From positions 37,903 through 101,902 of the forward strand of contig JAFSBZ010000023.1 of assembly GCA_017437005.1 (NCBI GenBank): a DNA stretch of 64,000 nt. Reading direction: 5' to 3'. Numbering within the stretch: the first letter of the stretch is position 1; each line of letters begins with the position of its first letter. The DNA comes from Clostridia bacterium. GTDB taxonomy: Bacteria; Bacillota; Clostridia; Oscillospirales; Acutalibacteraceae. Positions 1 through 64,000 of the stretch are shown one piece after another. Under the pieces are notes generated by a model, which was given only the letters and a program-made list of their open reading frames with translations, did no database searches and was not told where the DNA came from. A program made the position numbers and the translations under genes.

Positions 1-295
1 CGGTAATATACAAAACATAACAATCTTCTTTAGCAACAATACTGCTCATACCTTCTTTCCAACAACCAAACATACTTGCCGCGCCAAAAAGCTCACCGCC
101 CGACATGGTACGTATTGTAATACTGTCACCAATGTCGTTAAGACGTTTTACAGTAGCTGTACCGTTTGTGATAATTCCAATCATACCGCTATGGTAAAGC
201 TCGTCGCCTTTTGATATTTTCTGCGCATTACCAAGCAATGAATTGACTGATGCGATTTCATCTTGTGTAAGTCCGCTAAACAAAAAACAGTTAAT
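1..295 (-). CDS. Crp/Fnr-type regulator, N-terminal part (cut by window edge)
   Basis: The reverse strand encodes the start of a cyclic-nucleotide-binding-like (cupin) domain: after a short LFSGLTQDEI stretch comes the glycine-rich beta pattern GDELYHSG, GIITNGTATVKR and GGELFGAASMFG, typical of Crp/Fnr regulators. The helix-turn-helix end lies outside the window. No ATG fits: an in-frame TGA lies immediately before codon TCT at 298-296. The only codon well placed after the GGAGGTG ribosome binding site is ATT at 295 (spacing about 8); a TTG at 283 is further away. The ligand is unknown. Its promoter and a palindrome lie just upstream (321-375). Confidence 0.75.
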   Translation of the reverse strand, partial: MNCFLFSGLTQDEIASVNSLLGNAQKISKGDELYHSGMIGIITNGTATVKRLNDIGDSITIRTMSGGELFGAASMFGCWKEGMSSIVAKEDCYVLYIT

Positions 296-320
296 AGATC
301 ACACCTCCATTTTGTAAATT

Positions 321-338
321 GTGTTCCAAATAGAACAC
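321..338. promoter_or_regulatory. Palindromic operator-like site before Crp/Fnr gene
   Basis: The sequence GTGTTCCAAATAGAACAC has perfect 6-bp inverted arms (GTGTTC/GAACAC) around a 6-bp spacer. It lies just downstream of the -10 element of the leftward promoter and before the ribosome binding site, where a repressor would block transcription. Autoregulation by the Crp/Fnr protein is an inference from position. Confidence 0.5.
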
Positions 339-347
339 TTTAATTAT

Positions 348-375
348 ATTATACACAAAATAATAAAAAAAGCAA
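348..375 (-). promoter_or_regulatory. Promoter of Crp/Fnr-type gene
   Basis: On the reverse strand, TTGCTT (375-370) and TATAAT (353-348) are separated by 16 bp. The -35 element overlaps the terminator hairpin of the upstream fumarase gene. Confidence 0.6.
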
Positions 376-394
376 GATGCAAAATACATCTTGC
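365..394 (-). terminator. Rho-independent terminator after fumarase beta gene
   Basis: A perfect 8-bp stem (GCAAGATG/CATCTTGC, 372-394) with a 7-nt loop is followed on the reverse strand by seven T residues. It ends the coiled-coil/fumarase transcript. Confidence 0.85.
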
Positions 395-401
395 CTTAAA
401 T

Positions 402-932
402 TTATCTCTTAAAAATACTACCGCCCTTTGAGTCGATGCCTACTATAAGCGGAAAGTTGTTAAACATTAGTTTTTTTATAGATTCACAGCCTAAATCGTC
501 AAAGGCAATTACTTCACAAGAGGTAATACTTTGTGCTGCGAGTGCCCCCGCACCACCAATGGCGCATAGGTAAACAGCATTATTATTGATAATAGCATCA
601 ATAACCGCTTGATTTCGTTCGCCCTTACCAACGGTAGCCGTAAGACCTATATTATAAAGCTCGGGAGCATATGTGTCCATACGTGAAGACGTTGTCGGGC
701 CGCAACTACCAATCGCCATACCTTGCGGCGTAGGTGTTGGTCCTGCGTAATATATAACCGAATTTTCAATATCAAAGGGTAGGGGTTTACCGTCATTCAT
801 ATACTCAAAAATACGTTTATGCGCGGCATCACGAGCGGTATATACCGCTCCGCTTAAATAAACCTTATCACCAACAGAAAGTTTTTTGCAGTATGATTTT
901 AGTTCTGAAGTGTTTATGTAGTATTCTCTCAT
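402..932 (-). CDS. Class I fumarate hydratase beta subunit (C-terminal domain protein)
   Basis: A 176-aa protein of the fumarase/tartrate dehydratase beta family, which interconverts fumarate (or tartrate) with malate (or oxaloacetate) together with an Fe-S alpha subunit. The family motifs GDKVYLSGAVYTARDAAHKR, YYAGPTPTPQG, GSCGPTTSSRMD and VGKGERN are all present. Length fits the beta subunit alone. The start ATG overlaps the stop of the upstream coiled-coil gene (TAATG), so they are translationally coupled. The usual alpha-subunit gene is not next to it: upstream lie the coiled-coil gene and then lysA. The substrate (fumarate or tartrate) cannot be fixed from the sequence. Confidence 0.88.
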   Translation of the reverse strand: MREYYINTSELKSYCKKLSVGDKVYLSGAVYTARDAAHKRIFEYMNDGKPLPFDIENSVIYYAGPTPTPQGMAIGSCGPTTSSRMDTYAPELYNIGLTATVGKGERNQAVIDAIINNNAVYLCAIGGAGALAAQSITSCEVIAFDDLGCESIKKLMFNNFPLIVGIDSKGGSIFKR

Positions 933-1480
933 TAACTGTTTACATCTGCCAAAAGATTTTCAAACTGCTCGGCAAGATCGCGATTATTTGTATTATTATC
1001 GGTAATTTTGGTGCGAGCTGTGGAAAGTGAAGAAACAAGCGCATCAACTTTTGTTACAAAATCGTTAGATGTTTGCATAATCTCAGCTTTTAGTGCGGCA
1101 AGTTGCTCATGCGCGTTATCAATTGAGTGAAGATTTTTCTCAACCTCGCGATTTGTGATATCACGATTTTCGGCAGAATTTTGCATAACCGATTTTGCGT
1201 TTGCTTGCGCTACAAGATAAAGCTTACCAATATTTTGCGAAAGGCGCTCAATCTCGTCATATTTATCGGTATATTCTTTAAGTTGAGCTTCTACTGCTGC
1301 TTTTGCTGACTTTACATCTTCAAGCTGAGCATTAACTGTAGCAATAGTGCTGTCAAGGTTGTCGATTTTTTGATTTAATTCGTTTTCTTTTGCAGAGAAT
1401 TTTTTGTGTGATTCTTCAACGTAAGCAATTACATCATCACAGTTAAAGCCAAAAAGACTTTTTCTAAAACCAACTGACAT
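932..1480 (-). CDS. DivIVA-like coiled-coil protein
   Basis: A 182-aa protein with a short N-terminal motif (GFRKSLFGFNCDDVIAYVEE) like the membrane-targeting region of DivIVA/GpsB proteins, followed by a long heptad-rich coiled coil (about residues 22-110) and a second helical stretch. The start is ATG at 1480, preceded by AAGGGGA at suitable spacing; a TTG further upstream at 1504 lies before this site. DivIVA-like proteins organise poles or septa, but the short length and degenerate motif leave the role open. Co-transcribed with the fumarase beta gene; a functional link is not obvious. Confidence 0.6.
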   Translation of the reverse strand: MSVGFRKSLFGFNCDDVIAYVEESHKKFSAKENELNQKIDNLDSTIATVNAQLEDVKSAKAAVEAQLKEYTDKYDEIERLSQNIGKLYLVAQANAKSVMQNSAENRDITNREVEKNLHSIDNAHEQLAALKAEIMQTSNDFVTKVDALVSSLSTARTKITDNNTNNRDLAEQFENLLADVNS

Positions 1481-1558
1481 TTTTATTTGTCCCCTTATTT
1501 TCAAATTCTATACAAACATAGTATATCAAATTTAAAGCTCTTTTACAAGAGAAATATT

Positions 1559-2806
1559 TTAGTTAAACTGTGGGTCAATATCAAGTGTTGCAAAGTAATC
1601 TTCAATACTTTGAGCGCGGCGAATAAGTTTAACACTACCGTCCGGCTTTAGCATAAGCTCGGCGCAACGAAGCTTGCCATTATAATTATAGCCCATTGAG
1701 TGACCGTGAGCGCCCGCATCGTGAATGGTAAGATAGTCGCCTATGTCAACCTTGGGTAATTCTCGTTCGACAGCAAATTTATCGTTGTTTTCACAAAGTG
1801 AGCCTACAACATCAAACTTGCCAACAGTTTTTTCATTTTCCTTACCCATAACAGTTATATGATGATATGCGCCATACATTGCAGGACGCATAAGGTCGCA
1901 GCAGCTTGCATCTACGCCGATATATTCCTTATATATATGCTTGTAATGAAGTGCTTTTGTAACAAGATATCCATAAGGTCCTGTTATGTAACGTCCCATT
2001 TCGGTAAAGAGTGCAATTTCAAAACCTGCAGGGGTAATGTATTCATCGTATACTTTGCGCACGCCTTCGCCTATAGCGAATATATCAACAGGCTCTTCGG
2101 TTGGCTTGTATGGTATGCCAATACCGCCCGAAAGGTCAATAAACTCAACGTTAATATCAAGCTTTTCTTTAATTTCCAGGGCAAACTTAAATAACTTTTT
2201 GGCAAGACGAGGGTAGTATTCCTCAACAAGTGAGCAGCTTGCAAGCATTGAGTGAATACCAAAATGCTTTACACCTTTTTGTTTTAAAATTGCAAAGGAT
2301 TCAAGTATTTGTTCATGTGTCATACCAAATTTTGTGTCGTGCAAATGACCCATAATATCATTTGTAATATTAAATTTACCTGGGTTGTAACGACAGCAAA
2401 TTGTATCAGGTAATGGTGCGATTTTTTCTAAAAAATCGATATGTGTAATATCGTCAAGGTTTATAATAGCACCGCAAGCGAGCGCGGCTTTATATTCATC
2501 TACAGTTGTTTCGTTTGAAGTAAAAATAATATTTTTGCCATTTATACCGCTTTTTTGTGATAATATAAGCTCGGGTATTGAGGCGCAGTCGGTACCGCAG
2601 CCAAGCTCGTTTAAAAGTCGCAAAATTGCGGGAGTAGGTGTTGCCTTTACCGCAAAATATTCTTTAAAGCCTTTGTTCCAGGAAAATGCTTTGTATAAAT
2701 CGGTAACACATTTACGAATACCCGCTTCATCATAAACGTAAAAAGGAGTAGGGTAGATTTGCGACCAATTTTCAATGTTTTCCTTGGTAAATGGAACGTT
2801 TTTCAT
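1559..2806 (-). CDS. lysA: Diaminopimelate decarboxylase-type PLP enzyme
   Basis: A 415-aa fold-III PLP decarboxylase. It has the PLP lysine (K54 in FAVKATP), the glycine loop DLSGGIGIPY, a phosphate-binding EMGRY (usually EPGR), CDLMRPAMYGAYH, and the catalytic cysteine region GSLCENNDKFA. This converts meso-diaminopimelate to L-lysine, and the dapA/dapB/asd operon 2-5 kb away supports that. The EMGR instead of EPGR and DAGAHGHSM instead of DAGAYG are deviations, so a related decarboxylase (for example carboxynorspermidine type) is a weaker alternative. Its own promoter lies at 2845-2873. Confidence 0.82.
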   Translation of the reverse strand: MKNVPFTKENIENWSQIYPTPFYVYDEAGIRKCVTDLYKAFSWNKGFKEYFAVKATPTPAILRLLNELGCGTDCASIPELILSQKSGINGKNIIFTSNETTVDEYKAALACGAIINLDDITHIDFLEKIAPLPDTICCRYNPGKFNITNDIMGHLHDTKFGMTHEQILESFAILKQKGVKHFGIHSMLASCSLVEEYYPRLAKKLFKFALEIKEKLDINVEFIDLSGGIGIPYKPTEEPVDIFAIGEGVRKVYDEYITPAGFEIALFTEMGRYITGPYGYLVTKALHYKHIYKEYIGVDASCCDLMRPAMYGAYHHITVMGKENEKTVGKFDVVGSLCENNDKFAVERELPKVDIGDYLTIHDAGAHGHSMGYNYNGKLRCAELMLKPDGSVKLIRRAQSIEDYFATLDIDPQFN

Positions 2807-2844
2807 AAAATAATACCACTTTTCTTAAGTAAAATAACAGTACG

Positions 2845-2873
2845 ATTTTACACAAAAAAACGCAAAGTGTCAA
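2845..2873 (-). promoter_or_regulatory. Promoter of lysA
   Basis: Reverse strand TTGACA (2873-2868), 17 bp, TAAAAT (2850-2845). Divergent from the pckG promoter. Confidence 0.7.
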
Positions 2874-2910
2874 GTATTATGAATTATTTTTAAATTTTTA
2901 AATATTTGTG

Positions 2911-2939
2911 TTGATTTTTGAAAAGAATATAAGTATAAT
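2911..2939 (+). promoter_or_regulatory. Promoter of pckG
   Basis: TTGATT (2911-2916), 17 bp, TATAAT (2934-2939), about 40 bp upstream of the gene, which has an AAGGAG ribosome binding site. Confidence 0.75.
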
Positions 2940-2981
2940 GTATTTGGAAAAATTTGAATTATTTTGTAAGGAGAATCAGAA

Positions 2982-4766
2982 ATGACCACTAACAAAACTG
3001 TATTAAAATGGCTTGATGAGATGAAAGAATTACTCACACCTGACCAAGTTGTTTGGGTTGACGGCAGTGAAGAGCAAATCGAGGCATTTCGTGCTGAGGC
3101 TTGTGAAATTGGTGAATTGCATAAGCTAAATCAGGATAAGCTTCCCGGTTGCTATTTGCACCGTACAAATCCTAACGACGTTGCTCGTGTAGAGGATAGA
3201 ACATTTATCTGCACAACCACTAAGGAAGAGGCAGGTCCTACTAACAACTGGTGTGACCCTGCCGAAATGTATAAAAAGCTTTACGACATTGCTCGCGGAA
3301 GCTACAAGGGTAAAACAATGTATGTTATCCCTTATTCAATGGGACCAATCGGTTCACCAATTGCTAAGATTGGTATCGAAGTTACCGATTCTATCTACGT
3401 TGTTCTTAATATGGTTATTATGACCCGTGTTAGCCCAAAGGTACTTGAAGTATTAGGCGACAGCAATGACTGGGTACGTGGCTTACATTCACGTTGTGAT
3501 GTTGACCCTGAAAAGAGATATATCTGCCACTTCCCACAGGATAACACAATTATCTCTGTAAACTCAGGTTACGGCGGTAACGTACTTTTAGGTAAAAAGT
3601 GCTTTGCGCTTCGTATTGCTTCTTACCAAGGCTGGAAAGAAGGCTGGATGGCTGAGCATATGCTTATTTTGGGCCTCCAGAATCCTAAGGGTGAGGTTCG
3701 TTACATTGCTGCTGCGTTCCCATCAGCTTGCGGTAAGACCAACCTTGCTATGCTTATTCCACCCGAATATTTACGTAAAAAAGGCTACAAGATTTGGACA
3801 GTAGGTGACGATATTTCTTGGATGAAGATAGGCCCTGACGGTCGTCTTTATGCTATTAACCCAGAAAATGGATTCTTTGGTGTAGCACCCGGTACCAACG
3901 TTCACTCTAACTTTAACGCACTTGAGTCAACCAAGAAGAACACAATCTTCACAAACGTTGCTCTTAACCTTGATGATAACACGGTTTGGTGGGAAGGTCT
4001 TGACAAGAACCCACCTGAAAACGCTCTTGAGTGGAAGGGTAATCCTTGGAATCCTTCAATGTTTGTTAAGGCAGACAAATCAACATACGCTGCTCATCCA
4101 AACTCACGTTTTACAGCTCCTGCTGAAAACTGCCCATGCATTTCTGACGAATTTAACAAGGGCGAGGGTGTGCCGATTTCTGCAATTGTATTTGGTGGCC
4201 GTCGTGCTAAGTGCGCTCCACTTGTATATCAATCAAAGGATTGGGTAAACGGTGTATTTGTAGGTTCTGCAATGGCATCTGAAACAACAGCTGCAGCTGC
4301 AGGCGCAGTAGGCGTTGTTCGTCGTGACCCAATGGCAATGCTTCCATTCTGTGGTTACCATATGGGTGACTATTTTGCACACTGGCTCGAAATGGGCGAA
4401 AAGCTTGGCGACAAGGCTCCTAAGATCTTTAATGTTAACTGGTTCCGTACCGATGATGAAGGCAACTTTGTATGGCCAGGTTTTGGCGACAATATGCGCG
4501 TTCTTAACTGGATTATTGACCGTTGCGAAGGCAAGGCAACTGCTACCGAAACCGCTATCGGTTATATTCCACAGCCTGAAGATATTGACCTTACCGATCT
4601 TGATATGGATATTGAAACTCTTAAATCAATCCTTAAGGTTGATAAAGATGTTTGGACCAAGGAAGCAGAAGAGATTGAAGAGCACTACAAGAAGTTTGGT
4701 GACAAATTACCAGCACAGCTTCGTGAACAGCTTGACAACCTCAAAGCAAACCTTGCTAAAATGTAA
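2982..4766 (+). CDS. pckG: Phosphoenolpyruvate carboxykinase (GTP)
   Basis: A 594-aa cytosolic enzyme that interconverts oxaloacetate + GTP with PEP + CO2 + GDP. Full length for the GTP-type family. Visible motifs include the P-loop with reactive cysteine FPSACGKTN (residues 246-254), PYSMGPIGSP in the substrate lobe, and FGGRRAKCAPLV. Monocistronic, with its own promoter and a terminator at 4800. In fermentative Clostridia it often runs in the CO2-fixing direction toward oxaloacetate, which would feed the aspartate-family genes around it; that direction is inference. Codon use appears strongly biased to preferred codons, suggesting high expression. Confidence 0.97.
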   Translation: MTTNKTVLKWLDEMKELLTPDQVVWVDGSEEQIEAFRAEACEIGELHKLNQDKLPGCYLHRTNPNDVARVEDRTFICTTTKEEAGPTNNWCDPAEMYKKLYDIARGSYKGKTMYVIPYSMGPIGSPIAKIGIEVTDSIYVVLNMVIMTRVSPKVLEVLGDSNDWVRGLHSRCDVDPEKRYICHFPQDNTIISVNSGYGGNVLLGKKCFALRIASYQGWKEGWMAEHMLILGLQNPKGEVRYIAAAFPSACGKTNLAMLIPPEYLRKKGYKIWTVGDDISWMKIGPDGRLYAINPENGFFGVAPGTNVHSNFNALESTKKNTIFTNVALNLDDNTVWWEGLDKNPPENALEWKGNPWNPSMFVKADKSTYAAHPNSRFTAPAENCPCISDEFNKGEGVPISAIVFGGRRAKCAPLVYQSKDWVNGVFVGSAMASETTAAAAGAVGVVRRDPMAMLPFCGYHMGDYFAHWLEMGEKLGDKAPKIFNVNWFRTDDEGNFVWPGFGDNMRVLNWIIDRCEGKATATETAIGYIPQPEDIDLTDLDMDIETLKSILKVDKDVWTKEAEEIEEHYKKFGDKLPAQLREQLDNLKANLAKM

Positions 4767-4799
4767 TTTAATTCACAATGCATAATTAAGCAAATTAAT

Positions 4800-4840
4800 A
4801 AAGCACTCATCATAGATATATGGTGAGTGCTTTGATTTTG
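4800..4840 (+). terminator. Terminator after pckG
   Basis: A 10-bp stem AAAGCACTCA/TGAGTGCTTT (4800-4809 with 4824-4833) followed by a T-rich tail GATTTTG. Confidence 0.75.
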
Positions 4841-4845
4841 TAATA

Positions 4846-4883
4846 TTATAAAAAGGCTACCTGCTAAGTAACAAGTAGCCTTT
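4846..4883 (-). terminator. Terminator after dapB
   Basis: Stem AAAGGCTAC/GTAGCCTTT (4852-4860 with 4875-4883), followed on the reverse strand by a T run. It ends the leftward asd-dapA-dapB operon. Confidence 0.8.
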
Positions 4884-4889
4884 CTAAAT

Positions 4890-5645
4890 TTAGTTGATAT
4901 TTAAGATACTACCCATATCGTACATACCGGGCTTTTTGCCAACAATAAATTTTGCTGCCTTTACAGCGCCTGCAGCAAACACTTCTTTACTTTGTGCCGC
5001 GTGAGATAGGGTAATTACCTCGTCGTGACCTGCGAATATAACATCGTGCTCACCAACGATTGTACCGCCGCGAATAGCGTGTATGCCGATTTCGTTTTTT
5101 GAGCGTTTTTGTCGTTTTGAATGACGGTCATATTCATATGTGTACTTATCGTCAAAAACCTCGTTTACGGCATTTGCAAGCATCAGAGCGGTACCTGACG
5201 GTGCATCAAGCTTTTGATTGTGATGCTTTTCAATAATTTCTACATCAAAATTAGCGCCTAAAATTTTTGCCGCGCTTTTAGCAAGACTGCAAAGCAAATT
5301 TACACCAAGTGACATATTAGCAGTAAAGAATACAGGAATTTTAGAAGATGCATCCTTAATGGCTGCAATTTGTTCCGTGCTATATCCCGTTGTTGCAAGG
5401 ATAACGGGAACGTTATTTTTTATTGCAAACGAAAGCAAGCTGTCAAGTACAGAAATATGAGAAAAATCAATTATAACATCGGGAACTGATTTAACGTCAT
5501 CAAAAGATTTATAAACAGGGAAGTCGCAAAGCATTTCTGCTCGGTCAACACCCGCAGTTATTTTTAAATCATTATCTTCTAAGGCACAGCGCGCAACGGA
5601 ATTACCCATTTTACCGCAAGCGCCTGAAAGTAAAATATTTATCAT
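4890..5645 (-). CDS. dapB: 4-hydroxy-tetrahydrodipicolinate reductase
   Basis: A 251-aa NAD(P)H-dependent reductase making tetrahydrodipicolinate in lysine/diaminopimelate synthesis. The nucleotide-binding GACGKMG lies at residues 8-14, and the catalytic signature EKHHNQKLDAPSGTA at residues 139-153 contains the two histidines and the lysine. Typical family length. Third gene of the operon asd-dapA-dapB, about 80 bp after dapA. Confidence 0.97.
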   Translation of the reverse strand: MINILLSGACGKMGNSVARCALEDNDLKITAGVDRAEMLCDFPVYKSFDDVKSVPDVIIDFSHISVLDSLLSFAIKNNVPVILATTGYSTEQIAAIKDASSKIPVFFTANMSLGVNLLCSLAKSAAKILGANFDVEIIEKHHNQKLDAPSGTALMLANAVNEVFDDKYTYEYDRHSKRQKRSKNEIGIHAIRGGTIVGEHDVIFAGHDEVITLSHAAQSKEVFAAGAVKAAKFIVGKKPGMYDMGSILNIN

Positions 5646-5724
5646 TTATTTTTTCACATCCTGAAATTTATAAATATGAAGAATATTGTATGCAACGTGC
5701 CAGCGCACCGTTCCAAAATATAAT

Positions 5725-6615
5725 TTATAGTTTAAATCCACATTCAACAAGCTTTTCTTTGAGTAGAGACTTGTTTACATCACTCGTGGGATAAAGTGGC
5801 ATTCTGCAAGGACCAACATTTAAACCTAACATATTCATTGCTTCCTTCACAGGTATTGGATTCACGTCGCAAAACATAGCATTCATAAGACCAATATGCT
5901 TTATATGAAGCTCGCTTGCAGGTTGTGTATATCCGTTAAGATATAGCTCGCAAATATCGTGCATTACCTTTGGCGCTATATTTGAAAGTACAGATATAAT
6001 ACCGATACCTCCCAGCGACATAATCGGTACTGTTTGGTCGTCGTTACCCGAGTATATATCTAAATCATCACCGCAAAGATACTTAATTTCAGCAATGAGT
6101 GATAGGTCGCCGCTTGCTTCTTTTGTAGCCACAATGTTTTGGTGTTTAGAAAGCTCTTTATATGTTTCAGCCTTTATGTTAACACCTGTTCTTGACGGAA
6201 CATTATATAGAATTATAGGCTTACTAACCCTATCGGCAATATAGTTGTAATGCGCTACAAGACCTGCTTGAGAGGTTTTGTTGTAATAGGGAGTAACCAT
6301 TAAGAATGCATCAGCACCTACGCTTGCGGCATCGTCACAAAGCTCTACCGAATATACAGTATCATTACTACCTGTACCTGCAATAATAGGTACGCGGCCG
6401 TTTGCGGCTTTAACCGATTCTTCAATAACGCGCAAATGCTCGTCATAGCGTAGTGTGGATTTTTCGCCCGTAGTACCGCAAATAACAAGTGCGTCAATGT
6501 GGTTTTCGATTTGCTCATTAACAAGTGTTTTTAAACGTCCGAAATTTACGCTGCCATCAGCGTTCATAGGGGTAACCAATGCAGTTGCCGCGCCTGTGAA
6601 AATTCTTTTTTTCAT
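5725..6615 (-). CDS. dapA: 4-hydroxy-tetrahydrodipicolinate synthase
   Basis: A 296-aa aldolase-type TIM barrel condensing pyruvate with aspartate semialdehyde. The GTTGE motif is at 47-51, the catalytic Tyr at 137 (LYNVPSRTG), and the Schiff-base Lys at 165 (IVATKEASGD). Second gene of the operon, 32 bp after asd, so the aldehyde made by Asd passes directly to the next step. Lysine feedback residues cannot be judged by eye. Confidence 0.97.
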   Translation of the reverse strand: MKKRIFTGAATALVTPMNADGSVNFGRLKTLVNEQIENHIDALVICGTTGEKSTLRYDEHLRVIEESVKAANGRVPIIAGTGSNDTVYSVELCDDAASVGADAFLMVTPYYNKTSQAGLVAHYNYIADRVSKPIILYNVPSRTGVNIKAETYKELSKHQNIVATKEASGDLSLIAEIKYLCGDDLDIYSGNDDQTVPIMSLGGIGIISVLSNIAPKVMHDICELYLNGYTQPASELHIKHIGLMNAMFCDVNPIPVKEAMNMLGLNVGPCRMPLYPTSDVNKSLLKEKLVECGFKL

Positions 6616-6647
6616 AAAAACACCTCATTAAATATATTTTTAAAAAA

Positions 6648-7730
6648 TTAGTCCATATAACCCTTTGCCGCAAGTAATTCTGCCAAAAGCACTGCGCCAC
6701 CTGCCGCGCCACGTAAAGTGTTATGTGAGAGGCAAACAAACTTATAGTCGTACTGGCTATCTTCACGCAAACGACCAACAGACACAGCCATACCGCCTTC
6801 GAGGTCGCGGTGTATTTTGGTTTGTGGCATATTGTCTTCGGTAAAGTAATTAAGGAATTTCTTTGGTGCATGGGGAAGTTCTAATTCTTGAGGAACGCCC
6901 GAAAAGTTTTCCCATACCTTAAGGATTTCTTCTTTAGAAGGCTTATTCTTAAATGTTACAAACACAGCAGCCATATGACCGTCTGATACAGGAACACGCA
7001 AGCATTGGGCTGTAAATTTTGGTGAATCAGCAAGCTTGATTTCACCGTCTTGCACCTTACCCCAAATCTTAAGAGGTTCTTTTTCACTTTTTTCTTCTTC
7101 GCCGCCAATGTATGGAATAACGTTGTCTACCATTTCGGGCCAACGCTCAAATGTTTTGCCTGCACCCGAAATTGCCTGATAGGTACAAACAAGACATTTT
7201 TCTACACCAAACTCTTTATCAAGTGGGAAAAGGGCGGGTACATAGCTTTGAAGTGAGCAGTTGGATTTTACAGCTACAAAACCGCGCTTGGTACCAAGGC
7301 GCTTACGCTGTGCCTCAATAACATCAAGATGCTCGGGGTTAAGCTCAGGGATAACCATAGGAACATCAGCGGTAAAGCGATGAGCTGAGTTATTAGATAC
7401 AACGGGACATTCGTGCTTAGCGTACATTTCCTCAAATGCCTTGATTTCATCCTTTTTCATATCTACTGCACAGAAAACAAAATCAACCCTTGAAACAATT
7501 GTGTCAATATCGGCTACTGCGTCGTAGACCATCATATCCTTTAAATTTTCAGGCATTGGTGAAGTCATAGCCCAACGGTTGCCAACAGCCTCAGTGTATG
7601 TTTTGCCTGCGCTTCTTGGACTTGCGGCAAGGCAAGTAACTTTAAACCAAGGGTGGTTTGCAAGCAATAGTGCAAAGCGTTGACCTACCATACCGGTAGC
7701 GCCGATAATACCTACGTTGTAATTTTTCAT
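6648..7730 (-). CDS. asd: Aspartate-semialdehyde dehydrogenase (archaeal/fungal type)
   Basis: A 360-aa NADP-dependent enzyme reducing aspartyl phosphate to aspartate semialdehyde. GIIGATGMVGQRF is the Rossmann start; the active-site cysteine is in KSNCSLQSY (about residue 158), followed by YQAISGAGKT, typical of the archaeal/fungal branch. The start is ATG at 7730, eight bases after AGGAGG; a TTG upstream at 7754 precedes the ribosome binding site. First gene of the lysine operon. Confidence 0.95.
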   Translation of the reverse strand: MKNYNVGIIGATGMVGQRFALLLANHPWFKVTCLAASPRSAGKTYTEAVGNRWAMTSPMPENLKDMMVYDAVADIDTIVSRVDFVFCAVDMKKDEIKAFEEMYAKHECPVVSNNSAHRFTADVPMVIPELNPEHLDVIEAQRKRLGTKRGFVAVKSNCSLQSYVPALFPLDKEFGVEKCLVCTYQAISGAGKTFERWPEMVDNVIPYIGGEEEKSEKEPLKIWGKVQDGEIKLADSPKFTAQCLRVPVSDGHMAAVFVTFKNKPSKEEILKVWENFSGVPQELELPHAPKKFLNYFTEDNMPQTKIHRDLEGGMAVSVGRLREDSQYDYKFVCLSHNTLRGAAGGAVLLAELLAAKGYMD

Positions 7731-7804
7731 TTTGGGATCCTCCTGATAAAGCAAAACTGACTATTGAAATTAACAAAGTTTTGCAATATAATATTATTCA
7801 ATTA

Positions 7805-7833
7805 ATAATACCATTATAGTGCAAATTTGTCAA
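7805..7833 (-). promoter_or_regulatory. Promoter of asd-dapA-dapB
   Basis: Reverse strand TTGACA (7833-7828), 17 bp, TATTAT (7810-7805). The 75-base leader is too short for a lysine riboswitch. Confidence 0.65.
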
Positions 7834-7877
7834 ATCAAATTATATATACAAAATAAGAAAGTTATTGGTAAAATTAT

Positions 7878-8900
7878 ATGAAAAAAAGCGATTTTTATTA
7901 CGATTTACCCGAAGAGCTTATTGCCCAGACTCCAATTTTTCCGCGTGATTCTTCAAGAATGCTTCACCTTGACAAAAGTACAGGTGATGTAAAACACGAT
8001 ACGTTTAGTAATCTACCCGACTTTTTACGTGAAGGCGATTGCTTGGTTTTAAATAATACGCGTGTTTTGCCGGCACGTTTATACGGCACAGCAGCCGACA
8101 CAGGCGCAGTTGTTGAATTTGTGTTACTTAAGCAGTACGACCTTTACACTTGGGAGTGTTTGGCAGGTCCCGGCAAAAAAGCAAAAATAGATCGCGAATT
8201 TATTTTTAGTGACGAGCTTTCTGCAATAGTTAAGGATGTTTTACCTGACGGCAATCGTGTTATTGAATTTAAATGTAATGGCGAATTTTTTGCAACACTT
8301 GACAAGGTGGGTCAAATGCCACTACCGCCATATATAAAGGAAAAGCTAAGTGATAAGGAACGCTATCAAACGGTTTATTCAAAAGAGTTAGGTTCTGCGG
8401 CGGCACCTACGGCGGGTTTGCATTTCACACCTGAACTACTTGAAAAAATAAAAGCAAAGGGTGTAAAGGTTGTTTACGTTACATTACACGTTGGCCTTGG
8501 TACTTTTAGACCTGTTAAGGTGGATGATATTCGTGACCACAAAATGCATACAGAGCATTACTATATGTCAAAGGAAACCGCTGATACAATAAACCAAACG
8601 AAAGAAAACGGCGGTAGAGTAATATGTGTTGGTACTACCAGTTGTCGTACTGTTGAAAGTGTAGCAGGGAAGCACGGTAAAATGTGTGAGTGTAGTGATG
8701 ATACAGGCATTTTTATTTATCCCGGTTATACTTTTAAATATATGGATGCGCTTGTTACTAATTTTCATTTGCCTGAAAGTACCCTTATAATGCTTGTTTC
8801 TGCATTTGCCGGATATGAAAATACAATGAATGCTTATAAAATCGCCGTAGAAGAAAAATATCGTTTCTTTAGCTTCGGTGATGCAATGTTTATTTCTTAA
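7878..8900 (+). CDS. queA: S-adenosylmethionine:tRNA ribosyltransferase-isomerase
   Basis: A 340-aa enzyme transferring the ribosyl group of SAM to preQ1-modified tRNA in queuosine synthesis. Family motifs: [15 protein letters not shown] at the start, [41 protein letters not shown] and [16 protein letters not shown]. Full length. No clear Shine-Dalgarno at the ATG used here. The gene ends nine bases before tgt, so the two form the usual queA-tgt pair. Confidence 0.97.
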
Positions 8901-8909
8901 GGAGATTAT

Positions 8910-10040
8910 ATGTATAAATTAATAAGTGATAAAAACGGCGGTCGTCGAGGCGAGTTTGTAACCAATCGTGGCACTGTACAAACACCTGCTTTTATGAACG
9001 TTGCAACTGCGGGTGCAATAAAAGGTGCATTATCTGCAGAAGACCTGAAAAATATTGGTTGTCAGGTAATGTTAAGTAACACATATCATTTACACGTTCG
9101 CCCAGGTGACGAGGTTATACGTGATTGCGGTGGACTTCACAAATTTACTACTTGGGATGGACCAATACTTACCGATAGTGGCGGTTTTCAGGTTTTTTCA
9201 CTTGCATCACTTCGCAAAATTGAAGAAGAGGGCGTGACCTTTGCAAGCCATGTTGATGGTAAACGTATTTTTATGGGACCGGAAGAGAGTATGCAAATTC
9301 AGTCAAATCTTGGTTCTACAATAGCAATGGCTTTTGACGAGTGTGTCGAAAACCCTGCTGAGTACAGTTATTCTAAAGCATCTTGTGAACGAACAACACG
9401 GTGGCTAAAACGCTGTAAAGACAAAATGCAACAGCTTAACTCACTTGAAAATACAATTAATCGTGAGCAAATGCTTTTTGGTATAAATCAGGGTTGTACC
9501 TATAATGATTTACGTATTAACCATATGAAAGAAATTGCCGACCTTGATTTAGATGGTTATGCTATAGGCGGCTTGGCTGTTGGAGAGCCTGCCGAGGTTA
9601 TGTATGACGTTATTGAGAATGTAACCCCACATATGCCGCAAAATAAAATACGTTATTTAATGGGTGTAGGAACGCCTGTTAATATTCTTAATGCCGTAGA
9701 GCGCGGTGTTGACCTTTTTGACTGCGTAATGCCAAGTCGCAATGCACGCCATGGTCATTTGTTTACATCAAAGGGCATTATAAATATCAACAATAAAAAG
9801 TACGAGTACGATATGACTCCTATTGATGAAAATTGCGGTTGTCCCGTTTGTCAGCGCTATAGCAAGGCATATATTCGTCATTTGCTTAAAAGTTCCGAAA
9901 TGCTTTCGCAAAGACTACTTGTTATGCATAATTTATGGTTTTATAATAATCTTATGACAGATATTAGAAATGCATTAGATGAAGGCAGATTTGCTGAATT
10001 TAAGGCAGAAAAAGAAAAAATACTTGGAAATCGTATTTAA
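8910..10040 (+). CDS. tgt: Queuine/preQ1 tRNA-guanine transglycosylase
   Basis: A 376-aa TIM-barrel enzyme exchanging guanine for preQ1 at tRNA position 34. The active-site loop GPILTDSGGFQVFSL, the nucleophile region DLFDCVMPSRNARHGHLFT and the zinc site CGCPVCQRYSKAYIRHL are intact. It follows queA with an AAGGAG ribosome binding site and completes the last tRNA-modifying steps with it. Confidence 0.98.
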   Translation: MYKLISDKNGGRRGEFVTNRGTVQTPAFMNVATAGAIKGALSAEDLKNIGCQVMLSNTYHLHVRPGDEVIRDCGGLHKFTTWDGPILTDSGGFQVFSLASLRKIEEEGVTFASHVDGKRIFMGPEESMQIQSNLGSTIAMAFDECVENPAEYSYSKASCERTTRWLKRCKDKMQQLNSLENTINREQMLFGINQGCTYNDLRINHMKEIADLDLDGYAIGGLAVGEPAEVMYDVIENVTPHMPQNKIRYLMGVGTPVNILNAVERGVDLFDCVMPSRNARHGHLFTSKGIININNKKYEYDMTPIDENCGCPVCQRYSKAYIRHLLKSSEMLSQRLLVMHNLWFYNNLMTDIRNALDEGRFAEFKAEKEKILGNRI

Positions 10041-10062
10041 TTTTTAATTTACAAAATTATCC

Positions 10063-10091
10063 TTGCAATTACGTTGCATATTAGGTATAAT
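10063..10091 (+). promoter_or_regulatory. Promoter of yajC
   Basis: TTGCAA (10063-10068), 17 bp, TATAAT (10086-10091). It gives yajC its own transcription start after tgt. Confidence 0.75.
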
Positions 10092-10125
10092 ACTTTTTGT
10101 TAATATTTTTGGAGGTTTAAAATTT

Positions 10126-10479
10126 ATGAATTTTAATTGGTTAACATTAGAAGGTGCTGCAACTACAGGTAATGCAGCAGCACAAGGCGGCGCAGGCGGT
10201 CTGCTTATGACAGCTCTTCCACTTATAATTATGGTTGCGGCTATGTATTTTCTTATTATTCGTCCTCAGAAAAAGAAGGAAAAGGCTGAAAAGCAAATGC
10301 GTGACAACCTACAGGTTGGCGATGAGATTATAACAATCGGTGGTATCTATGGACGAGTTATTTCTTTAAAAGAAGATGCTATTGTTATTGAATCAAAGAG
10401 TGACCACAGCAAAATGACCATTGCACGTTGGGCTATGCAACAAAATCTTACCGTTCATGATGACACACCCAGCAAATAA
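10126..10479 (+). CDS. yajC: Preprotein translocase subunit YajC
   Basis: A 117-aa protein with one transmembrane helix (about residues 26-46, ending in the family motif FLIIRPQKKK) and a small cytoplasmic beta domain (LQVGDEIITIGGIYGRV). It is the Sec accessory membrane subunit, often placed after queA-tgt as here. The ATG at 10126 has GGAGG ten bases upstream; the earlier in-frame TTG at 10063 is within the -35 promoter element, so it is not the start. Confidence 0.95.
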   Translation: MNFNWLTLEGAATTGNAAAQGGAGGLLMTALPLIIMVAAMYFLIIRPQKKKEKAEKQMRDNLQVGDEIITIGGIYGRVISLKEDAIVIESKSDHSKMTIARWAMQQNLTVHDDTPSK

Positions 10480-10494
10480 TTAAGTAATAAATTA

Positions 10495-10531
10495 TCCCTT
10501 CGCTTGAATAAGATTTAAGCGGAGGGATTTT
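10495..10531 (+). promoter_or_regulatory. Hairpin that ends yajC and contains the next gene's SD
   Basis: An 11-bp stem (10495-10505 with 10517-10527, one G-U pair) is followed by five T residues, like a terminator. Its right arm contains GGAGGG, the ribosome binding site of the gene starting at 10533. It could both reduce read-through and hide the ribosome binding site. Confidence 0.6.
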
Positions 10532-10532
10532 T

Positions 10533-10937
10533 ATGTCTGACGGAATATTTCAAAAAAATACTACAAGCAAAAAATCGGCATATACTTTAGGTGGTGCCGT
10601 TGGAGTACTAACAACGCTTGTTTCAATGCTGTTTTTTGCTGCAATAATTTTATTTTTAAATATAGATCGCGCTTATGCTGCGCCGTTTGCATCAATAAGT
10701 ATAGCGTTTGGCTGTTTTATAGCAAGCAAAATTACAGCAAAAAAAATCGGTGATAAAGGGTATCTTATTGGTTTAATAGTTGGAACGGTAGTGTTTATAA
10801 TCATAACTTTATTATCATTAATATTAGGTGGCAAGCTTTCTATTAATACACTATTTCATTTTGTTATAATTATACTTTCGTCACTATCAGGCGGTATTGT
10901 TGGTGTAAACTCAAATAAAAGTAAAAAATATATATAA
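10533..10937 (+). CDS. TIGR04086-like membrane protein
   Basis: A 134-aa protein with four hydrophobic segments (about 19-43, 49-67, 76-98 and 104-126) and charged termini. Size, topology and position directly after yajC match the TIGR04086 family of Clostridia, which is of unknown function and often sits next to the SCIFF peptide genes. No SCIFF peptide or radical-SAM maturase gene follows here. The family call is from pattern memory and its role is unknown. Confidence 0.65.
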   Translation: MSDGIFQKNTTSKKSAYTLGGAVGVLTTLVSMLFFAAIILFLNIDRAYAAPFASISIAFGCFIASKITAKKIGDKGYLIGLIVGTVVFIIITLLSLILGGKLSINTLFHFVIIILSSLSGGIVGVNSNKSKKYI

Positions 10938-10968
10938 AAAAATACGGCAAAATGCCGTATTTTTTTAT
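10936..10968. terminator. Bidirectional terminator
   Basis: A 9-bp stem AATACGGCA/TGCCGTATT (10941-10961) flanked by an A run on the left and a T run on the right, between two convergent genes. Confidence 0.9.
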
Positions 10969-11513
10969 TGTGTTAACATTTCAATTATTTTTGAATAAAT
11001 TGCCGACGGATTTTCTAAAAATCTTTCGCTTATAAATCGTCCTTGTTCTTCATCGGTTATAAGCAATTTTATTGTAATAAACGGCTTGCCACCGTCTATT
11101 GCTGAACAACTTAAATATGTAGCGCCCTTTTCATGTGTAATTTCAAAAACATTATCCTTTGAATTTTTAAACTTGGCAAACATTTTCATTACAGCCAAGT
11201 ATGCTCTCTCCTTTATTACAGATGAAAGAGAGGCCTTAAGTGTTGAGGCTGTAGTTCTGCCACTATCGGTTATTTGATATATTTGTTCGGTACTATCGGT
11301 TGGTGTAATTTGTCCGCTTGACGAAAGTGAAACGACGGCATCGCTAACCTCAAACGCGTTTGCAAGACCTTCGTAATGTAAAACATTAGCCAACATATCT
11401 ACAGGCACCGGCTCGTTGATAGAGCTTAGTATATAACATATCAAAATTTTAATTTCTGCTGTGCTGAATAGTCCACCGCGTGCAACTCCTGCACCTGATG
11501 CGTTTTTTTCCAT
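10965..11513 (-). CDS. DUF4364-like winged-helix protein
   Basis: A 182-aa protein. The segment FSTAEIKILICYILSSINEP (residues 16-35) followed by two more helices and YQITDSGRTTASTL matches the DUF4364 family of Clostridia, which looks like a winged-helix DNA-binding domain with a C-terminal beta domain. A transcriptional role is inferred from the fold only. ATG at 11513 has AAGGAG upstream; promoter at 11543-11571. Confidence 0.75.
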   Translation of the reverse strand: MEKNASGAGVARGGLFSTAEIKILICYILSSINEPVPVDMLANVLHYEGLANAFEVSDAVVSLSSSGQITPTDSTEQIYQITDSGRTTASTLKASLSSVIKERAYLAVMKMFAKFKNSKDNVFEITHEKGATYLSCSAIDGGKPFITIKLLITDEEQGRFISERFLENPSAIYSKIIEMLTQ

Positions 11514-11542
11514 AAGTCCTTACTCCTTTTATTGTCAAGTAT

Positions 11543-11571
11543 ATTATAAATTGAAATTCTAAAACTTTCAA
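11543..11571 (-). promoter_or_regulatory. Promoter of DUF4364-like gene
   Basis: Reverse strand TTGAAA (11571-11566), 17 bp, TATAAT (11548-11543). Confidence 0.7.
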
Positions 11572-11591
11572 GTATTATTTATAAAACAATG

Positions 11592-11621
11592 TTTACAAAG
11601 TGTGCGCATTTATGATAAAAT
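11592..11621 (+). promoter_or_regulatory. Promoter of GrpB-PPase-Nudix gene
   Basis: TTTACA (11592-11597), 18 bp, TAAAAT (11616-11621), followed by AAGGTGG and the GTG start. Confidence 0.55.
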
Positions 11622-11646
11622 ATAAATAAATCAAGGTGGTGTTTAA

Positions 11647-12927
11647 GTGATAGGGTTAAAACGTGGTACAGTTGCTTTAATTGAACATCAAAGGGAATGG
11701 GAAATTGAAGCAAAAAATACAATTAATATTCTTAAAAATATATTGGGCGATGTTATTTGCAATATTGATCACGTAGGCAGCACAGCAATAAAAACAATCA
11801 AGGCAAAGCCGATTGTTGATATAGCAATCGCTGTAGATGATTTTAATGCAGTTCTTGACAAAAAAGAGCAGTTAAAAAATGCGGGATTTTATTACCGACC
11901 TAATTCAGACCTTGGTGAGCAGTTGTTGTTTGCTTGCGGTAGTTTATATGAGGGCACAGGCGACTTACAAACACACTTTATTCATATTGTAAAAAAGGAT
12001 AGTATGGATTGGATTAACTATATAAATTTCCGTGACTATTTAAATAAAAACCCAAATATCGCAAAACAGTATGAAACCTTGAAACTTTCGCTTGCGGCGA
12101 AAGCTCCTAAAGATAATGGTAGAGAAATGTATCTTAAGGGTAAACATGATTTTATTACTCATACACTTCGCAAGGCTCTTGTTAAATCTTATCTTGGAAA
12201 AAAAGTTAACATTAAAATTGACAGGCCGATAGGTTACGTACATTATAAGGAAAATTATAGTCTTACTTACCCTATAAACTATGGTTATATTCCCGGGGTT
12301 TTTGGTGGTGATGGTGAAGAACTTGACGTTTATTTACTGGGTGTTGACAAGCCTGTGAACGAATATAACGCAAGAATAATTGGTATTGTTCACCGAGAGA
12401 ATGATGTTGAGGACAAGCTTATAGCCGCTCCTGATGGTGTTATTTTTAATCAGGCGCAAATTGCTGAAAATATACATTTTCAAGAAAAGTATTATAAAAC
12501 ATATATCGAGGCAATTTATCAAAGATCGTGCGGTGTTATTGTTTTTAGAACTGTAAACGGTAAAAGGGAATACCTTTGTCTTTTGCAAAATCTTTCGGGT
12601 ACTTACAGTGTGCCTAAAGGACATTTAGAAGCATTTGAAAGCGAAAAAGACTGCGCGCTTCGAGAACTGTTTGAAGAAACCGGCATTAAAGTAAAGCTTA
12701 TTGACGGCTTTAAGAAAGAAATAAATTATGTCTTCCACACAAGTTCGGGCGAAAAAAACAAAACAGTTGCATTGTTTCTTGCCGAATACAACGGCGAGCT
12801 TAATATCGACCACAATGAGATAGTGGGTTATCAATGGCTGAATTCCAAAATGGCAAAACAGATCCTACCAAACGGATGTAGCAAAGTAATTGATGATGTT
12901 GAGATGTTTTTATGCCCCACAATATAA
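11647..12927 (+). CDS. GrpB / inorganic-pyrophosphatase-like / Nudix three-domain fusion
   Basis: A 426-aa fusion. Residues 1-175 are a GrpB-family nucleotidyltransferase-like domain (HVGSTAIKTIKAKPIVDIA). Residues about 185-290 resemble a family I inorganic pyrophosphatase (VNIKIDRPIGYVHY, YPINYGYIPG, GDGEELDVYLLG). Residues 295-426 are a Nudix hydrolase with a perfect Nudix box, G-x5-E-x7-REL-x-EE-x-GI. The GTG start at 11647 has AAGGTGG seven bases upstream. All three parts act on nucleotides or diphosphates, so a role in cleaning or sensing nucleotide derivatives is plausible, but the substrate is unknown. The pyrophosphatase part lacks the full set of family aspartates visible in true enzymes, so it may bind rather than hydrolyse. 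Confidence 0.85.
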   Translation: MIGLKRGTVALIEHQREWEIEAKNTINILKNILGDVICNIDHVGSTAIKTIKAKPIVDIAIAVDDFNAVLDKKEQLKNAGFYYRPNSDLGEQLLFACGSLYEGTGDLQTHFIHIVKKDSMDWINYINFRDYLNKNPNIAKQYETLKLSLAAKAPKDNGREMYLKGKHDFITHTLRKALVKSYLGKKVNIKIDRPIGYVHYKENYSLTYPINYGYIPGVFGGDGEELDVYLLGVDKPVNEYNARIIGIVHRENDVEDKLIAAPDGVIFNQAQIAENIHFQEKYYKTYIEAIYQRSCGVIVFRTVNGKREYLCLLQNLSGTYSVPKGHLEAFESEKDCALRELFEETGIKVKLIDGFKKEINYVFHTSSGEKNKTVALFLAEYNGELNIDHNEIVGYQWLNSKMAKQILPNGCSKVIDDVEMFLCPTI

Positions 12928-13027
12928 AACTTGGGTGCGATGCAGTTAATCGCATTGTTGACTATTTTTTATATGGTTTGATAGGTGTTGAGCTTTATAA
13001 TGTTTAGGACGATTAGGGGTGCGTTGA

Positions 13028-13330
13028 ATGAAAAAAATAAAAATAACCGTTATGCGAAAAGCAAGGTATGACGATTTAATTAAAAAGTATGAAAATCCTA
13101 TTGAGCACGCTTGTGACTTGCAAGAAGGTCAGGTGTTTATTTGCGAAGGATGGCAAAAGCCTGAGGGGTTTTGTGACAGCGCGTGGGATAGTGTCTCGCC
13201 GTTTGTTATGACACTTGCTCACGGTGGTGAGAATTTCTATGATGGATGGATGAAGAACCCGAAATCTGCAATGATTTCTTGTAATGATGGTTTCCGTCCT
13301 GTGAGTTTTTTAATTGAGGTATGCGAATGA
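13028..13330 (+). CDS. TIGR04076-like protein, copy 1
   Basis: A 100-aa protein starting MKKIKITVMRKARYDDLI, with conserved Cys residues in EHACDLQEGQVFICEGW, GFCDSAW and ISCNDGFRPV. This pattern matches the TIGR04076 family of unknown function (from memory). It is 95% identical (five substitutions) to copy 2 at 16803. Most DNA differences are synonymous. It overlaps the start of the receiver-like gene. Confidence 0.75.
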   Translation: MKKIKITVMRKARYDDLIKKYENPIEHACDLQEGQVFICEGWQKPEGFCDSAWDSVSPFVMTLAHGGENFYDGWMKNPKSAMISCNDGFRPVSFLIEVCE

Positions 13331-13635
13331 GAAAATTTAAGCTTTTTGTAGATGATACGCGCGAATTTCCGTCGAGGGATTATGAGTGCTGTAGACTTTT
13401 AAAACACGCTAAGATTTTTTTAGATATTATACAGTTCGACTTTATCACGTTAGATTATAGTCTTTCGGGCGGCGAAACAGGTATAGATATTCTAAACTAT
13501 ATGAAAGCAAATAACATTTTTGTGCCAAATATTAATATTCATAGCAATAATATTTTTGGCAGAGAACAAATGCGAAATTTTTGTAAAGAAAATTTTCCGG
13601 ATTCTAAAATAACAATGAATATGTTACCAAAATAA
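13327..13635 (+). CDS. Receiver-like protein of the cREC family
   Basis: A 102-aa single domain with receiver-like sequence: KLFVDDTRE at the start (acidic pocket), then DFITLDYSLSGGETGIDIL and NINIHSNNIFGREQM. The LDD..D and IHSNN-x-x-G pattern fits the Pfam family called cyclic-phosphate-processing receiver (cREC) rather than a classical phospho-acceptor domain, because the usual conserved Lys is missing. ATG at 13327 overlaps the previous stop (ATGA); an in-frame ATG at 13321 is possible. Role in RNA-end processing is family-level inference. Confidence 0.6.
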   Translation: MRKFKLFVDDTREFPSRDYECCRLLKHAKIFLDIIQFDFITLDYSLSGGETGIDILNYMKANNIFVPNINIHSNNIFGREQMRNFCKENFPDSKITMNMLPK

Positions 13636-13656
13636 AGATAAAAAGGGGAATGAGAA

Positions 13657-14094
13657 ATGATTTATACACCACTTACAAAAAAAGCTCTTAAAATTTCTTT
13701 TAAGGCTCATAAAGATCAGTTTGATAAAAGTTGTATACCGTATGTATATCATCCGTATGAATTAGCATCTCAAATGTCAACCGAAGCTGAAGTTTGTGTT
13801 GCTCTTTTACACGATGTTGTTGAAGACACCGACACGACATTTGAAGATTTAATTAACGAAGGCTTTTGTGATGAAATTATTGATGCTCTTCGTTTGTTGA
13901 CACATAATGATAATACGCCATATATGGATTACGTTCGTAAAATAAAGGAAAATCCAATTGCAAAAAATGTAAAACTTGCCGACCTGAGACACAATAGCAC
14001 CTTAGCACGTCACGACGTTATTACCGATTGGGATTTAAAGCGACAAAATAAGTATAAAACAGCTATAGAAATATTATTGGGAAATCAAGAATGA
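13657..14094 (+). CDS. RelA/SpoT-type HD hydrolase (single domain)
   Basis: A 145-aa HD-domain protein. Metal-binding motifs: YVYHPYELA, ALLHDVVEDTD (HD plus the ED characteristic of ppGpp hydrolases) and VKLADLRHN. Size and motifs resemble small (p)ppGpp pyrophosphohydrolases (MESH1-like) without synthetase or regulatory domains. Preceded by AAGGGGA. Other nucleotide substrates are possible. Confidence 0.8.
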   Translation: MIYTPLTKKALKISFKAHKDQFDKSCIPYVYHPYELASQMSTEAEVCVALLHDVVEDTDTTFEDLINEGFCDEIIDALRLLTHNDNTPYMDYVRKIKENPIAKNVKLADLRHNSTLARHDVITDWDLKRQNKYKTAIEILLGNQE

Positions 14095-14137
14095 TTTTGA
14101 TAGTAATTAAACTATAAGAATATGATGATAAAAAATT

Positions 14138-15142
14138 ATGCCATTAGAAATTGTAAGAAATGATATAACTAAAATGACGGTGGATGCCATTGTTAATGCT
14201 GCCAATGAGTCGCTTTTGGGCGGTGGCGGTGTTGACGGTGCGATTCATTATGTGGCAGGGCCGGAGTTGCTTGCTGAGTGCAAGACTCTTGGTGGTTGCA
14301 AGACCGGTAAGGCAAAGATTACGGGCGGATATAATCTGCCTGCAAAGTATGTGATACATACTGTTGGTCCTATTTATGAGGATGGCAAACACGGAGAAAA
14401 GGCTTTGCTTGAATCTTGCTATCGTGAATCTTTGGCACTTGCGAAGGTACATAACTGTGAAACTGTGGCTTTTCCGCTTATCTCTTCGGGTGTGTATGGA
14501 TATCCGAAAGACCAAGCGTTAAAGGTTGCTATTGATGTTATCAGCGACTTTCTTCTTGAAAACGAGATGAAGGTCTATATCGTCATATTTGATAAGGCGG
14601 CGTACAAAATCAGCGAGAAGCTGTTCTCGGATATCGCCGAATACATAGACGATAATTATGTGGACGAGCATACTGATTACCGTCGTGAAAGTATGCGGAT
14701 GAATGTACCGATGCAAGCATCTATTGGTCTCTTTGAGGCTGACCTATGCGAATGTAAAGCAATGTTGTCTGATGACGATCTTGATGCCAAACTCAAGCAG
14801 ATTGACGAGAGTTTTTCGCAGATGCTTCTCCGCAAGATTGATGAAAAAGGTATGACTGATGCAGAGTGTTATAAGAAAGCGAATATAGACCGCAAACTGT
14901 TCTCGAAAATCCGCAGTGATGTACATTATAAGCCGAGCAAACCTACTGCAATCGCTTTTGCAATCTCGCTTGAACTCACACTTTCCGAAACCGAAGACAT
15001 GCTTAAAAAGGCGAGATTTGCACTTTCTCACAGCAATAAATTCGATATTATAATCGAATACTTTATTAGCAAGGGCAATTACAATATCTTTGAAATCAAC
15101 GAGGCGCTATTTGCCTTTGACCAAAGTCTACTGGGTGCTTAA
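14138..15142 (+). CDS. Macrodomain ADP-ribosyl hydrolase with C-terminal helical domain
   Basis: A 334-aa protein. Residues 1-165 are a MacroD-type macrodomain with [31 protein letters not shown] and [11 protein letters not shown], able to remove ADP-ribose or deacetylate O-acetyl-ADP-ribose. Residues about 215-334 are all-helical; [19 protein letters not shown] looks like a helix-turn-helix of the XRE type followed by [17 protein letters not shown]. No strong Shine-Dalgarno is visible. The C-terminal domain may bind nucleic acid or a partner; this is inference. Richer in G and C than adjacent genes, suggesting separate acquisition. Confidence 0.85.
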
Positions 15143-15143
15143 T

Positions 15144-15512
15144 ATGAACCGTGAATTTGTTTTCAAGCTGTGTAAAGAAAGATACGGCACCGAACCCGAT
15201 TATCCCTTTAACGATAAGTATAACTCCGCAGTTCTGCGCCACGGCGATACTCGCAAGTGGTATGGTATAATTCTAAATGTTTCGCCAAATGTTTTTGGGC
15301 TTTCGGGAGAAGAAAAGGTTGACGTTATCAATCTTAAAATCGACCCGATTATGATGGGGTCGTTTTTACAGGAAAAAGGAATTTTTCCTGCCTATCATAT
15401 GTCAAAAACTTGTTGGATATCTGCTTTGCTTGACGGATCTGTCAGCGAAGAAACGTTATCTTTTTTAATTGATGTTAGTTTCGAACTGACCAGTAAAAGA
15501 CGCAAAAAATAG
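15144..15512 (+). CDS. MmcQ/YjbR family protein
   Basis: A 122-aa protein with the family pattern: NREFVFKLCKERYGTEPDYPF, AVLRHGDTRKWYGIIL, DVINLKIDP and YHMSKTCWISALLDGSV. MmcQ/YjbR proteins have a CyaY-like fold and are proposed to bind DNA. The ATG at 15144 directly follows the macrodomain gene stop; an upstream in-frame start at 15090 would run inside that gene. Confidence 0.85.
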   Translation: MNREFVFKLCKERYGTEPDYPFNDKYNSAVLRHGDTRKWYGIILNVSPNVFGLSGEEKVDVINLKIDPIMMGSFLQEKGIFPAYHMSKTCWISALLDGSVSEETLSFLIDVSFELTSKRRKK

Positions 15513-15527
15513 TTTTGGAGCGTAAAA

Positions 15528-16088
15528 ATGAGTGAACTTAAACGCTGTAAATGGTGCAATCTTAAAAACACCGCATACATAAAATACCACGACGAAGAGT
15601 GGGGCGTGCTAAATTTAAATGAGCAGTATTTATTTGAAATGCTGATTTTAGAATCTTTTCAGGCAGGGCTTTCTTGGGAATGTGTGCTTAACAAGCGTGA
15701 GGCTTTCCGCAAAGCATTTGATGGCTTTAATGCCGAAAAGATTGCGGCTTATGACGATGATAAAATTGTCGAGCTTCAAAACAATAAAGATATCATTCGC
15801 AACAAGCTGAAAATTCGGGCTGCGGTAAATAATGCTAAAATCTTTTTGGAAATTCAAAAAGAACACGGCAGTTTCCGCAAGTATCTGAATGCTTTTACAG
15901 GCGAACAGCAGATTATAGAAGTGGACAAAACTACATCGCCTTTATCGGATGCTTTGTCAGCAGACCTTATAAAGCGCGGAATGAAATTTGTGGGCAGTAC
16001 CATAATTTATTCCTATCTGCAGGCAATCGGCGTTATTTACTCGCACGAGGAAGAATGTTTTATGTATAAAGGACGTATGGGTGAATGA
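15528..16088 (+). CDS. tag: DNA-3-methyladenine glycosylase I
   Basis: A 186-aa base-excision enzyme removing 3-methyladenine. Motifs: RCKWC with the first zinc Cys, YHDEEWG, LILESFQAGLSW, and the C-terminal zinc site SHEEEC. Family-typical length. Its last codons overlap the next gene (ATGA), showing coupled translation. Confidence 0.93.
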   Translation: MSELKRCKWCNLKNTAYIKYHDEEWGVLNLNEQYLFEMLILESFQAGLSWECVLNKREAFRKAFDGFNAEKIAAYDDDKIVELQNNKDIIRNKLKIRAAVNNAKIFLEIQKEHGSFRKYLNAFTGEQQIIEVDKTTSPLSDALSADLIKRGMKFVGSTIIYSYLQAIGVIYSHEEECFMYKGRMGE

Positions 16089-16816
16089 AAAATATATACG
16101 AAAAAAGCAAAATCAGGTTTGCTCTTACTTGGATTATTGGTTATGTAATCGGCGCAAGCTGTACCGATGAGTTGTCAAGACTCGTTAATATGGAGAAAAG
16201 CATAACAGTTATTTTTCTTGGTATTATGACGGCGGTCGCTCTTCTTTGGATGAAAAAGAATGACTTGTTTCGTGAGTTTGGTCTTTGTAGAGCAGAGATT
16301 AGCGCTAAAAGACTACTATACTATATTCCACTTATCGTCATTGCATCCTGCAATCTGTGGTTTGGCGTTACTGTAAATTACAAGTGGTACATAACCGCTT
16401 TTTATATTCTCAGTATGATTCTTGTGGGATTATTGGAGGAGATTATTTTCCGCGGTTTCTTATTTAAGGCAATGGCGGAAAATAATTTAAAATCTGCAAT
16501 TATCGTTTCGAGCATTACCTTTGGCATCGGACATTTTGTGAACCTTATAAACGGTAGCGGTGCAGAGCTAATTCCTAATATTTGTCAGGTTGTATCGGCT
16601 ATTGCAATAGGTTATTTGTTTGTGACTTTGTTCTATAAAACGAAGAGCTTGTGGGCGCCGATTATTGCCCATGCCTTTATCAATTCGCTTAGTGCCTTTG
16701 CTGTAGATATTACGAACACTCAGCAAATTATTACGTCCGCCGTTATCTCGGTTATTGCGGTAATTTATGGAACGTTTATATTAAAAAACAGAGGAAAAGT
16801 ATATGAAGAAAATTAA
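16085..16816 (+). CDS. CPBP-family intramembrane metalloprotease
   Basis: A 243-aa membrane protein with about seven hydrophobic helices. The CPBP/Abi signatures are present: EEIIFRGFLFKAM (glutamate pair and Arg), FGIGHFVN and APIIAHAFINS, giving the metal-binding histidines. Related proteins process prenylated proteins or serve in bacteriocin self-immunity; the substrate here is unknown. Overlaps tag by 4 bases and the next gene by 14. Confidence 0.88.
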   Translation: MKNIYEKSKIRFALTWIIGYVIGASCTDELSRLVNMEKSITVIFLGIMTAVALLWMKKNDLFREFGLCRAEISAKRLLYYIPLIVIASCNLWFGVTVNYKWYITAFYILSMILVGLLEEIIFRGFLFKAMAENNLKSAIIVSSITFGIGHFVNLINGSGAELIPNICQVVSAIAIGYLFVTLFYKTKSLWAPIIAHAFINSLSAFAVDITNTQQIITSAVISVIAVIYGTFILKNRGKVYEEN

Positions 16817-17105
16817 GATCACCGTAATGCGAAAAGCACGGTATGATGATTTGATTGAAAAGTTTGAAAACCCGATAGAACACGCTTGCGACTTACAAGA
16901 AGGACAGGTGTTTATATGCGAAGGTTGGCAAAAGCCTGACGGGTTTTGCGACAGTGCGTGGGAGAGCGTTTCGCCGTTTGTTATGACTCTTGCTCACGGT
17001 GGCGAGAATTTCTATGACGGATGGATGAAGAATCCGAAATCTGCAATGATTTCTTGCAATGACGGCTTCCGTCCCGTAAGTTTTTTAATTGAAGTTGTCG
17101 AATGA
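16803..17105 (+). CDS. TIGR04076-like protein, copy 2
   Basis: A 100-aa paralogue of the gene at 13028. It differs at only five positions (K19E, Y21F, E46D, D54E, C99V). The ATG lies inside the end of the CPBP protease gene. The last difference replaces one of the Cys residues. Confidence 0.75.
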   Translation: MKKIKITVMRKARYDDLIEKFENPIEHACDLQEGQVFICEGWQKPDGFCDSAWESVSPFVMTLAHGGENFYDGWMKNPKSAMISCNDGFRPVSFLIEVVE

Positions 17106-17114
17106 GGATAAAAA

Positions 17115-17675
17115 ATGAATAATGAAATTTTTGAAACAATACATAGAAGAATAAAATATATTTGGGAAGAAAAAATTAAAGAAGATTATACTGATGGTTG
17201 GCTTTTAAAGGAAGATACTTTAAAAAATGCATTATATCATCATTTGAGAAATGAATTATCCACCGTTTTTGCCGAAAACAATATTAGAATATTTACTGAA
17301 TTTACAGATGGTGAATTTAAAGGGACTAAAAAACGTCCTGATATGGTTATAGCGACTGTTGATTTTGATAAAGAAGACCACAATGGCTATTACGGCGATG
17401 ATATAAAAGAGTGTCTTGCTGTGATTGAGATTAAATTTAAAAACAAAAATTCAGCAGACACAATTTATGCCGATTATGATAAGTTAAAAGAGTATATAGA
17501 TGCTTTGGGCGTAAAAGCTCATTTGTATATGGCAACAATATGGGAAAGCGAAGATAAACCTACCACATGGATTAGAAAAAACACATCTTGGGCTAAAGGT
17601 AAAGTTACCGAATTAAATGCATCTTATATTATAGGTTCTGATTATGAGCCACAGTTTTATGTTTATGAGCATTAA
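17115..17675 (+). CDS. PD-(D/E)XK nuclease-like hypothetical protein
   Basis: A 186-aa protein of unrecognised family. The segment KRPDMVIATVD ... ECLAVIEIKFKN (about residues 74-117) gives the D-(x)n-E-x-K arrangement of restriction-endonuclease-like folds, followed by a helix (YADYDKLKEYIDAL). No target-recognition or methylase partner is seen. Markedly more AT-rich than its neighbours. Confidence 0.55.
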   Translation: MNNEIFETIHRRIKYIWEEKIKEDYTDGWLLKEDTLKNALYHHLRNELSTVFAENNIRIFTEFTDGEFKGTKKRPDMVIATVDFDKEDHNGYYGDDIKECLAVIEIKFKNKNSADTIYADYDKLKEYIDALGVKAHLYMATIWESEDKPTTWIRKNTSWAKGKVTELNASYIIGSDYEPQFYVYEH

Positions 17676-17694
17676 TTGATTGGAGAATGACATT

Positions 17695-18048
17695 ATGTTG
17701 AAATTTATCTGCTACCCGAAATGCACCACTTGCCAAAGGGCAAAAAAGTGGTTGGATGATAACAAAATCGAATATGAGCTTAGAGATATTAAACTCGACA
17801 ATCCCACGTTTGAAGAGTTGACCGAGTGGTATAACAAAAGCGGATTGCCGATTAAGAAATTCTTTAACACAAGCGGTCTTTTATATAAATCATTAGACTT
17901 TAAAAACAAATTGCCCGAAATGAGTGAGGAAGAGATGCTCAAACTTCTCGCAACCGACGGTATGCTTGTTAAGAGACCGTTACTCATCGGTGATGATTTT
18001 GTGCTTGTTGGGTTTAAGGAAACCGAATGGAAAGAAAGATGTAAGTAA
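17695..18048 (+). CDS. ArsC/Spx family thioredoxin-like protein
   Basis: A 117-aa thioredoxin-fold protein starting FICYPKCTTCQRAKKWL, the CxxC redox motif of the ArsC/Spx/YffB family, and ending in VKRPLLIGDDFVLVGF. The lack of arsenic genes nearby argues against an arsenate reductase. The ATG at 17695 has TGGAG eight bases upstream; a TTG at 17680 is less likely. Confidence 0.85.
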   Translation: MLKFICYPKCTTCQRAKKWLDDNKIEYELRDIKLDNPTFEELTEWYNKSGLPIKKFFNTSGLLYKSLDFKNKLPEMSEEEMLKLLATDGMLVKRPLLIGDDFVLVGFKETEWKERCK

Positions 18049-18050
18049 TC

Positions 18051-18356
18051 ATGAACGGTGAAAGACTAAAAGAAATACGAGAAAGCAACAACATTTCGAG
18101 GAAACAACTGGCTCAAAAAATATACGTAACTGAATCAATTGTTCAGAGTTGGGAAGAAGGTTGGTATATAGAAAGCCCGTCTTCCGGAGAAGTCGAAGAA
18201 ATGGCAGAAGTCTTTAATATGTCTGAAGAAATATTGAGGAATATATTAGATTTGCCGGAAGAAGATGATTCCGATAATAACACGACATCTTTCGTTGATT
18301 ATATTGATGCCGGTGTTAGAGCAGTTAAGCATATAAAAAAGAAGAAAAACAAGTAA
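18051..18356 (+). CDS. XRE-family helix-turn-helix protein
   Basis: A 101-aa protein with an N-terminal HTH (RLKEIRESNNISRKQLAQKI, then VTESIVQSWEEG) and a charged C-terminal tail rich in D/E and then K. Starts two bases after the ArsC/Spx gene, so probably co-transcribed. Target unknown. Confidence 0.85.
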   Translation: MNGERLKEIRESNNISRKQLAQKIYVTESIVQSWEEGWYIESPSSGEVEEMAEVFNMSEEILRNILDLPEEDDSDNNTTSFVDYIDAGVRAVKHIKKKKNK

Positions 18357-18384
18357 TTGATATTTGTCGCATATGAAGCGACCT

Positions 18385-18439
18385 AACCTCTCTTTTATTG
18401 GTGTACAATGGTTGCATCAAATGAAAGAGAGGTTTTTAC
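18385..18439 (+). promoter_or_regulatory. Leader hairpin before vWA gene
   Basis: An 11-bp perfect stem (AACCTCTCTTT, 18385-18395, with AAAGAGAGGTT, 18424-18434), loop 28 nt, followed by TTT. The right arm contains the GAGAGG ribosome binding site of the vWA gene. It can act as attenuator or hide the ribosome binding site. A smaller hairpin GTCGC/GCGAC precedes it (18366-18382). Confidence 0.5.
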
Positions 18440-18441
18440 TC

Positions 18442-19086
18442 ATGAAAAACAACATTACTGAACTCGTATTTATTTTAGACCGTAGCGGTTCTATGGCAGG
18501 GCTTGAGAGCGATACAATCGGTGGATTCAACTCAATGATTGAAAAGCAGAAGAAACAAGATGGCGGTTGTTATGTATCTACAATTCTTTTCAACGGCGAA
18601 AGCGAAGTTGTTCATGACCGAGAAAAACTCGGTGAAATTCATCCGATGACCGAGAGAGATTATGTGGTTGGCGGATGTACCGCACTGATTGATGCTATCG
18701 GCGGTGCGATTCACCATATAGGTAAACTCCATAAGTATTTCGGAGAGAGTGCACCTGAACATACAATGTTTGTAATCACAACCGACGGTCAGGAGAACGC
18801 AAGCCACCGCTACACAAGCAAACAGGTTAAAAAGATGATTGAGCGACAAAAGGAAAAATACGGTTGGGAATTCCTTTTCATTGGCGCTAACATCGATGCG
18901 GTTGAAACCGCATCCCGTTATGGTATAGGTGCTGACCGTGCGGTTAATTATAAATGTGATAGTGAGGGCACTCATATTCTTTATGAGTCAGTTGCTAAAG
19001 CGGTTTGTAGTGTTAGAGCAAGTGAACCGCTGAGCGCAAGCTGGAGCACGGAGATAGATTATGATTATCAAAAACGAGGTAAATAA
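18442..19086 (+). CDS. vWA-domain protein (TerY-like)
   Basis: A 214-aa cytosolic von Willebrand A domain. The metal-dependent adhesion site is complete: DRSGSM near the N-terminus, the Thr in GGCTALIDAI, and the Asp in TTDGQEN. Similar stand-alone vWA proteins occur with tellurite/phage-stress (Ter) genes, but no other Ter gene is here. The ATG at 18442 is preferred because GAGAGG precedes it; earlier in-frame starts lie in the leader hairpin. Confidence 0.85.
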   Translation: MKNNITELVFILDRSGSMAGLESDTIGGFNSMIEKQKKQDGGCYVSTILFNGESEVVHDREKLGEIHPMTERDYVVGGCTALIDAIGGAIHHIGKLHKYFGESAPEHTMFVITTDGQENASHRYTSKQVKKMIERQKEKYGWEFLFIGANIDAVETASRYGIGADRAVNYKCDSEGTHILYESVAKAVCSVRASEPLSASWSTEIDYDYQKRGK

Positions 19087-19103
19087 AATAAATTCTTTAA
19101 AAT

Positions 19104-19128
19104 TCTGCTTTTAAAAGCAGAGTTTTTT
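19104..19128 (+). terminator. Terminator after vWA gene
   Basis: An 18-base palindrome (TCTGCTTTT/AAAAGCAGA) followed by six T residues. Confidence 0.75.
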
Positions 19129-19218
19129 ACTTGCTGTACGTAATTTTACTCTTTAAATGTGTTTAAATATCATTATAAATTTAATTTAAATTGCATAGAA
19201 TTAAGAGATAGGTTTATC

Positions 19219-19247
19219 TTGCAATAAAATTGTAATGGTTATATAAT
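19219..19247 (+). promoter_or_regulatory. Original promoter of the amidase-radA unit
   Basis: TTGCAA (19219-19224), 17 bp, TATAAT (19242-19247), just before the AAGGAG and TTG start of the disrupted amidase gene. Confidence 0.75.
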
Positions 19248-19266
19248 AACTAAGGAGTGTTTTTTC

Positions 19267-19440
19267 TTGAATATTATAAAGCGGGCAACACCTCAACTCA
19301 TAATGCTGTTAGTTATTTGTTTAATAGCCGCATTTAGTTATGTTAAAACCGAGATAATCGGTGTTAGCACATCACCAGATAACACAAGAACAGTTATAAT
19401 TGATGCAGGTCACGCGGCATTAAAAAATACTATAGATTAG
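19267..19440 (+). pseudogene. N-acetylmuramoyl-L-alanine amidase, N-terminal fragment
   Basis: A 57-codon fragment starting at TTG 19267 after AAGGAG. It has a signal anchor (residues 11-25, LIMLLVICLIAAFSY) and then TVIIDAGH (residues 42-49), the first strand and first zinc His of Amidase_3. After the His at 19411-19413 the sequence becomes unrelated (AALKNTID, stop). The continuation GGFDGGASAADGT is found 30 kb away at 49837. The gene has therefore been cut by insertion of the element at the CACG core. Confidence 0.92.
19391..19434 (+). other. attL (left junction of the integrative element)
   Basis: Amidase sequence runs to CACG (19411-19414) and is followed by the element arm GGCATTAAAAAATACTATA (19416-19434), the near-exact reverse complement (16 of 19) of the arm at the right junction. 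CACG is the only base-identical core that keeps the amidase reading frame. Confidence 0.85.
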
Positions 19441-19479
19441 TAAAAACAACCTTAAAAAGCAGCGCCAAGTAAATGTTAA

Positions 19480-19516
19480 AAACGGATGAGTTTAGCGCTC
19501 ATCCGTTTGATTTTTT
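19480..19516 (+). terminator. Terminator just inside the left end of the element
   Basis: An 11-bp perfect stem AAACGGATGAG/CTCATCCGTTT (19480-19490 with 19498-19508), 7-nt loop, then GATTTTTT. It stops transcription entering from the amidase promoter, insulating the element. Confidence 0.85.
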
Positions 19517-19581
19517 ACAGTTAATTTGGGAACACAAACCAATATACCAAAATAAAATGTAGCTTTCGCTATATTTTAGCG

Positions 19582-19610
19582 TTGCAAAGATGTTCTTCTT
19601 GTGGTATACT
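19582..19610 (+). promoter_or_regulatory. Promoter of XRE-Fic operon
   Basis: TTGCAA (19582-19587), 17 bp, TATACT (19605-19610). An inverted repeat CGCTA/TAGCG (19567-19581) abuts the -35 element and could bind the XRE protein; the operator call is tentative. Confidence 0.65.
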
Positions 19611-19648
19611 GTGTGTGTAGAATTTTATTCCTTTAATGAGGTGTATTT

Positions 19649-19870
19649 ATGGCTGTTAGTTACAAAAAACTATGGAAGCTTTTAATTGACCACGATATGC
19701 GTAAAAAAGACCTTGCCAAAGTTGCAGAAATCAGCAATTATACCATTACTAAGATGAGTAAGGGTGAAAACGTTACGGTTGAGACTTTAGGCAAAATTTG
19801 TGCCGCCTTAAACTGCGGAGTGGATGATATTATGGAGTTCGTACCCAATGAAGTAAGGGGGGGCAAATAA
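19649..19870 (+). CDS. XRE-family regulator (possible antitoxin/autoregulator)
   Basis: A 73-aa Cro/C1-type helix-turn-helix: [23 protein letters not shown], then [25 protein letters not shown]. Nearly the whole protein is the DNA-binding domain. GAGGTG precedes the ATG. It ends one base before the Fic gene, so the two are coupled. By position it is a candidate repressor or antitoxin for the operon. Confidence 0.85.
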
Positions 19871-19871
19871 T

Positions 19872-20477
19872 ATGGCTCTCGAAAATAAATTAGGCATTAC
19901 CAATTCAGCTGACCTTGCTCGTGAGGAAGAACGTATCAGCAAGAAAAAGGCGCTTGAGCTTTTTGAAAGTGGAATATTAGATAAGTTAGAGGCAGGAAAG
20001 TTTTCTGCTCTTAAAGAAATTCATAAATACCTCTTTGACGAGATTTACGATTTTGCAGGCGAAATCAGAAATGTAAATATTTCAAAAGGCAACTTCCGTT
20101 TTGCACCGTTGATGTACTTGCAGGCGGCTCTTGATAATATTGATAAAATGCCGCAATCTACTTTTGACGAGATAGTAGAAAAGTATGTAGAAATGAACAT
20201 TGCCCACCCCTTCAGAGAGGGTAATGGCCGCAGCACTCGTATTTGGTTAGACTTGATTTTCAAAACCGAACTTCAAAAGGTGGTTGACTGGAGTAGGGTT
20301 GATAAAGAAGATTATTTGTTGGCTATGGAGCGCAGTCCTATTAAGGATATTGAAATTAAGCATATTCTAAAAGCTGCACTTACCGATGATATCAATAGCC
20401 GAGAGGTCTATATGAAAGGCATCGACCACAGCTACTACTATGAAGGCTACACTACCTTCAAAACGGAAGAGTTATAA
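19872..20477 (+). CDS. Fic-domain protein (AMPylase/toxin type)
   Basis: A 201-aa Fic/Doc protein. The active-site motif [12 protein letters not shown] is intact (H-P-F-x-D/E-G-N-G-R-x-x-R), and the flap region [22 protein letters not shown] is present. Such enzymes transfer AMP (or other phosphate groups) from nucleotides onto proteins. An N-terminal helix (about residues 10-35) may be autoinhibitory, but a clear (S/T)xxxE(G/N) motif is not obvious. Downstream of an XRE gene in a mobile element, so a toxin-antitoxin-like role is likely but not proven. Confidence 0.9.
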
Positions 20478-20518
20478 TTGTTCTATTTGGTAATTTATAC
20501 ACGGAAAGGATTGTCATA

Positions 20519-21331
20519 ATGAAAAAGGCATCTATTATTTTATTGTCTTTGTTTTTCTTGGTATTACCTTTTATAGCGATTGAAATATTTTTTTTGATTT
20601 TCAGAATTAATATTTTTGATAACCCTGATTTTTGGTATGGATATATGGCGTATTTTGGAACGGTTTCGTTGGCGGCTGTGGCACTTGTTCAAAACTATAA
20701 TGCCAATGTAATCAATGATAGATTACTTAATATGCAAGAAGAACTGCAAGAATTTCAAATTAAAGAAAAGGCTGCCACAGTTGATATTAAACCAATTATT
20801 TTAGATAGTGAACGTGAGTATTTTATTGTGAACGACGATAATTATAATGACGAATTTGATGTGGTTAATCAAAAATATAAGTATTTTTTCTTTATGGAGT
20901 GTTCTAACATTAACAGAAAAAATGCAAAGCTATTCAATGTGGTTTTCGAAGTAAAAAATATTTCAAATAATATTTTGAAGGAAATATATATTGATGACCT
21001 AAAAATTTATGATATTATTACCAATGCTTCTGGTGTATCACAAGAAAAAGAAGAAATTAGAGAATATGTTTATAAAAATACATCTGAATATGCTCAATGT
21101 CTTCTTAGACCAAATGAAAGTATAAAGATTTGCCTAAAGATTTATATGGATGAATATGATATGACCGAGGAGTCTTTTAATATCAATTTCAATTTTTCTA
21201 CAAAGTCAATATATAATGTTATTTTTTCTGAAAATGTAAATTGCTTTAGAAACAATGTTGTCGATACTAAAGATAGAATGTATATGAATATTGAAAGATG
21301 TTATTTTGAGAATATGCCAGAAGCAGTATAA
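20519..21331 (+). CDS. Membrane-anchored hypothetical protein
   Basis: A 270-aa protein of no recognised family. Two hydrophobic helices (about 5-28 and 40-58) are followed by a short coiled coil (residues 66-85, LLNMQEELQEFQIKEK) and an Asn/Asp/Tyr-rich beta-type domain, probably cytoplasmic. It lies 41 bases after fic and 18 before the HipA-like gene, in the same apparent operon. The arrangement of two helices, coiled coil and sensor-like domain recalls membrane proteins of stress or defence modules, but no function can be assigned. Confidence 0.6.
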   Translation: MKKASIILLSLFFLVLPFIAIEIFFLIFRINIFDNPDFWYGYMAYFGTVSLAAVALVQNYNANVINDRLLNMQEELQEFQIKEKAATVDIKPIILDSEREYFIVNDDNYNDEFDVVNQKYKYFFFMECSNINRKNAKLFNVVFEVKNISNNILKEIYIDDLKIYDIITNASGVSQEKEEIREYVYKNTSEYAQCLLRPNESIKICLKIYMDEYDMTEESFNINFNFSTKSIYNVIFSENVNCFRNNVVDTKDRMYMNIERCYFENMPEAV

Positions 21332-21349
21332 AGGAAAGGAGAATAGTTT

Positions 21350-22384
21350 ATGAAGGATTTTGAGATTTTAAGCCGTGATACAGTTGTAGCTGTTTGGAAA
21401 GATAATGAGCTTAAAGTTTTGAATAATGCTTTGTTGCCGTTATATTTAAAACGAGTTAGCAATGCAAAATCTTGGCTTGAAACACGAGCAATTGACTCGC
21501 ATAGAGCAAACTCCCGTCTGCTTAAAAAGGCTTTAAGACTTGTCGAAAAAGACGATGTTTCAACGGTACTTCACGTTAACGCAGCAACCATTACCGACAC
21601 CTATTGGGTGCGTGAAATTGGCAGCGATTTGAAATATGCAGATATCCGATTTACCAAAGACTATTTCTCCAATTTAGCACTTAGAGGACTTTATTCGAGT
21701 TTTAATTCTGCTGCAAAGCGTAAGGATACCAAAACTCCTGAGCTTACCAATATCGGTAGTTTTGAAAAGTGTTGGAAACTAAAAGACGGAAAATGGTGGA
21801 TTTATAAATCTGCCAACCCAAAAGAACAGTTCTCAGAACTCTTTGTATATGAGTTAGGTAAGGCACTCAAGATGAATATGGCACATTACGAAAAGGGTGA
21901 TAAATGCGTTAAATCGCTTGATTTCACCGATTCAGCCAATGTCATATTTGAACCGGCTTCATCATTTATGGGTGATGAGGAAGATTATATTAAGGTAGTT
22001 GAGAACTTAAAGGAACTTTGTCCTAAAGCAATTCCTGACTATATTAAAATGATTTTCCTTGATACAATAACCGCTAACCCTGATAGACACACAGGAAACT
22101 TCGGTTTAATGCGTGATGTTAAAAGTGGTAAACTTTTAGGACTTGCTCCAAACTTTGATAACAATATGGCTCTTATTGCCCGCGGTTATCCAACAAGCAA
22201 ATCTACAAATGACCTTTTAATCACGCTCTTCAATGAACTAATGGAAAAGTATCCTGCTTATAAGAAATATTTGCCAAAAGTCACAGAGCAGATGGTTAAA
22301 AAGGTTATCAGTAAACTTAATATGAAAGTGAAATCGCAAGCGGTTATAGATTTAGTTATAAGACGTTATGATGCAATAAAATAA
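21350..22384 (+). CDS. HipA-like Ser/Thr kinase
   Basis: A 344-aa protein whose C-terminal half carries the HipA/CtkA kinase motifs: ATP-binding Lys in WIYKSANPKEQFSELFVYELG, the catalytic TANPDRHTGNFGL and the metal-binding LAPNFDNN. It lacks the N-terminal HipA_N domain; instead it has a helical region (about 1-110). No HipB is adjacent, though an XRE gene begins the operon. AAGGAG precedes the ATG. A terminator follows at 22421. Confidence 0.8.
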   Translation: MKDFEILSRDTVVAVWKDNELKVLNNALLPLYLKRVSNAKSWLETRAIDSHRANSRLLKKALRLVEKDDVSTVLHVNAATITDTYWVREIGSDLKYADIRFTKDYFSNLALRGLYSSFNSAAKRKDTKTPELTNIGSFEKCWKLKDGKWWIYKSANPKEQFSELFVYELGKALKMNMAHYEKGDKCVKSLDFTDSANVIFEPASSFMGDEEDYIKVVENLKELCPKAIPDYIKMIFLDTITANPDRHTGNFGLMRDVKSGKLLGLAPNFDNNMALIARGYPTSKSTNDLLITLFNELMEKYPAYKKYLPKVTEQMVKKVISKLNMKVKSQAVIDLVIRRYDAIK

Positions 22385-22420
22385 TTTATAATATTTAATC
22401 AAATATGCAAGTTAAAAAAA

Positions 22421-22454
22421 TCAGGGTGGTTTTATAATACAACCCTGTTTTTTT
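22421..22454 (+). terminator. Terminator after HipA-like gene
   Basis: Stem CAGGGT/ACCCTG (22422-22427 with 22442-22447) extended by G-T and A-T pairs, then seven T residues. The left A run would also allow use on the other strand. Confidence 0.8.
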
Positions 22455-22482
22455 GTGTATAATTGATATTTTTAAATTAGAA

Positions 22483-22535
22483 AAAGGCAAAACTCTAAAA
22501 GGATGGTTTTAGGATCAAATTAGAGTTGTGCCTTT
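22483..22535 (+). repeat. 50-nt hairpin repeat, left copy
   Basis: AAAGGCAAAACTCTAA (22483-22498) pairs with TTAGAGTTGTGCCTTT (22520-22535), 15 of 16 matched. The loop begins AAGGATGGTTTT. The right copy at 26023-26070 is the same element in inverted orientation. Confidence 0.75.
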
Positions 22536-22746
22536 AAAGCAATATAAGGTTGATGATTCATCAAGTGGTGTTGATGAAATTGTTTTTGGTGAAACAACAC
22601 CCTCTGACAACAATCAGAGTAATGAAAATGTTAGTGATGATAATGAATCAGATAACGATAGCAGCCGGGATGACGCAAATTCGTCAGAAAACGAAAGTTC
22701 TCTCGATGATGATTCACTTGTTGGGTGGAACAGGCCAGTCTTTTAA
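22528..22746 (+). pseudogene. Acidic low-complexity ORF, probably a gene remnant
   Basis: A 72-codon frame from a GTG, very rich in Asp, Ser and Asn, resembling the linker that follows the lipobox in the lipoproteins of this locus (for example at 30238). No signal peptide, no clear ribosome binding site, and its start overlaps the hairpin repeat. A stem AAACGGCAACC/GGTTGCCGTTT follows it at 22771-22804. Probably the leftover of a deleted lipoprotein gene. Confidence 0.35.
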
Positions 22747-22770
22747 TAGACATCTCAATCTCTTTTATAG

Positions 22771-22811
22771 AAACGGCAACCCTGCTTTTGTGAGGTTGCC
22801 GTTTCGCTTTT
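22771..22811 (+). terminator. Terminator-like hairpin before surface protein gene
   Basis: An 11-bp perfect stem (22771-22781 with 22794-22804) followed by CGCTTTTC. The T run is weak. The rest up to 22885 shows nothing clear. Confidence 0.55.
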
Positions 22812-22884
22812 CAGATATATATTATTAATATTGCACAAAAACGCGATTAAATTTTGTGTATCTTGTATTTATTTTCGCTAAAAA

Positions 22885-22948
22885 ATGAAATTTTAGCCTT
22901 GAAAAATGAAAGTTATACCAAGAAAAAATAAAATTCAAATTATATAAT
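22885..22948 (+). promoter_or_regulatory. Promoter and tandem AraC-type operator of surface protein gene
   Basis: Two ATGAA-starting half-sites at 22885 and 22906, exactly 21 bp apart; the second reads ATGAAAGTTATACCAAG (22906-22922). TATAAT follows at 22943-22948, 20 bp downstream, with no good -35 box. The same layout occurs at 27551-27613. Tandem half-sites two helical turns apart beside the -35 region are the classic AraC-family activator site. Confidence 0.7.
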
Positions 22949-22993
22949 TAACATAGCATTAATAAAATGCACATTTTATAAGGAGTGAAATTT

Positions 22994-25900
22994 ATGAAAT
23001 TAAGCAAAAAACTCTTGGCAGTTATCCTGACTATAAGTGTTTTACTTGCGATGGTAGTGATTCCAGCAAGTGCTTTTACAGGCAGTACTGCAACAATGCC
23101 TACCGACTTCACTGTTATAGAAAACTTTGACGGTGAAAATACACTCGGTTGGGAAGCACATGGCTCAACATTAGAGTTCTCTGATGCATACGGCTATGGC
23201 ACTGAGGGAAAGAGTGCTCATGTTTCTTGGAGCGCATCAGGATGGAATGGATTCAAAACCAAATCAAATGTAACAATTACTCTTGAGAAAACAGGTCTTG
23301 CATTCTGGGCTTACAATGCTGGTAGCGATCTTTCAAGCTTCTGTGTTGTGCTTTTGCAAGGTGACACAAAATATGAAGCAAAGATTACGCTTAAAGCAGG
23401 CGAGGCAATCTATCAGATTCCTTGGACCGATTTTGTAAAGAACGGAGTATCGGTTGATACAACTCAAACCGTAAGACAGATTGACTTTACAAAATCTGCT
23501 GCTTCTGCTGATTACTACATTGACCAGATTGGTTGCTATACCGGTGATGCTGTGCAGAGTGAGTTTGTTGCAAGCACAATAGCTATGCCTGACAATTATA
23601 CGGCAATCGACAACTTTGATAGTGTAAGCGCTCTTAATTGGGAAGCAAATAAATCCACTGCAGAGCTTTCGGCTGACCGTGGTTATGGTAAAACCGGTAA
23701 GAGTATGCACGTTACTTGGAGCGCATCAGGCTGGTGTGGCTTTAAGACAAGCTCAAATCAGAGCATTTCCCTTTCGGGTGACGGTTTAGCTTTCTGGGCT
23801 TATAATGCAGGTAACGAGCTTACAAACTTTGCGATTGTTCTTTTACAGGGCGATGTAAAATATGAAGCAAAAATCACGCTTAAAGCAGGCGAAGGCGTAT
23901 ATCAGATTCCTTGGACTGATTTTGTAAAAAATGATGTATCGGTTGATAAGACAGCGATTGTAAGACAAATTGAGTTCACCAAGTCGGCAGGTTCTGCTAA
24001 CTATTATATAGATGAGCTTTCTTGCTATTCAAATTATATACCAAGCACACTTGAAATGCCTGCAGACTTTACCGTTATTGATGACTTTAACGGTGAAAAC
24101 ACACTCGGCTGGCAGTCAACCAACAAAGCAACATTAAAAATTTCTTCTGAGCGCGGCTATGGTGCAGACGGCAACGGCGCTCATGTTTCTTGGAGTGAAT
24201 CCGGTTGGTCCGGTATGAAGACCGCAAGCGGCAAGAATATTGCCCTTACAGGTGACGGTCTTGCATTTTGGGCTTATAATGCGGGTAACGAGCTTTCAAG
24301 CTTCTGTGTTGTTCTTTTACAAGACAGCGTTAAATATGAGGCTAAGATTACTCTTAAAGCAGGAGAGGCAATCTATAAGATCCCATTTACAGATTTTGTT
24401 AAGAGTGGGGTAGCTGTTGATACTACAAAAACAGTTTCTCAGATTGAATTTACAAAATCTGCAGGCTCAGCCGATTACTTTATCGACCAATTAGGTTGTT
24501 ACGCTGATCCTAAGAAGCCAGCAGTTTCAACAGTTTTGTTTGATACAAGCGTTAAATCATCGTCAAGCGCAATTGCCGGTAGCGGTAAAGGTGGCAATGG
24601 CGGTTTTGACACTGTTAAATGGAAACTATATGATATTGAAAATGACCCACGCTTTACACGCGGCTGTTGGTTTATAGCAGAGGACGTTACTGCAGGTTTA
24701 TTTAATTTTATAAGTGTGACACCAATTGGTACACTTGAGGGTGTTGACATTTCTTCGGCATATTATTTTGGAAATCTTAATTTCTGGATTAAGAGCGAAG
24801 TTGCAGATCGTACTCTTAAAGTTGCACTTAAGGACAAAACAAGCGGCAAATATTCCGATTATGTAGAATTTAAAGTAACCGAGGCAGGTAAATGGCAGCA
24901 GGTAACAATTCCTGTAAAAGAAATTGTCTCTGAAGAGTTACTTAATACTTACCCTGAATTCCTTAAAAATGTTGATGTTGTATCATTTACTGGTAGGGAT
25001 GTAGCGGGTACATTCCAGTTCGGCGAAGAATTTAAGATTGCAGGCGTAAAAGTTTGGGATTCTGATGTTCCTGATTACAGCGAGTATGCTGACCTTGATA
25101 CCGAGCCTACACAGCCTGAGGATGACGGTAGCTATAATCCTGACTCTGAAATTATAGGACAAATTGATTTTACAATGGATTCTTATTCAGGTAACGGCGG
25201 TTTTGGTAAGGTTACAAAAGAAACATTTGATGATTTTGCAACCACACAAAACGGTATAAAGATAGTAGCAGGCGAAGGCATCAAGGATGACAAAATGGCT
25301 ACAAAAGGCTTGTCTGTTTGGTTCGGTGAAGACGGAACTGCAAACACAATTGACTTAACCACACTTGAAGATGGTTACTTTAGTATGTGGGTACGCGGCA
25401 GTCGTGCAGGCATGTCATTCTACTACATTCTTTTCGATGATACTGATAACGATGCAAAGACTTCAATTGTAAAAACCTATACAACAAAAGAAGCAAACAC
25501 ATGGGAAGAGGTTCGTATTCGTATTTGCGACTTTGTTCCTAACGGTGCACTTGATAACGAATATGTATTTAAGATGCAAATTCGTACAGGTTACGGTTCA
25601 TTTAACTGGAGCAAGGCATATCAGGATGAGCAGTGGCTCAATACAGGCGACGTTCTTGAGGTTGCATGTGCAAGAGTTACAGAGGGCAAGCCTATTGATC
25701 CGTTTGCAGTAGTAGATACCGGTGATGACGGTAACGGTGAGGATGACGGTAGCACCGATACAGGTAATGATACCAACACCAACACCGGTACTGGTTCCAC
25801 TAATACAGGCTCTAACGACACAAACACAGGTTCGGGAACAAATACTGGTACAGGTTCAACCGATGGAACAACCAATGATAATACAGCAGGCGGAACATCA

Positions 25901-26005
25901 CCTGTAACAGGCGAATCCGCAATGGTGCTTGTTATGCTTTTGACTTTTGCTTGCATTAACGGTGTTATAGCCGCTTTTGCAAAAAGCAGAATTAAAGCAA
26001 AATAA
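22994..26005 (+). CDS. Surface-anchored carbohydrate-binding repeat protein
   Basis: A 1003-aa exported protein. Signal peptide (residues about 1-28, cleavage near ASAF). Three tandem 150-160-aa beta-sandwich-like repeats begin at nt 23096, 23585 and 24056, each with LAFWAYNAG, YEAKITLKAGE and a closing YYIDQ-type strand, like CBM11-type carbohydrate-binding modules. Two further, different beta domains follow (about residues 510-690 and 715-900). A Thr/Asn/Gly linker leads to SPVTGE, a hydrophobic helix and KSRIKAK, a sortase-like cell-wall signal. It probably captures glucan at the cell wall. AAGGAG fits ATG 22994; a GTG at 22985 is less likely. Confidence 0.8.
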   Translation: MKLSKKLLAVILTISVLLAMVVIPASAFTGSTATMPTDFTVIENFDGENTLGWEAHGSTLEFSDAYGYGTEGKSAHVSWSASGWNGFKTKSNVTITLEKTGLAFWAYNAGSDLSSFCVVLLQGDTKYEAKITLKAGEAIYQIPWTDFVKNGVSVDTTQTVRQIDFTKSAASADYYIDQIGCYTGDAVQSEFVASTIAMPDNYTAIDNFDSVSALNWEANKSTAELSADRGYGKTGKSMHVTWSASGWCGFKTSSNQSISLSGDGLAFWAYNAGNELTNFAIVLLQGDVKYEAKITLKAGEGVYQIPWTDFVKNDVSVDKTAIVRQIEFTKSAGSANYYIDELSCYSNYIPSTLEMPADFTVIDDFNGENTLGWQSTNKATLKISSERGYGADGNGAHVSWSESGWSGMKTASGKNIALTGDGLAFWAYNAGNELSSFCVVLLQDSVKYEAKITLKAGEAIYKIPFTDFVKSGVAVDTTKTVSQIEFTKSAGSADYFIDQLGCYADPKKPAVSTVLFDTSVKSSSSAIAGSGKGGNGGFDTVKWKLYDIENDPRFTRGCWFIAEDVTAGLFNFISVTPIGTLEGVDISSAYYFGNLNFWIKSEVADRTLKVALKDKTSGKYSDYVEFKVTEAGKWQQVTIPVKEIVSEELLNTYPEFLKNVDVVSFTGRDVAGTFQFGEEFKIAGVKVWDSDVPDYSEYADLDTEPTQPEDDGSYNPDSEIIGQIDFTMDSYSGNGGFGKVTKETFDDFATTQNGIKIVAGEGIKDDKMATKGLSVWFGEDGTANTIDLTTLEDGYFSMWVRGSRAGMSFYYILFDDTDNDAKTSIVKTYTTKEANTWEEVRIRICDFVPNGALDNEYVFKMQIRTGYGSFNWSKAYQDEQWLNTGDVLEVACARVTEGKPIDPFAVVDTGDDGNGEDDGSTDTGNDTNTNTGTGSTNTGSNDTNTGSGTNTGTGSTDGTTNDNTAGGTSPVTGESAMVLVMLLTFACINGVIAAFAKSRIKAK

Positions 26006-26022
26006 TTAATTGAAATAGTCGT

Positions 26023-26070
26023 GGGCATAACTCTAATTGCTGTGAAAAACATCCTTTTAGAGTTATGCCC
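26023..26070 (-). repeat. 50-nt hairpin repeat, right inverted copy (also terminator-like)
   Basis: GGGCATAACTCTAA (26023-26036) pairs perfectly with TTAGAGTTATGCCC (26057-26070); 20-nt loop. Read on the reverse strand it matches the left copy, including the loop start AAGGATG. It follows the surface protein stop, so it may also stabilise or end that mRNA, though there is no T run. Confidence 0.75.
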
Positions 26071-26167
26071 TAATTCCAATTTTTAGGATATAGACCATTA
26101 TGTAAATTTTAGTATAATAAATATAGTGACTTTAAAATTATTTATTATATGAATGGAATGAAAATAA

Positions 26168-27550
26168 ATGTTAAACACAAACAATTTAAGCTACTGGACA
26201 TTGCAAAAGTTTCCTTACATACTTACCCCTATAAGTAACTTTATGTTTTTTACATTAAGCAAAGGGCAAAGCACAACAATCTCAACAAACAATCATACAT
26301 TTTGTTATGTTAAAAGCGGCACAGTTAAAGCAACTTTTGAAAACTATGAAACTGTAAATAAAAACGAACAAATAAATCTGACAACAGGTATGTTTGTGCA
26401 GTGGAGCGGTCAAGGTTTTCTTGAATTTACTGCAGTAGAAGATAACACGCGTATATTAGTGATTTCATTTAAATTGCTTCGACCAAATCAACCGGATGAT
26501 TATGACTCTGCCGACGTAGTTAACTATACCATACCTGTATTGATGCAAAGGCTTACTATAGAAATGCCACATACTCTAACGCCCGAAGTGGCATCGGTTG
26601 AGCGGAGATTGCTTGAAAATATGTGTACCGAAGCGGGACAGCGCTCGGTAGGATATTTTAATAAGCTTCAGCTATTGCTTAGTCAGCTTGTTGTTGAAAT
26701 AGTGCGCAATCATCCCAAGATGCCGCGATATATTGATGCGGTTGCAATAACCAGTAATACAGACAACGACCGACCATTAGACAAAGATAGGGAAGTATAC
26801 ATAAAAGATATCGAAATTTGGTGTAACAATCCTGCCGAGGATGGATCGTTTATTTTACGTACAATGCGCGCCGATCGATATTTTGTATCAAATAACGGAG
26901 ATACAAATGAAAAAATAAATTATGAGCTTATTACAGAACAAGACGGCTCGAAAATTGGCAAGCTTTATACCACTGAAACAAAACTTTGCTACAAGGTTTT
27001 ATTTTGGGCGGATAGCGGAATTAAGCCGTTTGACATTGAGCTGTATACTAAAAAGTGGATATATGTTCGCACAAAGATAAAAAGCAATATGACAGGTAAT
27101 GTTGGGCTTGCGATTTATACAACTAAAGGTCATCACTGGTTTGGAAGTCCTGTTATGATTGAGCACCCTGATATTTGGCAAGATGTTTCGGTGCCTGTAA
27201 TGTTTGTACAGGGCAGTAATGATGCTTCACCAATTGTTGCAAACGCTATGAAGTATATTCATCAAAACTATACGCAGAAAATAAGTCTAAAATCTGTCGC
27301 AGAGGCAATTTATACTAATCCAAATTATCTTTCTACTGTATTCAGTCGGGAAAAGGGAATGACTTTTTCTGCATATGTTAAAAATTATCGGTTAAGCGTT
27401 GCTCAAAAAATGCTTATTGAAACCGACCAGAGTATAGAAAAAATTGCTCTTTCGGTAGGGTTTTATGATATACAGCATTTTTCTAAAATATTTAAAAAAG
27501 AATTTGGTGTCTCACCAATTAGATTCCGAAACGCAAACAAGATAAAATAA
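26168..27550 (+). CDS. AraC-family transcriptional regulator of the glucan locus
   Basis: A 460-aa regulator. Residues about 20-120 form a cupin-like sensor (FFTLSKGQSTTISTNNHTFCYV), followed by a helical dimer region. A middle beta-rich domain (about 195-345) resembles a carbohydrate-binding module, unusual for AraC proteins. The C-terminal 100 residues carry two HTH motifs: SLKSVAEAIYTNPNYLSTVF and SIEKIALSVGFYDIQHFSKI, ending in the signature FKKEFGVSPIRFR. No membrane helix, so it likely senses imported oligosaccharide. It sits between the two genes or operons with matching operator sites. Confidence 0.9.
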   Translation: MLNTNNLSYWTLQKFPYILTPISNFMFFTLSKGQSTTISTNNHTFCYVKSGTVKATFENYETVNKNEQINLTTGMFVQWSGQGFLEFTAVEDNTRILVISFKLLRPNQPDDYDSADVVNYTIPVLMQRLTIEMPHTLTPEVASVERRLLENMCTEAGQRSVGYFNKLQLLLSQLVVEIVRNHPKMPRYIDAVAITSNTDNDRPLDKDREVYIKDIEIWCNNPAEDGSFILRTMRADRYFVSNNGDTNEKINYELITEQDGSKIGKLYTTETKLCYKVLFWADSGIKPFDIELYTKKWIYVRTKIKSNMTGNVGLAIYTTKGHHWFGSPVMIEHPDIWQDVSVPVMFVQGSNDASPIVANAMKYIHQNYTQKISLKSVAEAIYTNPNYLSTVFSREKGMTFSAYVKNYRLSVAQKMLIETDQSIEKIALSVGFYDIQHFSKIFKKEFGVSPIRFRNANKIK

Positions 27551-27613
27551 ATGAATTTTGGTATTTTTCATATGAAAGATATACCAAGTTTAGAAATATA
27601 AAAATATTATAAT
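27551..27613 (+). promoter_or_regulatory. Promoter and tandem AraC-type operator of GH16/transport operon
   Basis: Half-sites at 27551 and 27572, 21 bp apart; the second is ATGAAAGATATACCAAG (27572-27588), 16 of 17 bases identical to the site before the surface protein. TATAAT at 27608-27613, 19 bp downstream. Confidence 0.7.
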
Positions 27614-27642
27614 TTAAGTAGTAAATTTGTGGGAGGCCGGCT

Positions 27643-29079
27643 ATGAAAACTACAATTAAAAGACTTATACTAATTGCGTTATGTGTGATGATGGTGTTTT
27701 CGTTGTGTTGTTGCAAAAAAACACCGAGTAACGATAGCGTAAATTCAACCGCAAGTAATCCTGTCATAAATATTGATGATGACACGGACATTAGTTCTGA
27801 AGGTATTTTTTCCGATGATACAACAAGTGAGGATACCGAAAGTGCTGTTAATAGCGATACTGATAAAGATAATACCACAAGCAGTAACAATAGTGTTATC
27901 GGTCCTGTAACAAGCAGTAATCCAAATGACATTGCAAGCGGTAACAACAGCGACGGTAACACTGTTATTGAAAACACGGGTGATGATACGCCTACCACCA
28001 GCACAACAACAAATACAGAAAACGGGCATACTATAACCGCTACATACGAGTGGCATCCGGGTCTTCCTGACACTAACGTTTCATATCCTATCACTGTTTT
28101 AGTAGATAATGCTCCTGTAAATGCAAGTCAGATTACTTTTACATCAAGTGTCAATGGTGTCAGCTTTGCAGGTAATGTTGTTACCATTCCTTACAGTGTT
28201 CGCTCTGCGGGTAATACAATAACGGTTACAGCAAAACATTCGTCCGGTGTTAAATGTGATATTAATATTCCTTGCTTTAAATACACACAAACCTTTAATG
28301 ATGATTTTAACGGCACAACACTTGACCGTACTAAATGGAGTGAGCATTCATCGCTTACTACAACACCACCTTCCGATGCTGCAAGCTATCAGGTTATAGA
28401 CCGTGCTAAATCTGTAAAGGATTGCTTTGAAGTAAAAGACGGAAAGCTTAATATGCTTATCAAGGATCAGCCATGCTATGATACTACAAATAAAATCAAA
28501 TATCTTTACAGTGAGTGCTGTCTTGATACACGCGGTAATTTTATGCAAACCTACGGACTTTTTCAAGCAAATATTGCCTGTGCAAAATTTGGTGGCATAA
28601 ATACTGCATTCTGGTTGCTGCCTAACGGAAGTTATTCAACACAGTACACAAACTTTATGACCGAGGATCCTAACTGGGGTCTTGCCGAGATTGATATTCT
28701 TGAAGCAAGTGTTGCTTTTGGCAGTAAAGATCGAAAAACCTTCTGTATTTCTGAGCATTTTTACAATTATAACGACAACTACGACCATAAACAACAATCA
28801 AAATATTATAAAGTAAACGATACAATAACCAATTTTCATACTTATTCTTGCGTGTGGACGGCTGATGCCCTTTATTATTATGTTGATAGCGATCTTATCC
28901 GTAGCACTACAGGTTTACAGGCGAAAAGCGCCGGAGGAAAGTCGGTTTCACGTGCATATATGATAATTGACGTAGCACTTTATCTTGATAATGCATGGGT
29001 TGGCAAGCGAGATTTCACTAAATCAGATCTGCCTATTGCCGGTACAGTTGATTGGGTAAGAGCGTATAAGTTCAAGTGA
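27643..29079 (+). CDS. GH16 endo-beta-1,3-glucanase (lipoprotein)
   Basis: A 478-aa lipoprotein: N-terminal hydrophobic segment ending FSLCCCKKT (lipobox cysteines near 22-24), a long Ser/Asp/Thr-rich linker to about residue 130, a small beta domain (about 135-215), then a GH16 domain. The catalytic motif EIDILE places the nucleophile E349, D351 and acid/base E354; the six-residue form is typical of laminarinases. It would cut beta-1,3 (or mixed) glucan outside the cell. First gene of the operon, with GGGAGG before the ATG. Confidence 0.92.
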   Translation: MKTTIKRLILIALCVMMVFSLCCCKKTPSNDSVNSTASNPVINIDDDTDISSEGIFSDDTTSEDTESAVNSDTDKDNTTSSNNSVIGPVTSSNPNDIASGNNSDGNTVIENTGDDTPTTSTTTNTENGHTITATYEWHPGLPDTNVSYPITVLVDNAPVNASQITFTSSVNGVSFAGNVVTIPYSVRSAGNTITVTAKHSSGVKCDINIPCFKYTQTFNDDFNGTTLDRTKWSEHSSLTTTPPSDAASYQVIDRAKSVKDCFEVKDGKLNMLIKDQPCYDTTNKIKYLYSECCLDTRGNFMQTYGLFQANIACAKFGGINTAFWLLPNGSYSTQYTNFMTEDPNWGLAEIDILEASVAFGSKDRKTFCISEHFYNYNDNYDHKQQSKYYKVNDTITNFHTYSCVWTADALYYYVDSDLIRSTTGLQAKSAGGKSVSRAYMIIDVALYLDNAWVGKRDFTKSDLPIAGTVDWVRAYKFK

Positions 29080-29094
29080 TTTGAGGGGTTTTAA

Positions 29095-30210
29095 ATGGGT
29101 AGCTTTTTTAATAAAACAGAGTATTCCAATAACGGAATAGGATATACGTCTGTTGCGGTAGAAGAGGATGTGAGTCTTAAGATTTTTTATAACTGGCATC
29201 CAGGTGTTCCCGGTTACGACCTTAAATTACCGCTCGAAATAACCGCAAACAACGGCGAAGTAGATTTTGAAAAACTAACACTTGTTGCAGATGATGAACG
29301 TGTGACTGTTGACGGTACGATTTTAATTATCCCCGAATGTGTTAGAAACACAAAGAAGGAGCTTAAGGTTACTGCAAGTTATGCAGCCGTTAAGTACGAA
29401 CTGATTATTCCGCTTAAAAGTTGGGAACGAACCTTTAACGATGAGTTTGAAGGCGAAACTCTCAATACTGATGTGTGGAAATCTCACCGTAGTCATATGA
29501 CATATGACCCACCTGCAGATGCAGATAATTATGAGGTTATTGATCGTGCTCAGATAGCACCAAACTGTTATACAGTAAAAGACGGCAAGCTTAATATGCT
29601 TATAACTGATGATGTTATTTATGACCCAATAAACAAGCAAAAATATCTTTATAGTGAATGTTGTCTTGATACAAGAGATTCATTTACACAAAAATACGGT
29701 TGTTTTTCGGCTCGTATATCCTGTGCTAAGTTTGGCGGTTTAAATACAGCATTTTGGTTGTTGCCACTGGGCAAATACAGTACAAAGTATACAAATTTTA
29801 AATCCGATAATCCTAAAATTGGACTTTCTGAAATTGATATACTTGAAACATCTGCCGCTTGGGGCAACGGTAACCGCTTCTGCATTACCGAGCACTATTA
29901 CGATTATACAGATAATTATGCACACACAATGGAGGGCGAGTATTACGAGGTTGAGGATAAAATGACAGATTTTCATACCTTTACGTGTGTGTGGTTTGAG
30001 GATTCACTTTATTATTATGTAGACGATAAACTGCTTCGCGCAACATTTGGCTTACAATCAGATGGAGTCGAAGGCGAGGCAATGACAGAAGCATATATGA
30101 TAATTGATGTCTCCTGTTATCTTGATAATAGTTGGGTTGGCAAACGAAACTTCACCAAGTCAGATTTACCTATAAGTGCTCAGGTTGACTGGGTCAGAGC
30201 GTATAAATAA
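29095..30210 (+). CDS. GH16 endo-beta-1,3-glucanase without signal peptide
   Basis: A 371-aa paralogue of the preceding gene with the same small beta domain and GH16 domain (EIDILE at residues 246-251), and many shared segments such as YLYSECCLDTR and VGKR-FTKSDLPI. It begins MGSFFNKTEY with no signal peptide or lipobox, so it should stay in the cytoplasm and act on imported oligosaccharides. It lies 15 bases after the lipoprotein gene, a tandem duplication with one copy relocated inside the cell. Confidence 0.9.
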   Translation: MGSFFNKTEYSNNGIGYTSVAVEEDVSLKIFYNWHPGVPGYDLKLPLEITANNGEVDFEKLTLVADDERVTVDGTILIIPECVRNTKKELKVTASYAAVKYELIIPLKSWERTFNDEFEGETLNTDVWKSHRSHMTYDPPADADNYEVIDRAQIAPNCYTVKDGKLNMLITDDVIYDPINKQKYLYSECCLDTRDSFTQKYGCFSARISCAKFGGLNTAFWLLPLGKYSTKYTNFKSDNPKIGLSEIDILETSAAWGNGNRFCITEHYYDYTDNYAHTMEGEYYEVEDKMTDFHTFTCVWFEDSLYYYVDDKLLRATFGLQSDGVEGEAMTEAYMIIDVSCYLDNSWVGKRNFTKSDLPISAQVDWVRAYK

Positions 30211-30237
30211 TACAAACAAGAAAGGAAAAGTTAATTT

Positions 30238-31785
30238 ATGAAAAACTGGATTAAAAGAATTATTTGTCTTTGTTTAGTTCTTGCTTTATGCACAGGCTTT
30301 ACGGGTTGTCGTAAGACAGGCTCGGGAGATGGTAGTTTGTCTGATTTATCATCCGAAGATGCACTTTTGGGAAATGTAGAGCTTGATGATAACTCGTCAG
30401 AAGAGGGAGCAGAAAGTGATATAACCTCTGATAGTTCTACTGACAACAATCAAACAGGCAACAATAATCAAACCGTCAATAACAACCAAACCGGTAGTAA
30501 CAACCAAACTGGTAGTAATAATCAAACAGGAAACAATAATCAAACTGGTAACAACGACAGCGGTGTTACAAATGCGGATGTTAAACTTCCTGTAAGAGAT
30601 ATGAAGGGTAGAACCTTTATCTTTGCAGCTCCTTCTTGGAGTGATACCGTAAATGTTGATGCGGATTGGGTAAAAGAACTTGAGAAAAAGTATAATTGTA
30701 AGTTTAAAAATTTAAATCTTAACAATGATTATACAACCCTTAACTCGTCAATTCTTGCAGGTAATCCAATTGCGGACGTTGTTGTATATAATTACACAAA
30801 TTTTTATCCTTCTGTAAAAGAAAATCTTTTGCTTGAACTTAAGAGCTCTGAAAACATCAACTATCAGGATAGTAGTTGTTTTATTCCAAAACTACAGGAA
30901 AAATGTACTACTGTAGATGGAAAACTTTACGGTGCTATTGATACATATGCTTTCCGTAATCTTCTTGTATACAACCGTAGCATAATAACAGGCGACGATG
31001 ATTTGCTAACTCTTTCAAACAAGGGACAGCTTACTTGGGATAAACTTTATGAAATACTTGGTAAGGTTAAGGCTTCTGGCAAGCAAGGTATTGCAGGAGA
31101 AATGAACGAAGAGGGAATTTTACAGGCATTTATCCTTGCCAACGGCAGTACCTGGTACAAGCGTGACAATTTGGTATTTACATATTGTCTTGATAATCAG
31201 AACACTCGTGATGCTCTTAGCTTTGTTCAAAAATTAAAGGCAGCCAGCCTTACGATGCCTCTTGACGGCGGCAACTATTTATATGGTCAGACACAGTTTG
31301 CCAAGGGTAGAGTAGGTATGATGATTGTTGACGGTTATAACCTCGACTATATCGCAAAGAACGCTAAGTTTGATTACGGCGTTGTAATGCTGCCTAATAA
31401 AGACGGTTCAAAGGGACTTGTTGACCTTACCGAGTTTGAATGCTATTCAATTCCAAGAACAGTAAATAATCCCGATGATGTTCAACTTATATTTGCGGCT
31501 TGGAAGCAGGCAGAGGAAGCAAACAACGAGGGTAAAAATTGGTCACTTGAAAACAAGACTGATGATTTAGACAGCAATGATGCTGCAGTAATTAAAGAAT
31601 ATGCTAAACGCTTGGAAGCTGCAGATGGCATTTTAGACTATCGTAATGTTTTGGTAGATTATTACGGCGACGATATAAACACTCAAGAAAAGAAGTGCCT
31701 TTATGGCGAGATTACAGTTCAAGCTTATCTTGAACGCGTAGGTAAAATATATAAGAAAAGTGCTAACGATTTTAATTTAGATTAA
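30238..31785 (+). CDS. ABC sugar-binding lipoprotein (importer 1)
   Basis: A 515-aa family 1 extracellular solute-binding protein. Lipobox GFTGC with C24, then an acidic linker containing six 6-residue repeats (NNNQTG/SNNQTG), then the binding domain from about residue 120 (RTFIFAAPSW, ending in helices near residue 500). It delivers oligosaccharide to the permeases encoded next. AAGGAAAAG precedes the ATG. Confidence 0.9.
   Translation: MKNWIKRIICLCLVLALCTGFTGCRKTGSGDGSLSDLSSEDALLGNVELDDNSSEEGAESDITSDSSTDNNQTGNNNQTVNNNQTGSNNQTGSNNQTGNNNQTGNNDSGVTNADVKLPVRDMKGRTFIFAAPSWSDTVNVDADWVKELEKKYNCKFKNLNLNNDYTTLNSSILAGNPIADVVVYNYTNFYPSVKENLLLELKSSENINYQDSSCFIPKLQEKCTTVDGKLYGAIDTYAFRNLLVYNRSIITGDDDLLTLSNKGQLTWDKLYEILGKVKASGKQGIAGEMNEEGILQAFILANGSTWYKRDNLVFTYCLDNQNTRDALSFVQKLKAASLTMPLDGGNYLYGQTQFAKGRVGMMIVDGYNLDYIAKNAKFDYGVVMLPNKDGSKGLVDLTEFECYSIPRTVNNPDDVQLIFAAWKQAEEANNEGKNWSLENKTDDLDSNDAAVIKEYAKRLEAADGILDYRNVLVDYYGDDINTQEKKCLYGEITVQAYLERVGKIYKKSANDFNLD
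30442..30549 (+). repeat. Six 18-nt coding repeats in lipoprotein linker
   Basis: Six in-frame 18-base units encode D/N/S-N-N-Q-T-G/V. Such repeats change number by slippage, altering linker length between lipid anchor and binding domain. Confidence 0.85.
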
Positions 31786-31803
31786 AAGCTTTTAAAAAAT
31801 ATT

Positions 31804-31831
31804 TGTGTGACAGGCTTTTGCCTGTCACACA
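31804..31831 (+). promoter_or_regulatory. Intercistronic hairpin between binding protein and permease
   Basis: A 12-bp perfect stem TGTGTGACAGGC/GCCTGTCACACA with a TTTT loop and no T run after it. It likely protects the upstream mRNA from 3' decay, giving more binding protein than permease. Confidence 0.65.
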
Positions 31832-31850
31832 ACAAATTGAGGTGAATGTG

Positions 31851-32768
31851 ATGAAAGGACTTAAAAACAGATACACGAGTATGCAACTACGTGAAATGAA
31901 AACGGGATTATTGTTTACACTTCCGTTTATAATCGGTATCGTATTTTTTCTTGCATTGCCTCTGATTGATTCTTTTAAAATTAGCCTTGGCAATATAAAT
32001 ACAGCTAATGGCTATGATATTGTGGTTAATGGGTTTGAAAATTACAAATATATGCTTGAGGACGTAAACTATCTCGAGTATTTAGTAGATGCTTTAAAAA
32101 ACACAGTCATAAATACCCCGCTTATAGTGATAGTTTCTTTTGTTATTGCGATGCTACTAAAAAAAGAATTCGTGGGCAGAACGTTTTTTAGAATTATATT
32201 CTTTTTACCGGTTATTTTAAGCTCGGGTGTTATGGCTGAAATAATGGTTGATGTACTTATAGAGTCCATTATTGATCCTACATCTGCATCAGCAATGTCT
32301 AAAGGAGCACTTTCTGGTGGACAAGAACTTGTGACAAACTTACTGCTAAGTTCTGACATATCCGCCGAAATTTCAAACTATATACTTTACGCACAAGAAA
32401 ACATCTCGGTGGTACTTAGCCATTCAGGTATTCAAATACTTATTTTTTTGGCGGCATTACAATCTATTTCACCGTCGCTTTATGAAGCATCGGCTATTGA
32501 GGGTGCTACTGCTTGGGAAAACTTTTGGAAGATTACACTTCCCATGGTAAGTCCACAATTGTTAGTTGTCGTACTTTTTACAGTAATTGATAGATTTACT
32601 GACATGGGCAGTAAAATTATGAGTTACATTTATGACATTGGTTTTGTAAAGCTACGTTTTGGCGATTCAATGGCAGCGGCTTGGGTATATTTCGCAATAA
32701 TAGGAATTATTGTGTTGGTATTATATTTCATTTTAAAGAGATTCGTGTTTACCTATGAAGAACGGTAG
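31851..32768 (+). CDS. ABC sugar permease, MalF type (importer 1)
   Basis: A 305-aa inner-membrane permease with six or more hydrophobic segments and the EAA loop YEASAIEGATAWENFWKITLP that contacts the ATPase. GAGGTGAAT precedes ATG 31851; an upstream in-frame start at 31803 would include the hairpin. Pairs with the next gene. Confidence 0.92.
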   Translation: MKGLKNRYTSMQLREMKTGLLFTLPFIIGIVFFLALPLIDSFKISLGNINTANGYDIVVNGFENYKYMLEDVNYLEYLVDALKNTVINTPLIVIVSFVIAMLLKKEFVGRTFFRIIFFLPVILSSGVMAEIMVDVLIESIIDPTSASAMSKGALSGGQELVTNLLLSSDISAEISNYILYAQENISVVLSHSGIQILIFLAALQSISPSLYEASAIEGATAWENFWKITLPMVSPQLLVVVLFTVIDRFTDMGSKIMSYIYDIGFVKLRFGDSMAAAWVYFAIIGIIVLVLYFILKRFVFTYEER

Positions 32769-32777
32769 GAGGTGTAA

Positions 32778-33713
32778 ATGATGCAAAGATTAAAAAGGCG
32801 CAAAATTTCAAAGAACAAACTTATTCATATAGGTCAAAGTCTTATTACATATATTTTGTTAAGTTGCTTAGCATATGTAATTCTATATCCTGTATTTGCG
32901 CGTCTAATGTATTCATTTATGACCGCTGCTGACCTTAACGATGATACCGTTTTTCTTTTTACAAAGCATTTTACATTAGATAATTACAAACAAGCATCCG
33001 AATTTATGAATTACGGAGTTAATTTAATTAAATCTACCGTTACTGTATTTATCTATTCGGTATTACAATTAGTGGCAGTAACGGTTATTGCGTACGGATT
33101 AGCACGTTTCCGTTTTCCAGGACGTGGTTTGCTGTTTGTGATATCTATTATAACATTGATTATTCCTCCGCAAATTTTGAGTATGCCGTTGTATTTTCAG
33201 TTTCAGGATTTAAATATACTTGGAATAAATACAGGGCTTAATCTCTTAAACACTCCAGTTCCTACAGCATTACTTTGCATTACTGGTTTGGGTCTTAAAA
33301 GCGGATTACTTATATTTATGATGAGGCAGTATTTTTCGGGTTTCCCAAAAGAACTTGACGAAGCTGCCGCTATTGATGGTGCGGGACCATTTAAAACATT
33401 TTTTATGGTGGTATTGCCAAGTTCCGGTACTATGCTAATAACTATATTCTTGTTTTCACTTGTTTGGCAATGGACGGACGGTTTCTACGTATCGGTATTT
33501 GAACCTACTAGCGAATATTTACAGGTTGTAGTAAAACAGGTTTACGGAATGGTAAAGGTTGCAACTCAGGGTTCAGGTACGGTAGACGTAGTAGGACAGT
33601 CACTCATAAATAATGCGGCGTTCTTGCTATTTATTATTCCAATTATAATTGTGTTCCTATTTGGACAAAAACATCTTATCGAGGGTGTTGAGCGTTCGGG
33701 TATTGTTGGATAA
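32778..33713 (+). CDS. ABC sugar permease, MalG type (importer 1)
   Basis: A 311-aa permease of the CUT1 class; EAA loop LDEAAAIDGAGPFKTFFMVVLP. AGGAGG precedes two adjacent ATG codons (32778 and 32781). No ATPase gene follows, so a shared MsmX/UgpC-like ATPase must be supplied from elsewhere. Confidence 0.92.
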   Translation: MMQRLKRRKISKNKLIHIGQSLITYILLSCLAYVILYPVFARLMYSFMTAADLNDDTVFLFTKHFTLDNYKQASEFMNYGVNLIKSTVTVFIYSVLQLVAVTVIAYGLARFRFPGRGLLFVISIITLIIPPQILSMPLYFQFQDLNILGINTGLNLLNTPVPTALLCITGLGLKSGLLIFMMRQYFSGFPKELDEAAAIDGAGPFKTFFMVVLPSSGTMLITIFLFSLVWQWTDGFYVSVFEPTSEYLQVVVKQVYGMVKVATQGSGTVDVVGQSLINNAAFLLFIIPIIIVFLFGQKHLIEGVERSGIVG

Positions 33714-33734
33714 ACATAGGAAAGGTTGATAAAA

Positions 33735-36479
33735 ATGAAAATTAAATATTTTAGAAAACTTGTCAGCCTTATGCTCAGTTTGGTTTTGATTTTGGGCACG
33801 TTTTCGGCTTGTAAAGAAAGCAAAGTCGCTATGGTTGATTTATCCGCCTACTTAACACGGGTCGATAACTCTACTGAATCAAATGTAATAGGATATTCAA
33901 CTTATATAAATCAATTTAATGATAACAAAAGCACTGAAAATATATTGATTACAGTTGCAAACGAACAGGCACAATGTTTAATTGGCGATACACTTGTATA
34001 TCAATTTGATGTTGAAGTAGAGGGGCTATACAGTTTTTGCGCAGAGATTACTGGTGGAAGTTCTACACTATCGGATTATTACGGTTCATTAAAACTTGAC
34101 GGTGAATATCCATTTAGCGAATGTGAGCAAATATATTTTTCAAAAAGATGGATAAATGAAGGCGAATTTAATAAATCAAAGCAATCTGAACTTACCGAAG
34201 ATAAAAATTACATAAGTACTGCTCGTAGTGATAGAAGTTATGAAGCAGGGGAACTATATTTTTATTTGCAAAAAGGAACTCATAGCATAGAGTTTACTGC
34301 AAGTAATCAAAGCCTAAATATAAACAAATTATATTTCGAGGGCAAATTAGGTTATTTTGAAATTAAAGGAAATCCACGAAAAACCGATGCTAAAACAGTA
34401 CTTGTTCAGGCTGAAAATCCTACATATCGCAGTAAGTCATCAATACTTGAACAAATTGACCGTACTTCAGCCGCAACAATACCTGTATGCCTTGATAGAG
34501 CTACCTATAATACTTTAGGTGGAAATTCGTGGAAGACAATAGGTGAGAGTGTTACTTGGAAAATGGAAGTGAACACTGACGGATGGTATTGTCTTAATTT
34601 GCGTGTGCGTCAAGATTATTCGGCAGGCGCAGTATCCTGTAGACGTTTGTTGATAGATGGTAAAGAAATAAACGAAAACGCAAGTGAAATTACCATTCCG
34701 TATTCAACTTCTTGGCAGAAATTCACTTTAAGCGATAAAGATGGTGAACCGATTTATATGTATCTTAAGTCAGGTACACATACTGTATCGCTTGAATGTT
34801 CGTTAGGTTCCTTAAGTCAAGTTGTTCCTATTGTGGAAAGTTCTATAACAGAGTGCAATCGCATTTATAGAAGAATAATTATGATTACGGGAACAAATCC
34901 TGACCTTTATCGCGACTATAATCTTGATGAAAAATTGCCTGATGTGATAGAGAGTATCAAAACCCAGCGTGAAACTCTTAATGCGGTTGCCGATTATCTA
35001 TCTGCTTTGGGTGACGGTGGCGAATCAGATGCTGCTGTGTTCCGTAAACTTATTAGACAGTTTGATGAATTTTTACAGGATGCAGATAGTATTCCGTCAC
35101 AAATAAGCACATTGAGTTCTAATATAAGTGCAATTGGCACGTGGCAACTTGAGTGCACCAATCAACCACTTGAAATTGACTGGTTGGAATTACAGGCTTT
35201 TGGTGATGGTAGTACCGATACTACGGCAAACTTTTTTAAGCAATTTGGTCATTCTGCAACCCGAATAATAAAATCGTACTCTGAAAGCTATAACGATATT
35301 AGCAATACAGAAATAGAAAAATCGGTTGATGTATGGGCTGTAACAGGTCGCGATCAAATACAACTTATAGAGAATTTATGTCACGAATTTACCGCTAAAG
35401 AGGAAATTGGCGTAAATCTAAAACTCGTTTCGGGCGATTCGGTTATGGCGGCTACGGTTGCAGGAATCGGACCTGACGTTACACTCTTTAATGGAGCTCC
35501 TAATGTTATAAGCTATGCGATACGTAAGGCAACGGTAGATTTATCTAAACTTGATGGATTTGATGAATGTACAAGGGATTTTTATGAATCGGCAATAGTA
35601 CCGTATCGTTTTAACGGAGGTGTGTATGCGCTACCTGAAACACAAAGCTTTCCAATGTTGTTTTACAGAAAGGATATTTTAGAGGAACTTGAGTTAGAGG
35701 TTCCTACCACTTGGGATGAAGCTTATGACTGTATTACAACATTGCAAAAAAATAATATGACCTTTGGTTGTCCTACATATGATGTATTCTTATATCAGCA
35801 TGGTGGGTCGTATTATAACGAAAAGGGTTCAGTATCGTATATGAATTCCGAAGAAAGTGTAAATGCATTTAAAACGTGGACCAAATTTTATACCAACTTT
35901 AATTTGCCGCTTTCTTATAACTTTATAAACCGTTTTAGAAGCGGTGAAATGCCCATAGCAATTGCCGACTACAGTAGTTATAACAGTTTGGTTGTTTTTG
36001 CTCCTGAAATTAGCGGTAGTTGGGGTATGACGATGGTACCGGGCACTAAAAATGCGGATGGCACAGTTGACCATTCGGTAAGTGCCGCGGGAACTGCAGC
36101 TATGATTTTTTCAAACACAGACGATATTGATTCATCGTGGAAGTTCCTTAAGTGGTGGGTTAGCGGTCAAACTCAATCGGATTATGCTATTGGATTAGAA
36201 ACTAAACTTGGTGCTTCTGCACGTGTAATGGTGGCATCTAAATCTGCTTTTGAAACACTGGACTGGACTGATGAACAAAAATCAGCCCTTAAGCAGCAGT
36301 GGAATTGGGTCGATGGTACACCTGAGGTTCCCGGTGGATATTTGATGTCAAGGCACATAAATAACGCATTTAGAAAAATCGTTTATAACGATGCTGATTT
36401 GCGTGAAACCTTAGGAGAATATAAGGTTATTATAGATAAAGAACTTACATTAAAGCGAGAAGAATATGGACTTGAATGA
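33735..36479 (+). CDS. Large solute-binding lipoprotein with N-terminal beta domains (importer 2)
   Basis: A 914-aa lipoprotein (lipobox TFSAC with Cys at about 26). Residues about 45-210 and 220-385 look like two beta-sandwich modules of carbohydrate-binding type (VYQFDVEVEGLYSFCAEITGG; WKMEVNTDGWYCLNLRVRQ). A helical spacer (about 395-530) follows, and residues about 540-914 are a family 1 solute-binding domain (VDVWAVTGRDQIQLIENLCHEF, FPMLFYRKDIL). About twice the usual length. It may capture longer glucan chains than importer 1. A TTG at 33726 is a less likely start. Confidence 0.82.
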   Translation: MKIKYFRKLVSLMLSLVLILGTFSACKESKVAMVDLSAYLTRVDNSTESNVIGYSTYINQFNDNKSTENILITVANEQAQCLIGDTLVYQFDVEVEGLYSFCAEITGGSSTLSDYYGSLKLDGEYPFSECEQIYFSKRWINEGEFNKSKQSELTEDKNYISTARSDRSYEAGELYFYLQKGTHSIEFTASNQSLNINKLYFEGKLGYFEIKGNPRKTDAKTVLVQAENPTYRSKSSILEQIDRTSAATIPVCLDRATYNTLGGNSWKTIGESVTWKMEVNTDGWYCLNLRVRQDYSAGAVSCRRLLIDGKEINENASEITIPYSTSWQKFTLSDKDGEPIYMYLKSGTHTVSLECSLGSLSQVVPIVESSITECNRIYRRIIMITGTNPDLYRDYNLDEKLPDVIESIKTQRETLNAVADYLSALGDGGESDAAVFRKLIRQFDEFLQDADSIPSQISTLSSNISAIGTWQLECTNQPLEIDWLELQAFGDGSTDTTANFFKQFGHSATRIIKSYSESYNDISNTEIEKSVDVWAVTGRDQIQLIENLCHEFTAKEEIGVNLKLVSGDSVMAATVAGIGPDVTLFNGAPNVISYAIRKATVDLSKLDGFDECTRDFYESAIVPYRFNGGVYALPETQSFPMLFYRKDILEELELEVPTTWDEAYDCITTLQKNNMTFGCPTYDVFLYQHGGSYYNEKGSVSYMNSEESVNAFKTWTKFYTNFNLPLSYNFINRFRSGEMPIAIADYSSYNSLVVFAPEISGSWGMTMVPGTKNADGTVDHSVSAAGTAAMIFSNTDDIDSSWKFLKWWVSGQTQSDYAIGLETKLGASARVMVASKSAFETLDWTDEQKSALKQQWNWVDGTPEVPGGYLMSRHINNAFRKIVYNDADLRETLGEYKVIIDKELTLKREEYGLE

Positions 36480-36490
36480 GGTGAGGAATA

Positions 36491-37402
36491 ATGACAGCAC
36501 AAAAGAATAAAGTATCAATTCTAAAGCAAATGCAAAAAAAGAAGCATTGTTATTTATTCCTTGCACCTTTCTTTATCTTATTTGTTGTATTTACTGTAAT
36601 ACCAGTATTGATGGCAATGGGTTTGTCTTTTACATTTTATAATGTTTTTGAAACTCCGCAATTTGTTGGACTAAAAAACTATATTCAAATGTTTTTCTAT
36701 GATGATTTATTTACAAAGGCATTTGCTAATACATTGACAATGGCACTTTTTATAGGGCCTATTGGTTATTTAATATCACTAATAGTGGCATGGTCTATAA
36801 ATGAATTGTCACCGGCGCTCAGAACTGTTTTGGTTGTGCTTTTTTATGCTCCTTCTATTTCGGGAAATGCATATATGATTTGGACTCTGATGTTTAGTGG
36901 TGACGCATACGGATATCTTAATGCTTGGATGATGAATCTGAATATTATTAACGAACCTATTCAGTGGCTTACAGATACACAATATATGATGATTTGCGTA
37001 ATTATTGTAAGCCTTTGGATGAGTTTGGGTACAGGATTCTTGTCTTTTGTTGCGGCGCTGCAAGGTGTTGACCGTAGTCTATATGAATCGGCGGCAATCG
37101 ATGGTGTTCATAATCGGTGGCAAGAACTATGGCATGTTACTTTACCTTCTATGAAACCTCAACTTCTTTTTGGTGCTGTACTTAGTATTACATCTGCATT
37201 TTCAGTAGGTGATGTATGTATAAATTTGTGTGGAAACCCAAGCACCGATTATGCGGTTCACACACTTGTGAATCATATGCAGGATTATGGTAATACCCGT
37301 TATGAAATGGGATACGCATGTGCTATATCTACATTTTTATTCCTACTTATGATTGGTGCTAACTCGCTTGTTAACAAGCTGCTTAAAAAGGTGGGTGACT
37401 GA
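36491..37402 (+). CDS. ABC sugar permease, MalF type (importer 2)
   Basis: A 303-aa membrane protein with six hydrophobic helices and EAA loop LYESAAIDGVHNRWQELWHV. Belongs with the large binding protein just upstream (12 bases). Confidence 0.92.
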   Translation: MTAQKNKVSILKQMQKKKHCYLFLAPFFILFVVFTVIPVLMAMGLSFTFYNVFETPQFVGLKNYIQMFFYDDLFTKAFANTLTMALFIGPIGYLISLIVAWSINELSPALRTVLVVLFYAPSISGNAYMIWTLMFSGDAYGYLNAWMMNLNIINEPIQWLTDTQYMMICVIIVSLWMSLGTGFLSFVAALQGVDRSLYESAAIDGVHNRWQELWHVTLPSMKPQLLFGAVLSITSAFSVGDVCINLCGNPSTDYAVHTLVNHMQDYGNTRYEMGYACAISTFLFLLMIGANSLVNKLLKKVGD

Positions 37403-37403
37403 T

Positions 37404-38279
37404 ATGAAAGTAATGAAGGTTTTTGCTAATCAGTCAAGATATGCCCGTTCTAATTTTGGTGGCATTGTTAACTTTTTGGTACTTACATTATTTGCGGCAG
37501 TTGTTGCGCTTCCTATGGTATTTACAGTTAGTAGCGCATTTAAGCCTTTGGAAGAATTATTTGTTTTTCCGCCAAGCTTATTCGTAAAAAATCCCACACT
37601 TAATAACTTTGCAGGTATCTCGAGTATTCTTAGAGAATCTTGGGTGCCAATGGGAAGATATCTGATAAACTCTGTTTTTATAACTCTTTTAGGAGTTATA
37701 GGACAAGTGATTTTTGCTTCGCTCGCGGCATATGTTCTTGCAAAAGAAGTATTTCCCGGTTCAAAGTTGCTTAATAAAGTAATAGTTCTATCACTTATGT
37801 TTAATGGAACCGTTACATCGATACCGACATACATTATTATGTCAAAGTTAGGAGTAGTTAATTCGCATTGGGCACTTATTTTGCCTGCATGTGCATCTTC
37901 GTTGGGATTGTTCTTAATGAAGCAGTTTATCGAACAGATGGTACATACCACTATTCTTGAAGCCGCTCGTGTGGATGGCGCAAGCGAACTAAGAATATTT
38001 TTTCAAATAGTAATGCCGATGTGCAAGCCCGCGTGGTTAACGCTTATTATTCTTTCGTTCCAGGCTTTGTGGAGCAATATGGGTGGACTTTACATCTATG
38101 ATGACGAATTAAAGACGTTGCCATATGCACTTCAAAACATAATTTCGGGCGGCACAATAGCACGAAGTGGTGTGTCCTCCGCGGTTGCATTACTGCTAAT
38201 AATACCTCCACTTATAACATTCATTTTATCTCAATCAAACATTTTGGAAACAATGGGTAGTTCAGGCATAAAGGAATGA
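37404..38279 (+). CDS. ABC sugar permease, MalG type (importer 2)
   Basis: A 291-aa permease with EAA loop LEAARVDGASELRIFFQIVMP. The ATG at 37404 has AAGGTGG upstream and directly follows the previous stop; a TTG at 37353 would overlap the previous gene by 50 bases. No ATPase gene is adjacent. Confidence 0.9.
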   Translation: MKVMKVFANQSRYARSNFGGIVNFLVLTLFAAVVALPMVFTVSSAFKPLEELFVFPPSLFVKNPTLNNFAGISSILRESWVPMGRYLINSVFITLLGVIGQVIFASLAAYVLAKEVFPGSKLLNKVIVLSLMFNGTVTSIPTYIIMSKLGVVNSHWALILPACASSLGLFLMKQFIEQMVHTTILEAARVDGASELRIFFQIVMPMCKPAWLTLIILSFQALWSNMGGLYIYDDELKTLPYALQNIISGGTIARSGVSSAVALLLIIPPLITFILSQSNILETMGSSGIKE

Positions 38280-38283
38280 TGCT

Positions 38284-40401
38284 ATGAAAAAGATATTTAA
38301 AATTTTAAGTTTAATATTGGTATTAGTGTCGCTTTTCGCTGTTATGCCTGTTTGCGCAGTAGACGAGCTGGATGGAACCAATAGTTCGTATGTATATGAC
38401 TATTGGGGAAATACTGTATCAACGCCAATACCATATGAAACGGATATTGTAGTTAATTTAAGCCAATTCGGAAACGCAACTCCTACAGTTGCCGATATGG
38501 CATCTGATGAACAAGGTAATATTTATGTTGCTGACAGTGCAAATAATTGTATATGGATGTTTAATAGTGATTTAGAATTGATTAAATCATATACGAATTA
38601 TATTTATGATGGTTCTGATAGGGGCTTTATGGCTTGTGAGGGCTGTTGGGTTGCAGATGGTAAGTTGTATGTTGCGAACACAGGTGCTGCTAATATTGTT
38701 GTATTAGATGCACTTACAGCTGAAACATTACAAATTATTGAAACTCCAACTTCAAATGAGTGGAGCAGTGAGATTGCGTTTGAACCTACCAGACTTAGTA
38801 CCGATAGAGGCGGTAGAGTTTATTGTATATCCCGTAATCAAACACAAGGTATTGTTCAGTTTTCAAAAGAAGGCGAATTTATAGGTTATCTTGGTGCTCT
38901 TGACGTTGACCCAAGCCTTTGGGACATCTTTATTAGAAATTTTGGCACCAAAAAGATGAAGAATGACAGTCTTCAAATGATACCAACGGAGTTTACCAAC
39001 CTTATTTGTAATAATGATGGCATGGTTTATGCTATTACAGAAACTGTTAGTGATGGTGATATTTTAGGCGCAGTAAGGGGGAGAAATGCAGAAAACTCTC
39101 CTGTACGTCTACTTAATCCACTTGGAAACAATATTTTAAAAAATAATGGGTATTATCCAACCGTTGGCGATATTGATTTTCTAACGTATGGCGAGGATGC
39201 CGGTGCGTCACGATTTATAGATGTGGCTGTAGGCGATAATGGTATTTGTAGTTTTCTTGACCGTAAGCGAGGCAAAGTGTTCACCTATGATTATGACGGC
39301 AATTTGCTCTATATTTTTGGCGGTATCGGTGCAGGAATTGGTTCGTTTGAGCAACCTGTTTCTATCGTTTATTTAGGAAACAAGCTTGCTATTTTAGATC
39401 AGGGTTCTAAAGAAATTACAATTTTTAGAACAACCGATTTTACAAATCAGATTCTTGCGGCTTACGAGGCGCACGAAAACGGGGATTTTCATAAAGAAGA
39501 AGAGTGTTGGCGCGCCTTAGAAGAAAAATTTTCAGGTTATGATATTGCAACACTTGGTATAGGAAAAGCATTATATAACCGAGGCGAATACAAGGAGTCT
39601 ATGGAACTCTTTAAGCTTGCCAATAATAAGGATTATTACTCTAAAGCTTATAAAAATTACCAGGCTCAGCTTGCAGAAAAATATATTATTTTTATATTTG
39701 TTGGCGCAATACTTTTGGTTGTAGGTCTGATTTTAGGATTGCGTGCGATTATTCGTGCGGTTAAAAATTCTCGTAATATTGTATGTAAAACCTTAACAAA
39801 CGGTTGCTATATTATGACCCATCCGTTTGACGGATTTTGGGACTTAAAATGGGAAGGTAAGGGAACGGTAGCAGGAGCTTCTATAATGCTTGGAAGTGCT
39901 TTTGTAATCAGAATATTATGTGAACGATTAGTTCCTTATTTGTTCTGTACTCAAAACCTATCACAAACCAATACCCTAATAAGTACACTTTCTTTAGTGA
40001 TTACCTTTATGCTATGGATAGTATCAAGCTGGTGTCTTACCACACTTTTTGACGGTAAGGGAAATATTAAGGATATTTACATATATTCTTGCTATTGCTT
40101 GACTCCATATGTGATTTTTTCACTACCTATTTTATTATTAGGTCAATTTTTAACACTTGAGATGGCGGCACTTTATACCAGTTTACAAATAATAGTATTA
40201 GTTTATTGTTTGTTCTTACTTATAGCGGGCACCATTTCTACACATCAATTCTCTCTTGGCCGCACTGCAATTATGCTAATTGTAAGCGTTGCAGGAATTG
40301 TACTAATGATGTTTTTGATTATTCTTTGCTCAGGACTTATACAAAATATTGTTGACTTTATTGTACAGGCAATTAAAGAAATTGGCTTGCGTTATTCTTA
40401 A
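38284..40401 (+). CDS. NHL-repeat/Yip1-type membrane protein
   Basis: A 705-aa exported protein. Signal peptide (1-26, ending PVCAV). Residues about 50-390 form NHL-like beta-propeller repeats (MASDEQGNIYVADSANNCIW; DGKLYVANTGAANIVVLD; YDYDGNLLYIFG). A short TPR-like helical stretch (about 395-460) with EYKESMELFKLANN follows, then a membrane helix at about 463-485 and five further helices resembling the Yip1 domain (residues about 510-690). It may be a surface sensor or scaffold for the importers; no enzyme motif is visible. Such proteins recur in Bacillota next to sugar ABC operons, from memory. Confidence 0.7.
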   Translation: MKKIFKILSLILVLVSLFAVMPVCAVDELDGTNSSYVYDYWGNTVSTPIPYETDIVVNLSQFGNATPTVADMASDEQGNIYVADSANNCIWMFNSDLELIKSYTNYIYDGSDRGFMACEGCWVADGKLYVANTGAANIVVLDALTAETLQIIETPTSNEWSSEIAFEPTRLSTDRGGRVYCISRNQTQGIVQFSKEGEFIGYLGALDVDPSLWDIFIRNFGTKKMKNDSLQMIPTEFTNLICNNDGMVYAITETVSDGDILGAVRGRNAENSPVRLLNPLGNNILKNNGYYPTVGDIDFLTYGEDAGASRFIDVAVGDNGICSFLDRKRGKVFTYDYDGNLLYIFGGIGAGIGSFEQPVSIVYLGNKLAILDQGSKEITIFRTTDFTNQILAAYEAHENGDFHKEEECWRALEEKFSGYDIATLGIGKALYNRGEYKESMELFKLANNKDYYSKAYKNYQAQLAEKYIIFIFVGAILLVVGLILGLRAIIRAVKNSRNIVCKTLTNGCYIMTHPFDGFWDLKWEGKGTVAGASIMLGSAFVIRILCERLVPYLFCTQNLSQTNTLISTLSLVITFMLWIVSSWCLTTLFDGKGNIKDIYIYSCYCLTPYVIFSLPILLLGQFLTLEMAALYTSLQIIVLVYCLFLLIAGTISTHQFSLGRTAIMLIVSVAGIVLMMFLIILCSGLIQNIVDFIVQAIKEIGLRYS

Positions 40402-40419
40402 GGAAAGGAAGAGCGGTTA

Positions 40420-42948
40420 ATGAAAATAACTAAAAAACAATTAACTCCCGTTATTTCTATTGTTGCGGTTATTGCAGCATTCGCTCTGCTTTTTGCAACC
40501 TATTCGATGACAAGAAGCAACCTTGGAACAAGTGAGGCTTTTATGCTGCCGGATGTGATGGATGATTTAACCGAGCAAATATCTGATGAGCCTTTAAAGG
40601 TATTTACTAATAATAGTCGCTCAATGTATGTATCAAACGGCGGTGTAGTTACTGTAAAAGACGATACAACAAACACGGTTTTATGGTCTAATCAGGCAAA
40701 CGAGGATGATGTTTTAATATTTGGTGAAGAGCAGGCGGCAAAGTCACCAATTACAATAACGTATCGTTATAACGGTGAAACAGATACAAACCTTTATTCA
40801 ATGGCTGATGCTGTTGATAATAATCAATATACTGTATCCATTAGTGAAGATGGCAATAAGTTATTTGTTACGTATCTACTGGGCGAAGCTGGGGATGGCG
40901 GTTTATTACCTAAAGCATTCACACAAAAATTTTTCGAGGGAGAAATTCTTTCAAAACTTGATAAGGATACAAAAGATTATTTATTAGAGAGATACGTATT
41001 ATATAAAAAGGGAACTGCAGATTCTACGCTTATAAAAGAGTTTAGTGGTATGGAGAAAGAGGATATTTATTACCTTGAATCTCCGGGTTCATATGTTATC
41101 CAAACTAAAATAATCTCATATTTACAACAAGCGGGTCTTACCACGCAGCAGTATAAGAAACAATGTGAAATTACCGGCGAAGCAGCTGAAATTTATAATG
41201 AGAATTTTATGATTACTGTTGAGTATTGGCTTGACGGTGAGGATATTATGATCAACGTTCCGGGTGATAAAATTTATTATCATCCCGAACATCCACTTAC
41301 TACAATAACTTTTAATGGTGCTGCCACATATGCAGTTAATTCTGAAAGTGGTGAATATTTGTTACCAGCGGGTAGTGGTGCTATACAGAAATTTTCTGTT
41401 AAATCAGAAAGAAATAACAATTATACATATTACGGCAATGATTATCTTAATACCGTTTCTACTGTTAAGGAAACAATGTTTCCGCTACCTGTTTATGCAG
41501 TAATGCGCGACGGAAAAAACGGACTTTTAGGTATAGTTGAAAACGGTGCTGAGGTAGCAGTACTAAACGAGCGTTTTACTAATGGAGCCAGTCAGCTAAC
41601 ATTAAGCCTTAAATTGCTTGAATATGGCGATGCATCGGTTACTGCTCAACAATCATCAACTGTTTATTGTAGCAGTCAGTTTAAAGATAATTTTACGGTT
41701 AGATATCGTGTTACGGAGGCTGATGCTGATGCTATAGACATTGCATCGCAGTACCGTGAACTTTTGATAAATCAAAACAAAATGCCCAATAAGGTAAAAT
41801 CCAACGAGAGCGCACTTATAGAGATAGTTGGTAACGTTCCATACTCATATCAGTGGTTTGGATTATTTACGGTTAATAAACAAATAATGCTTACTGAGTG
41901 GAATGAAGCCGAGCAAATAGTAAGTGCTTTTACGGAAAAAGGTCTCAATCCGGCTATAAAACTTTCTGGTTTTAATAGTAAGGGCCTATTTTGTCAATCA
42001 CCCGGCAAATATGATTTTATTGGTTCAAAAAAAGAACGTAATTCCTTTTTGAACTTTACGAAGAAAAATAATATAAACACTTATCTTGATGTAAGTCTTG
42101 CTTACAATTATACAGGTGCATCGGGATTATTTAGCGGCTATAACGCTGGTAAACATAGTGCTCGTGCGCCGGGCAACGATAACGCTGAAAGACCCATAGT
42201 TTCAAAATCTACAGGCTTTACATCTGCTAAGGCATCTACAGCAGAAATTGTTTCACCTAAAATGTTTGCAAAATACGCTGCATCATATAACAAATTAGAT
42301 GACCGTTTAGGTATTTGTCTAGGCGATTCACTTGATAGCCTTAATACCGATTATTCCGAAAAAGCACCCCATAATCGTGCAGATACTTTAAATTCACTAA
42401 AGGAGACCGTTGTTACATTAAGTGAAAAGCGTAATATTATTGGAAACAATCCGATTATTCCGGTTTTAAATTATATTAGTATATCAGAAAATCTTACGCT
42501 TACCGGTGATAAGGAATATTCTTTCAGCAAATATGTACCATTCGTTCAGTCAGTTTTGCACGGATGTGTAAATTATACGACCGATTCACTTAATTCATAT
42601 AACGACTATGAGTTGGCGTTGTTAGAGGCGGTATCAACAGGCAGCACACCTAAGTACACCGTTTCGTATAAATTTGATCGTGACGTTATGAACACAGAAT
42701 ATGACTTTCTATACTATACCGACTGGAGTAATTGGAAGGACAAAATTTTAAGCGATATTGCTGATATAGATAAACTTTACAATACGATTTCCGAGGCATA
42801 CATTATTGGATATACCAATACAGGTGAAGTATCTGTTACAAGTTATTCTAATGGCATAAATGTGTATGTAAACTATACTGAAAAAGATATTGCGGTTGGG
42901 GATATTACTATTCCTGCTTTGCAATTTGTTTCGGTAAAAAACAGTTGA
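40420..42948 (+). CDS. Large membrane-anchored protein, DUF5696-like, putative glycan-acting
   Basis: An 842-aa protein with one N-terminal membrane helix (about 9-27) and an extracellular remainder. Residues about 50-440 are beta-rich (SMYVSNGGVVTVKDDTTNTVLW; YYGNDYLNTVSTVKETMFPLP), like the beta-sandwich of glycosidases. Residues about 450-780 look like a beta/alpha barrel (LTEWNEAEQIVSAFTEKGLNP; NINTYLDVSLAYNYTG; RLGICLGDSLDSLNTDY). I associate this layout with DUF5696 of Bacillota sugar-uptake loci. The catalytic residues are not known; it could be an undescribed glycoside hydrolase. Confidence 0.6.
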   Translation: MKITKKQLTPVISIVAVIAAFALLFATYSMTRSNLGTSEAFMLPDVMDDLTEQISDEPLKVFTNNSRSMYVSNGGVVTVKDDTTNTVLWSNQANEDDVLIFGEEQAAKSPITITYRYNGETDTNLYSMADAVDNNQYTVSISEDGNKLFVTYLLGEAGDGGLLPKAFTQKFFEGEILSKLDKDTKDYLLERYVLYKKGTADSTLIKEFSGMEKEDIYYLESPGSYVIQTKIISYLQQAGLTTQQYKKQCEITGEAAEIYNENFMITVEYWLDGEDIMINVPGDKIYYHPEHPLTTITFNGAATYAVNSESGEYLLPAGSGAIQKFSVKSERNNNYTYYGNDYLNTVSTVKETMFPLPVYAVMRDGKNGLLGIVENGAEVAVLNERFTNGASQLTLSLKLLEYGDASVTAQQSSTVYCSSQFKDNFTVRYRVTEADADAIDIASQYRELLINQNKMPNKVKSNESALIEIVGNVPYSYQWFGLFTVNKQIMLTEWNEAEQIVSAFTEKGLNPAIKLSGFNSKGLFCQSPGKYDFIGSKKERNSFLNFTKKNNINTYLDVSLAYNYTGASGLFSGYNAGKHSARAPGNDNAERPIVSKSTGFTSAKASTAEIVSPKMFAKYAASYNKLDDRLGICLGDSLDSLNTDYSEKAPHNRADTLNSLKETVVTLSEKRNIIGNNPIIPVLNYISISENLTLTGDKEYSFSKYVPFVQSVLHGCVNYTTDSLNSYNDYELALLEAVSTGSTPKYTVSYKFDRDVMNTEYDFLYYTDWSNWKDKILSDIADIDKLYNTISEAYIIGYTNTGEVSVTSYSNGINVYVNYTEKDIAVGDITIPALQFVSVKNS

Positions 42949-42967
42949 CTTTAGAAAGGTAACCATT

Positions 42968-44704
42968 ATGTATTTTAATTTATTTTTGCGCCCACATAGC
43001 GGCGAACTCAAAATGCAGATGTATGAGCTGCAAAGAAAAGTGGGCCATGATTTAGGTTTTAAATCTACCATATTCTTGGGAATGGATTTTTTAAAAGATC
43101 CAGAGATGATAGAAAAATGTAAATATGATCGTGATACATACGGTGACGAGATTGCCGTTTGGCTCACTTCGGACGGTAAAGCGGGTGGCGGTCAGGTTTG
43201 GCTTATTCGTAAAGAGGATAAGAAACGTGTTGTAAAAAATGCTATAGATGCTTACATCGACGCATTTGGTCATGCTCCTAAATCTGTTGGTAACTATGTT
43301 ATGGACGCCGATCTAATTGAAGTTGTAAAGGATTATTGCCCCGAGGTAGAAGCATGCGTTGCAGGCTGCTTTGAAGAAGGTGTAAAAGTATTCCACGGTT
43401 GTAATAATTCGTGGTATCTCTTCTCTGAGGGTATGTCGTGGGGACCGTGGTATCCGTCTAAAACACATTCAATCAGACCTGCAAAGAATGAAGATGATTG
43501 GTCAGGTGTAGTAGCCGTTCCTCATCTTAGTCGTGATTTGGTTTTGGGATATGAGAATCGCAATGACTTTTTTGCAAGTCATCCTGCAAACGCACAGCGC
43601 GGTCTTGCAAACGATGTTTATAATCACGACTATGATTTTAAATTATTTGACCAATATCGTATTCAACAAGATTTTAACGATGGTATGTCATACTATCAGA
43701 TGCACGTATCACCCGGTTGGCTTAGTCGAAACTTCAACATTATTGACCCTGATGAAATCACACAAAAATTATATCTTGAAACACTGGAGTATATTGCGGA
43801 GCTTCGTGATAAAGGCGAAATAGAGGCTGTTACCTTTAGCGAGTTTGCTTCAGAGTATAAAAAGTCAACGCCTATTGGTAAAGCTACCGTTGGCTTTGCA
43901 AAGGATATACTTATGGGTTCGGGCAAGCAGTATTATTGGATTTTTGATCCAAGTTATCGCGTGCTTATTGATACTTTCCAAGGTGGTTCTATTGGAGATT
44001 TACGTGCATATGCAGGTGAGTATGCTGCTGTTACAGGTCCTGATGCAAAGAATGGTAGATATCACTATAATACATATCCTTACATTATACAGTCGCAGTA
44101 CCGTACTGGGTATAAGACTCATTCCCAAGACGGTTCACGTACCACACTTATTATGACACATGGTAATGAAAATCTTGATATGTGTGATTATAATACAACG
44201 GTAGAATCTATTAGCCGCACAAAAACTAATTGTCAACTTATATTAAAACCAGTTGATGTTGAATTTTCAGATGGCTTTACGGTGAAATTACAAACGATAT
44301 ACGATTTTGAAAATGGCGGTGACATACTTATTACGCGTAGAGTAATTGAAATGAGTGATGACTCTGATGATTTTAAAGTTCAGGAATATGTTAAAGCGTC
44401 ATATGGTTTCACTGAGTATGCCGAAGATATGAAAGATATAACGCTTTATTGCGATGGCGAAAAGGTAATAGACTATACATATCGTAATACCGAGTTTAAA
44501 AAGCAGGGTGGCGGTTATGTGTCGGCTGTGATACCTGATATAACAACCGAAGTAAAGCTTTGCCCCGAATCACAAGCGGATACAGTTAGCGTAAAAGAGG
44601 GTAACTTGTTTGGTCCGTTCTTTACTCTAAAGGTAGACTACAATATAACAAATGATACAAAGGAGGTCAAAACATGGCTGCGATTAAGCAAAACACAGGC
44701 GTAA
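42968..44704 (+). CDS. Putative barrel-fold carbohydrate enzyme, unknown family
   Basis: A 578-aa protein without signal peptide, so intracellular. Residues 1-310 start YFNLFLRPHSGELKMQMYEL and look like a beta/alpha barrel resembling polysaccharide-deacetylase or GH57-type folds (WLTSDGKAGGGQVWLIRK; YVMDADLIEVVKDYCPEVEA; VSPGWLSRNF). Residues about 380-578 are a beta-sandwich (RTTLIMTHGNENLDMC; GGDILITRRVIEMSD). AAAGG precedes the ATG, 19 bases after the previous gene. It likely acts on glucan oligomers in the cytoplasm, but no family can be named. Confidence 0.6.
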   Translation: MYFNLFLRPHSGELKMQMYELQRKVGHDLGFKSTIFLGMDFLKDPEMIEKCKYDRDTYGDEIAVWLTSDGKAGGGQVWLIRKEDKKRVVKNAIDAYIDAFGHAPKSVGNYVMDADLIEVVKDYCPEVEACVAGCFEEGVKVFHGCNNSWYLFSEGMSWGPWYPSKTHSIRPAKNEDDWSGVVAVPHLSRDLVLGYENRNDFFASHPANAQRGLANDVYNHDYDFKLFDQYRIQQDFNDGMSYYQMHVSPGWLSRNFNIIDPDEITQKLYLETLEYIAELRDKGEIEAVTFSEFASEYKKSTPIGKATVGFAKDILMGSGKQYYWIFDPSYRVLIDTFQGGSIGDLRAYAGEYAAVTGPDAKNGRYHYNTYPYIIQSQYRTGYKTHSQDGSRTTLIMTHGNENLDMCDYNTTVESISRTKTNCQLILKPVDVEFSDGFTVKLQTIYDFENGGDILITRRVIEMSDDSDDFKVQEYVKASYGFTEYAEDMKDITLYCDGEKVIDYTYRNTEFKKQGGGYVSAVIPDITTEVKLCPESQADTVSVKEGNLFGPFFTLKVDYNITNDTKEVKTWLRLSKTQA

Positions 44705-44898
44705 TTTACAAATGTCCATTATGTTTCAATACCTATATAGATGTGCCAGTAGACCTTTATGAAGACGGTAAGTATCATTGTATGAAATGTGGATTCGTAG
44801 GAACAAAGGAAGAGTTGCTCGATAAATATGCGGAGTTCCGTGCCCGTTACCATTTGAATACTACACGAATTACATTAGAAGAACAAAGAAAATTGTAA
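44674..44898 (+). CDS. Zinc-ribbon small protein
   Basis: A 74-aa protein with two CxxC pairs, KCPLCFNTY and HCMKCGFVG, forming a zinc ribbon, then a charged helix. The start overlaps the end of the preceding gene by 31 bases but has a very strong AAAGGAGG, so it is well expressed. A role with the preceding enzyme is suggested by the overlap; function unknown. Confidence 0.75.
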   Translation: MAAIKQNTGVIYKCPLCFNTYIDVPVDLYEDGKYHCMKCGFVGTKEELLDKYAEFRARYHLNTTRITLEEQRKL

Positions 44899-44901
44899 AC
44901 A

Positions 44902-44944
44902 CAAACACAACCTGCTTTGCGCCCAATTGCGTGAGGCAGGTTTG
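44902..44944 (+). terminator. Imperfect hairpin after zinc-ribbon gene
   Basis: CACAACCTGC pairs with GCAGGTTTGTG with one bulge, plus an inner CGC/GCG pair. There is no T run, and a TATAAT lies at its right edge, so the GH3 gene could be reached by read-through or by its own weak promoter. Confidence 0.35.
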
Positions 44945-44977
44945 TGATATAATTATAAGCAAAAAATGAGGTAATTT

Positions 44978-47140
44978 ATGAAAATCACAAACAAAGACTA
45001 TTACGAACAAAATGTTGAAAAACTACTTGCGAAAATGTCTTTAACGGAAAAAATAGGACAACTTAATCAGCTTGAAACACCCAAACTTGACAATTTAGAG
45101 GAATTTAAAAATAAAGTAAGAGAGGGTAAGGTGGGTTCTATTTTAATGTCTGTAGGTGCAACTGCAGGTAACACTGAGCAGGGAACAATAGATGTTGATT
45201 TTTATAACGAACTTCAACGTATTGCCGTTGAAGAGAGTCCTTGCGGTATTCCTATGATATTTGGTCGCGATGTAATACATGGTCATAGAACGGTATTTCC
45301 AATTCCACTTGCAATGGCGGCATCTTTTAATCCAGAACTTATAGAAAAAGCATATAGTTTTATTGCGAAAGAGGCTTCTAACGAAAGTGTGCACTGGACA
45401 TTTACTCCTATGATAGACTTGTGTCATGACCCTAGGTGGGGCAGAATTATCGAAGGACCGGGGGAGGATCCATATGTAGGCGCTAAATTTGCAGAAGCGG
45501 TAGTGAAGGGTGTTCAAGGAGATGATGTATCTCGAAAGGATAAACTGTTAGCTTGTGCAAAACACTATGTTGGCTATGGTGCTAGCGAGGGTGGTAGAGA
45601 TTATCATCGCACTGAAATTTCTGATTATAGTCTTTTTAACAACTATTTACCTGCTTTTCGTTCTGCAATTAAAGCGGGTGTAAAAACAGTTATGTCAGCA
45701 TTTAACGATATTAATGGACAGCCTATTACATCAAGTAAATATTATTTAACCGATATTTTAAGAAATCATCTTGGATTTGAAGGTTTTGTCGTTTCTGATT
45801 ATGATGCTGTGTGTCAGCTTGCACGTCAGGGCGTTGCTGAAAGCGAAGCGGATTGTTGCAAAATGGCTTTGAACGCAGGTTTAGATATGGATATGCACGA
45901 CAGTTGTTATATGGACAATTTGATAAAACTTGTAGAGGATGGCATTGTTGATATAGGTGCGGTTGATGATGCGATAAGGCATATATTAAGAATAAAATTT
46001 CAAAAAGGGCTTTTTGATAATCCTTATTGTCAACATACTACAATTGAACGTAGCGAACATCTTAAAACAGCATATGAAATGGCTTGCGAATCTATGGTTT
46101 TACTTAAAAATGACAACCAAACCTTGCCTATTGAAAAATCGCAAAAAATTGCAGTTTTGGGACCTTTTGTGCATGAGCGAAGGTCGTTGCTTGGCAGTTG
46201 GACTATAGACGGTAAAGCAGAGGAAACACAAACCTTTTTTGAGGAATTAAGTAGCGCAGTAACCGGTGAGTTAAGAACTTCGCCTTTTGGTGAATTCGGT
46301 TGGAACACAACGGCTTCTACTATAGAGTGGGCGGATGTTATTGTGCTGGCCCTGGGCGAAGAATGGTCTAACACGGGTGAATCAAGATGCGTTTCAGACA
46401 TAACTATATCAGCAGCACAAAAAGAGCTTATAAAAAAAGCAAAGGCTTCGGGTAAAAAAGTGATAGGTGTTTTCTTTTGTGGGCGGCCTATTGCTATGCA
46501 GGGGATTGCCGAGGATTTGGACGCTGTTCTTTATGCTTGGCATTGTGGCAGCAAGACGGCAGCGGCTGCTTGCGACATATTATTTGGCGACATCGTACCT
46601 AGTGGTAAATTGCCCGTGACAATACCACGACTTGCTACACATATACCACTTTATTATAACGTTACTTCAAGCGGTCGACCGGTTAACAGTTATTATGGTG
46701 AACACACAGGCGCCTGTTACATTGACAGTGTAGCCGCACCATATTATCCTTTTGGATATGGTTTATCATATACAGAATTTGAATACAGTAAACCGAGTCT
46801 TTCGAGCAAGCAGATTTCTATAACTGATTTAAAAAACGGACAAAAAGTCAAAATATCTGTTAATGTCAGAAATGTGGGTAACTACGACGCTAAAGAAACT
46901 GTACAGTTATATATTCACGATCCAGTCGCTACAATGATGCGACCTTTAAGGGAATTGAAAGCGTTTAAAAAAGTTTTTATTCCGTCGGGTCAAAGCAAAA
47001 CGGTGGAGTTTGAAATAGGTTTTGAAGATTTAGGTTATTATTTAAGTAATGGCAAATATATTGTGGAAAAAGGTGTAATAGAAATTCTTGTTGGCTCAGA
47101 CTGCTTGACAAATAATGAGATGTTATTTAATATTTTATAA
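44978..47140 (+). CDS. GH3 beta-glucosidase
   Basis: A 720-aa glycoside hydrolase family 3 protein without signal peptide. N-terminal TIM barrel (GRDVIHGHRTVFPIPLAMAA; WGRIIEGPGEDPYV; CAKHYVGYGASEGGRDYH), nucleophile Asp in GFVVSDYDAV, then the alpha/beta sandwich domain (VALGEEWSNTGE-type segment) and a C-terminal fibronectin III-like domain (VRNVGNYDAKETVQLYI). It would release glucose from short beta-glucans in the cytoplasm, finishing the work of the GH16 enzymes. Confidence 0.95.
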   Translation: MKITNKDYYEQNVEKLLAKMSLTEKIGQLNQLETPKLDNLEEFKNKVREGKVGSILMSVGATAGNTEQGTIDVDFYNELQRIAVEESPCGIPMIFGRDVIHGHRTVFPIPLAMAASFNPELIEKAYSFIAKEASNESVHWTFTPMIDLCHDPRWGRIIEGPGEDPYVGAKFAEAVVKGVQGDDVSRKDKLLACAKHYVGYGASEGGRDYHRTEISDYSLFNNYLPAFRSAIKAGVKTVMSAFNDINGQPITSSKYYLTDILRNHLGFEGFVVSDYDAVCQLARQGVAESEADCCKMALNAGLDMDMHDSCYMDNLIKLVEDGIVDIGAVDDAIRHILRIKFQKGLFDNPYCQHTTIERSEHLKTAYEMACESMVLLKNDNQTLPIEKSQKIAVLGPFVHERRSLLGSWTIDGKAEETQTFFEELSSAVTGELRTSPFGEFGWNTTASTIEWADVIVLALGEEWSNTGESRCVSDITISAAQKELIKKAKASGKKVIGVFFCGRPIAMQGIAEDLDAVLYAWHCGSKTAAAACDILFGDIVPSGKLPVTIPRLATHIPLYYNVTSSGRPVNSYYGEHTGACYIDSVAAPYYPFGYGLSYTEFEYSKPSLSSKQISITDLKNGQKVKISVNVRNVGNYDAKETVQLYIHDPVATMMRPLRELKAFKKVFIPSGQSKTVEFEIGFEDLGYYLSNGKYIVEKGVIEILVGSDCLTNNEMLFNIL

Positions 47141-47263
47141 AATTGAAGTTATTAATACAAGAAATATTACCTCGCATAGTTTTTAAGGATATTATATTTT
47201 ATAATATTTTGCCCGTGCAGTTTTTAAAAATTTTTACCAAGTTTTTGGGTGTCAAAAGATGTT

Positions 47264-47285
47264 GCGGCGACTGTTAAGTCGCCGC
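47264..47285 (+). repeat. GCGGCGA hairpin, copy 1
   Basis: GCGGCGACT/AGTCGCCGC, 9-bp perfect stem with GTTA loop, then AGTGTAAAAA. Related to the hairpin at 47866 with one paired compensatory change. Confidence 0.65.
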
Positions 47286-47438
47286 AGTGTAAAAATGAAA
47301 AGAGGAGTGCGCCAACCCCTTAGCACACCCCACATTAAAAAGGACTATGTTAAGTATAATAGGGCAACAATAGTTTGTCAAACGTTAGAGGTGGTTTTTG
47401 CAAAAATATTTTTGTTCGGAAAATTTTAAGAATTTTTA

Positions 47439-47467
47439 TTGACAATAAATTTATTAATTTGTATAAT
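47439..47467 (+). promoter_or_regulatory. Near-consensus promoter of a probable small RNA
   Basis: TTGACA (47439-47444), 17 bp, TATAAT (47462-47467): perfect consensus boxes and spacing. No coding gene follows for over 500 bases. Confidence 0.85.
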
Positions 47468-47473
47468 AAATAT

Positions 47474-47565
47474 GGAAACAGGTTTGATTGAAGTCCTCAT
47501 TTTAGAGGCAAGGTTTGATGCAATAGGTCGGAGTTTTCTCTTATGGGAAAATTCTGCCTTTTTTA
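47474..47565 (+). ncRNA. Probable small RNA of about 90 nt
   Basis: It starts about seven bases after the perfect -10 box and ends at a 10-bp hairpin (GAGTTTTCTC, 47531-47540, with GGGAAAATTC, 47545-47554; two G-U pairs) followed by GCC and six T residues. The body has a repeated AGGTTTGAT (47480 and 47511, 31 nt apart) around a small CCTC/GAGG hairpin. No open frame with a ribosome binding site lies in it. A known family is not recognised. An attenuated leader for downstream genes is the alternative, but the next gene starts about 470 bases later. Confidence 0.55.
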
Positions 47566-47623
47566 TTTTCTGAGAAAAAATATAAAGGGAAAATCACACG
47601 GTTGTTTGACCGAACAAATAATT

Positions 47624-47667
47624 AAGCCGTAAAACAGTCTTAATTGATTGTTTTACGGCTTTTTTAT
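47624..47667 (+). terminator. Strong terminator upstream of the integrase operon
   Basis: A 13-bp perfect stem AAGCCGTAAAACA/TGTTTTACGGCTT (47624-47636 with 47649-47661), then TTTTT. A small hairpin CGGT/ACCG precedes it. It provides a second stop after the small RNA. Confidence 0.85.
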
Positions 47668-48031
47668 GTTCTTGCCATATGTCAGTTTAGTAAAAAAATT
47701 TATATGAAGTACATAACAAAAAGATTTTAAAAAACTGACATATAGCAAATAGCTCTAAAACCCTGTGTTTATGCGGGTTTGGGAATTTATATTAACAGAA
47801 AATTTACAAAAAACTAACACATCTACGTTGGGGGGTGCAGTTTTACGAAACAAGGGTTTTGTTTTGCGGCGATTGTCAAATCGCCGCGGTGCAGAAAAAG
47901 TTGCTTTGATTTTTGTTGGAAATTTGTGTGAGAGGTAGTTGTTTTTGATTTGGAGGTGGTACAGAAAAGGACATATATTTTCGTAGTTTAGAATAAAAAT
48001 ATTATGACTATATTTTAAGGAGGAAATGAAA
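47668..48031. other. Noncoding stretch before integrase operon
   Basis: No credible gene on either strand. It contains the second GCGGCGA hairpin, a G-run (GGGGGG near 47830) and an AAGGAGG just before 48032. A weak TATTAT lies near 48000 but no clear -35. Confidence 0.6.
47866..47887 (+). repeat. GCGGCGA hairpin, copy 2
   Basis: GCGGCGATT/AATCGCCGC, 9-bp stem with GTCA loop, then GGTGCAGAAAAA. Relative to copy 1 a C-G pair has become T-A while pairing is kept. Confidence 0.65.
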
Positions 48032-48235
48032 ATGACCGATAGAAAAACAGAGTATAATGTCATTAATATTTTCTCCGGCAGTAACAATATAGAAATGAAA
48101 GCAAAGGTTAATGAAATAATTAGAAATCTTTGCGTTACCGAACTTGAAATTATAGCCGGTTTGGAATATAATGAAGATACAACATTGCTTGGCGATGCTC
48201 TGAATTCAAAAAGAGGGGGCATCGAACAATGTTAA
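48032..48235 (+). CDS. Small protein upstream of the serine integrase
   Basis: A 67-aa protein, no recognised family: a short beta-like start and two helices (KAKVNEIIRNLCVTELEIIAGL). AAGGAGG lies eight bases before ATG 48032. It overlaps the integrase start by 7 bases, so the two are made together. Possible roles are integrase regulation or a directionality factor, both inferred only from position. Confidence 0.7.
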   Translation: MTDRKTEYNVINIFSGSNNIEMKAKVNEIIRNLCVTELEIIAGLEYNEDTTLLGDALNSKRGGIEQC

Positions 48236-49815
48236 CTGAAATTGCGGATATTTATGTCAGGCTCTCGGATCAGGACAGGGATAAAAAGGATAAGTCCGAT
48301 GAAAGCGAAAGTATCCAAAACCAAAAAACAATGCTTATTAAATATTGCATTGAAAGAGGGTGGCAGATTAACGATATTTATTGCGATGAAGATTACAGCG
48401 GTGCCGATAGCAAACGACCTGCTTGGAATCAAGTGCTCAAAGACTGCGAAGAGGGCAAATGCTCGATAGTGGTTTGTAAAACTCAGTCAAGATTTTCGCG
48501 TGATATGGAAATGATCGAAAAGTATATCCACGGTAAATTTCTTGAATGGGGAATACGCTTTGTTGGTGTGGTTGATAATGCCGATACCAACGTTAAGGGC
48601 AACAAAAAAGCAAGGCAGATAAATGGTCTTGTTAATGAATGGTATCTTGAAGACCTGTCAGAAAACATTAAATCCACATTAAGTGCAAAAAGAAAAAATG
48701 GTGAGTTTGTGGGCTCATTTGCGCCGTATGGCTATTTGGTTGACCCCGAAAACAAAAATCATCTGATAATTGATGAAATTGCCGCACCTGTGGTGCAAAG
48801 AATTTTTGATATGTACATAATGGGCAGTGGATATATTGCTATTGCAAAAGCGCTTAATGAGGATAAAATACCACCGCCCTGCATAAGAAAAAAGCAGTTA
48901 GGCTCTAAATACTATAACGGTAATTATGAGAAAAGCCATTCGCCGACAACTGTTTGGACCGACTCGGCTGTATACGCTATTCTTCGCCGATATACCTACA
49001 CAGGTGCGCTTGTTCAAGGGCGACAGGAGATTGTTAATTATAAGACCAAAAAACGCCGCACAAAGCCACAGGAGCAGTGGGATATAATAGAAGATATGCA
49101 CGAACCGATTATATCAAAGGAAACCTTTTATAAGGCTCATAATATAAGACTGCAACGTGGCAAGGGGCAAAAGATACCGAGTGGTAGCTGTTACTCGCTG
49201 GCTAAAAAAGTTTTTTGCGGTGAATGCGGTAACACAATGTGGAAGATGAGCTACAAGCTTCGTGACGGACGGTACAATTATTTATGTTGCAGAACTCGAA
49301 AATCTTCAAATGGAGTTTGCGACAATGAACACAGTATGCGTCTTGACGAATTAGAGCAGATAGTTCTCCAAGAGATTAACAAGCTTTTGGACAACTATTA
49401 TGACGAAAATGCAATCGGAAAAATTAAAGCGCCTAAAAAAGACAACAAAGTTCAAAAGTCTATGGTCACAGAAATCAAAGAACTTGAGGATAAGGTTAAG
49501 CGCAATGATTCCCGAATGGCTCAAATGTATACTGACAAGTTGGATGGCATAATCACAGCGGACGAGTTTTCAAACTATCGTGAAAGGTACAAGCAGGAAA
49601 CCATAGAATATCAAAATCGCATAAATATTTTAACTGCACAGCTTAATGAAATAAGTGGTAGCAATAATCCTACAGACACAAAATTTATACTCGATAAATA
49701 TAAGCATATAGATGTGCTGACCTTTGAGATTGCCAATCAGTTTGTAAACAAAATTTTTATCGGCAAATTAGAGGAAAACGGCAGCAGAAATATCAAAATT
49801 GAGTGGAAAATATAG
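48229..49815 (+). CDS. Large serine recombinase (integrase of the element)
   Basis: A 528-aa site-specific recombinase. The resolvase domain starts IADIYVRLSDQDRD with the catalytic Ser at 13, followed by ESIQNQ, DEDYSGAD and KTQSRFSRDMEMIE. The Recombinase domain is at about 165-300 (FAPYGYLVD), the zinc ribbon at about 325-375 (CGECGNTMWK ... CDNEH), then a coiled coil (about 400-480) and a C-terminal DUF4368-like tail. Its stop TAG lies inside the attR arm. It cuts both strands at attL/attR cores and would integrate the circle into the amidase gene; excision normally needs a helper protein. Confidence 0.96.
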   Translation: MLTEIADIYVRLSDQDRDKKDKSDESESIQNQKTMLIKYCIERGWQINDIYCDEDYSGADSKRPAWNQVLKDCEEGKCSIVVCKTQSRFSRDMEMIEKYIHGKFLEWGIRFVGVVDNADTNVKGNKKARQINGLVNEWYLEDLSENIKSTLSAKRKNGEFVGSFAPYGYLVDPENKNHLIIDEIAAPVVQRIFDMYIMGSGYIAIAKALNEDKIPPPCIRKKQLGSKYYNGNYEKSHSPTTVWTDSAVYAILRRYTYTGALVQGRQEIVNYKTKKRRTKPQEQWDIIEDMHEPIISKETFYKAHNIRLQRGKGQKIPSGSCYSLAKKVFCGECGNTMWKMSYKLRDGRYNYLCCRTRKSSNGVCDNEHSMRLDELEQIVLQEINKLLDNYYDENAIGKIKAPKKDNKVQKSMVTEIKELEDKVKRNDSRMAQMYTDKLDGIITADEFSNYRERYKQETIEYQNRINILTAQLNEISGSNNPTDTKFILDKYKHIDVLTFEIANQFVNKIFIGKLEENGSRNIKIEWKI

Positions 49816-50399
49816 TATTAGCTAATGCCTCACACGGTGGGTTTGATGGTGGAGCATCGGCGGCTGATGGAACGGTAGAAAAAGATATTAATTTGTTTAT
49901 TGCACAAAAACTTTGCTCAATTCTTCGCTTTAACGGATATAACGTAATAATGACACGAGATACCGATACCGGTACCGAAGATGATGAATCGGCTTCAATT
50001 GCTAAACGTAAAAAAAGTGACCTTTCAAATCGTTTGCAGATTATGAAACAACATCCCGAAGCAATATTTGTAAGTGTTCATCTTAACAAATTTACAACAT
50101 CGGCGGCAAATGGAGCGCAGGTTTTTTATACAAAAAATTATAAGCAAGCGTATGATCTTGCAAATTCGATACAATCAAGTATTAAAATGCTTATTCAACC
50201 CGAAAATACACGTGTAGTAAAGCAGGGAACAAGCAGTACATATTTACTCAAGAATGCGTCAGTACCTGCAATAATTGTTGAATGTGGATTTTTGAGTAAT
50301 AAACAAGAACTTGAAAAGCTTAAAAATGATGATTATCAATCCCAAATAGCATTTGCTATTGTTGTGGGTATAATGGATTTTTACGAATTAAGGAGTTAA
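49803..50399 (+). pseudogene. N-acetylmuramoyl-L-alanine amidase, C-terminal part
   Basis: An open frame of 198 codons from GTG 49803. From CACG (49833) onward it is the catalytic part of Amidase_3: HGGFDGGASAADGTVEKDIN with zinc ligands, IFVSVHLNKF with the second His, and VECGFLS with the catalytic Glu. The signal anchor and first strand are missing and replaced by ENIVLANAS from the element arm. It has no good ribosome binding site at GTG. The true N-terminus is at 19267. Without export it cannot reach peptidoglycan, so it is probably non-functional. Confidence 0.9.
49811..49856 (+). other. attR (right junction of the integrative element)
   Basis: Element arm TATAGTATTAGCTAATGCC (49811-49829), TCA, core CACG (49833-49836), then amidase sequence GTGGGTTTGATGG. 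The alternative core TCAC is also shared but would put the amidase out of frame. Confidence 0.85.
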
Positions 50400-50400
50400 T

Positions 50401-51783
50401 ATGGCAGGAAAAATTAAAACTGTTTACGTGTGTCAAGAATGTGGATACGAATCACCAAAATGGATGGGTCAATGCCCAAACTGCAACGAGTGGAATACTC
50501 TTGAAGAAGAGGTTATTGCCGATAAAAAAGCTGCAGTTGGTACTATGAGCTCGTCCGCTGTTAAAAAGGTAATTACAAGTGTAAAAACACTTTCACAAAT
50601 TAATTACACCGATGAAGAGCGTTATTTTACAAATATTAATGAGCTTGACCGTGTTCTTGGCGGTGGCATTGTTAAAGGCTCGGTTGTACTTCTTAGCGGT
50701 GACCCGGGTATTGGTAAGTCAACCATTCTTTTGCAAATGTGTGAAAGTATGCGCAATAGTCTTAACATACTTTACGTGTCAGGCGAGGAATCTGCTGTTC
50801 AAATAAAGCTTCGTGCAAAGCGTCTGGGTGTAGATGGTAATAATGTTACCATAATGACCGAAACTGATACACAAGCTATTTGCGAATATATTATGGCGCA
50901 AAAGCCGGACCTTGTTATGATTGACTCTATTCAAACGTTACATATTAACGAACTATCATCATCTGCAGGCAGTATTGTACAGGTTAGGGAATCTACAAAT
51001 ATGCTACTTCGTACAGGTAAATCACTTGAAATTCCCATTTTTATTGTTGGTCATGTAAATAAGGGTGGCGATATTGCAGGACCAAAGGTGTTAGAGCATA
51101 TTGTTGATACCGTGCTTTACTTTGAGGGTGAACGAAACCAGTCTTACCGTATATTACGTGCAATAAAGAATCGTTTTGGTTCTACCAATGAAATTGGCGT
51201 GTTTGAAATGCGTGATACGGGACTTTGTGAGGTTGAAAACCCTTCAGCAATGTTGCTTTCGGGTAGAATGAGCAATGTGTCAGGTGCGTGCATTACCTGT
51301 GTTATAGAGGGAACACGACCTATTCTTTCAGAGGTTCAAGCACTTGTTACCACAACAGGCTTTGGTAATCCGCGACGTATGTCAAACGGTTTTGACTATA
51401 ACCGACTTAATCTTTTGCTCGCAATACTTGAAAAGCGTCAGGGATTATATTTTTCAAATCTTGATACCTACTTAAACGTTGTAGGCGGTATGCGTTTAGA
51501 CGAGCCTGCTTGTGATTTAGCCGTTTGTATGGCGCTTGTATCAGGTCTTCGCGATACTCCGCTTAATGAAAAACTTATTGCATTTGGCGAGGTTGGGCTT
51601 TCGGGCGAAATACGGAGTGTATCTCGCGTACAAGCTCGTGTAAACGAGGCGGCAAGACTTGGATTTACTGCATGTGTTTTACCACGCAGTTCAATTAAAC
51701 AAATAACCAATAAGCCAGAGGGAATAGAGCTTATTGGTGTAAAAAATATTAAAGAAGCGTTAGAAATAATTAAAAAAGGTTGA
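50401..51783 (+). CDS. radA: DNA repair protein RadA
   Basis: A 460-aa RecA-like helicase that helps branch migration in recombination. N-terminal zinc finger CQECGYESPKWMGQCPNC, Walker A GDPGIGKS, the RadA-specific AIKNRFGSTNEIGVFEM, and a Lon-like C-terminal domain (GGMRLDEPACDLAVCMAL). It starts two bases after the amidase stop, with the ribosome binding site AAGGAG inside the amidase end, so the two were an operon before the insertion. Confidence 0.97.
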   Translation: MAGKIKTVYVCQECGYESPKWMGQCPNCNEWNTLEEEVIADKKAAVGTMSSSAVKKVITSVKTLSQINYTDEERYFTNINELDRVLGGGIVKGSVVLLSGDPGIGKSTILLQMCESMRNSLNILYVSGEESAVQIKLRAKRLGVDGNNVTIMTETDTQAICEYIMAQKPDLVMIDSIQTLHINELSSSAGSIVQVRESTNMLLRTGKSLEIPIFIVGHVNKGGDIAGPKVLEHIVDTVLYFEGERNQSYRILRAIKNRFGSTNEIGVFEMRDTGLCEVENPSAMLLSGRMSNVSGACITCVIEGTRPILSEVQALVTTTGFGNPRRMSNGFDYNRLNLLLAILEKRQGLYFSNLDTYLNVVGGMRLDEPACDLAVCMALVSGLRDTPLNEKLIAFGEVGLSGEIRSVSRVQARVNEAARLGFTACVLPRSSIKQITNKPEGIELIGVKNIKEALEIIKKG

Positions 51784-51788
51784 TTAAT

Positions 51789-52232
51789 ATGAAAAATAGT
51801 GAAAAAGCAGTAAAGTTATTTACAGATGGTTATAATTGTGCACAGGCAGTGTTTGGTGCATTTGCCGACGATTTAGGTTTTGATGAGGCAACCGCTTTAA
51901 AAATTGCAGCCCCCTTTGGTGGTGGCTTTGGCCGTCAGCGTGAAGTATGCGGCGCAGTAAGCGGTATGCTTATGGCGTTTGGTTATCTATATGGTTATGA
52001 AACACCCGAAACGGGCGAGATTAAGATGAAGCATTACGAAGATACACGTGCTTTGTGTAATGCTTTTAAAGATAAAAACGGTTCAATTATATGCCGTGAA
52101 ATACTTAAAACTGCCGAGGTTGGCGGCACACCCGAACCACGAACCGAAAAATATTATCACGAGCGCCCTTGCGAAAGATGTGTGCGCACAGCAAGTGAAA
52201 TATTAGAAAAGTATATCGAGAATAATAAATAA
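51789..52232 (+). CDS. C_GCAxxG_C_C family redox-type protein
   Basis: A 147-aa protein with the family cysteine pattern: YNCAQAVFGAF, PFGGGFGRQREVCGAVSG, ICREIL and PCERCV. Such proteins are proposed to bind iron-sulfur clusters or metal but are uncharacterised. ATG 51789 follows radA by five bases. Confidence 0.85.
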   Translation: MKNSEKAVKLFTDGYNCAQAVFGAFADDLGFDEATALKIAAPFGGGFGRQREVCGAVSGMLMAFGYLYGYETPETGEIKMKHYEDTRALCNAFKDKNGSIICREILKTAEVGGTPEPRTEKYYHERPCERCVRTASEILEKYIENNK

Positions 52233-52249
52233 AGTATGTTACTACGTGT

Positions 52250-52361
52250 GATTGCCTCCCTTGCCTAAAGGGTAGACTCCCTCACGGTGTGAGGGAGATG
52301 TCACAAAGTGACAGAGGGAGACCGCTCCTGTCAGGAGGGGGACCGCACGCGGTGGTGGGAT
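52250..52361. repeat. Palindromic extragenic repeat
   Basis: A cluster of short palindromes: CTCCCTCAC/GTGAGGGAG (52277-52297), TGTCAC/GTGACA (52299-52313), CTCCTGTCAGGAG and CCGC/GCGG, with surrounding CTCCCT/AGGGAG runs. It resembles the dispersed REP-like elements of gut Clostridia. It fills the gap between two genes and is more GC-rich than its surroundings. Confidence 0.7.
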
Positions 52362-52376
52362 ATTTGGTGAGAGAAA

Positions 52377-53183
52377 ATGACTAAAAAAATAGTTGCTATT
52401 GGTGGTGGTGAAAACGGAAGGACTACCTTTAGCGGCATAAAAATGCCTTATGAATTACGTGAAATCGATACCGAAATTATTAAACTTACGGGTAAAGAAA
52501 AACCTAACTTTTTGTTTCTTGGTCACGCGCAAAACAAACCAGAATATGAAGAACTCTATTTTACTACAATGAAATCAATTTACGGTGATATGTTTGGTTG
52601 TAAATGCGAAACTATTAAGCGATCTGAGTTAGGTAAAAACCATGAACACATAGAATGTCTTGTTGATTGGGCAGATATAATTTATCAGGGCGGCGGAGAC
52701 ACTAAAAGTATGATTGAGCTTTGGAAATCTACAAAGTTTGATAGTGTTTTAAAAAATGCCTGGGAAATGGGGAAAGTGCTTTGTGGCGTTTCTGCTGGTG
52801 CAAACTGCTGGTTTAAAAGTTGTAGTTCCGATTCGCTTAAAATTCTATCAAATGATCCGAATGCATCAATGATAACGGTTGATGGTTTGGGTTTTGTTGA
52901 TGCTTTTTTTACACCACATTGTAACGTTGCAAACGAAAGCACTAATCGACTTCAGCATATGAAAGATGCACTTTTAAATATCGATATGGTAGGAATAGGT
53001 ATTTCAAATTGTTGCGCAATAGAAATAATTGATGATACATATAGGCTTATAAGATGCGATGCTTCAAATTATGGTATAGAAGCATATGGAATAAAAGCAT
53101 ATTATAAAAATGGTAAATATTTTGAAGAGATAATAGATACCGACAGTGATTTTAAAATTTTAAATAAACTGTTAACCAAATAA
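52377..53183 (+). CDS. Peptidase E (S51)-like protein
   Basis: A 268-aa protein of the class I glutaminase-like fold. The nucleophile elbow GVSAGANCWF carries the serine, with an upstream YQGGGDTKSM binding loop and a later DAFFTPHC with the His. Related peptidase E enzymes cut aspartyl dipeptides; cyanophycinase is another relative. The weak GAGAG ribosome binding site and the REP element upstream suggest it is expressed separately from radA. Confidence 0.82.
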   Translation: MTKKIVAIGGGENGRTTFSGIKMPYELREIDTEIIKLTGKEKPNFLFLGHAQNKPEYEELYFTTMKSIYGDMFGCKCETIKRSELGKNHEHIECLVDWADIIYQGGGDTKSMIELWKSTKFDSVLKNAWEMGKVLCGVSAGANCWFKSCSSDSLKILSNDPNASMITVDGLGFVDAFFTPHCNVANESTNRLQHMKDALLNIDMVGIGISNCCAIEIIDDTYRLIRCDASNYGIEAYGIKAYYKNGKYFEEIIDTDSDFKILNKLLTK

Positions 53184-53184
53184 C

Positions 53185-53219
53185 AAAACAGCCTTTGCAT
53201 TTCGCAAAGGCTGTTTTTG
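53185..53219. terminator. Bidirectional terminator
   Basis: Stem AAAACAGCCTTTGC/GCAAAGGCTGTTTT with A and T runs on both sides, between convergent genes. Confidence 0.9.
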
Positions 53220-53224
53220 TATAA

Positions 53225-55624
53225 TCAAATATTAAATACCTCTTCTGCATATCTTACTGCTTCCATAGCGTCGCGGGCGTATTTGTCTGCACCGATTTTG
53301 TCGGCATATTCTTGTGTTAATACGGCGCCGCCTACTATTGTTTTGCACCACGGAGCTTTTTGTTTTATTAGCTCAATAGTTCTTTGCATAGCAGGTACGG
53401 TGGTGGTCATTAGCGCGCTAAGTCCCACTATTTTGGCATTAAGCTCTATAACCTTTTCAACAATCGCTTCGGCAGGTACGTCTTTACCAAGGTCAACTAC
53501 ATTAAAGCCATAGTTTTCAAGTAGAAGTTTTACAATATTTTTACCAATATCGTGAATATCGCCGTGAACAGTAGCGATTACAAAGGTTGGCTTTTTAGAT
53601 TTAGTATCGCCTGACGGCATAGTAGATTTTATAACTTCAAAGGCGCTTTTTGCGGCTTCGGCGCTCATAAGCAGTTGTGGTAAGTAAACAGTTTTGTTTT
53701 CAAAACCAACGCCTACGGTATTAAGTGCGGGTATGATTTCGAGGTTGACAATGCTAAGTGGTTCATTAACTTTTATAAGTTCTTTGGTTATTTCGCTCGC
53801 CTTATCCTTAAAGCCCTTTATAATGGCGTATTGAAGCTCGGATGCATATTGACTATCACCGCTTGGTTCAGTTGCGGCTGGTGAGGGAGCAGTAGCGGTA
53901 AATTCATCAGCATGGGCGATATAATCGGTACAGTTAGGGTCAAGTCCCTTGAGCGCATTATATGTGTAATAGGTTTTTATCATATCAGAAGAATACGGAT
54001 TCATAATTGCGGCTGACAGTCCGTTTTGGAGTGCCATAGAAAAGAATGTGCTGTTAACTGCGTCGCGATTGGGTAGCCCAAAAGATACATTTGAAACGCC
54101 AAGTGATGTATGACAACCAAGCTCGGTTTTTATGGTATACAGTGCATCAAGAGTAGCACTTGCGGCGGATGTATCGGCACTAATGGTCATAGCAAGGGTA
54201 TCAAAAATAATGTCCTTTTTATCAATACCATACTTTGTGGCGTTGGCAAGTATCTTTTTAGCAATTTCAACTCTTTTTTCAGCAGTAGAGGGAATACCGT
54301 TTTCGTCAAGGGTGAGCGCTACTACAACGCCACCGTATTTTTTAACGAGTGGGAATATAGCCGCCATACTTTCAGCCTTGCCGTTAACCGAATTTATCAT
54401 AGCTTTACCGTTATAACGTCGAAGTGCGGCTTCCATAGCACAAATATCGGCAGTATCAATTTGCAAAGGCAGGTCGATTATGGCTTGCAGTTCACATACT
54501 GCAGATTCTAGCATAGCAACCTCGTCAATATCGGGAAGTCCTACGTTAACGTCAAGTATATGAACGCCTTTTTCTTGCTGATTTACACCTTCTGCGAGGA
54601 TATAATCAATATCGTTTTCAAGCAGAGCCTGTTTAAAACGTTTTTTACCTGTAGGGTTTATTCGTTCTCCAATTAGAATAGGGGATTCACCAAACTTTAC
54701 CGCGTGTGAGTATGATGACATAACGGTTAAGTTTTTCTTGGTAAGCGGTGTGGGTTGAATGTTGGCTGTTTTGTCGGTTAATGCCTTTATGTATTCGGGC
54801 GTAGTACCACAACAACCGCCACATACGCGAACACCCATTTTAACAATATTGGTAAGCTCGTCCGCAAATTCTTGTGGGGTAATATCAAAAACAGTTTTTC
54901 CATCAACAGATTTTGGTAGTCCCGCATTAGGCTTTAAAATTACGGGAATAGACGCGTATTTAAGCAACTCTTCGGCAACAATTCGTAATTGACGAGGGCC
55001 TAAAGAGCAGTTAGCACCTAAGGCATCGGCGCCCATACCTTCAATTAGAGCAACCATTGCGGCAGGAGTAGCGCCTGTCATAAGCTTGCCTTCTTGATCA
55101 TAAGCGTTAGAAACAATAACGGGCAAATCACAGTTTTCTTTAACCGCAAGAAGCGCCGCCTTTGTTTCATAAGAGTCATTCATTGTTTCAATTATAACAA
55201 GGTCAACGCCGTATTTTGCACCAAGCTTTACTGTTTTAGCAAAAACAGATACCGCATCTTCAAAATCAAGGTCGCCAAGTGGTTTAAGCAGTTTTCCTGT
55301 AGGGCCGATATCAATTGCAATGAATTTATGTTGGGGTGCTTTACTGTTTGTAATTGCATTTTTTGCATTGGTAATTGCGGCTTTAACTATTTGTTCAAGC
55401 TGTGCTTCGTCAAATTTAAGGCTATTTGCGCCAAATGTGTTTGTGCATACAACATTACTGCCTGCATTAAAATAATCGGTATGAATTTTTGTTATTATTT
55501 CGGGGTGGGTAAGATTCCACAATTCAGGCAATTCACCGGGTTGTAGTCCATTTGCTTGCAAAAGGGTACCCATACCGCCGTCAAGATAAACAATATTGTT
55601 TTGTAGATATTCTTTAAAATTCAT
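53225..55624 (-). CDS. metH: Cobalamin-dependent methionine synthase, without activation domain
   Basis: A 799-aa enzyme moving the methyl of methyl-tetrahydrofolate to homocysteine. Homocysteine domain (1-290) with zinc ligands ANCSLGP and CGGCCGTTP; pterin-binding domain (about 310-570); cap and B12 domain (about 590-799) with GDIHDIGKN, whose His binds cobalt. The fourth, SAM-binding reactivation domain of classical MetH is encoded separately by the gene at 55626, directly upstream in the operon. Confidence 0.96.
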   Translation of the reverse strand: MNFKEYLQNNIVYLDGGMGTLLQANGLQPGELPELWNLTHPEIITKIHTDYFNAGSNVVCTNTFGANSLKFDEAQLEQIVKAAITNAKNAITNSKAPQHKFIAIDIGPTGKLLKPLGDLDFEDAVSVFAKTVKLGAKYGVDLVIIETMNDSYETKAALLAVKENCDLPVIVSNAYDQEGKLMTGATPAAMVALIEGMGADALGANCSLGPRQLRIVAEELLKYASIPVILKPNAGLPKSVDGKTVFDITPQEFADELTNIVKMGVRVCGGCCGTTPEYIKALTDKTANIQPTPLTKKNLTVMSSYSHAVKFGESPILIGERINPTGKKRFKQALLENDIDYILAEGVNQQEKGVHILDVNVGLPDIDEVAMLESAVCELQAIIDLPLQIDTADICAMEAALRRYNGKAMINSVNGKAESMAAIFPLVKKYGGVVVALTLDENGIPSTAEKRVEIAKKILANATKYGIDKKDIIFDTLAMTISADTSAASATLDALYTIKTELGCHTSLGVSNVSFGLPNRDAVNSTFFSMALQNGLSAAIMNPYSSDMIKTYYTYNALKGLDPNCTDYIAHADEFTATAPSPAATEPSGDSQYASELQYAIIKGFKDKASEITKELIKVNEPLSIVNLEIIPALNTVGVGFENKTVYLPQLLMSAEAAKSAFEVIKSTMPSGDTKSKKPTFVIATVHGDIHDIGKNIVKLLLENYGFNVVDLGKDVPAEAIVEKVIELNAKIVGLSALMTTTVPAMQRTIELIKQKAPWCKTIVGGAVLTQEYADKIGADKYARDAMEAVRYAEEVFNI

Positions 55625-55625
55625 A

Positions 55626-56219
55626 TTATACCTCTTTAATTCCGATAAAAGCAGTGACCGATTTAGTCGGTGACATAAGTAGACTGTCGTTTAATGTAAG
55701 TCCTATGTTTTTTGGTAGGTTAAGCAGTGAAAATATTTGTTTTTGTGTATCTAACGGTAAATCACCGTATCCTGCACTAAAACGTGGTTTAAGTTGTATT
55801 TTAAGCGTGTTTTGTATATCTTTACAAAAATCATCACACAGTGACTCAATACGCTCTGTGCCAAAGGCTTGAAGCATTAAGGCCTTTGCAGGCGATATGT
55901 GAGAATATTTTGTAATAAGACGGTCAATATCTATTCCAACGGTGGCACCAAAAATTATTACGCTGTTACAACCTGAAAGATTTGTAGCAAGATTTTTTGA
56001 TTGTACATTAAATACTCCAAAGTCGCATAAATCACCATTCAATTTAACTGGTAATTTGTGGTAGCACACCTTGTAGGTAATGTGGTTAAGTGCCTCGTTT
56101 ATACATTCGTTTAAAAGTTTGATTGTATTATCGTCAGCAATTCCACCGGCATACCGCAATATTTCTTTTTTATCAATAGGCGGAGCCGAGTATGTTTTGG
56201 TTAAAGTCGTTTCGTTCAT
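55626..56219 (-). CDS. Methionine synthase activation domain protein
   Basis: A 197-aa stand-alone version of the MetH C-terminal SAM-binding domain: IIFGATVG, then RFSAGYGDLPLDTQKQIF and IGLTLNDSLLMSPTKSVTAF. It re-methylates oxidised cobalamin on MetH with SAM and reduced flavodoxin. It overlaps the metF end by 4 bases and precedes metH by one base, so the three proteins are made together. Confidence 0.9.
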   Translation of the reverse strand: MNETTLTKTYSAPPIDKKEILRYAGGIADDNTIKLLNECINEALNHITYKVCYHKLPVKLNGDLCDFGVFNVQSKNLATNLSGCNSVIIFGATVGIDIDRLITKYSHISPAKALMLQAFGTERIESLCDDFCKDIQNTLKIQLKPRFSAGYGDLPLDTQKQIFSLLNLPKNIGLTLNDSLLMSPTKSVTAFIGIKEV

Positions 56220-57094
56220 TTTTTTATTATATCAGACAAATTATCTTGAATTTTTGCTGCTACGTCGGGTTTGTTCATTGAGTAAACGTGAACGTTTGTG
56301 ATACCGTTTGCGTATAGGTCGATAATTTGATCGGTAGCGTAGGCGATACCTGCTTGTTTCATCGCATCGGGATTATAACCAAATTTATCTACTAAACTTT
56401 TAAAACGCTGTGGCATAAATGAGCCCGAAAGTTTAATAGAACGTTCAACCTGATTAGCGTTTGTAATAGGCATAACGCCCGGTATTACGGGGAGGGTAAT
56501 TCCGGCTTCGCGTATTTTGTATAAAAAGTTATAAAGAAGATTGTTATCAAAAAACATCTGTGTTGTTAAAAAATCAACACCTGCGTCAACCTTTTCTTTA
56601 AGTCGTTTAATATCGTCCTTTTGTGTTGCGCTTTCGGGATGAATTTCAGGATAGCAAGCAGCACCAATACAAAAATTTTGGTTTGCTGATTTTAATTCGT
56701 ATATCAGGTCAATCGCGTATTTGTAATCCCAGGTTGTACGGTCAGAATCCTTTAAGGAATCGGGGATATCGCCGCGAAGCGCCATAATATTTTGTATATC
56801 TGCCGATTTGATTTCATTAATCTTTTGTTTTACTGTGTCACGAGTAGACGAAACGCAGGTTAGGTGAGCAAGTGTTGGCACACCGTAAAGAGATTTAATA
56901 TTTTTGGCAATATCAAGTGTATATTGGCTAGTGCCTCCACCCGCACCGTAGGTAACGCTCATAAAAGCAGGATGCAATTTTGCAATTTCTTCTGTTGCAG
57001 TTTTCACACTTTCAAAGCTTGTTTCGTTTTTTGGCGGAAAAACCTCGAAAGAAAGAGAAGGTTTATTTTGATTTAATAAATCAATGATTTTCAT
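56216..57094 (-). CDS. metF: Methylenetetrahydrofolate reductase
   Basis: A 292-aa FAD enzyme reducing methylene- to methyl-tetrahydrofolate, the MetH methyl donor. Motifs: SFEVFPPKNE, TYGAGGGTS, ALRGDIPD and DFLTTQMFFD. ATG 57094 has AAAGGA upstream; an earlier in-frame start at 57175 would overlap cysK. Confidence 0.96.
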   Translation of the reverse strand: MKIIDLLNQNKPSLSFEVFPPKNETSFESVKTATEEIAKLHPAFMSVTYGAGGGTSQYTLDIAKNIKSLYGVPTLAHLTCVSSTRDTVKQKINEIKSADIQNIMALRGDIPDSLKDSDRTTWDYKYAIDLIYELKSANQNFCIGAACYPEIHPESATQKDDIKRLKEKVDAGVDFLTTQMFFDNNLLYNFLYKIREAGITLPVIPGVMPITNANQVERSIKLSGSFMPQRFKSLVDKFGYNPDAMKQAGIAYATDQIIDLYANGITNVHVYSMNKPDVAAKIQDNLSDIIKK

Positions 57095-57116
57095 ATAAAT
57101 ATCCTTTAAAACTTTA

Positions 57117-58046
57117 TTATTTAAACATTTCGGTTGAAAGGTAACGGTCACCCGTATCTGGCAAAAGTACAACAATCGTTTTGCCTACATTTTCTTTACG
57201 TTTGGCAACCTCTATCGCAGCCCATAGTGCCGCACCCGACGAAATACCAACAAGCACACCCTCGGTTTTGCCGATAAGCCTACCGCTTTCAAAAGCCGCT
57301 TCGTCGGTTACGGGTATAATTTCGTCATAGATGCTTGTATTTAATATTTCGGGCACAAAATTAGCACCTATACCTTGAATTTTGTGCGGTGCTGCAGTAC
57401 CGCTTGACAACAACGGGGAAGATGCAGGCTCAACGGCGATAACCTTAATATCGGGATTTTTGGATTTAAGATACTCGCCAGTTCCTGTTACGGTACCGCC
57501 GGTGCCAACACCTGCTACAAAAACATCAACCTTACCGTCAGTATCACGATATATTTCGGGACCTGTTGTGTCAAAATGTGCCTTAGGATTGGCAGGGTTT
57601 ACAAATTGACCTGCAATAATACTATTTGGTATTTCTGTTTTTAGCTGTTCTGCCTTTTCTATTGCGCCAGACATACCTTTAGCACCCTCGGTTAGTACAA
57701 GCTCAGCACCATAAGCCTTCATAAGCTGTTGCCGCTCTATTGACATACTGTCGGGCATAACAATTATTACACGATAGCCACGCGCAGCACCTACGCACGC
57801 AAGACCGATACCCGTGTTTCCGCTTGTAGGCTCTATTATTACCGAGTCAGCTTTAAGCAAGCCGTTTTGCTCCATATCATTTATCATAGCAAGAGCTACA
57901 CGGTCTTTTACCGAGCCTGCAGGATTGAGATATTCAAGCTTTGCAAGTAATTTTGCTTTTAAATTATATTTCTTTTCAATATTGGTAAGCTCTAAAAGGG
58001 GAGTGTTGCCGATAAGTGTATCAATCGAATCATATATTTTTGACAT
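57117..58046 (-). CDS. cysK: Cysteine synthase (O-acetylserine sulfhydrylase)
   Basis: A 309-aa PLP enzyme making cysteine from O-acetylserine and sulfide. PLP Lys in NPAGSVKDR, substrate loop PTSGNTGIG and phosphate loop GTGGTVTGTG are intact. ATG 58046 has AAGGATG upstream; another ATG at 58055 is too close to AAGG. First gene of the sulfur amino acid operon; the MetH substrate homocysteine is not made by genes in this window. Confidence 0.95.
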   Translation of the reverse strand: MSKIYDSIDTLIGNTPLLELTNIEKKYNLKAKLLAKLEYLNPAGSVKDRVALAMINDMEQNGLLKADSVIIEPTSGNTGIGLACVGAARGYRVIIVMPDSMSIERQQLMKAYGAELVLTEGAKGMSGAIEKAEQLKTEIPNSIIAGQFVNPANPKAHFDTTGPEIYRDTDGKVDVFVAGVGTGGTVTGTGEYLKSKNPDIKVIAVEPASSPLLSSGTAAPHKIQGIGANFVPEILNTSIYDEIIPVTDEAAFESGRLIGKTEGVLVGISSGAALWAAIEVAKRKENVGKTIVVLLPDTGDRYLSTEMFK

Positions 58047-58080
58047 CAGTATCATCCTTATGTTTATAATATACTATTAT

Positions 58081-58109
58081 ATTTTATCATTCTTTGATTT
58101 TTATGTCAA
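58081..58109 (-). promoter_or_regulatory. Promoter of cysK-metF-metH operon
   Basis: Reverse strand TTGACA (58109-58104), 17 bp, TAAAAT (58086-58081). No room for an S-box or cobalamin riboswitch in the leader. Confidence 0.7.
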
Positions 58110-58111
58110 TG

Positions 58112-58142
58112 AAAAAGCAGACAGAAGTTACTGTCTGCTTTT
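58112..58142 (-). terminator. Terminator after NTase-GHMP kinase gene
   Basis: Stem AAAAGCAGACAG/CTGTCTGCTTTT (58113-58124 with 58131-58142), loop 6 nt, and a T run on the reverse strand. Confidence 0.85.
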
Positions 58143-58148
58143 AGTGTT

Positions 58149-60536
58149 TTAAAATATAACCGATGAACCGTTTGATGCACTATAAACGTTTGCTGCGTGT
58201 GTAAAACCGTATTTATCGTAATAATCGCGGTTTACAACGTCTATTATGCTGTTTGACTTAGATTTTTCAATTAAAGCAATCACGCATCCGCCAAGGCCTG
58301 CACCAACAATTTCACTACCCAAAACACCGTCGGTTGCGTTAAGAATGTCGCAAAGATTGTCAATTTCAGGTGTCGAGCATGAATAAGAGCCACATTCGTT
58401 TTCGAAAGGTGTATTGTTAGAAATGAGTTGATCTAAATATTTATCGCTAATGCCTTCAACACCTATACGGTCACCGTTGTGACTGGTTTTCATCATTTTT
58501 CCTAAAGAAATATAATCTTCAGATTTTAGTATATCCATAAATTTTTCCGCACGTTCACATTCCGAAACACCATAAAGTGTTACATTACGTAGCTCATAAA
58601 CATTTGGATCCTTATGGTTTAAAAATATTTCATTTATACGTTGCTTATATTCAGGTAAAAGTGCTTTAATTCCACCGCGAGTAATAGTCTCAGGCAGTGT
58701 CGCTATCATTTTATAAACAGCTGAATATGGTCTTATTTTTGCTAAATCTCGGAATTCTTTAAGTTCGTAGTTAGGATAATTCTTTTTAAGAAGCATAAGT
58801 GCAAACTCATAACAGGCAACCTTTGAATTAAATGTATCCTTACTGCCCTCAGATTTTTTAGCCATAAGCATAGAGTTAGCAACCAAAACTGCATATTTGT
58901 CAGAGAATTTTTGTCTTTCACCGACCGTAAATGGCTTAAAGCCCAAGTGTACTATAGCATCTTTTTGTCCGCACTTCATAGCTGCGTGGTCGCCTGCACC
59001 GCCACGAGAGCCAACAAACCATTCGCCCTGACCGCAAAGGTCAATAAATTCATGTTCGGTAAGGTTAAGACAGTTAAGTGCAACAAGAGCCTCCATAACC
59101 GCAACAACAATGGCAGAAGAGGATGAAAGACCGGCCGCTACAGGAATGTTACCTGTAGATACCATATCCATACCGCAAAGAGCATAATCGGTTTTAAATT
59201 GAGCGTGTATCACGGCTGATTTAACGTAGTTTGACCAGTCACCCTTACTTTCAATAAGAGCACTTACGACTTTATCACTACCAAGATATTCAAGCCAAGA
59301 TTCATTAGAGCCCAAAGCCAATGTTTTACTAATTGAAAAACTACGATCGGGGTAGGTGGTATCTAAATTTGAAATATTAACTATATCATCATCGCGTCGC
59401 GCTGATACAAACACCTGGTCCTTATCGGTTGCCATAACGTTAATGCCGCCGCCACGATGGTCGATGTGCCTACCCATCAGATTTATACGACCGGGTGAGC
59501 GTGTAATAACAACCTTTTTATCGCCATATTTTTCAATGAATTTATTTAATAAATCAATATATCTTTGCTTTTGTACATTAAGGTTGTTGGTGTAAAGTTT
59601 TGATAATGTTTCATCCATATTACCAATGTTTATATCGGCAATATATTGAGAGGCTGTACGCATAAAATGTTCGCTTACTCCACAAAGCTCTTGCTTAGTG
59701 CTATATGTAAGCATATCGTTTTTATCGTTAATTTCGTATAAAACCGCTTGGTCTTTTGCGGCAAAATATTCGAGTGTGTCGGTAAGATAAATTTCTTCTT
59801 GTGCGTTGTCGCAGCCGAGTGTATTGATAGCATCAATAACCTTATTGGTATTGAAGCAATAAAGAGCTGCATTGGCATACGGGGCAGAAAGAACATCATC
59901 AGCACCAAACTCTACACCGCAAAGGGTTTTTGTGGGTGACGGAGTCTTCGTGAGCGCACTGTCAAGCACCTTTTTTGCTTTTTTAGGATTAAGACCGATA
60001 CCGTCAAGTAAACTTTCGTATTTATCGGGTGTTGTATTACCAAGCGCCATTAAAGCAGCATCGGTAAATTCGATTACACCATAGGGCTTGCCGTCTCGTA
60101 CAACCACACGACCGCCGTTAAAGTTAGCATCCAGAGGTTGAACACCCCACACAGCATCGGCAGTTTCTGCTTTATCAAGAATGCCTTTTATAACGTTTGT
60201 AGATATGATTTTATCACCCATTGAAACTATAACCGGACCGTCATATCCCATAGAAAAAAGAGCTTTAAGGCCACAAAGAGCCGCATGGCCCGTACCCTTT
60301 TGTTCTTTCTGATAGGCGTATATAACACCTTCTACTCCGTCAAGACAGTCCATAACGCTATATGCCTGATGACCAATAACAACAACAAATCGGCTAACAC
60401 CGGCAGCTGTCATATTGTCGATTATTCTACGTATAACCGGAACACCAGCACAGTCAAAGCAAACCTTACTTTTTGAGTTGTCGTTCATACGCGAACCCTT
60501 GCCCGCACACAAAATAATTGCCGCTGTATCTTTCAT
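58149..60536 (-). CDS. Nucleotidyltransferase-GHMP sugar kinase fusion
   Basis: A 795-aa bifunctional protein. Residues 1-315 are a GlmU-like nucleotidyltransferase (ILCAGKGSRM, VSMGDKI). Residues about 330-795 are a galactokinase-like GHMP kinase: RSPGRINLMGRHIDHRGG, ATP-binding PVAAGLSSSSA and GAGLGGCVIAL. The kinase would make sugar-1-phosphate and the transferase an NDP-sugar. In galactokinase the corresponding segment is GEHTDY; here Arg replaces the Glu, so the sugar may not be galactose. Start ATG 60536 has GGAG upstream; a TTG at 60566 is less likely. Confidence 0.85.
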   Translation of the reverse strand: MKDTAAIILCAGKGSRMNDNSKSKVCFDCAGVPVIRRIIDNMTAAGVSRFVVVIGHQAYSVMDCLDGVEGVIYAYQKEQKGTGHAALCGLKALFSMGYDGPVIVSMGDKIISTNVIKGILDKAETADAVWGVQPLDANFNGGRVVVRDGKPYGVIEFTDAALMALGNTTPDKYESLLDGIGLNPKKAKKVLDSALTKTPSPTKTLCGVEFGADDVLSAPYANAALYCFNTNKVIDAINTLGCDNAQEEIYLTDTLEYFAAKDQAVLYEINDKNDMLTYSTKQELCGVSEHFMRTASQYIADINIGNMDETLSKLYTNNLNVQKQRYIDLLNKFIEKYGDKKVVITRSPGRINLMGRHIDHRGGGINVMATDKDQVFVSARRDDDIVNISNLDTTYPDRSFSISKTLALGSNESWLEYLGSDKVVSALIESKGDWSNYVKSAVIHAQFKTDYALCGMDMVSTGNIPVAAGLSSSSAIVVAVMEALVALNCLNLTEHEFIDLCGQGEWFVGSRGGAGDHAAMKCGQKDAIVHLGFKPFTVGERQKFSDKYAVLVANSMLMAKKSEGSKDTFNSKVACYEFALMLLKKNYPNYELKEFRDLAKIRPYSAVYKMIATLPETITRGGIKALLPEYKQRINEIFLNHKDPNVYELRNVTLYGVSECERAEKFMDILKSEDYISLGKMMKTSHNGDRIGVEGISDKYLDQLISNNTPFENECGSYSCSTPEIDNLCDILNATDGVLGSEIVGAGLGGCVIALIEKSKSNSIIDVVNRDYYDKYGFTHAANVYSASNGSSVIF

Positions 60537-60562
60537 AAGATATAATTCTCCATTTTTAACTA

Positions 60563-61768
60563 TCAATTTTCATTTTTGTTAAGCCATTGACCCATTTTAA
60601 TTGCAAATAAGTTCCAGTTTTGGAAACCGGGGTTGTTTACACCTTCACCGCTTTCGGGGTCGTAGTATTCGTGAAGTTCGCCGTTTTTTGCAATATCTTC
60701 GCCAAAAAGTTTAAGTGTTTTGGTAGCAAGTTCTTTTGCCTCGTCAATAAATCCATATTTAACAAGTCCGTCAAATACTATGTAGTTTGAAATGCCCCAG
60801 ATAGGTCCTAACCAGCAGGATGGGTTACCTGTCTTTTTGATAGAGTACATCTTTTCATATTTAGAAAGTGTGCGTACACCGTAAGGCGCCCAGAATGCTT
60901 TTTCGTCAAGCAGGTTTTCTTTTACCATACGTTCAGCCTGTTCGGGTGTTGCAATTCCTGCCCACATGGCCATAAAGCCTGACCAGCAACCAATGCGCTG
61001 AATGAGTGTGTTCCAATGACGAGGCGCACCAGAGTGCATGATATTATCAGGATTAATAGGTAGTAGATTAAGGTCGCAACTGTAATACATACCGTCTTTT
61101 TCATCGTAACAAAGATCTTGAACTGCTTTTCTTAGATTTTCGGCTTCATTTTTATAAAAGCTGACATCTGCGCCTAAAAGTTCGCCTAAATAGCACACCG
61201 CCTCTAACTCTTTATACATTAAGCAGTTAAGATAAATTGATGCCGAGCTATTTTCGGGACGATAATAGGTAGATGGGTCGTTATCTACACCGATTGCACA
61301 GTCATTTATCCAAAAATAAAGTCCCGATTCGTGGCGTTGATTATTATAGTAGTAATCGATAAATTTGAGTATTTTATCAAAATATGGACGAAGCCATTCT
61401 ATATCGTTATTATTAACCTCTACAATAAATGCCGCATGTTGTGCAAGACAGGGCTTGTGGATGTTAGTAACGGCAATATTATCACAATGATAAAACTTTA
61501 ATGTAGGCATTATATATATTGGCATTTTACCGTCATCTTCCATATGGTCAAGGAAGTTTAGAATACAGCCTTTTTCATACTCCGAAACATCTTCGGTTAC
61601 AAAATCACGAAGCGCAATATTGGTAAGCCAACTGTCCCAGTCCCAAAGGCTGTTACTGTAAGCCGCGCCCGGAACTATAAACTTGTGTTTTAGCAGTCCG
61701 TCTGGTTCACGAAACATTTTTTTGTAATTGCTTTTAGCGTATTCTAAAATTAAGTTATAATTATTCAT
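60563..61768 (-). CDS. GH63/trehalase-like glycoside hydrolase
   Basis: A 401-aa alpha/alpha-toroid protein without signal peptide. WDWDSWLTNIALRDF, GCWSGFMAMWAGIA and NPSCWLGPIWGISNYI resemble MGH1/GH63 and trehalase-type enzymes. Substrate unknown. It is co-transcribed with the NTase-kinase fusion (26 bases apart), hinting that it frees the sugar that is then activated. ATG 61768 has AAAGGTG upstream. Confidence 0.78.
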   Translation of the reverse strand: MNNYNLILEYAKSNYKKMFREPDGLLKHKFIVPGAAYSNSLWDWDSWLTNIALRDFVTEDVSEYEKGCILNFLDHMEDDGKMPIYIMPTLKFYHCDNIAVTNIHKPCLAQHAAFIVEVNNNDIEWLRPYFDKILKFIDYYYNNQRHESGLYFWINDCAIGVDNDPSTYYRPENSSASIYLNCLMYKELEAVCYLGELLGADVSFYKNEAENLRKAVQDLCYDEKDGMYYSCDLNLLPINPDNIMHSGAPRHWNTLIQRIGCWSGFMAMWAGIATPEQAERMVKENLLDEKAFWAPYGVRTLSKYEKMYSIKKTGNPSCWLGPIWGISNYIVFDGLVKYGFIDEAKELATKTLKLFGEDIAKNGELHEYYDPESGEGVNNPGFQNWNLFAIKMGQWLNKNEN

Positions 61769-61798
61769 AAGTATCACCTTTGCTTGATATTTATATCA

Positions 61799-61827
61799 AT
61801 AATAACACAAAAAGGTAATTTTGTCAT
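61799..61827 (-). promoter_or_regulatory. Promoter of GH63-like/NTase-kinase operon
   Basis: Reverse strand ATGACA (61827-61822), 17 bp, TATTAT (61804-61799). Confidence 0.55.
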
Positions 61828-61894
61828 TATATTTATTAAGATTTTTTATATAATAGTTGATCTTTTAATAAACAAACAAGTACAAAATTAAAGT

Positions 61895-62773
61895 TTAAAA
61901 CTCAGCTTCGTGTTGTTTGAAAAATTCGTAATATGCTCTTACATTTTCAAGTTCTGACCATATTTTTGTTGTTACGGGATAACTGTCGAGATCATATATT
62001 TTTGCTTGTTCTATTGACAACAATATAGGGGAGTGGGTAGATATTATAAACTGACAGCCAAAATATCTTGCGGAATCGCTTATATATTTTGCTAAATCAA
62101 TTTGAAATTTAATTGAAAGACTATTTTCAGGCTCGTCTAAAAGATATATCGCATCTTTATCAATATGTTCTGTAAAATATCGCATTGCCGTTTCGCCATT
62201 AGAGAACATATCAACATTTTTAGCAAGGCGTTCTTTAACAAATTTAGACTGGCTTTTTTTAGGGTTGAGCGCATCTTGAACTTCTTTCCAACGATCATAA
62301 TCCTCAAGACCATGAAGATTAGTATAGCTTTCTTCTTCAAGAGCAGCTCTCATGTGATGTATGCCATAACCTCTAAACAGCTCTTCGCGATGAAAATCTA
62401 CGTTGCTGTTTAAATATCGCATATTCATTACATAGTCAAAAACATCATCGCTTGAAAGTATTTGACTGCTTTGCGGAATATCGTCTCCGTATATTTTGCA
62501 AAGATTTGTATACTTTTCAAAAAAAGCACTTTTGTTGTATTCGGAATGTCGTATGGCGTTTATCTTTTCTGATATAATGTTTAGTAGAGTTGTTTTGCCG
62601 GAACCGTTTCCTCCATAAAAAATGGTTACAGGCTCAAATTCTAAATATTCAAGCTTTTTTTCGGGAAAAATTTTAAAAGGATACATTGTCCCAAAACAAG
62701 TTCTTTTTTCGCTTAAGATCGCACTCATTTCTACCTGTTCCGATGCTAATTTTAATTTTTTTAAATAAATCAT
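61895..62773 (-). CDS. AAA/ABC-type ATPase (AAA_21-like)
   Basis: A 292-aa ATPase with Walker A YGGNGSGKTTLL (about residues 53-64), signature MFSNGET, Walker B AIYLLDEPENSLS and H-loop FIISTHSP. This is the RecF/AAA_21 single-domain type seen in stand-alone or defence-like ATPases; no nuclease partner is nearby. Function unknown. Confidence 0.8.
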   Translation of the reverse strand: MIYLKKLKLASEQVEMSAILSEKRTCFGTMYPFKIFPEKKLEYLEFEPVTIFYGGNGSGKTTLLNIISEKINAIRHSEYNKSAFFEKYTNLCKIYGDDIPQSSQILSSDDVFDYVMNMRYLNSNVDFHREELFRGYGIHHMRAALEEESYTNLHGLEDYDRWKEVQDALNPKKSQSKFVKERLAKNVDMFSNGETAMRYFTEHIDKDAIYLLDEPENSLSIKFQIDLAKYISDSARYFGCQFIISTHSPILLSIEQAKIYDLDSYPVTTKIWSELENVRAYYEFFKQHEAEF

Positions 62774-62871
62774 TATAAAACGTCCTTAAATATGTATTTA
62801 ATTACAAAATGCAATATTTATCTATATATTTAGTATATCATAACTTATGTCCAATGAAAAGGACTTTGTGT

Positions 62872-62902
62872 AAAAAAATCCGCCCGAAGAAATTCGGGCG
62901 GA
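62872..62902 (-). terminator. Terminator after the hypothetical gene at 62980
   Basis: A 10-bp perfect stem TCCGCCCGAA/TTCGGGCGGA (62879-62888 with 62893-62902), GAAA loop, then seven T residues on the reverse strand. Confidence 0.92.
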
Positions 62903-62979
62903 CAATTTTGCTTTATAAAGTCAGCAATTATTTGCTTTCTTTGATGGCAGCCTGTTGGGCTATCGGCAAAAGAGGGAAA

Positions 62980-63603
62980 TTACATATCGAAAAGCAAAAG
63001 TTCCATTTCTTTGTTGAAATCTGTCTTTTTTGAGAATTCGTCGACTTTTAAAAGTTCTCTGGCCTCTAAACAGTCTAATGCTTGTGCTTTAATGAATAGT
63101 AGTTTATGAAAATCAAATGTATCCAATTCGGTTGTATATTTATACCCGTAAATTCCGTATTGCTTCAAAACATCTGTGCACGCTTTTGCAACAGCATAGC
63201 ACAAGTCTTTATCATTCATTTTAAATTGACTATATGTATCACCATAATCAGTTGTTATTCTCATGACTATTTGATTTGTGCTATCACCTTCACAATATTT
63301 CGTCATTTCGATAGTCATAACTTCGCCCTCATTATCCCAATCGACAGTTGTGGTAATGCCGATAATATGACGGTCATCTTCTGCGGTAATGCTTTCTCGT
63401 GGACGCCATTCGTTATGGCAATCATCTTTTTCAAAATAAAGTGCATACAACGCACTTACAAAATCACCGAATTGTCCACCGACAGCAGAACTTGCGCCAA
63501 ACGATATTTTATGTCCTGAAAAGTCAAGGTCAATTACTAAATATTGTGTTCCTGTCGGTGTTAATTTTATTTTTACATTACAATCTCTTTTTTGAAGATT
63601 CAT
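62980..63603 (-). CDS. Hypothetical protein
   Basis: A 207-aa protein of no recognised family; beta-rich first half (YLVIDLDFSGHKISFGASSAVGGQFGDFV) and a helical C-terminus. The pattern resembles immunity-protein-like or phage-type small proteins but no call is made. ATG 63603 has AGGTGAGG upstream. Follows the next gene by 11 bases. Confidence 0.65.
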   Translation of the reverse strand: MNLQKRDCNVKIKLTPTGTQYLVIDLDFSGHKISFGASSAVGGQFGDFVSALYALYFEKDDCHNEWRPRESITAEDDRHIIGITTTVDWDNEGEVMTIEMTKYCEGDSTNQIVMRITTDYGDTYSQFKMNDKDLCYAVAKACTDVLKQYGIYGYKYTTELDTFDFHKLLFIKAQALDCLEARELLKVDEFSKKTDFNKEMELLLFDM

Positions 63604-63614
63604 TTTCCTCACCT

Positions 63615-64000
63615 TTACTCTATTCCATACTTTTCATTTAATCGCTTCAAGAATGCGGAGGCATCGTCTCTTTCTTCTTGTGTGTTACCCCACCAACCTT
63701 CGCAAAACTCAAAATCAGACATCATATCCAACACCTTTGGTGTATATACTCTTGTAATTCTTAAATTCTCGATTAATTCGATTGGAACAAAATCCACATA
63801 ATATCTTCCGCCACGACTAAGGCCTAAAACAGAAATTCCTATTTTGTTTTCGTCTGGTAATCTTTCATCCCATAGGCGACCGCAAAGATACACTTTCGTA
63901 TTTCCTTTAAACGCCGCAGTTCCATATCTCATAATGCCGTTTTCGTCAATTCGTGTTTTCTTTATGTTTCCTGCAACAGCATATCTCCATAATGTTTTCA
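63615..64000 (-). CDS. Hypothetical protein, C-terminal part (cut by window edge)
   Basis: The frame runs in open from the right edge (LWRYAVAGNIKKTRIDENGIMRYG ... is read through without a stop before an internal ATG at 63932). The visible 128 codons contain a beta-rich region and a C-terminal Glu/Arg-rich helix. No family recognised. Probably an operon with the gene at 62980. Confidence 0.6.
   Translation of the reverse strand, partial: KTLWRYAVAGNIKKTRIDENGIMRYGTAAFKGNTKVYLCGRLWDERLPDENKIGISVLGLSRGGRYYVDFVPIELIENLRITRVYTPKVLDMMSDFEFCEGWWGNTQEERDDASAFLKRLNEKYGIE

What the first reader, a model, noticed from the sequence alone, without database searches (positions are those of the whole stretch)
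19411..49836. A 30.4-kb integrative element splits an amidase gene, with both halves visible
The N-terminal 49 codons of an Amidase_3 gene (ending TVIIDAGH) are at 19267-19413 and the rest (GGFDGG...) is at 49837-50399, before radA. Both junctions share CACG, and a serine recombinase gene ends at the right junction. Joining the flanks restores the frame with the DAGHGGFDGG motif. The element was therefore inserted precisely by site-specific recombination into a cell-wall hydrolase gene.
Basis: partly seen in the sequence, partly recalled or inferred. Interest (0 to 1): 0.9.

Follow-up and report, generated by a model that had tools for sequence, protein, structure and literature searches.

The report
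Mobile island splitting spore gene cwlD
A 30-kb mobile DNA island carrying sugar-digestion genes has inserted itself at one exact point in what is probably a spore-germination gene of a gut bacterium, and related bacteria carry different islands at the same point, which suggests the islands may be cut out again when the cell makes a spore.

Summary
An Amidase_3 gene is split at DAGH|GG, and the joined flanks give an open frame of the length seen in relatives. The gene is most probably cwlD, the spore-cortex amidase: TIGR02883 is by far the best model, but scores below its cut-off. The 30,422-bp insert ends in a large serine recombinase preceded by a small conserved ORF, a candidate directionality factor. 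It carries a GH16/GH3/ABC-transporter cluster, Fic and a HipA-like kinase; no conjugation or phage structural genes appeared among the 19 element proteins scanned.

Eleven of 70 genomes of the genus, this one included, carry an element end at the same codon. The four elements with both ends on one contig differ in cargo and run from 7.7 to 45.2 kb. Twenty-three loci are uninterrupted. In 6 of 6 elements with both ends, the rebuilt attP is a dyad centred on one CA dinucleotide. Recombinase and host distances are unrelated, so the family moves horizontally.

Most of the genus keeps spore genes, and three members carry sigK-splitting elements. My reading is a cwlD-intervening element, excised in the mother cell. 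Excision was not shown, and no attP circle was found. Three papers on such elements do not mention cwlD.

The parts
19172..19205 (+). possible mother-cell sigma-E-like promoter upstream of the split cwlD-like gene
   Evidence: Score 10.6 with a matrix made from 20 spoIVA upstreams, the 4th best site in the window on both strands; sites of 7.9-13.8 upstream of cwlD in 4 intact relatives; the training sites themselves score 17.7-29.1, and no shuffle control was made for these. A sigma-A-like TTGCAA-N17-TATAAT starts at 19219 (naming it sigma-A is recalled).
19267..19413 (+). 5' part of the cwlD-like amidase gene (49 codons, ends DAGH)
   Evidence: matches intact relatives L016-L019 at 51-63% identity.
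19411..19440 (+). attL: core CA at 19411-19412, then the element left end with AATACTATA (19426-19434)
19649..19870 (+). XRE/HTH_26 regulator
   Evidence: PF13443, E 5.3e-20.
19872..20477 (+). Fic protein adenylyltransferase
   Evidence: NF046029 over cut-off (316.7 against 230 bits).
20519..21331 (+). protein of unknown family
   Evidence: No Pfam match.
21350..22384 (+). HipA-like kinase, shared by the four elements with both ends on one contig
   Evidence: PF07804 28.7 bits, just below its cut-off of 30.5; found at E <= 1e-60 in 7 of 70 genomes, all 7 with an element left end.
22985..26005 (+). carbohydrate-binding surface protein (CBM30-like)
   Evidence: PF21582.
26168..27550 (+). AraC-family regulator
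   Evidence: PF00165, PF12833.
27643..30210 (+). two GH16 glycoside hydrolases (27643-29079, 29095-30210)
   Evidence: PF00722.
30238..38279 (+). two sugar ABC-transporter sets: solute-binding proteins (30238-31785, 33726-36479) and permeases (31803-32768, 32778-33713, 36491-37402, 37353-38279)
   Evidence: PF00528, PF01547 (31803-32768 below the Pfam cut-off). 30238-31785 has no Pfam match and an NCBIfam MalE match below cut-off; 37353-38279 was not scanned and is named from sequence and position only.
38284..44704 (+). NHL/Yip1 protein, DUF5696 protein and an unassigned 578-aa protein
44978..47140 (+). GH3 beta-glucosidase
   Evidence: PF00933, PF01915.
47969..48006 (+). promoter-like block conserved upstream of the small ORF in 6 elements
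   Evidence: The clearest conserved upstream block in the alignment of 6 elements; not recognised by the sigma-E matrix.
48026..48235 (+). 69-aa ORF, candidate recombination directionality factor
   Evidence: Conserved in 6 elements, 12 invariant columns; overlaps the recombinase start.
48229..49815 (+). large serine recombinase, 528 aa
   Evidence: PF00239, PF07508, PF13408; best solved relative YokA of SPbeta.
49811..49836 (+). attR: TATAGTATT arm and core CA at 49833-49834
49837..50399 (+). 3' part of the cwlD-like gene; readable from GTG 49803 but without its N-terminal hydrophobic segment
   Evidence: PF01520, E 2.3e-44; TIGR02883 202.2 bits.
50401..51783 (+). radA, host flank

Best explanation
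This is a cwlD-intervening element: a mobile, cargo-carrying chromosomal island whose large serine recombinase joins its attP to an attB spanning the invariant DAGHGG codons of the sporulation amidase gene cwlD, at a CA core. SHOWN by sequence: the precise split, the dyad attP, repeated insertions at the same codon, recombinases that do not track their hosts, and a conserved recombinase plus small ORF. INFERRED: the gene is CwlD in function; the small ORF is the directionality factor; during sporulation it and the recombinase excise the island in the terminal mother cell and restore cwlD there; the forespore keeps the integrated copy, so the host still makes spores that can germinate. The cargo (beta-glucan use in this copy, from the GH16 and GH3 families) and the HipA/Fic genes are passengers or maintenance genes.
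For: Split and frame. Same break elsewhere. Ten of 12 recombinase relatives sit beside the 3' half and radA (7 of these 10 are the same contigs as G003, G007, G017, G047, G058, G061, G063), and an 11th (L012, 45% identity) abuts a 5' half that also ends DAGHGG. attP dyad on CA in 6 of 6. Recombinase against radA identity r = -0.24 over 55 pairs of 11 loci, 4 of them with recombinase fragments of 132-356 aa, e.g. G058-L007 97% against 65% (pS). Host spore genes: SpoIVA in 55 of 61 genomes, 52 over cut-off, own included, control only B. subtilis. Five of the 6 genomes without SpoIVA also lack a strong amidase match (P 0.0004, but they are 57-91% complete). sigK-splitting elements in G001, G051, G060. 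Possible sigma-E-like site on cwlD. Best solved relative is SPbeta YokA. In the window, G058, G007 and G047 both halves stay open; dN/dS of the 3' half is 0.06-0.12 in 4 of 5 pairs with the window, the fifth being saturated. No close second copy in the 85%-complete own genome. Precedents for excision: PMC5025042, PMC4191935, PMC5595907 (abstract and passages).
Against: Excision was never seen: no attP in 200 family genomes (3 of them from the genus, G000 the sole known carrier) or in IMG/VR. The promoter-like block scores no better than shuffles with the sigma-E matrix; it shares CATAAAC with dpaA upstreams, but the spacing differs by two and the window's copy reads AATA. The CwlD assignment is below the TIGR02883 cut-off even for two intact relatives (207.1 and 203.2 against 221.55). 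PdaA is below cut-off in 9 of 9 and dpaA in 70 of 70. The sigma-K model matches 70 of 70 genomes but also 11 of 14 controls; only 17 of 70 pass its cut-off, the window's not. Eleven of 61 genomes have no strong amidase match, among them G009 (94% complete) and G034 (91%), so the gene is not universal in the genus. G036 has an element left end but no SpoIVA match. G035 keeps an element end, its recombinase is mostly deleted, and no intact cwlD was found in that 90%-complete genome. Open frames may only mean recent insertion. The sigma-A-like site suggests cwlD is not solely a sporulation gene here.
Confidence: 0.57

Rival explanations
1. An ordinary site-specific genomic island that uses cwlD only as a conserved landing site. 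Integration permanently inactivates cwlD, and carriers sporulate badly or not at all until the island is lost.
For: Recombinases do not track their hosts, so insertions may be recent and decay not yet visible. G035 has a mostly deleted recombinase and no intact cwlD found. G036 has an element end and no SpoIVA match. No sigma-E match upstream of the recombinase.
Against: Eleven of 70 genomes carry an end although SpoIVA is found in 55 of 61. The small ORF is conserved beside the recombinase. The one genome with an element left end but no recombinase in the 37 kb fetched, G004, has an intact cwlD 10.6 kb downstream.
Confidence: 0.33
2. The truncated 3' half stays functional from the GTG at 49803, whose element-encoded residues replace the first beta-strand.
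For: The ORF overlaps the recombinase stop, and many right ends read VLAN..HGG in frame.
Against: It lacks the N-terminal hydrophobic segment and the DAG of the motif. In G007 a stop lies 4 codons before HGG. The shared residues are explained by the attP dyad.
Confidence: 0.05
3. Assembly artefact joining unrelated contigs.
For: The named contigs are all from metagenome-assembled genomes; G004 has a puzzling duplicated 5' end.
Against: Matching ends in 11 genomes, and a dyad that only the true ends are likely to form.
Confidence: 0.02

Closest known systems
gin element in gerE of Bacillus cereus ATCC10987 (PMC5595907, abstract and passages)
   Same: 28.6-kb insert splitting a sporulation gene, without phage genes, with a serine recombinase and a small factor (GirX) needed for excision.
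   Different: gin has three serine recombinases and its sporulation-specific excision was demonstrated; here one serine recombinase, target cwlD, sugar-use cargo, many copies across a genus, excision not shown.
skin element of Clostridium difficile sigK (PMC5025042, abstract and passages)
   Same: Large serine recombinase immediately upstream of the 3' half of the target; small RDF of 72 aa.
   Different: [quoted passage not shown] here the small ORF overlaps the recombinase gene and its promoter class is unresolved.
SPbeta in spsM of Bacillus subtilis (PMC4191935, abstract and passages; YokA structure 9dxh)
   Same: YokA is the best sequence match among solved structures (52 bits). That YokA is the SprA of these papers is recalled.
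   Different: SPbeta is a prophage; no phage structural genes were seen here.
XisF of the cyanobacterial fdxN element, and Ccr recombinases of SCC cassettes (NCBIfam hits)
   Same: CcrB (105.3 bits), XisF (99.9) and CcrC (99.0) are the best NCBIfam hits. That fdxN is excised in development, and that SCC cassettes are islands without conjugation genes in one conserved gene, is recalled.
   Different: All lie far below their cut-offs (900, 375, 900), and the target here is an internal catalytic motif of a probable spore gene.

Membership tests
sporulation gene-intervening element (skin, SPbeta/spsM, gin, yin) | precisely splits a gene | tested here: met
sporulation gene-intervening element (skin, SPbeta/spsM, gin, yin) | the split gene is a sporulation gene | tested here: inconclusive
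   Best model is CwlD but below the curated cut-off; possible sigma-E-like site; co-absence with SpoIVA in incomplete genomes.
sporulation gene-intervening element (skin, SPbeta/spsM, gin, yin) | encodes its own serine recombinase | tested here: met
sporulation gene-intervening element (skin, SPbeta/spsM, gin, yin) | encodes a directionality factor | tested here: inconclusive
   Conserved small ORF; no meaningful match among solved structures.
sporulation gene-intervening element (skin, SPbeta/spsM, gin, yin) | excision in the mother cell during sporulation | not testable with these tools
   Needs cultures. Searches for an assembled circle were negative.
sporulation gene-intervening element (skin, SPbeta/spsM, gin, yin) | recombinase or RDF under mother-cell sigma control | tested here: inconclusive
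   Conserved CATA-type block, no sigma-E matrix match, partial likeness to dpaA upstreams.
CwlD (TIGR02883) | score over curated cut-off | tested here: not met
   207.1 and 203.2 for two intact relatives against 221.55; next best model 78 and 71 bits.
integrative conjugative element or prophage | conjugation or phage structural genes | tested here: not met
   None in the Pfam results for 19 element proteins of the window, 10 of 15 listed ORFs of G058, 4 of 6 of G047 and 6 of 26 of G007. The unscanned ORFs were not tested.

The most novel reading that the evidence does not exclude
These islands use the spore programme for transfer as well as for survival: excision is confined to the mother cell, whose lysis releases circular island DNA, while the forespore inherits the integrated copy. 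That would explain how islands without visible conjugation or phage structural genes spread between distant hosts with recombinases 97% identical, into the same codon of cwlD.
Probability: 0.1. Interest if true: 0.9.

Novelty: new variant of a known kind. Interest (0 to 1): 0.68.

Why it matters
If right, cwlD joins sigK, spsM, spoVFB, spoVR, gerE and yabG (targets named in PMC4191935 and PMC10747680, passages) as a spore gene interrupted by a removable element, and the element is a horizontally moving cargo island rather than a decayed prophage. It would link carbohydrate-use islands of gut Clostridia to the spore cycle, and it offers a serine recombinase with a DAGHGG target conserved across host species.

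Tried and rejected
Sigma-E control of the recombinase: a matrix from 20 spoIVA upstreams, picked by a consensus with fixed spacing that I set myself, did not recognise the six recombinase upstreams, so I do not claim it. Vertical inheritance of an old insertion, which would make the low dN/dS decisive: rejected because even in the closest pair within the group of seven similar recombinases the recombinases are less diverged than radA (L004-L007 pS 0.28 against 0.52). G049 looked interrupted but is a contig break. yabG as a source of sigma-K promoters: no match in 70 of 70. dpaA upstreams gave a candidate sigma-K motif, but it lies inside a hairpin-like repeat, so it is weak evidence. Circular attP in IMG/VR and 200 family genomes: none. 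The candidate RDF against solved structures: one hit at E 1.2. The HipA-like kinase against solved structures: none at E 0.001. Rfam: no match in the window.
Full report
The break. The window holds an Amidase_3 gene in two parts: 49 codons at 19267-19413 ending TVIIDAGH, and the rest from 49833 to 50399, followed by radA. The junctions share CACG, and the joined flanks give one open frame. The insert is 30,422 bp. Its G+C (0.368) is close to that of the flanks (0.379, 0.383), so composition does not mark it.

The target gene. The 3' half alone scores 202.2 bits with TIGR02883 (spore CwlD). Two intact relatives score 207.1 and 203.2 against a cut-off of 221.55, with the next model at 78 and 71 bits. 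So it is CwlD-like and probably CwlD, but formally below the curated threshold. The other matches in the own genome are distant: 29% identity in a 711-aa frame, and a weak partial match; that genome is 85% complete. Upstream of the 5' half lies a possible sigma-E-like site (10.6; three other places in the window score higher), with sites of 7.9-13.8 upstream of cwlD in four intact relatives, against 17.7-29.1 for the spoIVA sites of the training set. A sigma-A-like site lies nearer the start. In C. difficile and B. subtilis CwlD is needed to make muramic-delta-lactam and for cortex breakdown in germination (PMC6021603, passages; PMC10116595, listing).

Relatives. The genus as held has 70 genomes. 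A protein search over 61 of them gave some match in 59 at E <= 0.001, but only 50 have a strong one (E below 1e-30). The 11 without include G009 (94% complete) and G034 (91%). Among the loci fetched, 23 are uninterrupted; radA was found beside 20 of them. The right-end pattern occurs in 8 of 70, G007 was found by its peptides, and the left-end pattern occurs in 9 of 70; the reversed-pattern controls found nothing. Setting G004 aside, 11 genomes carry an end: G000, G003, G007, G017, G035, G036, G047, G053, G058, G061, G063. In six both halves were read (G000, G007, G047, G058 on one contig, G061 and G063 on two). G003, G017 and G035 show only the right end; G036 and G053 only the left, G053 by the pattern alone at a contig end. 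G004 is special: an element left end with the HipA-like gene, no recombinase in the 37 kb fetched, and an intact cwlD 10.6 kb downstream. L004, L007 and L011, whose contigs did not turn up among the 70 genomes, show the same right end.

The recombinase and its site. Twelve relatives were found in genome contigs (20 stretches matched a pattern). Ten lie beside the 3' half and radA, in L008 with the HipA-like gene in between. One, L012, with 45% identity, abuts a 5' half ending DAGHGG in the other orientation. One, L013, lies elsewhere. Rebuilding attP from the ends of six elements gives a dyad centred on the CA of CACG, with 15-18 of 25 positions paired; these are ranks 1-6 of 408 centres, mean 6.3. 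G047 reads CACG at the left and CATG at the right, which independently places the crossover at CA. The best solved relative is YokA of SPbeta, 52 bits; 485 phage records match, all under 60% identity, and IMG/VR gave one relative at 41%.

Movement. Over 55 pairs of 11 loci, recombinase identity does not follow radA identity (r = -0.24; 4 of the 11 recombinases are fragments of 132-356 aa). Seven recombinases differ at pS 0.25-0.42 while 20 of their 21 host pairs differ at radA pS 0.68-0.81; the exception, L004-L007, is 0.52. The elements have therefore moved between hosts. This weakens any argument from purifying selection: dN/dS of the 3' half is 0.06-0.12 in 4 of 5 pairs with the window (the fifth is saturated), near the 0.045-0.085 of six pairs of intact genes, with dS high throughout, but insertions may be recent.

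Contents. The four elements with both ends on one contig are 7.7, 19.4, 30.4 and 45.2 kb. This one carries GH16, GH3, CBM30-like, AraC and ABC-transporter genes. Relatives of its first GH16 at 59-65% identity lie in G026, G041 and G061, in G041 and G061 on another contig than cwlD and in G026 likewise. G007 carries GH42, GH38 and GH106-like genes (6 of 26 ORFs scanned), G047 oxidoreductases (4 of 6), G058 Hsp70, AAA, a caspase-like peptidase and a tyrosine-integrase-like gene (10 of 15). All four share the recombinase and the HipA-like kinase; the small ORF was aligned from six elements. The kinase occurs at E <= 1e-60 in 7 of 70 genomes, all 7 with an element left end (P about 3e-8). I saw no conjugation or phage structural genes among the proteins scanned.

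Sporulation. SpoIVA is found in 55 of 61 genomes including the window's, 52 over cut-off, and in only one of 14 control genomes, B. subtilis. Five of the 6 genomes without it also lack a strong amidase match (P 0.0004; 4 of 5 and P 0.0013 without the carriers G036 and G053), but these genomes are 57-91% complete, so incompleteness is a confounder. The sigma-K model matches 70 of 70 genomes, which says little since it also matches 11 of 14 controls; 17 of 70 pass the cut-off and the window's is just below. The dpaA model matches 67 of 70 and 14 of 14 controls, none of the 70 over cut-off. sigK is split in G001, G051 and G060, with a 572-640-aa protein beside the 3' half that resembles the window recombinase at 21-24% identity and starts like a serine recombinase; I did not scan it for domains. 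G062 shows only a 5' part near a contig end. So elements in spore genes are already at home in this genus.

Regulation. Upstream of the small ORF one block is conserved in six elements. It is not recognised by the spoIVA-derived sigma-E matrix (scores -1.6 to 3.1, reached by 32 to 214 of 300 shuffles). Its CATAAAC resembles dpaA upstreams, with different spacing. The sigma factor stays open.

Against the reading. No excised form was found. G035 retains an element end with a recombinase reduced to its two tips and no intact cwlD found in a 90%-complete genome. G036 has an end but no SpoIVA match. CwlD and PdaA models are below cut-off.

Literature. The papers on intervening elements that I looked into with this term (PMC5595907, PMC4191935, PMC10747680; passages of the main text) contain no mention of cwlD. 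The library searches (2 of 2 papers listed; 11 of 11; 30 of 215; 1 of 1; 12 of 52; 20 of 38) listed no paper whose title or abstract start reports an element in cwlD. Subscription journals are mostly not held. spoVR and spoVFB as targets are from PMC4191935, yabG from PMC10747680.

Noticed in passing
L144, L146, L148 (G051, G001, G060): sigK is split in these genus members, with a serine-recombinase-like protein of 572-640 aa beside the 3' half: skin-like elements in the same genus.
   Followed up: partly
L125 (G004:C15), reverse-complement coordinates 3346-4304 and 12268-14924: Duplicated cwlD 5' end (95.9% over 171 nt) and duplicated upstream region (88.6% over 682 nt) around an element left end without recombinase, followed by an intact cwlD; possible repair of the locus or chimeric assembly.
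   Followed up: partly
L012:4739-6519: A 45%-identical recombinase abuts a 5' amidase half ending DAGHGG in the opposite orientation, in a Clostridia genome from a sample named Lapin.
   Followed up: partly
L064:560-1060 (G035): Recombinase gene internally deleted to about 14 N-terminal and 21 C-terminal codons while the small ORF and the 3' half remain.
   Followed up: partly
window 21350-22384: HipA-like kinase below the Pfam cut-off and without a relative among solved structures at E 0.001, tied to these elements; its role is unknown.
   Followed up: partly
L050 and L049 (G058 element): Cargo with a caspase-like peptidase, Hsp70 and AAA proteins (the AAA IetA-like by PADLOC); could be a defence cassette.
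   Followed up: no
L095-L118: Many dpaA upstreams share CATAAACTGTA within a hairpin-like repeat in the genus.
   Followed up: no
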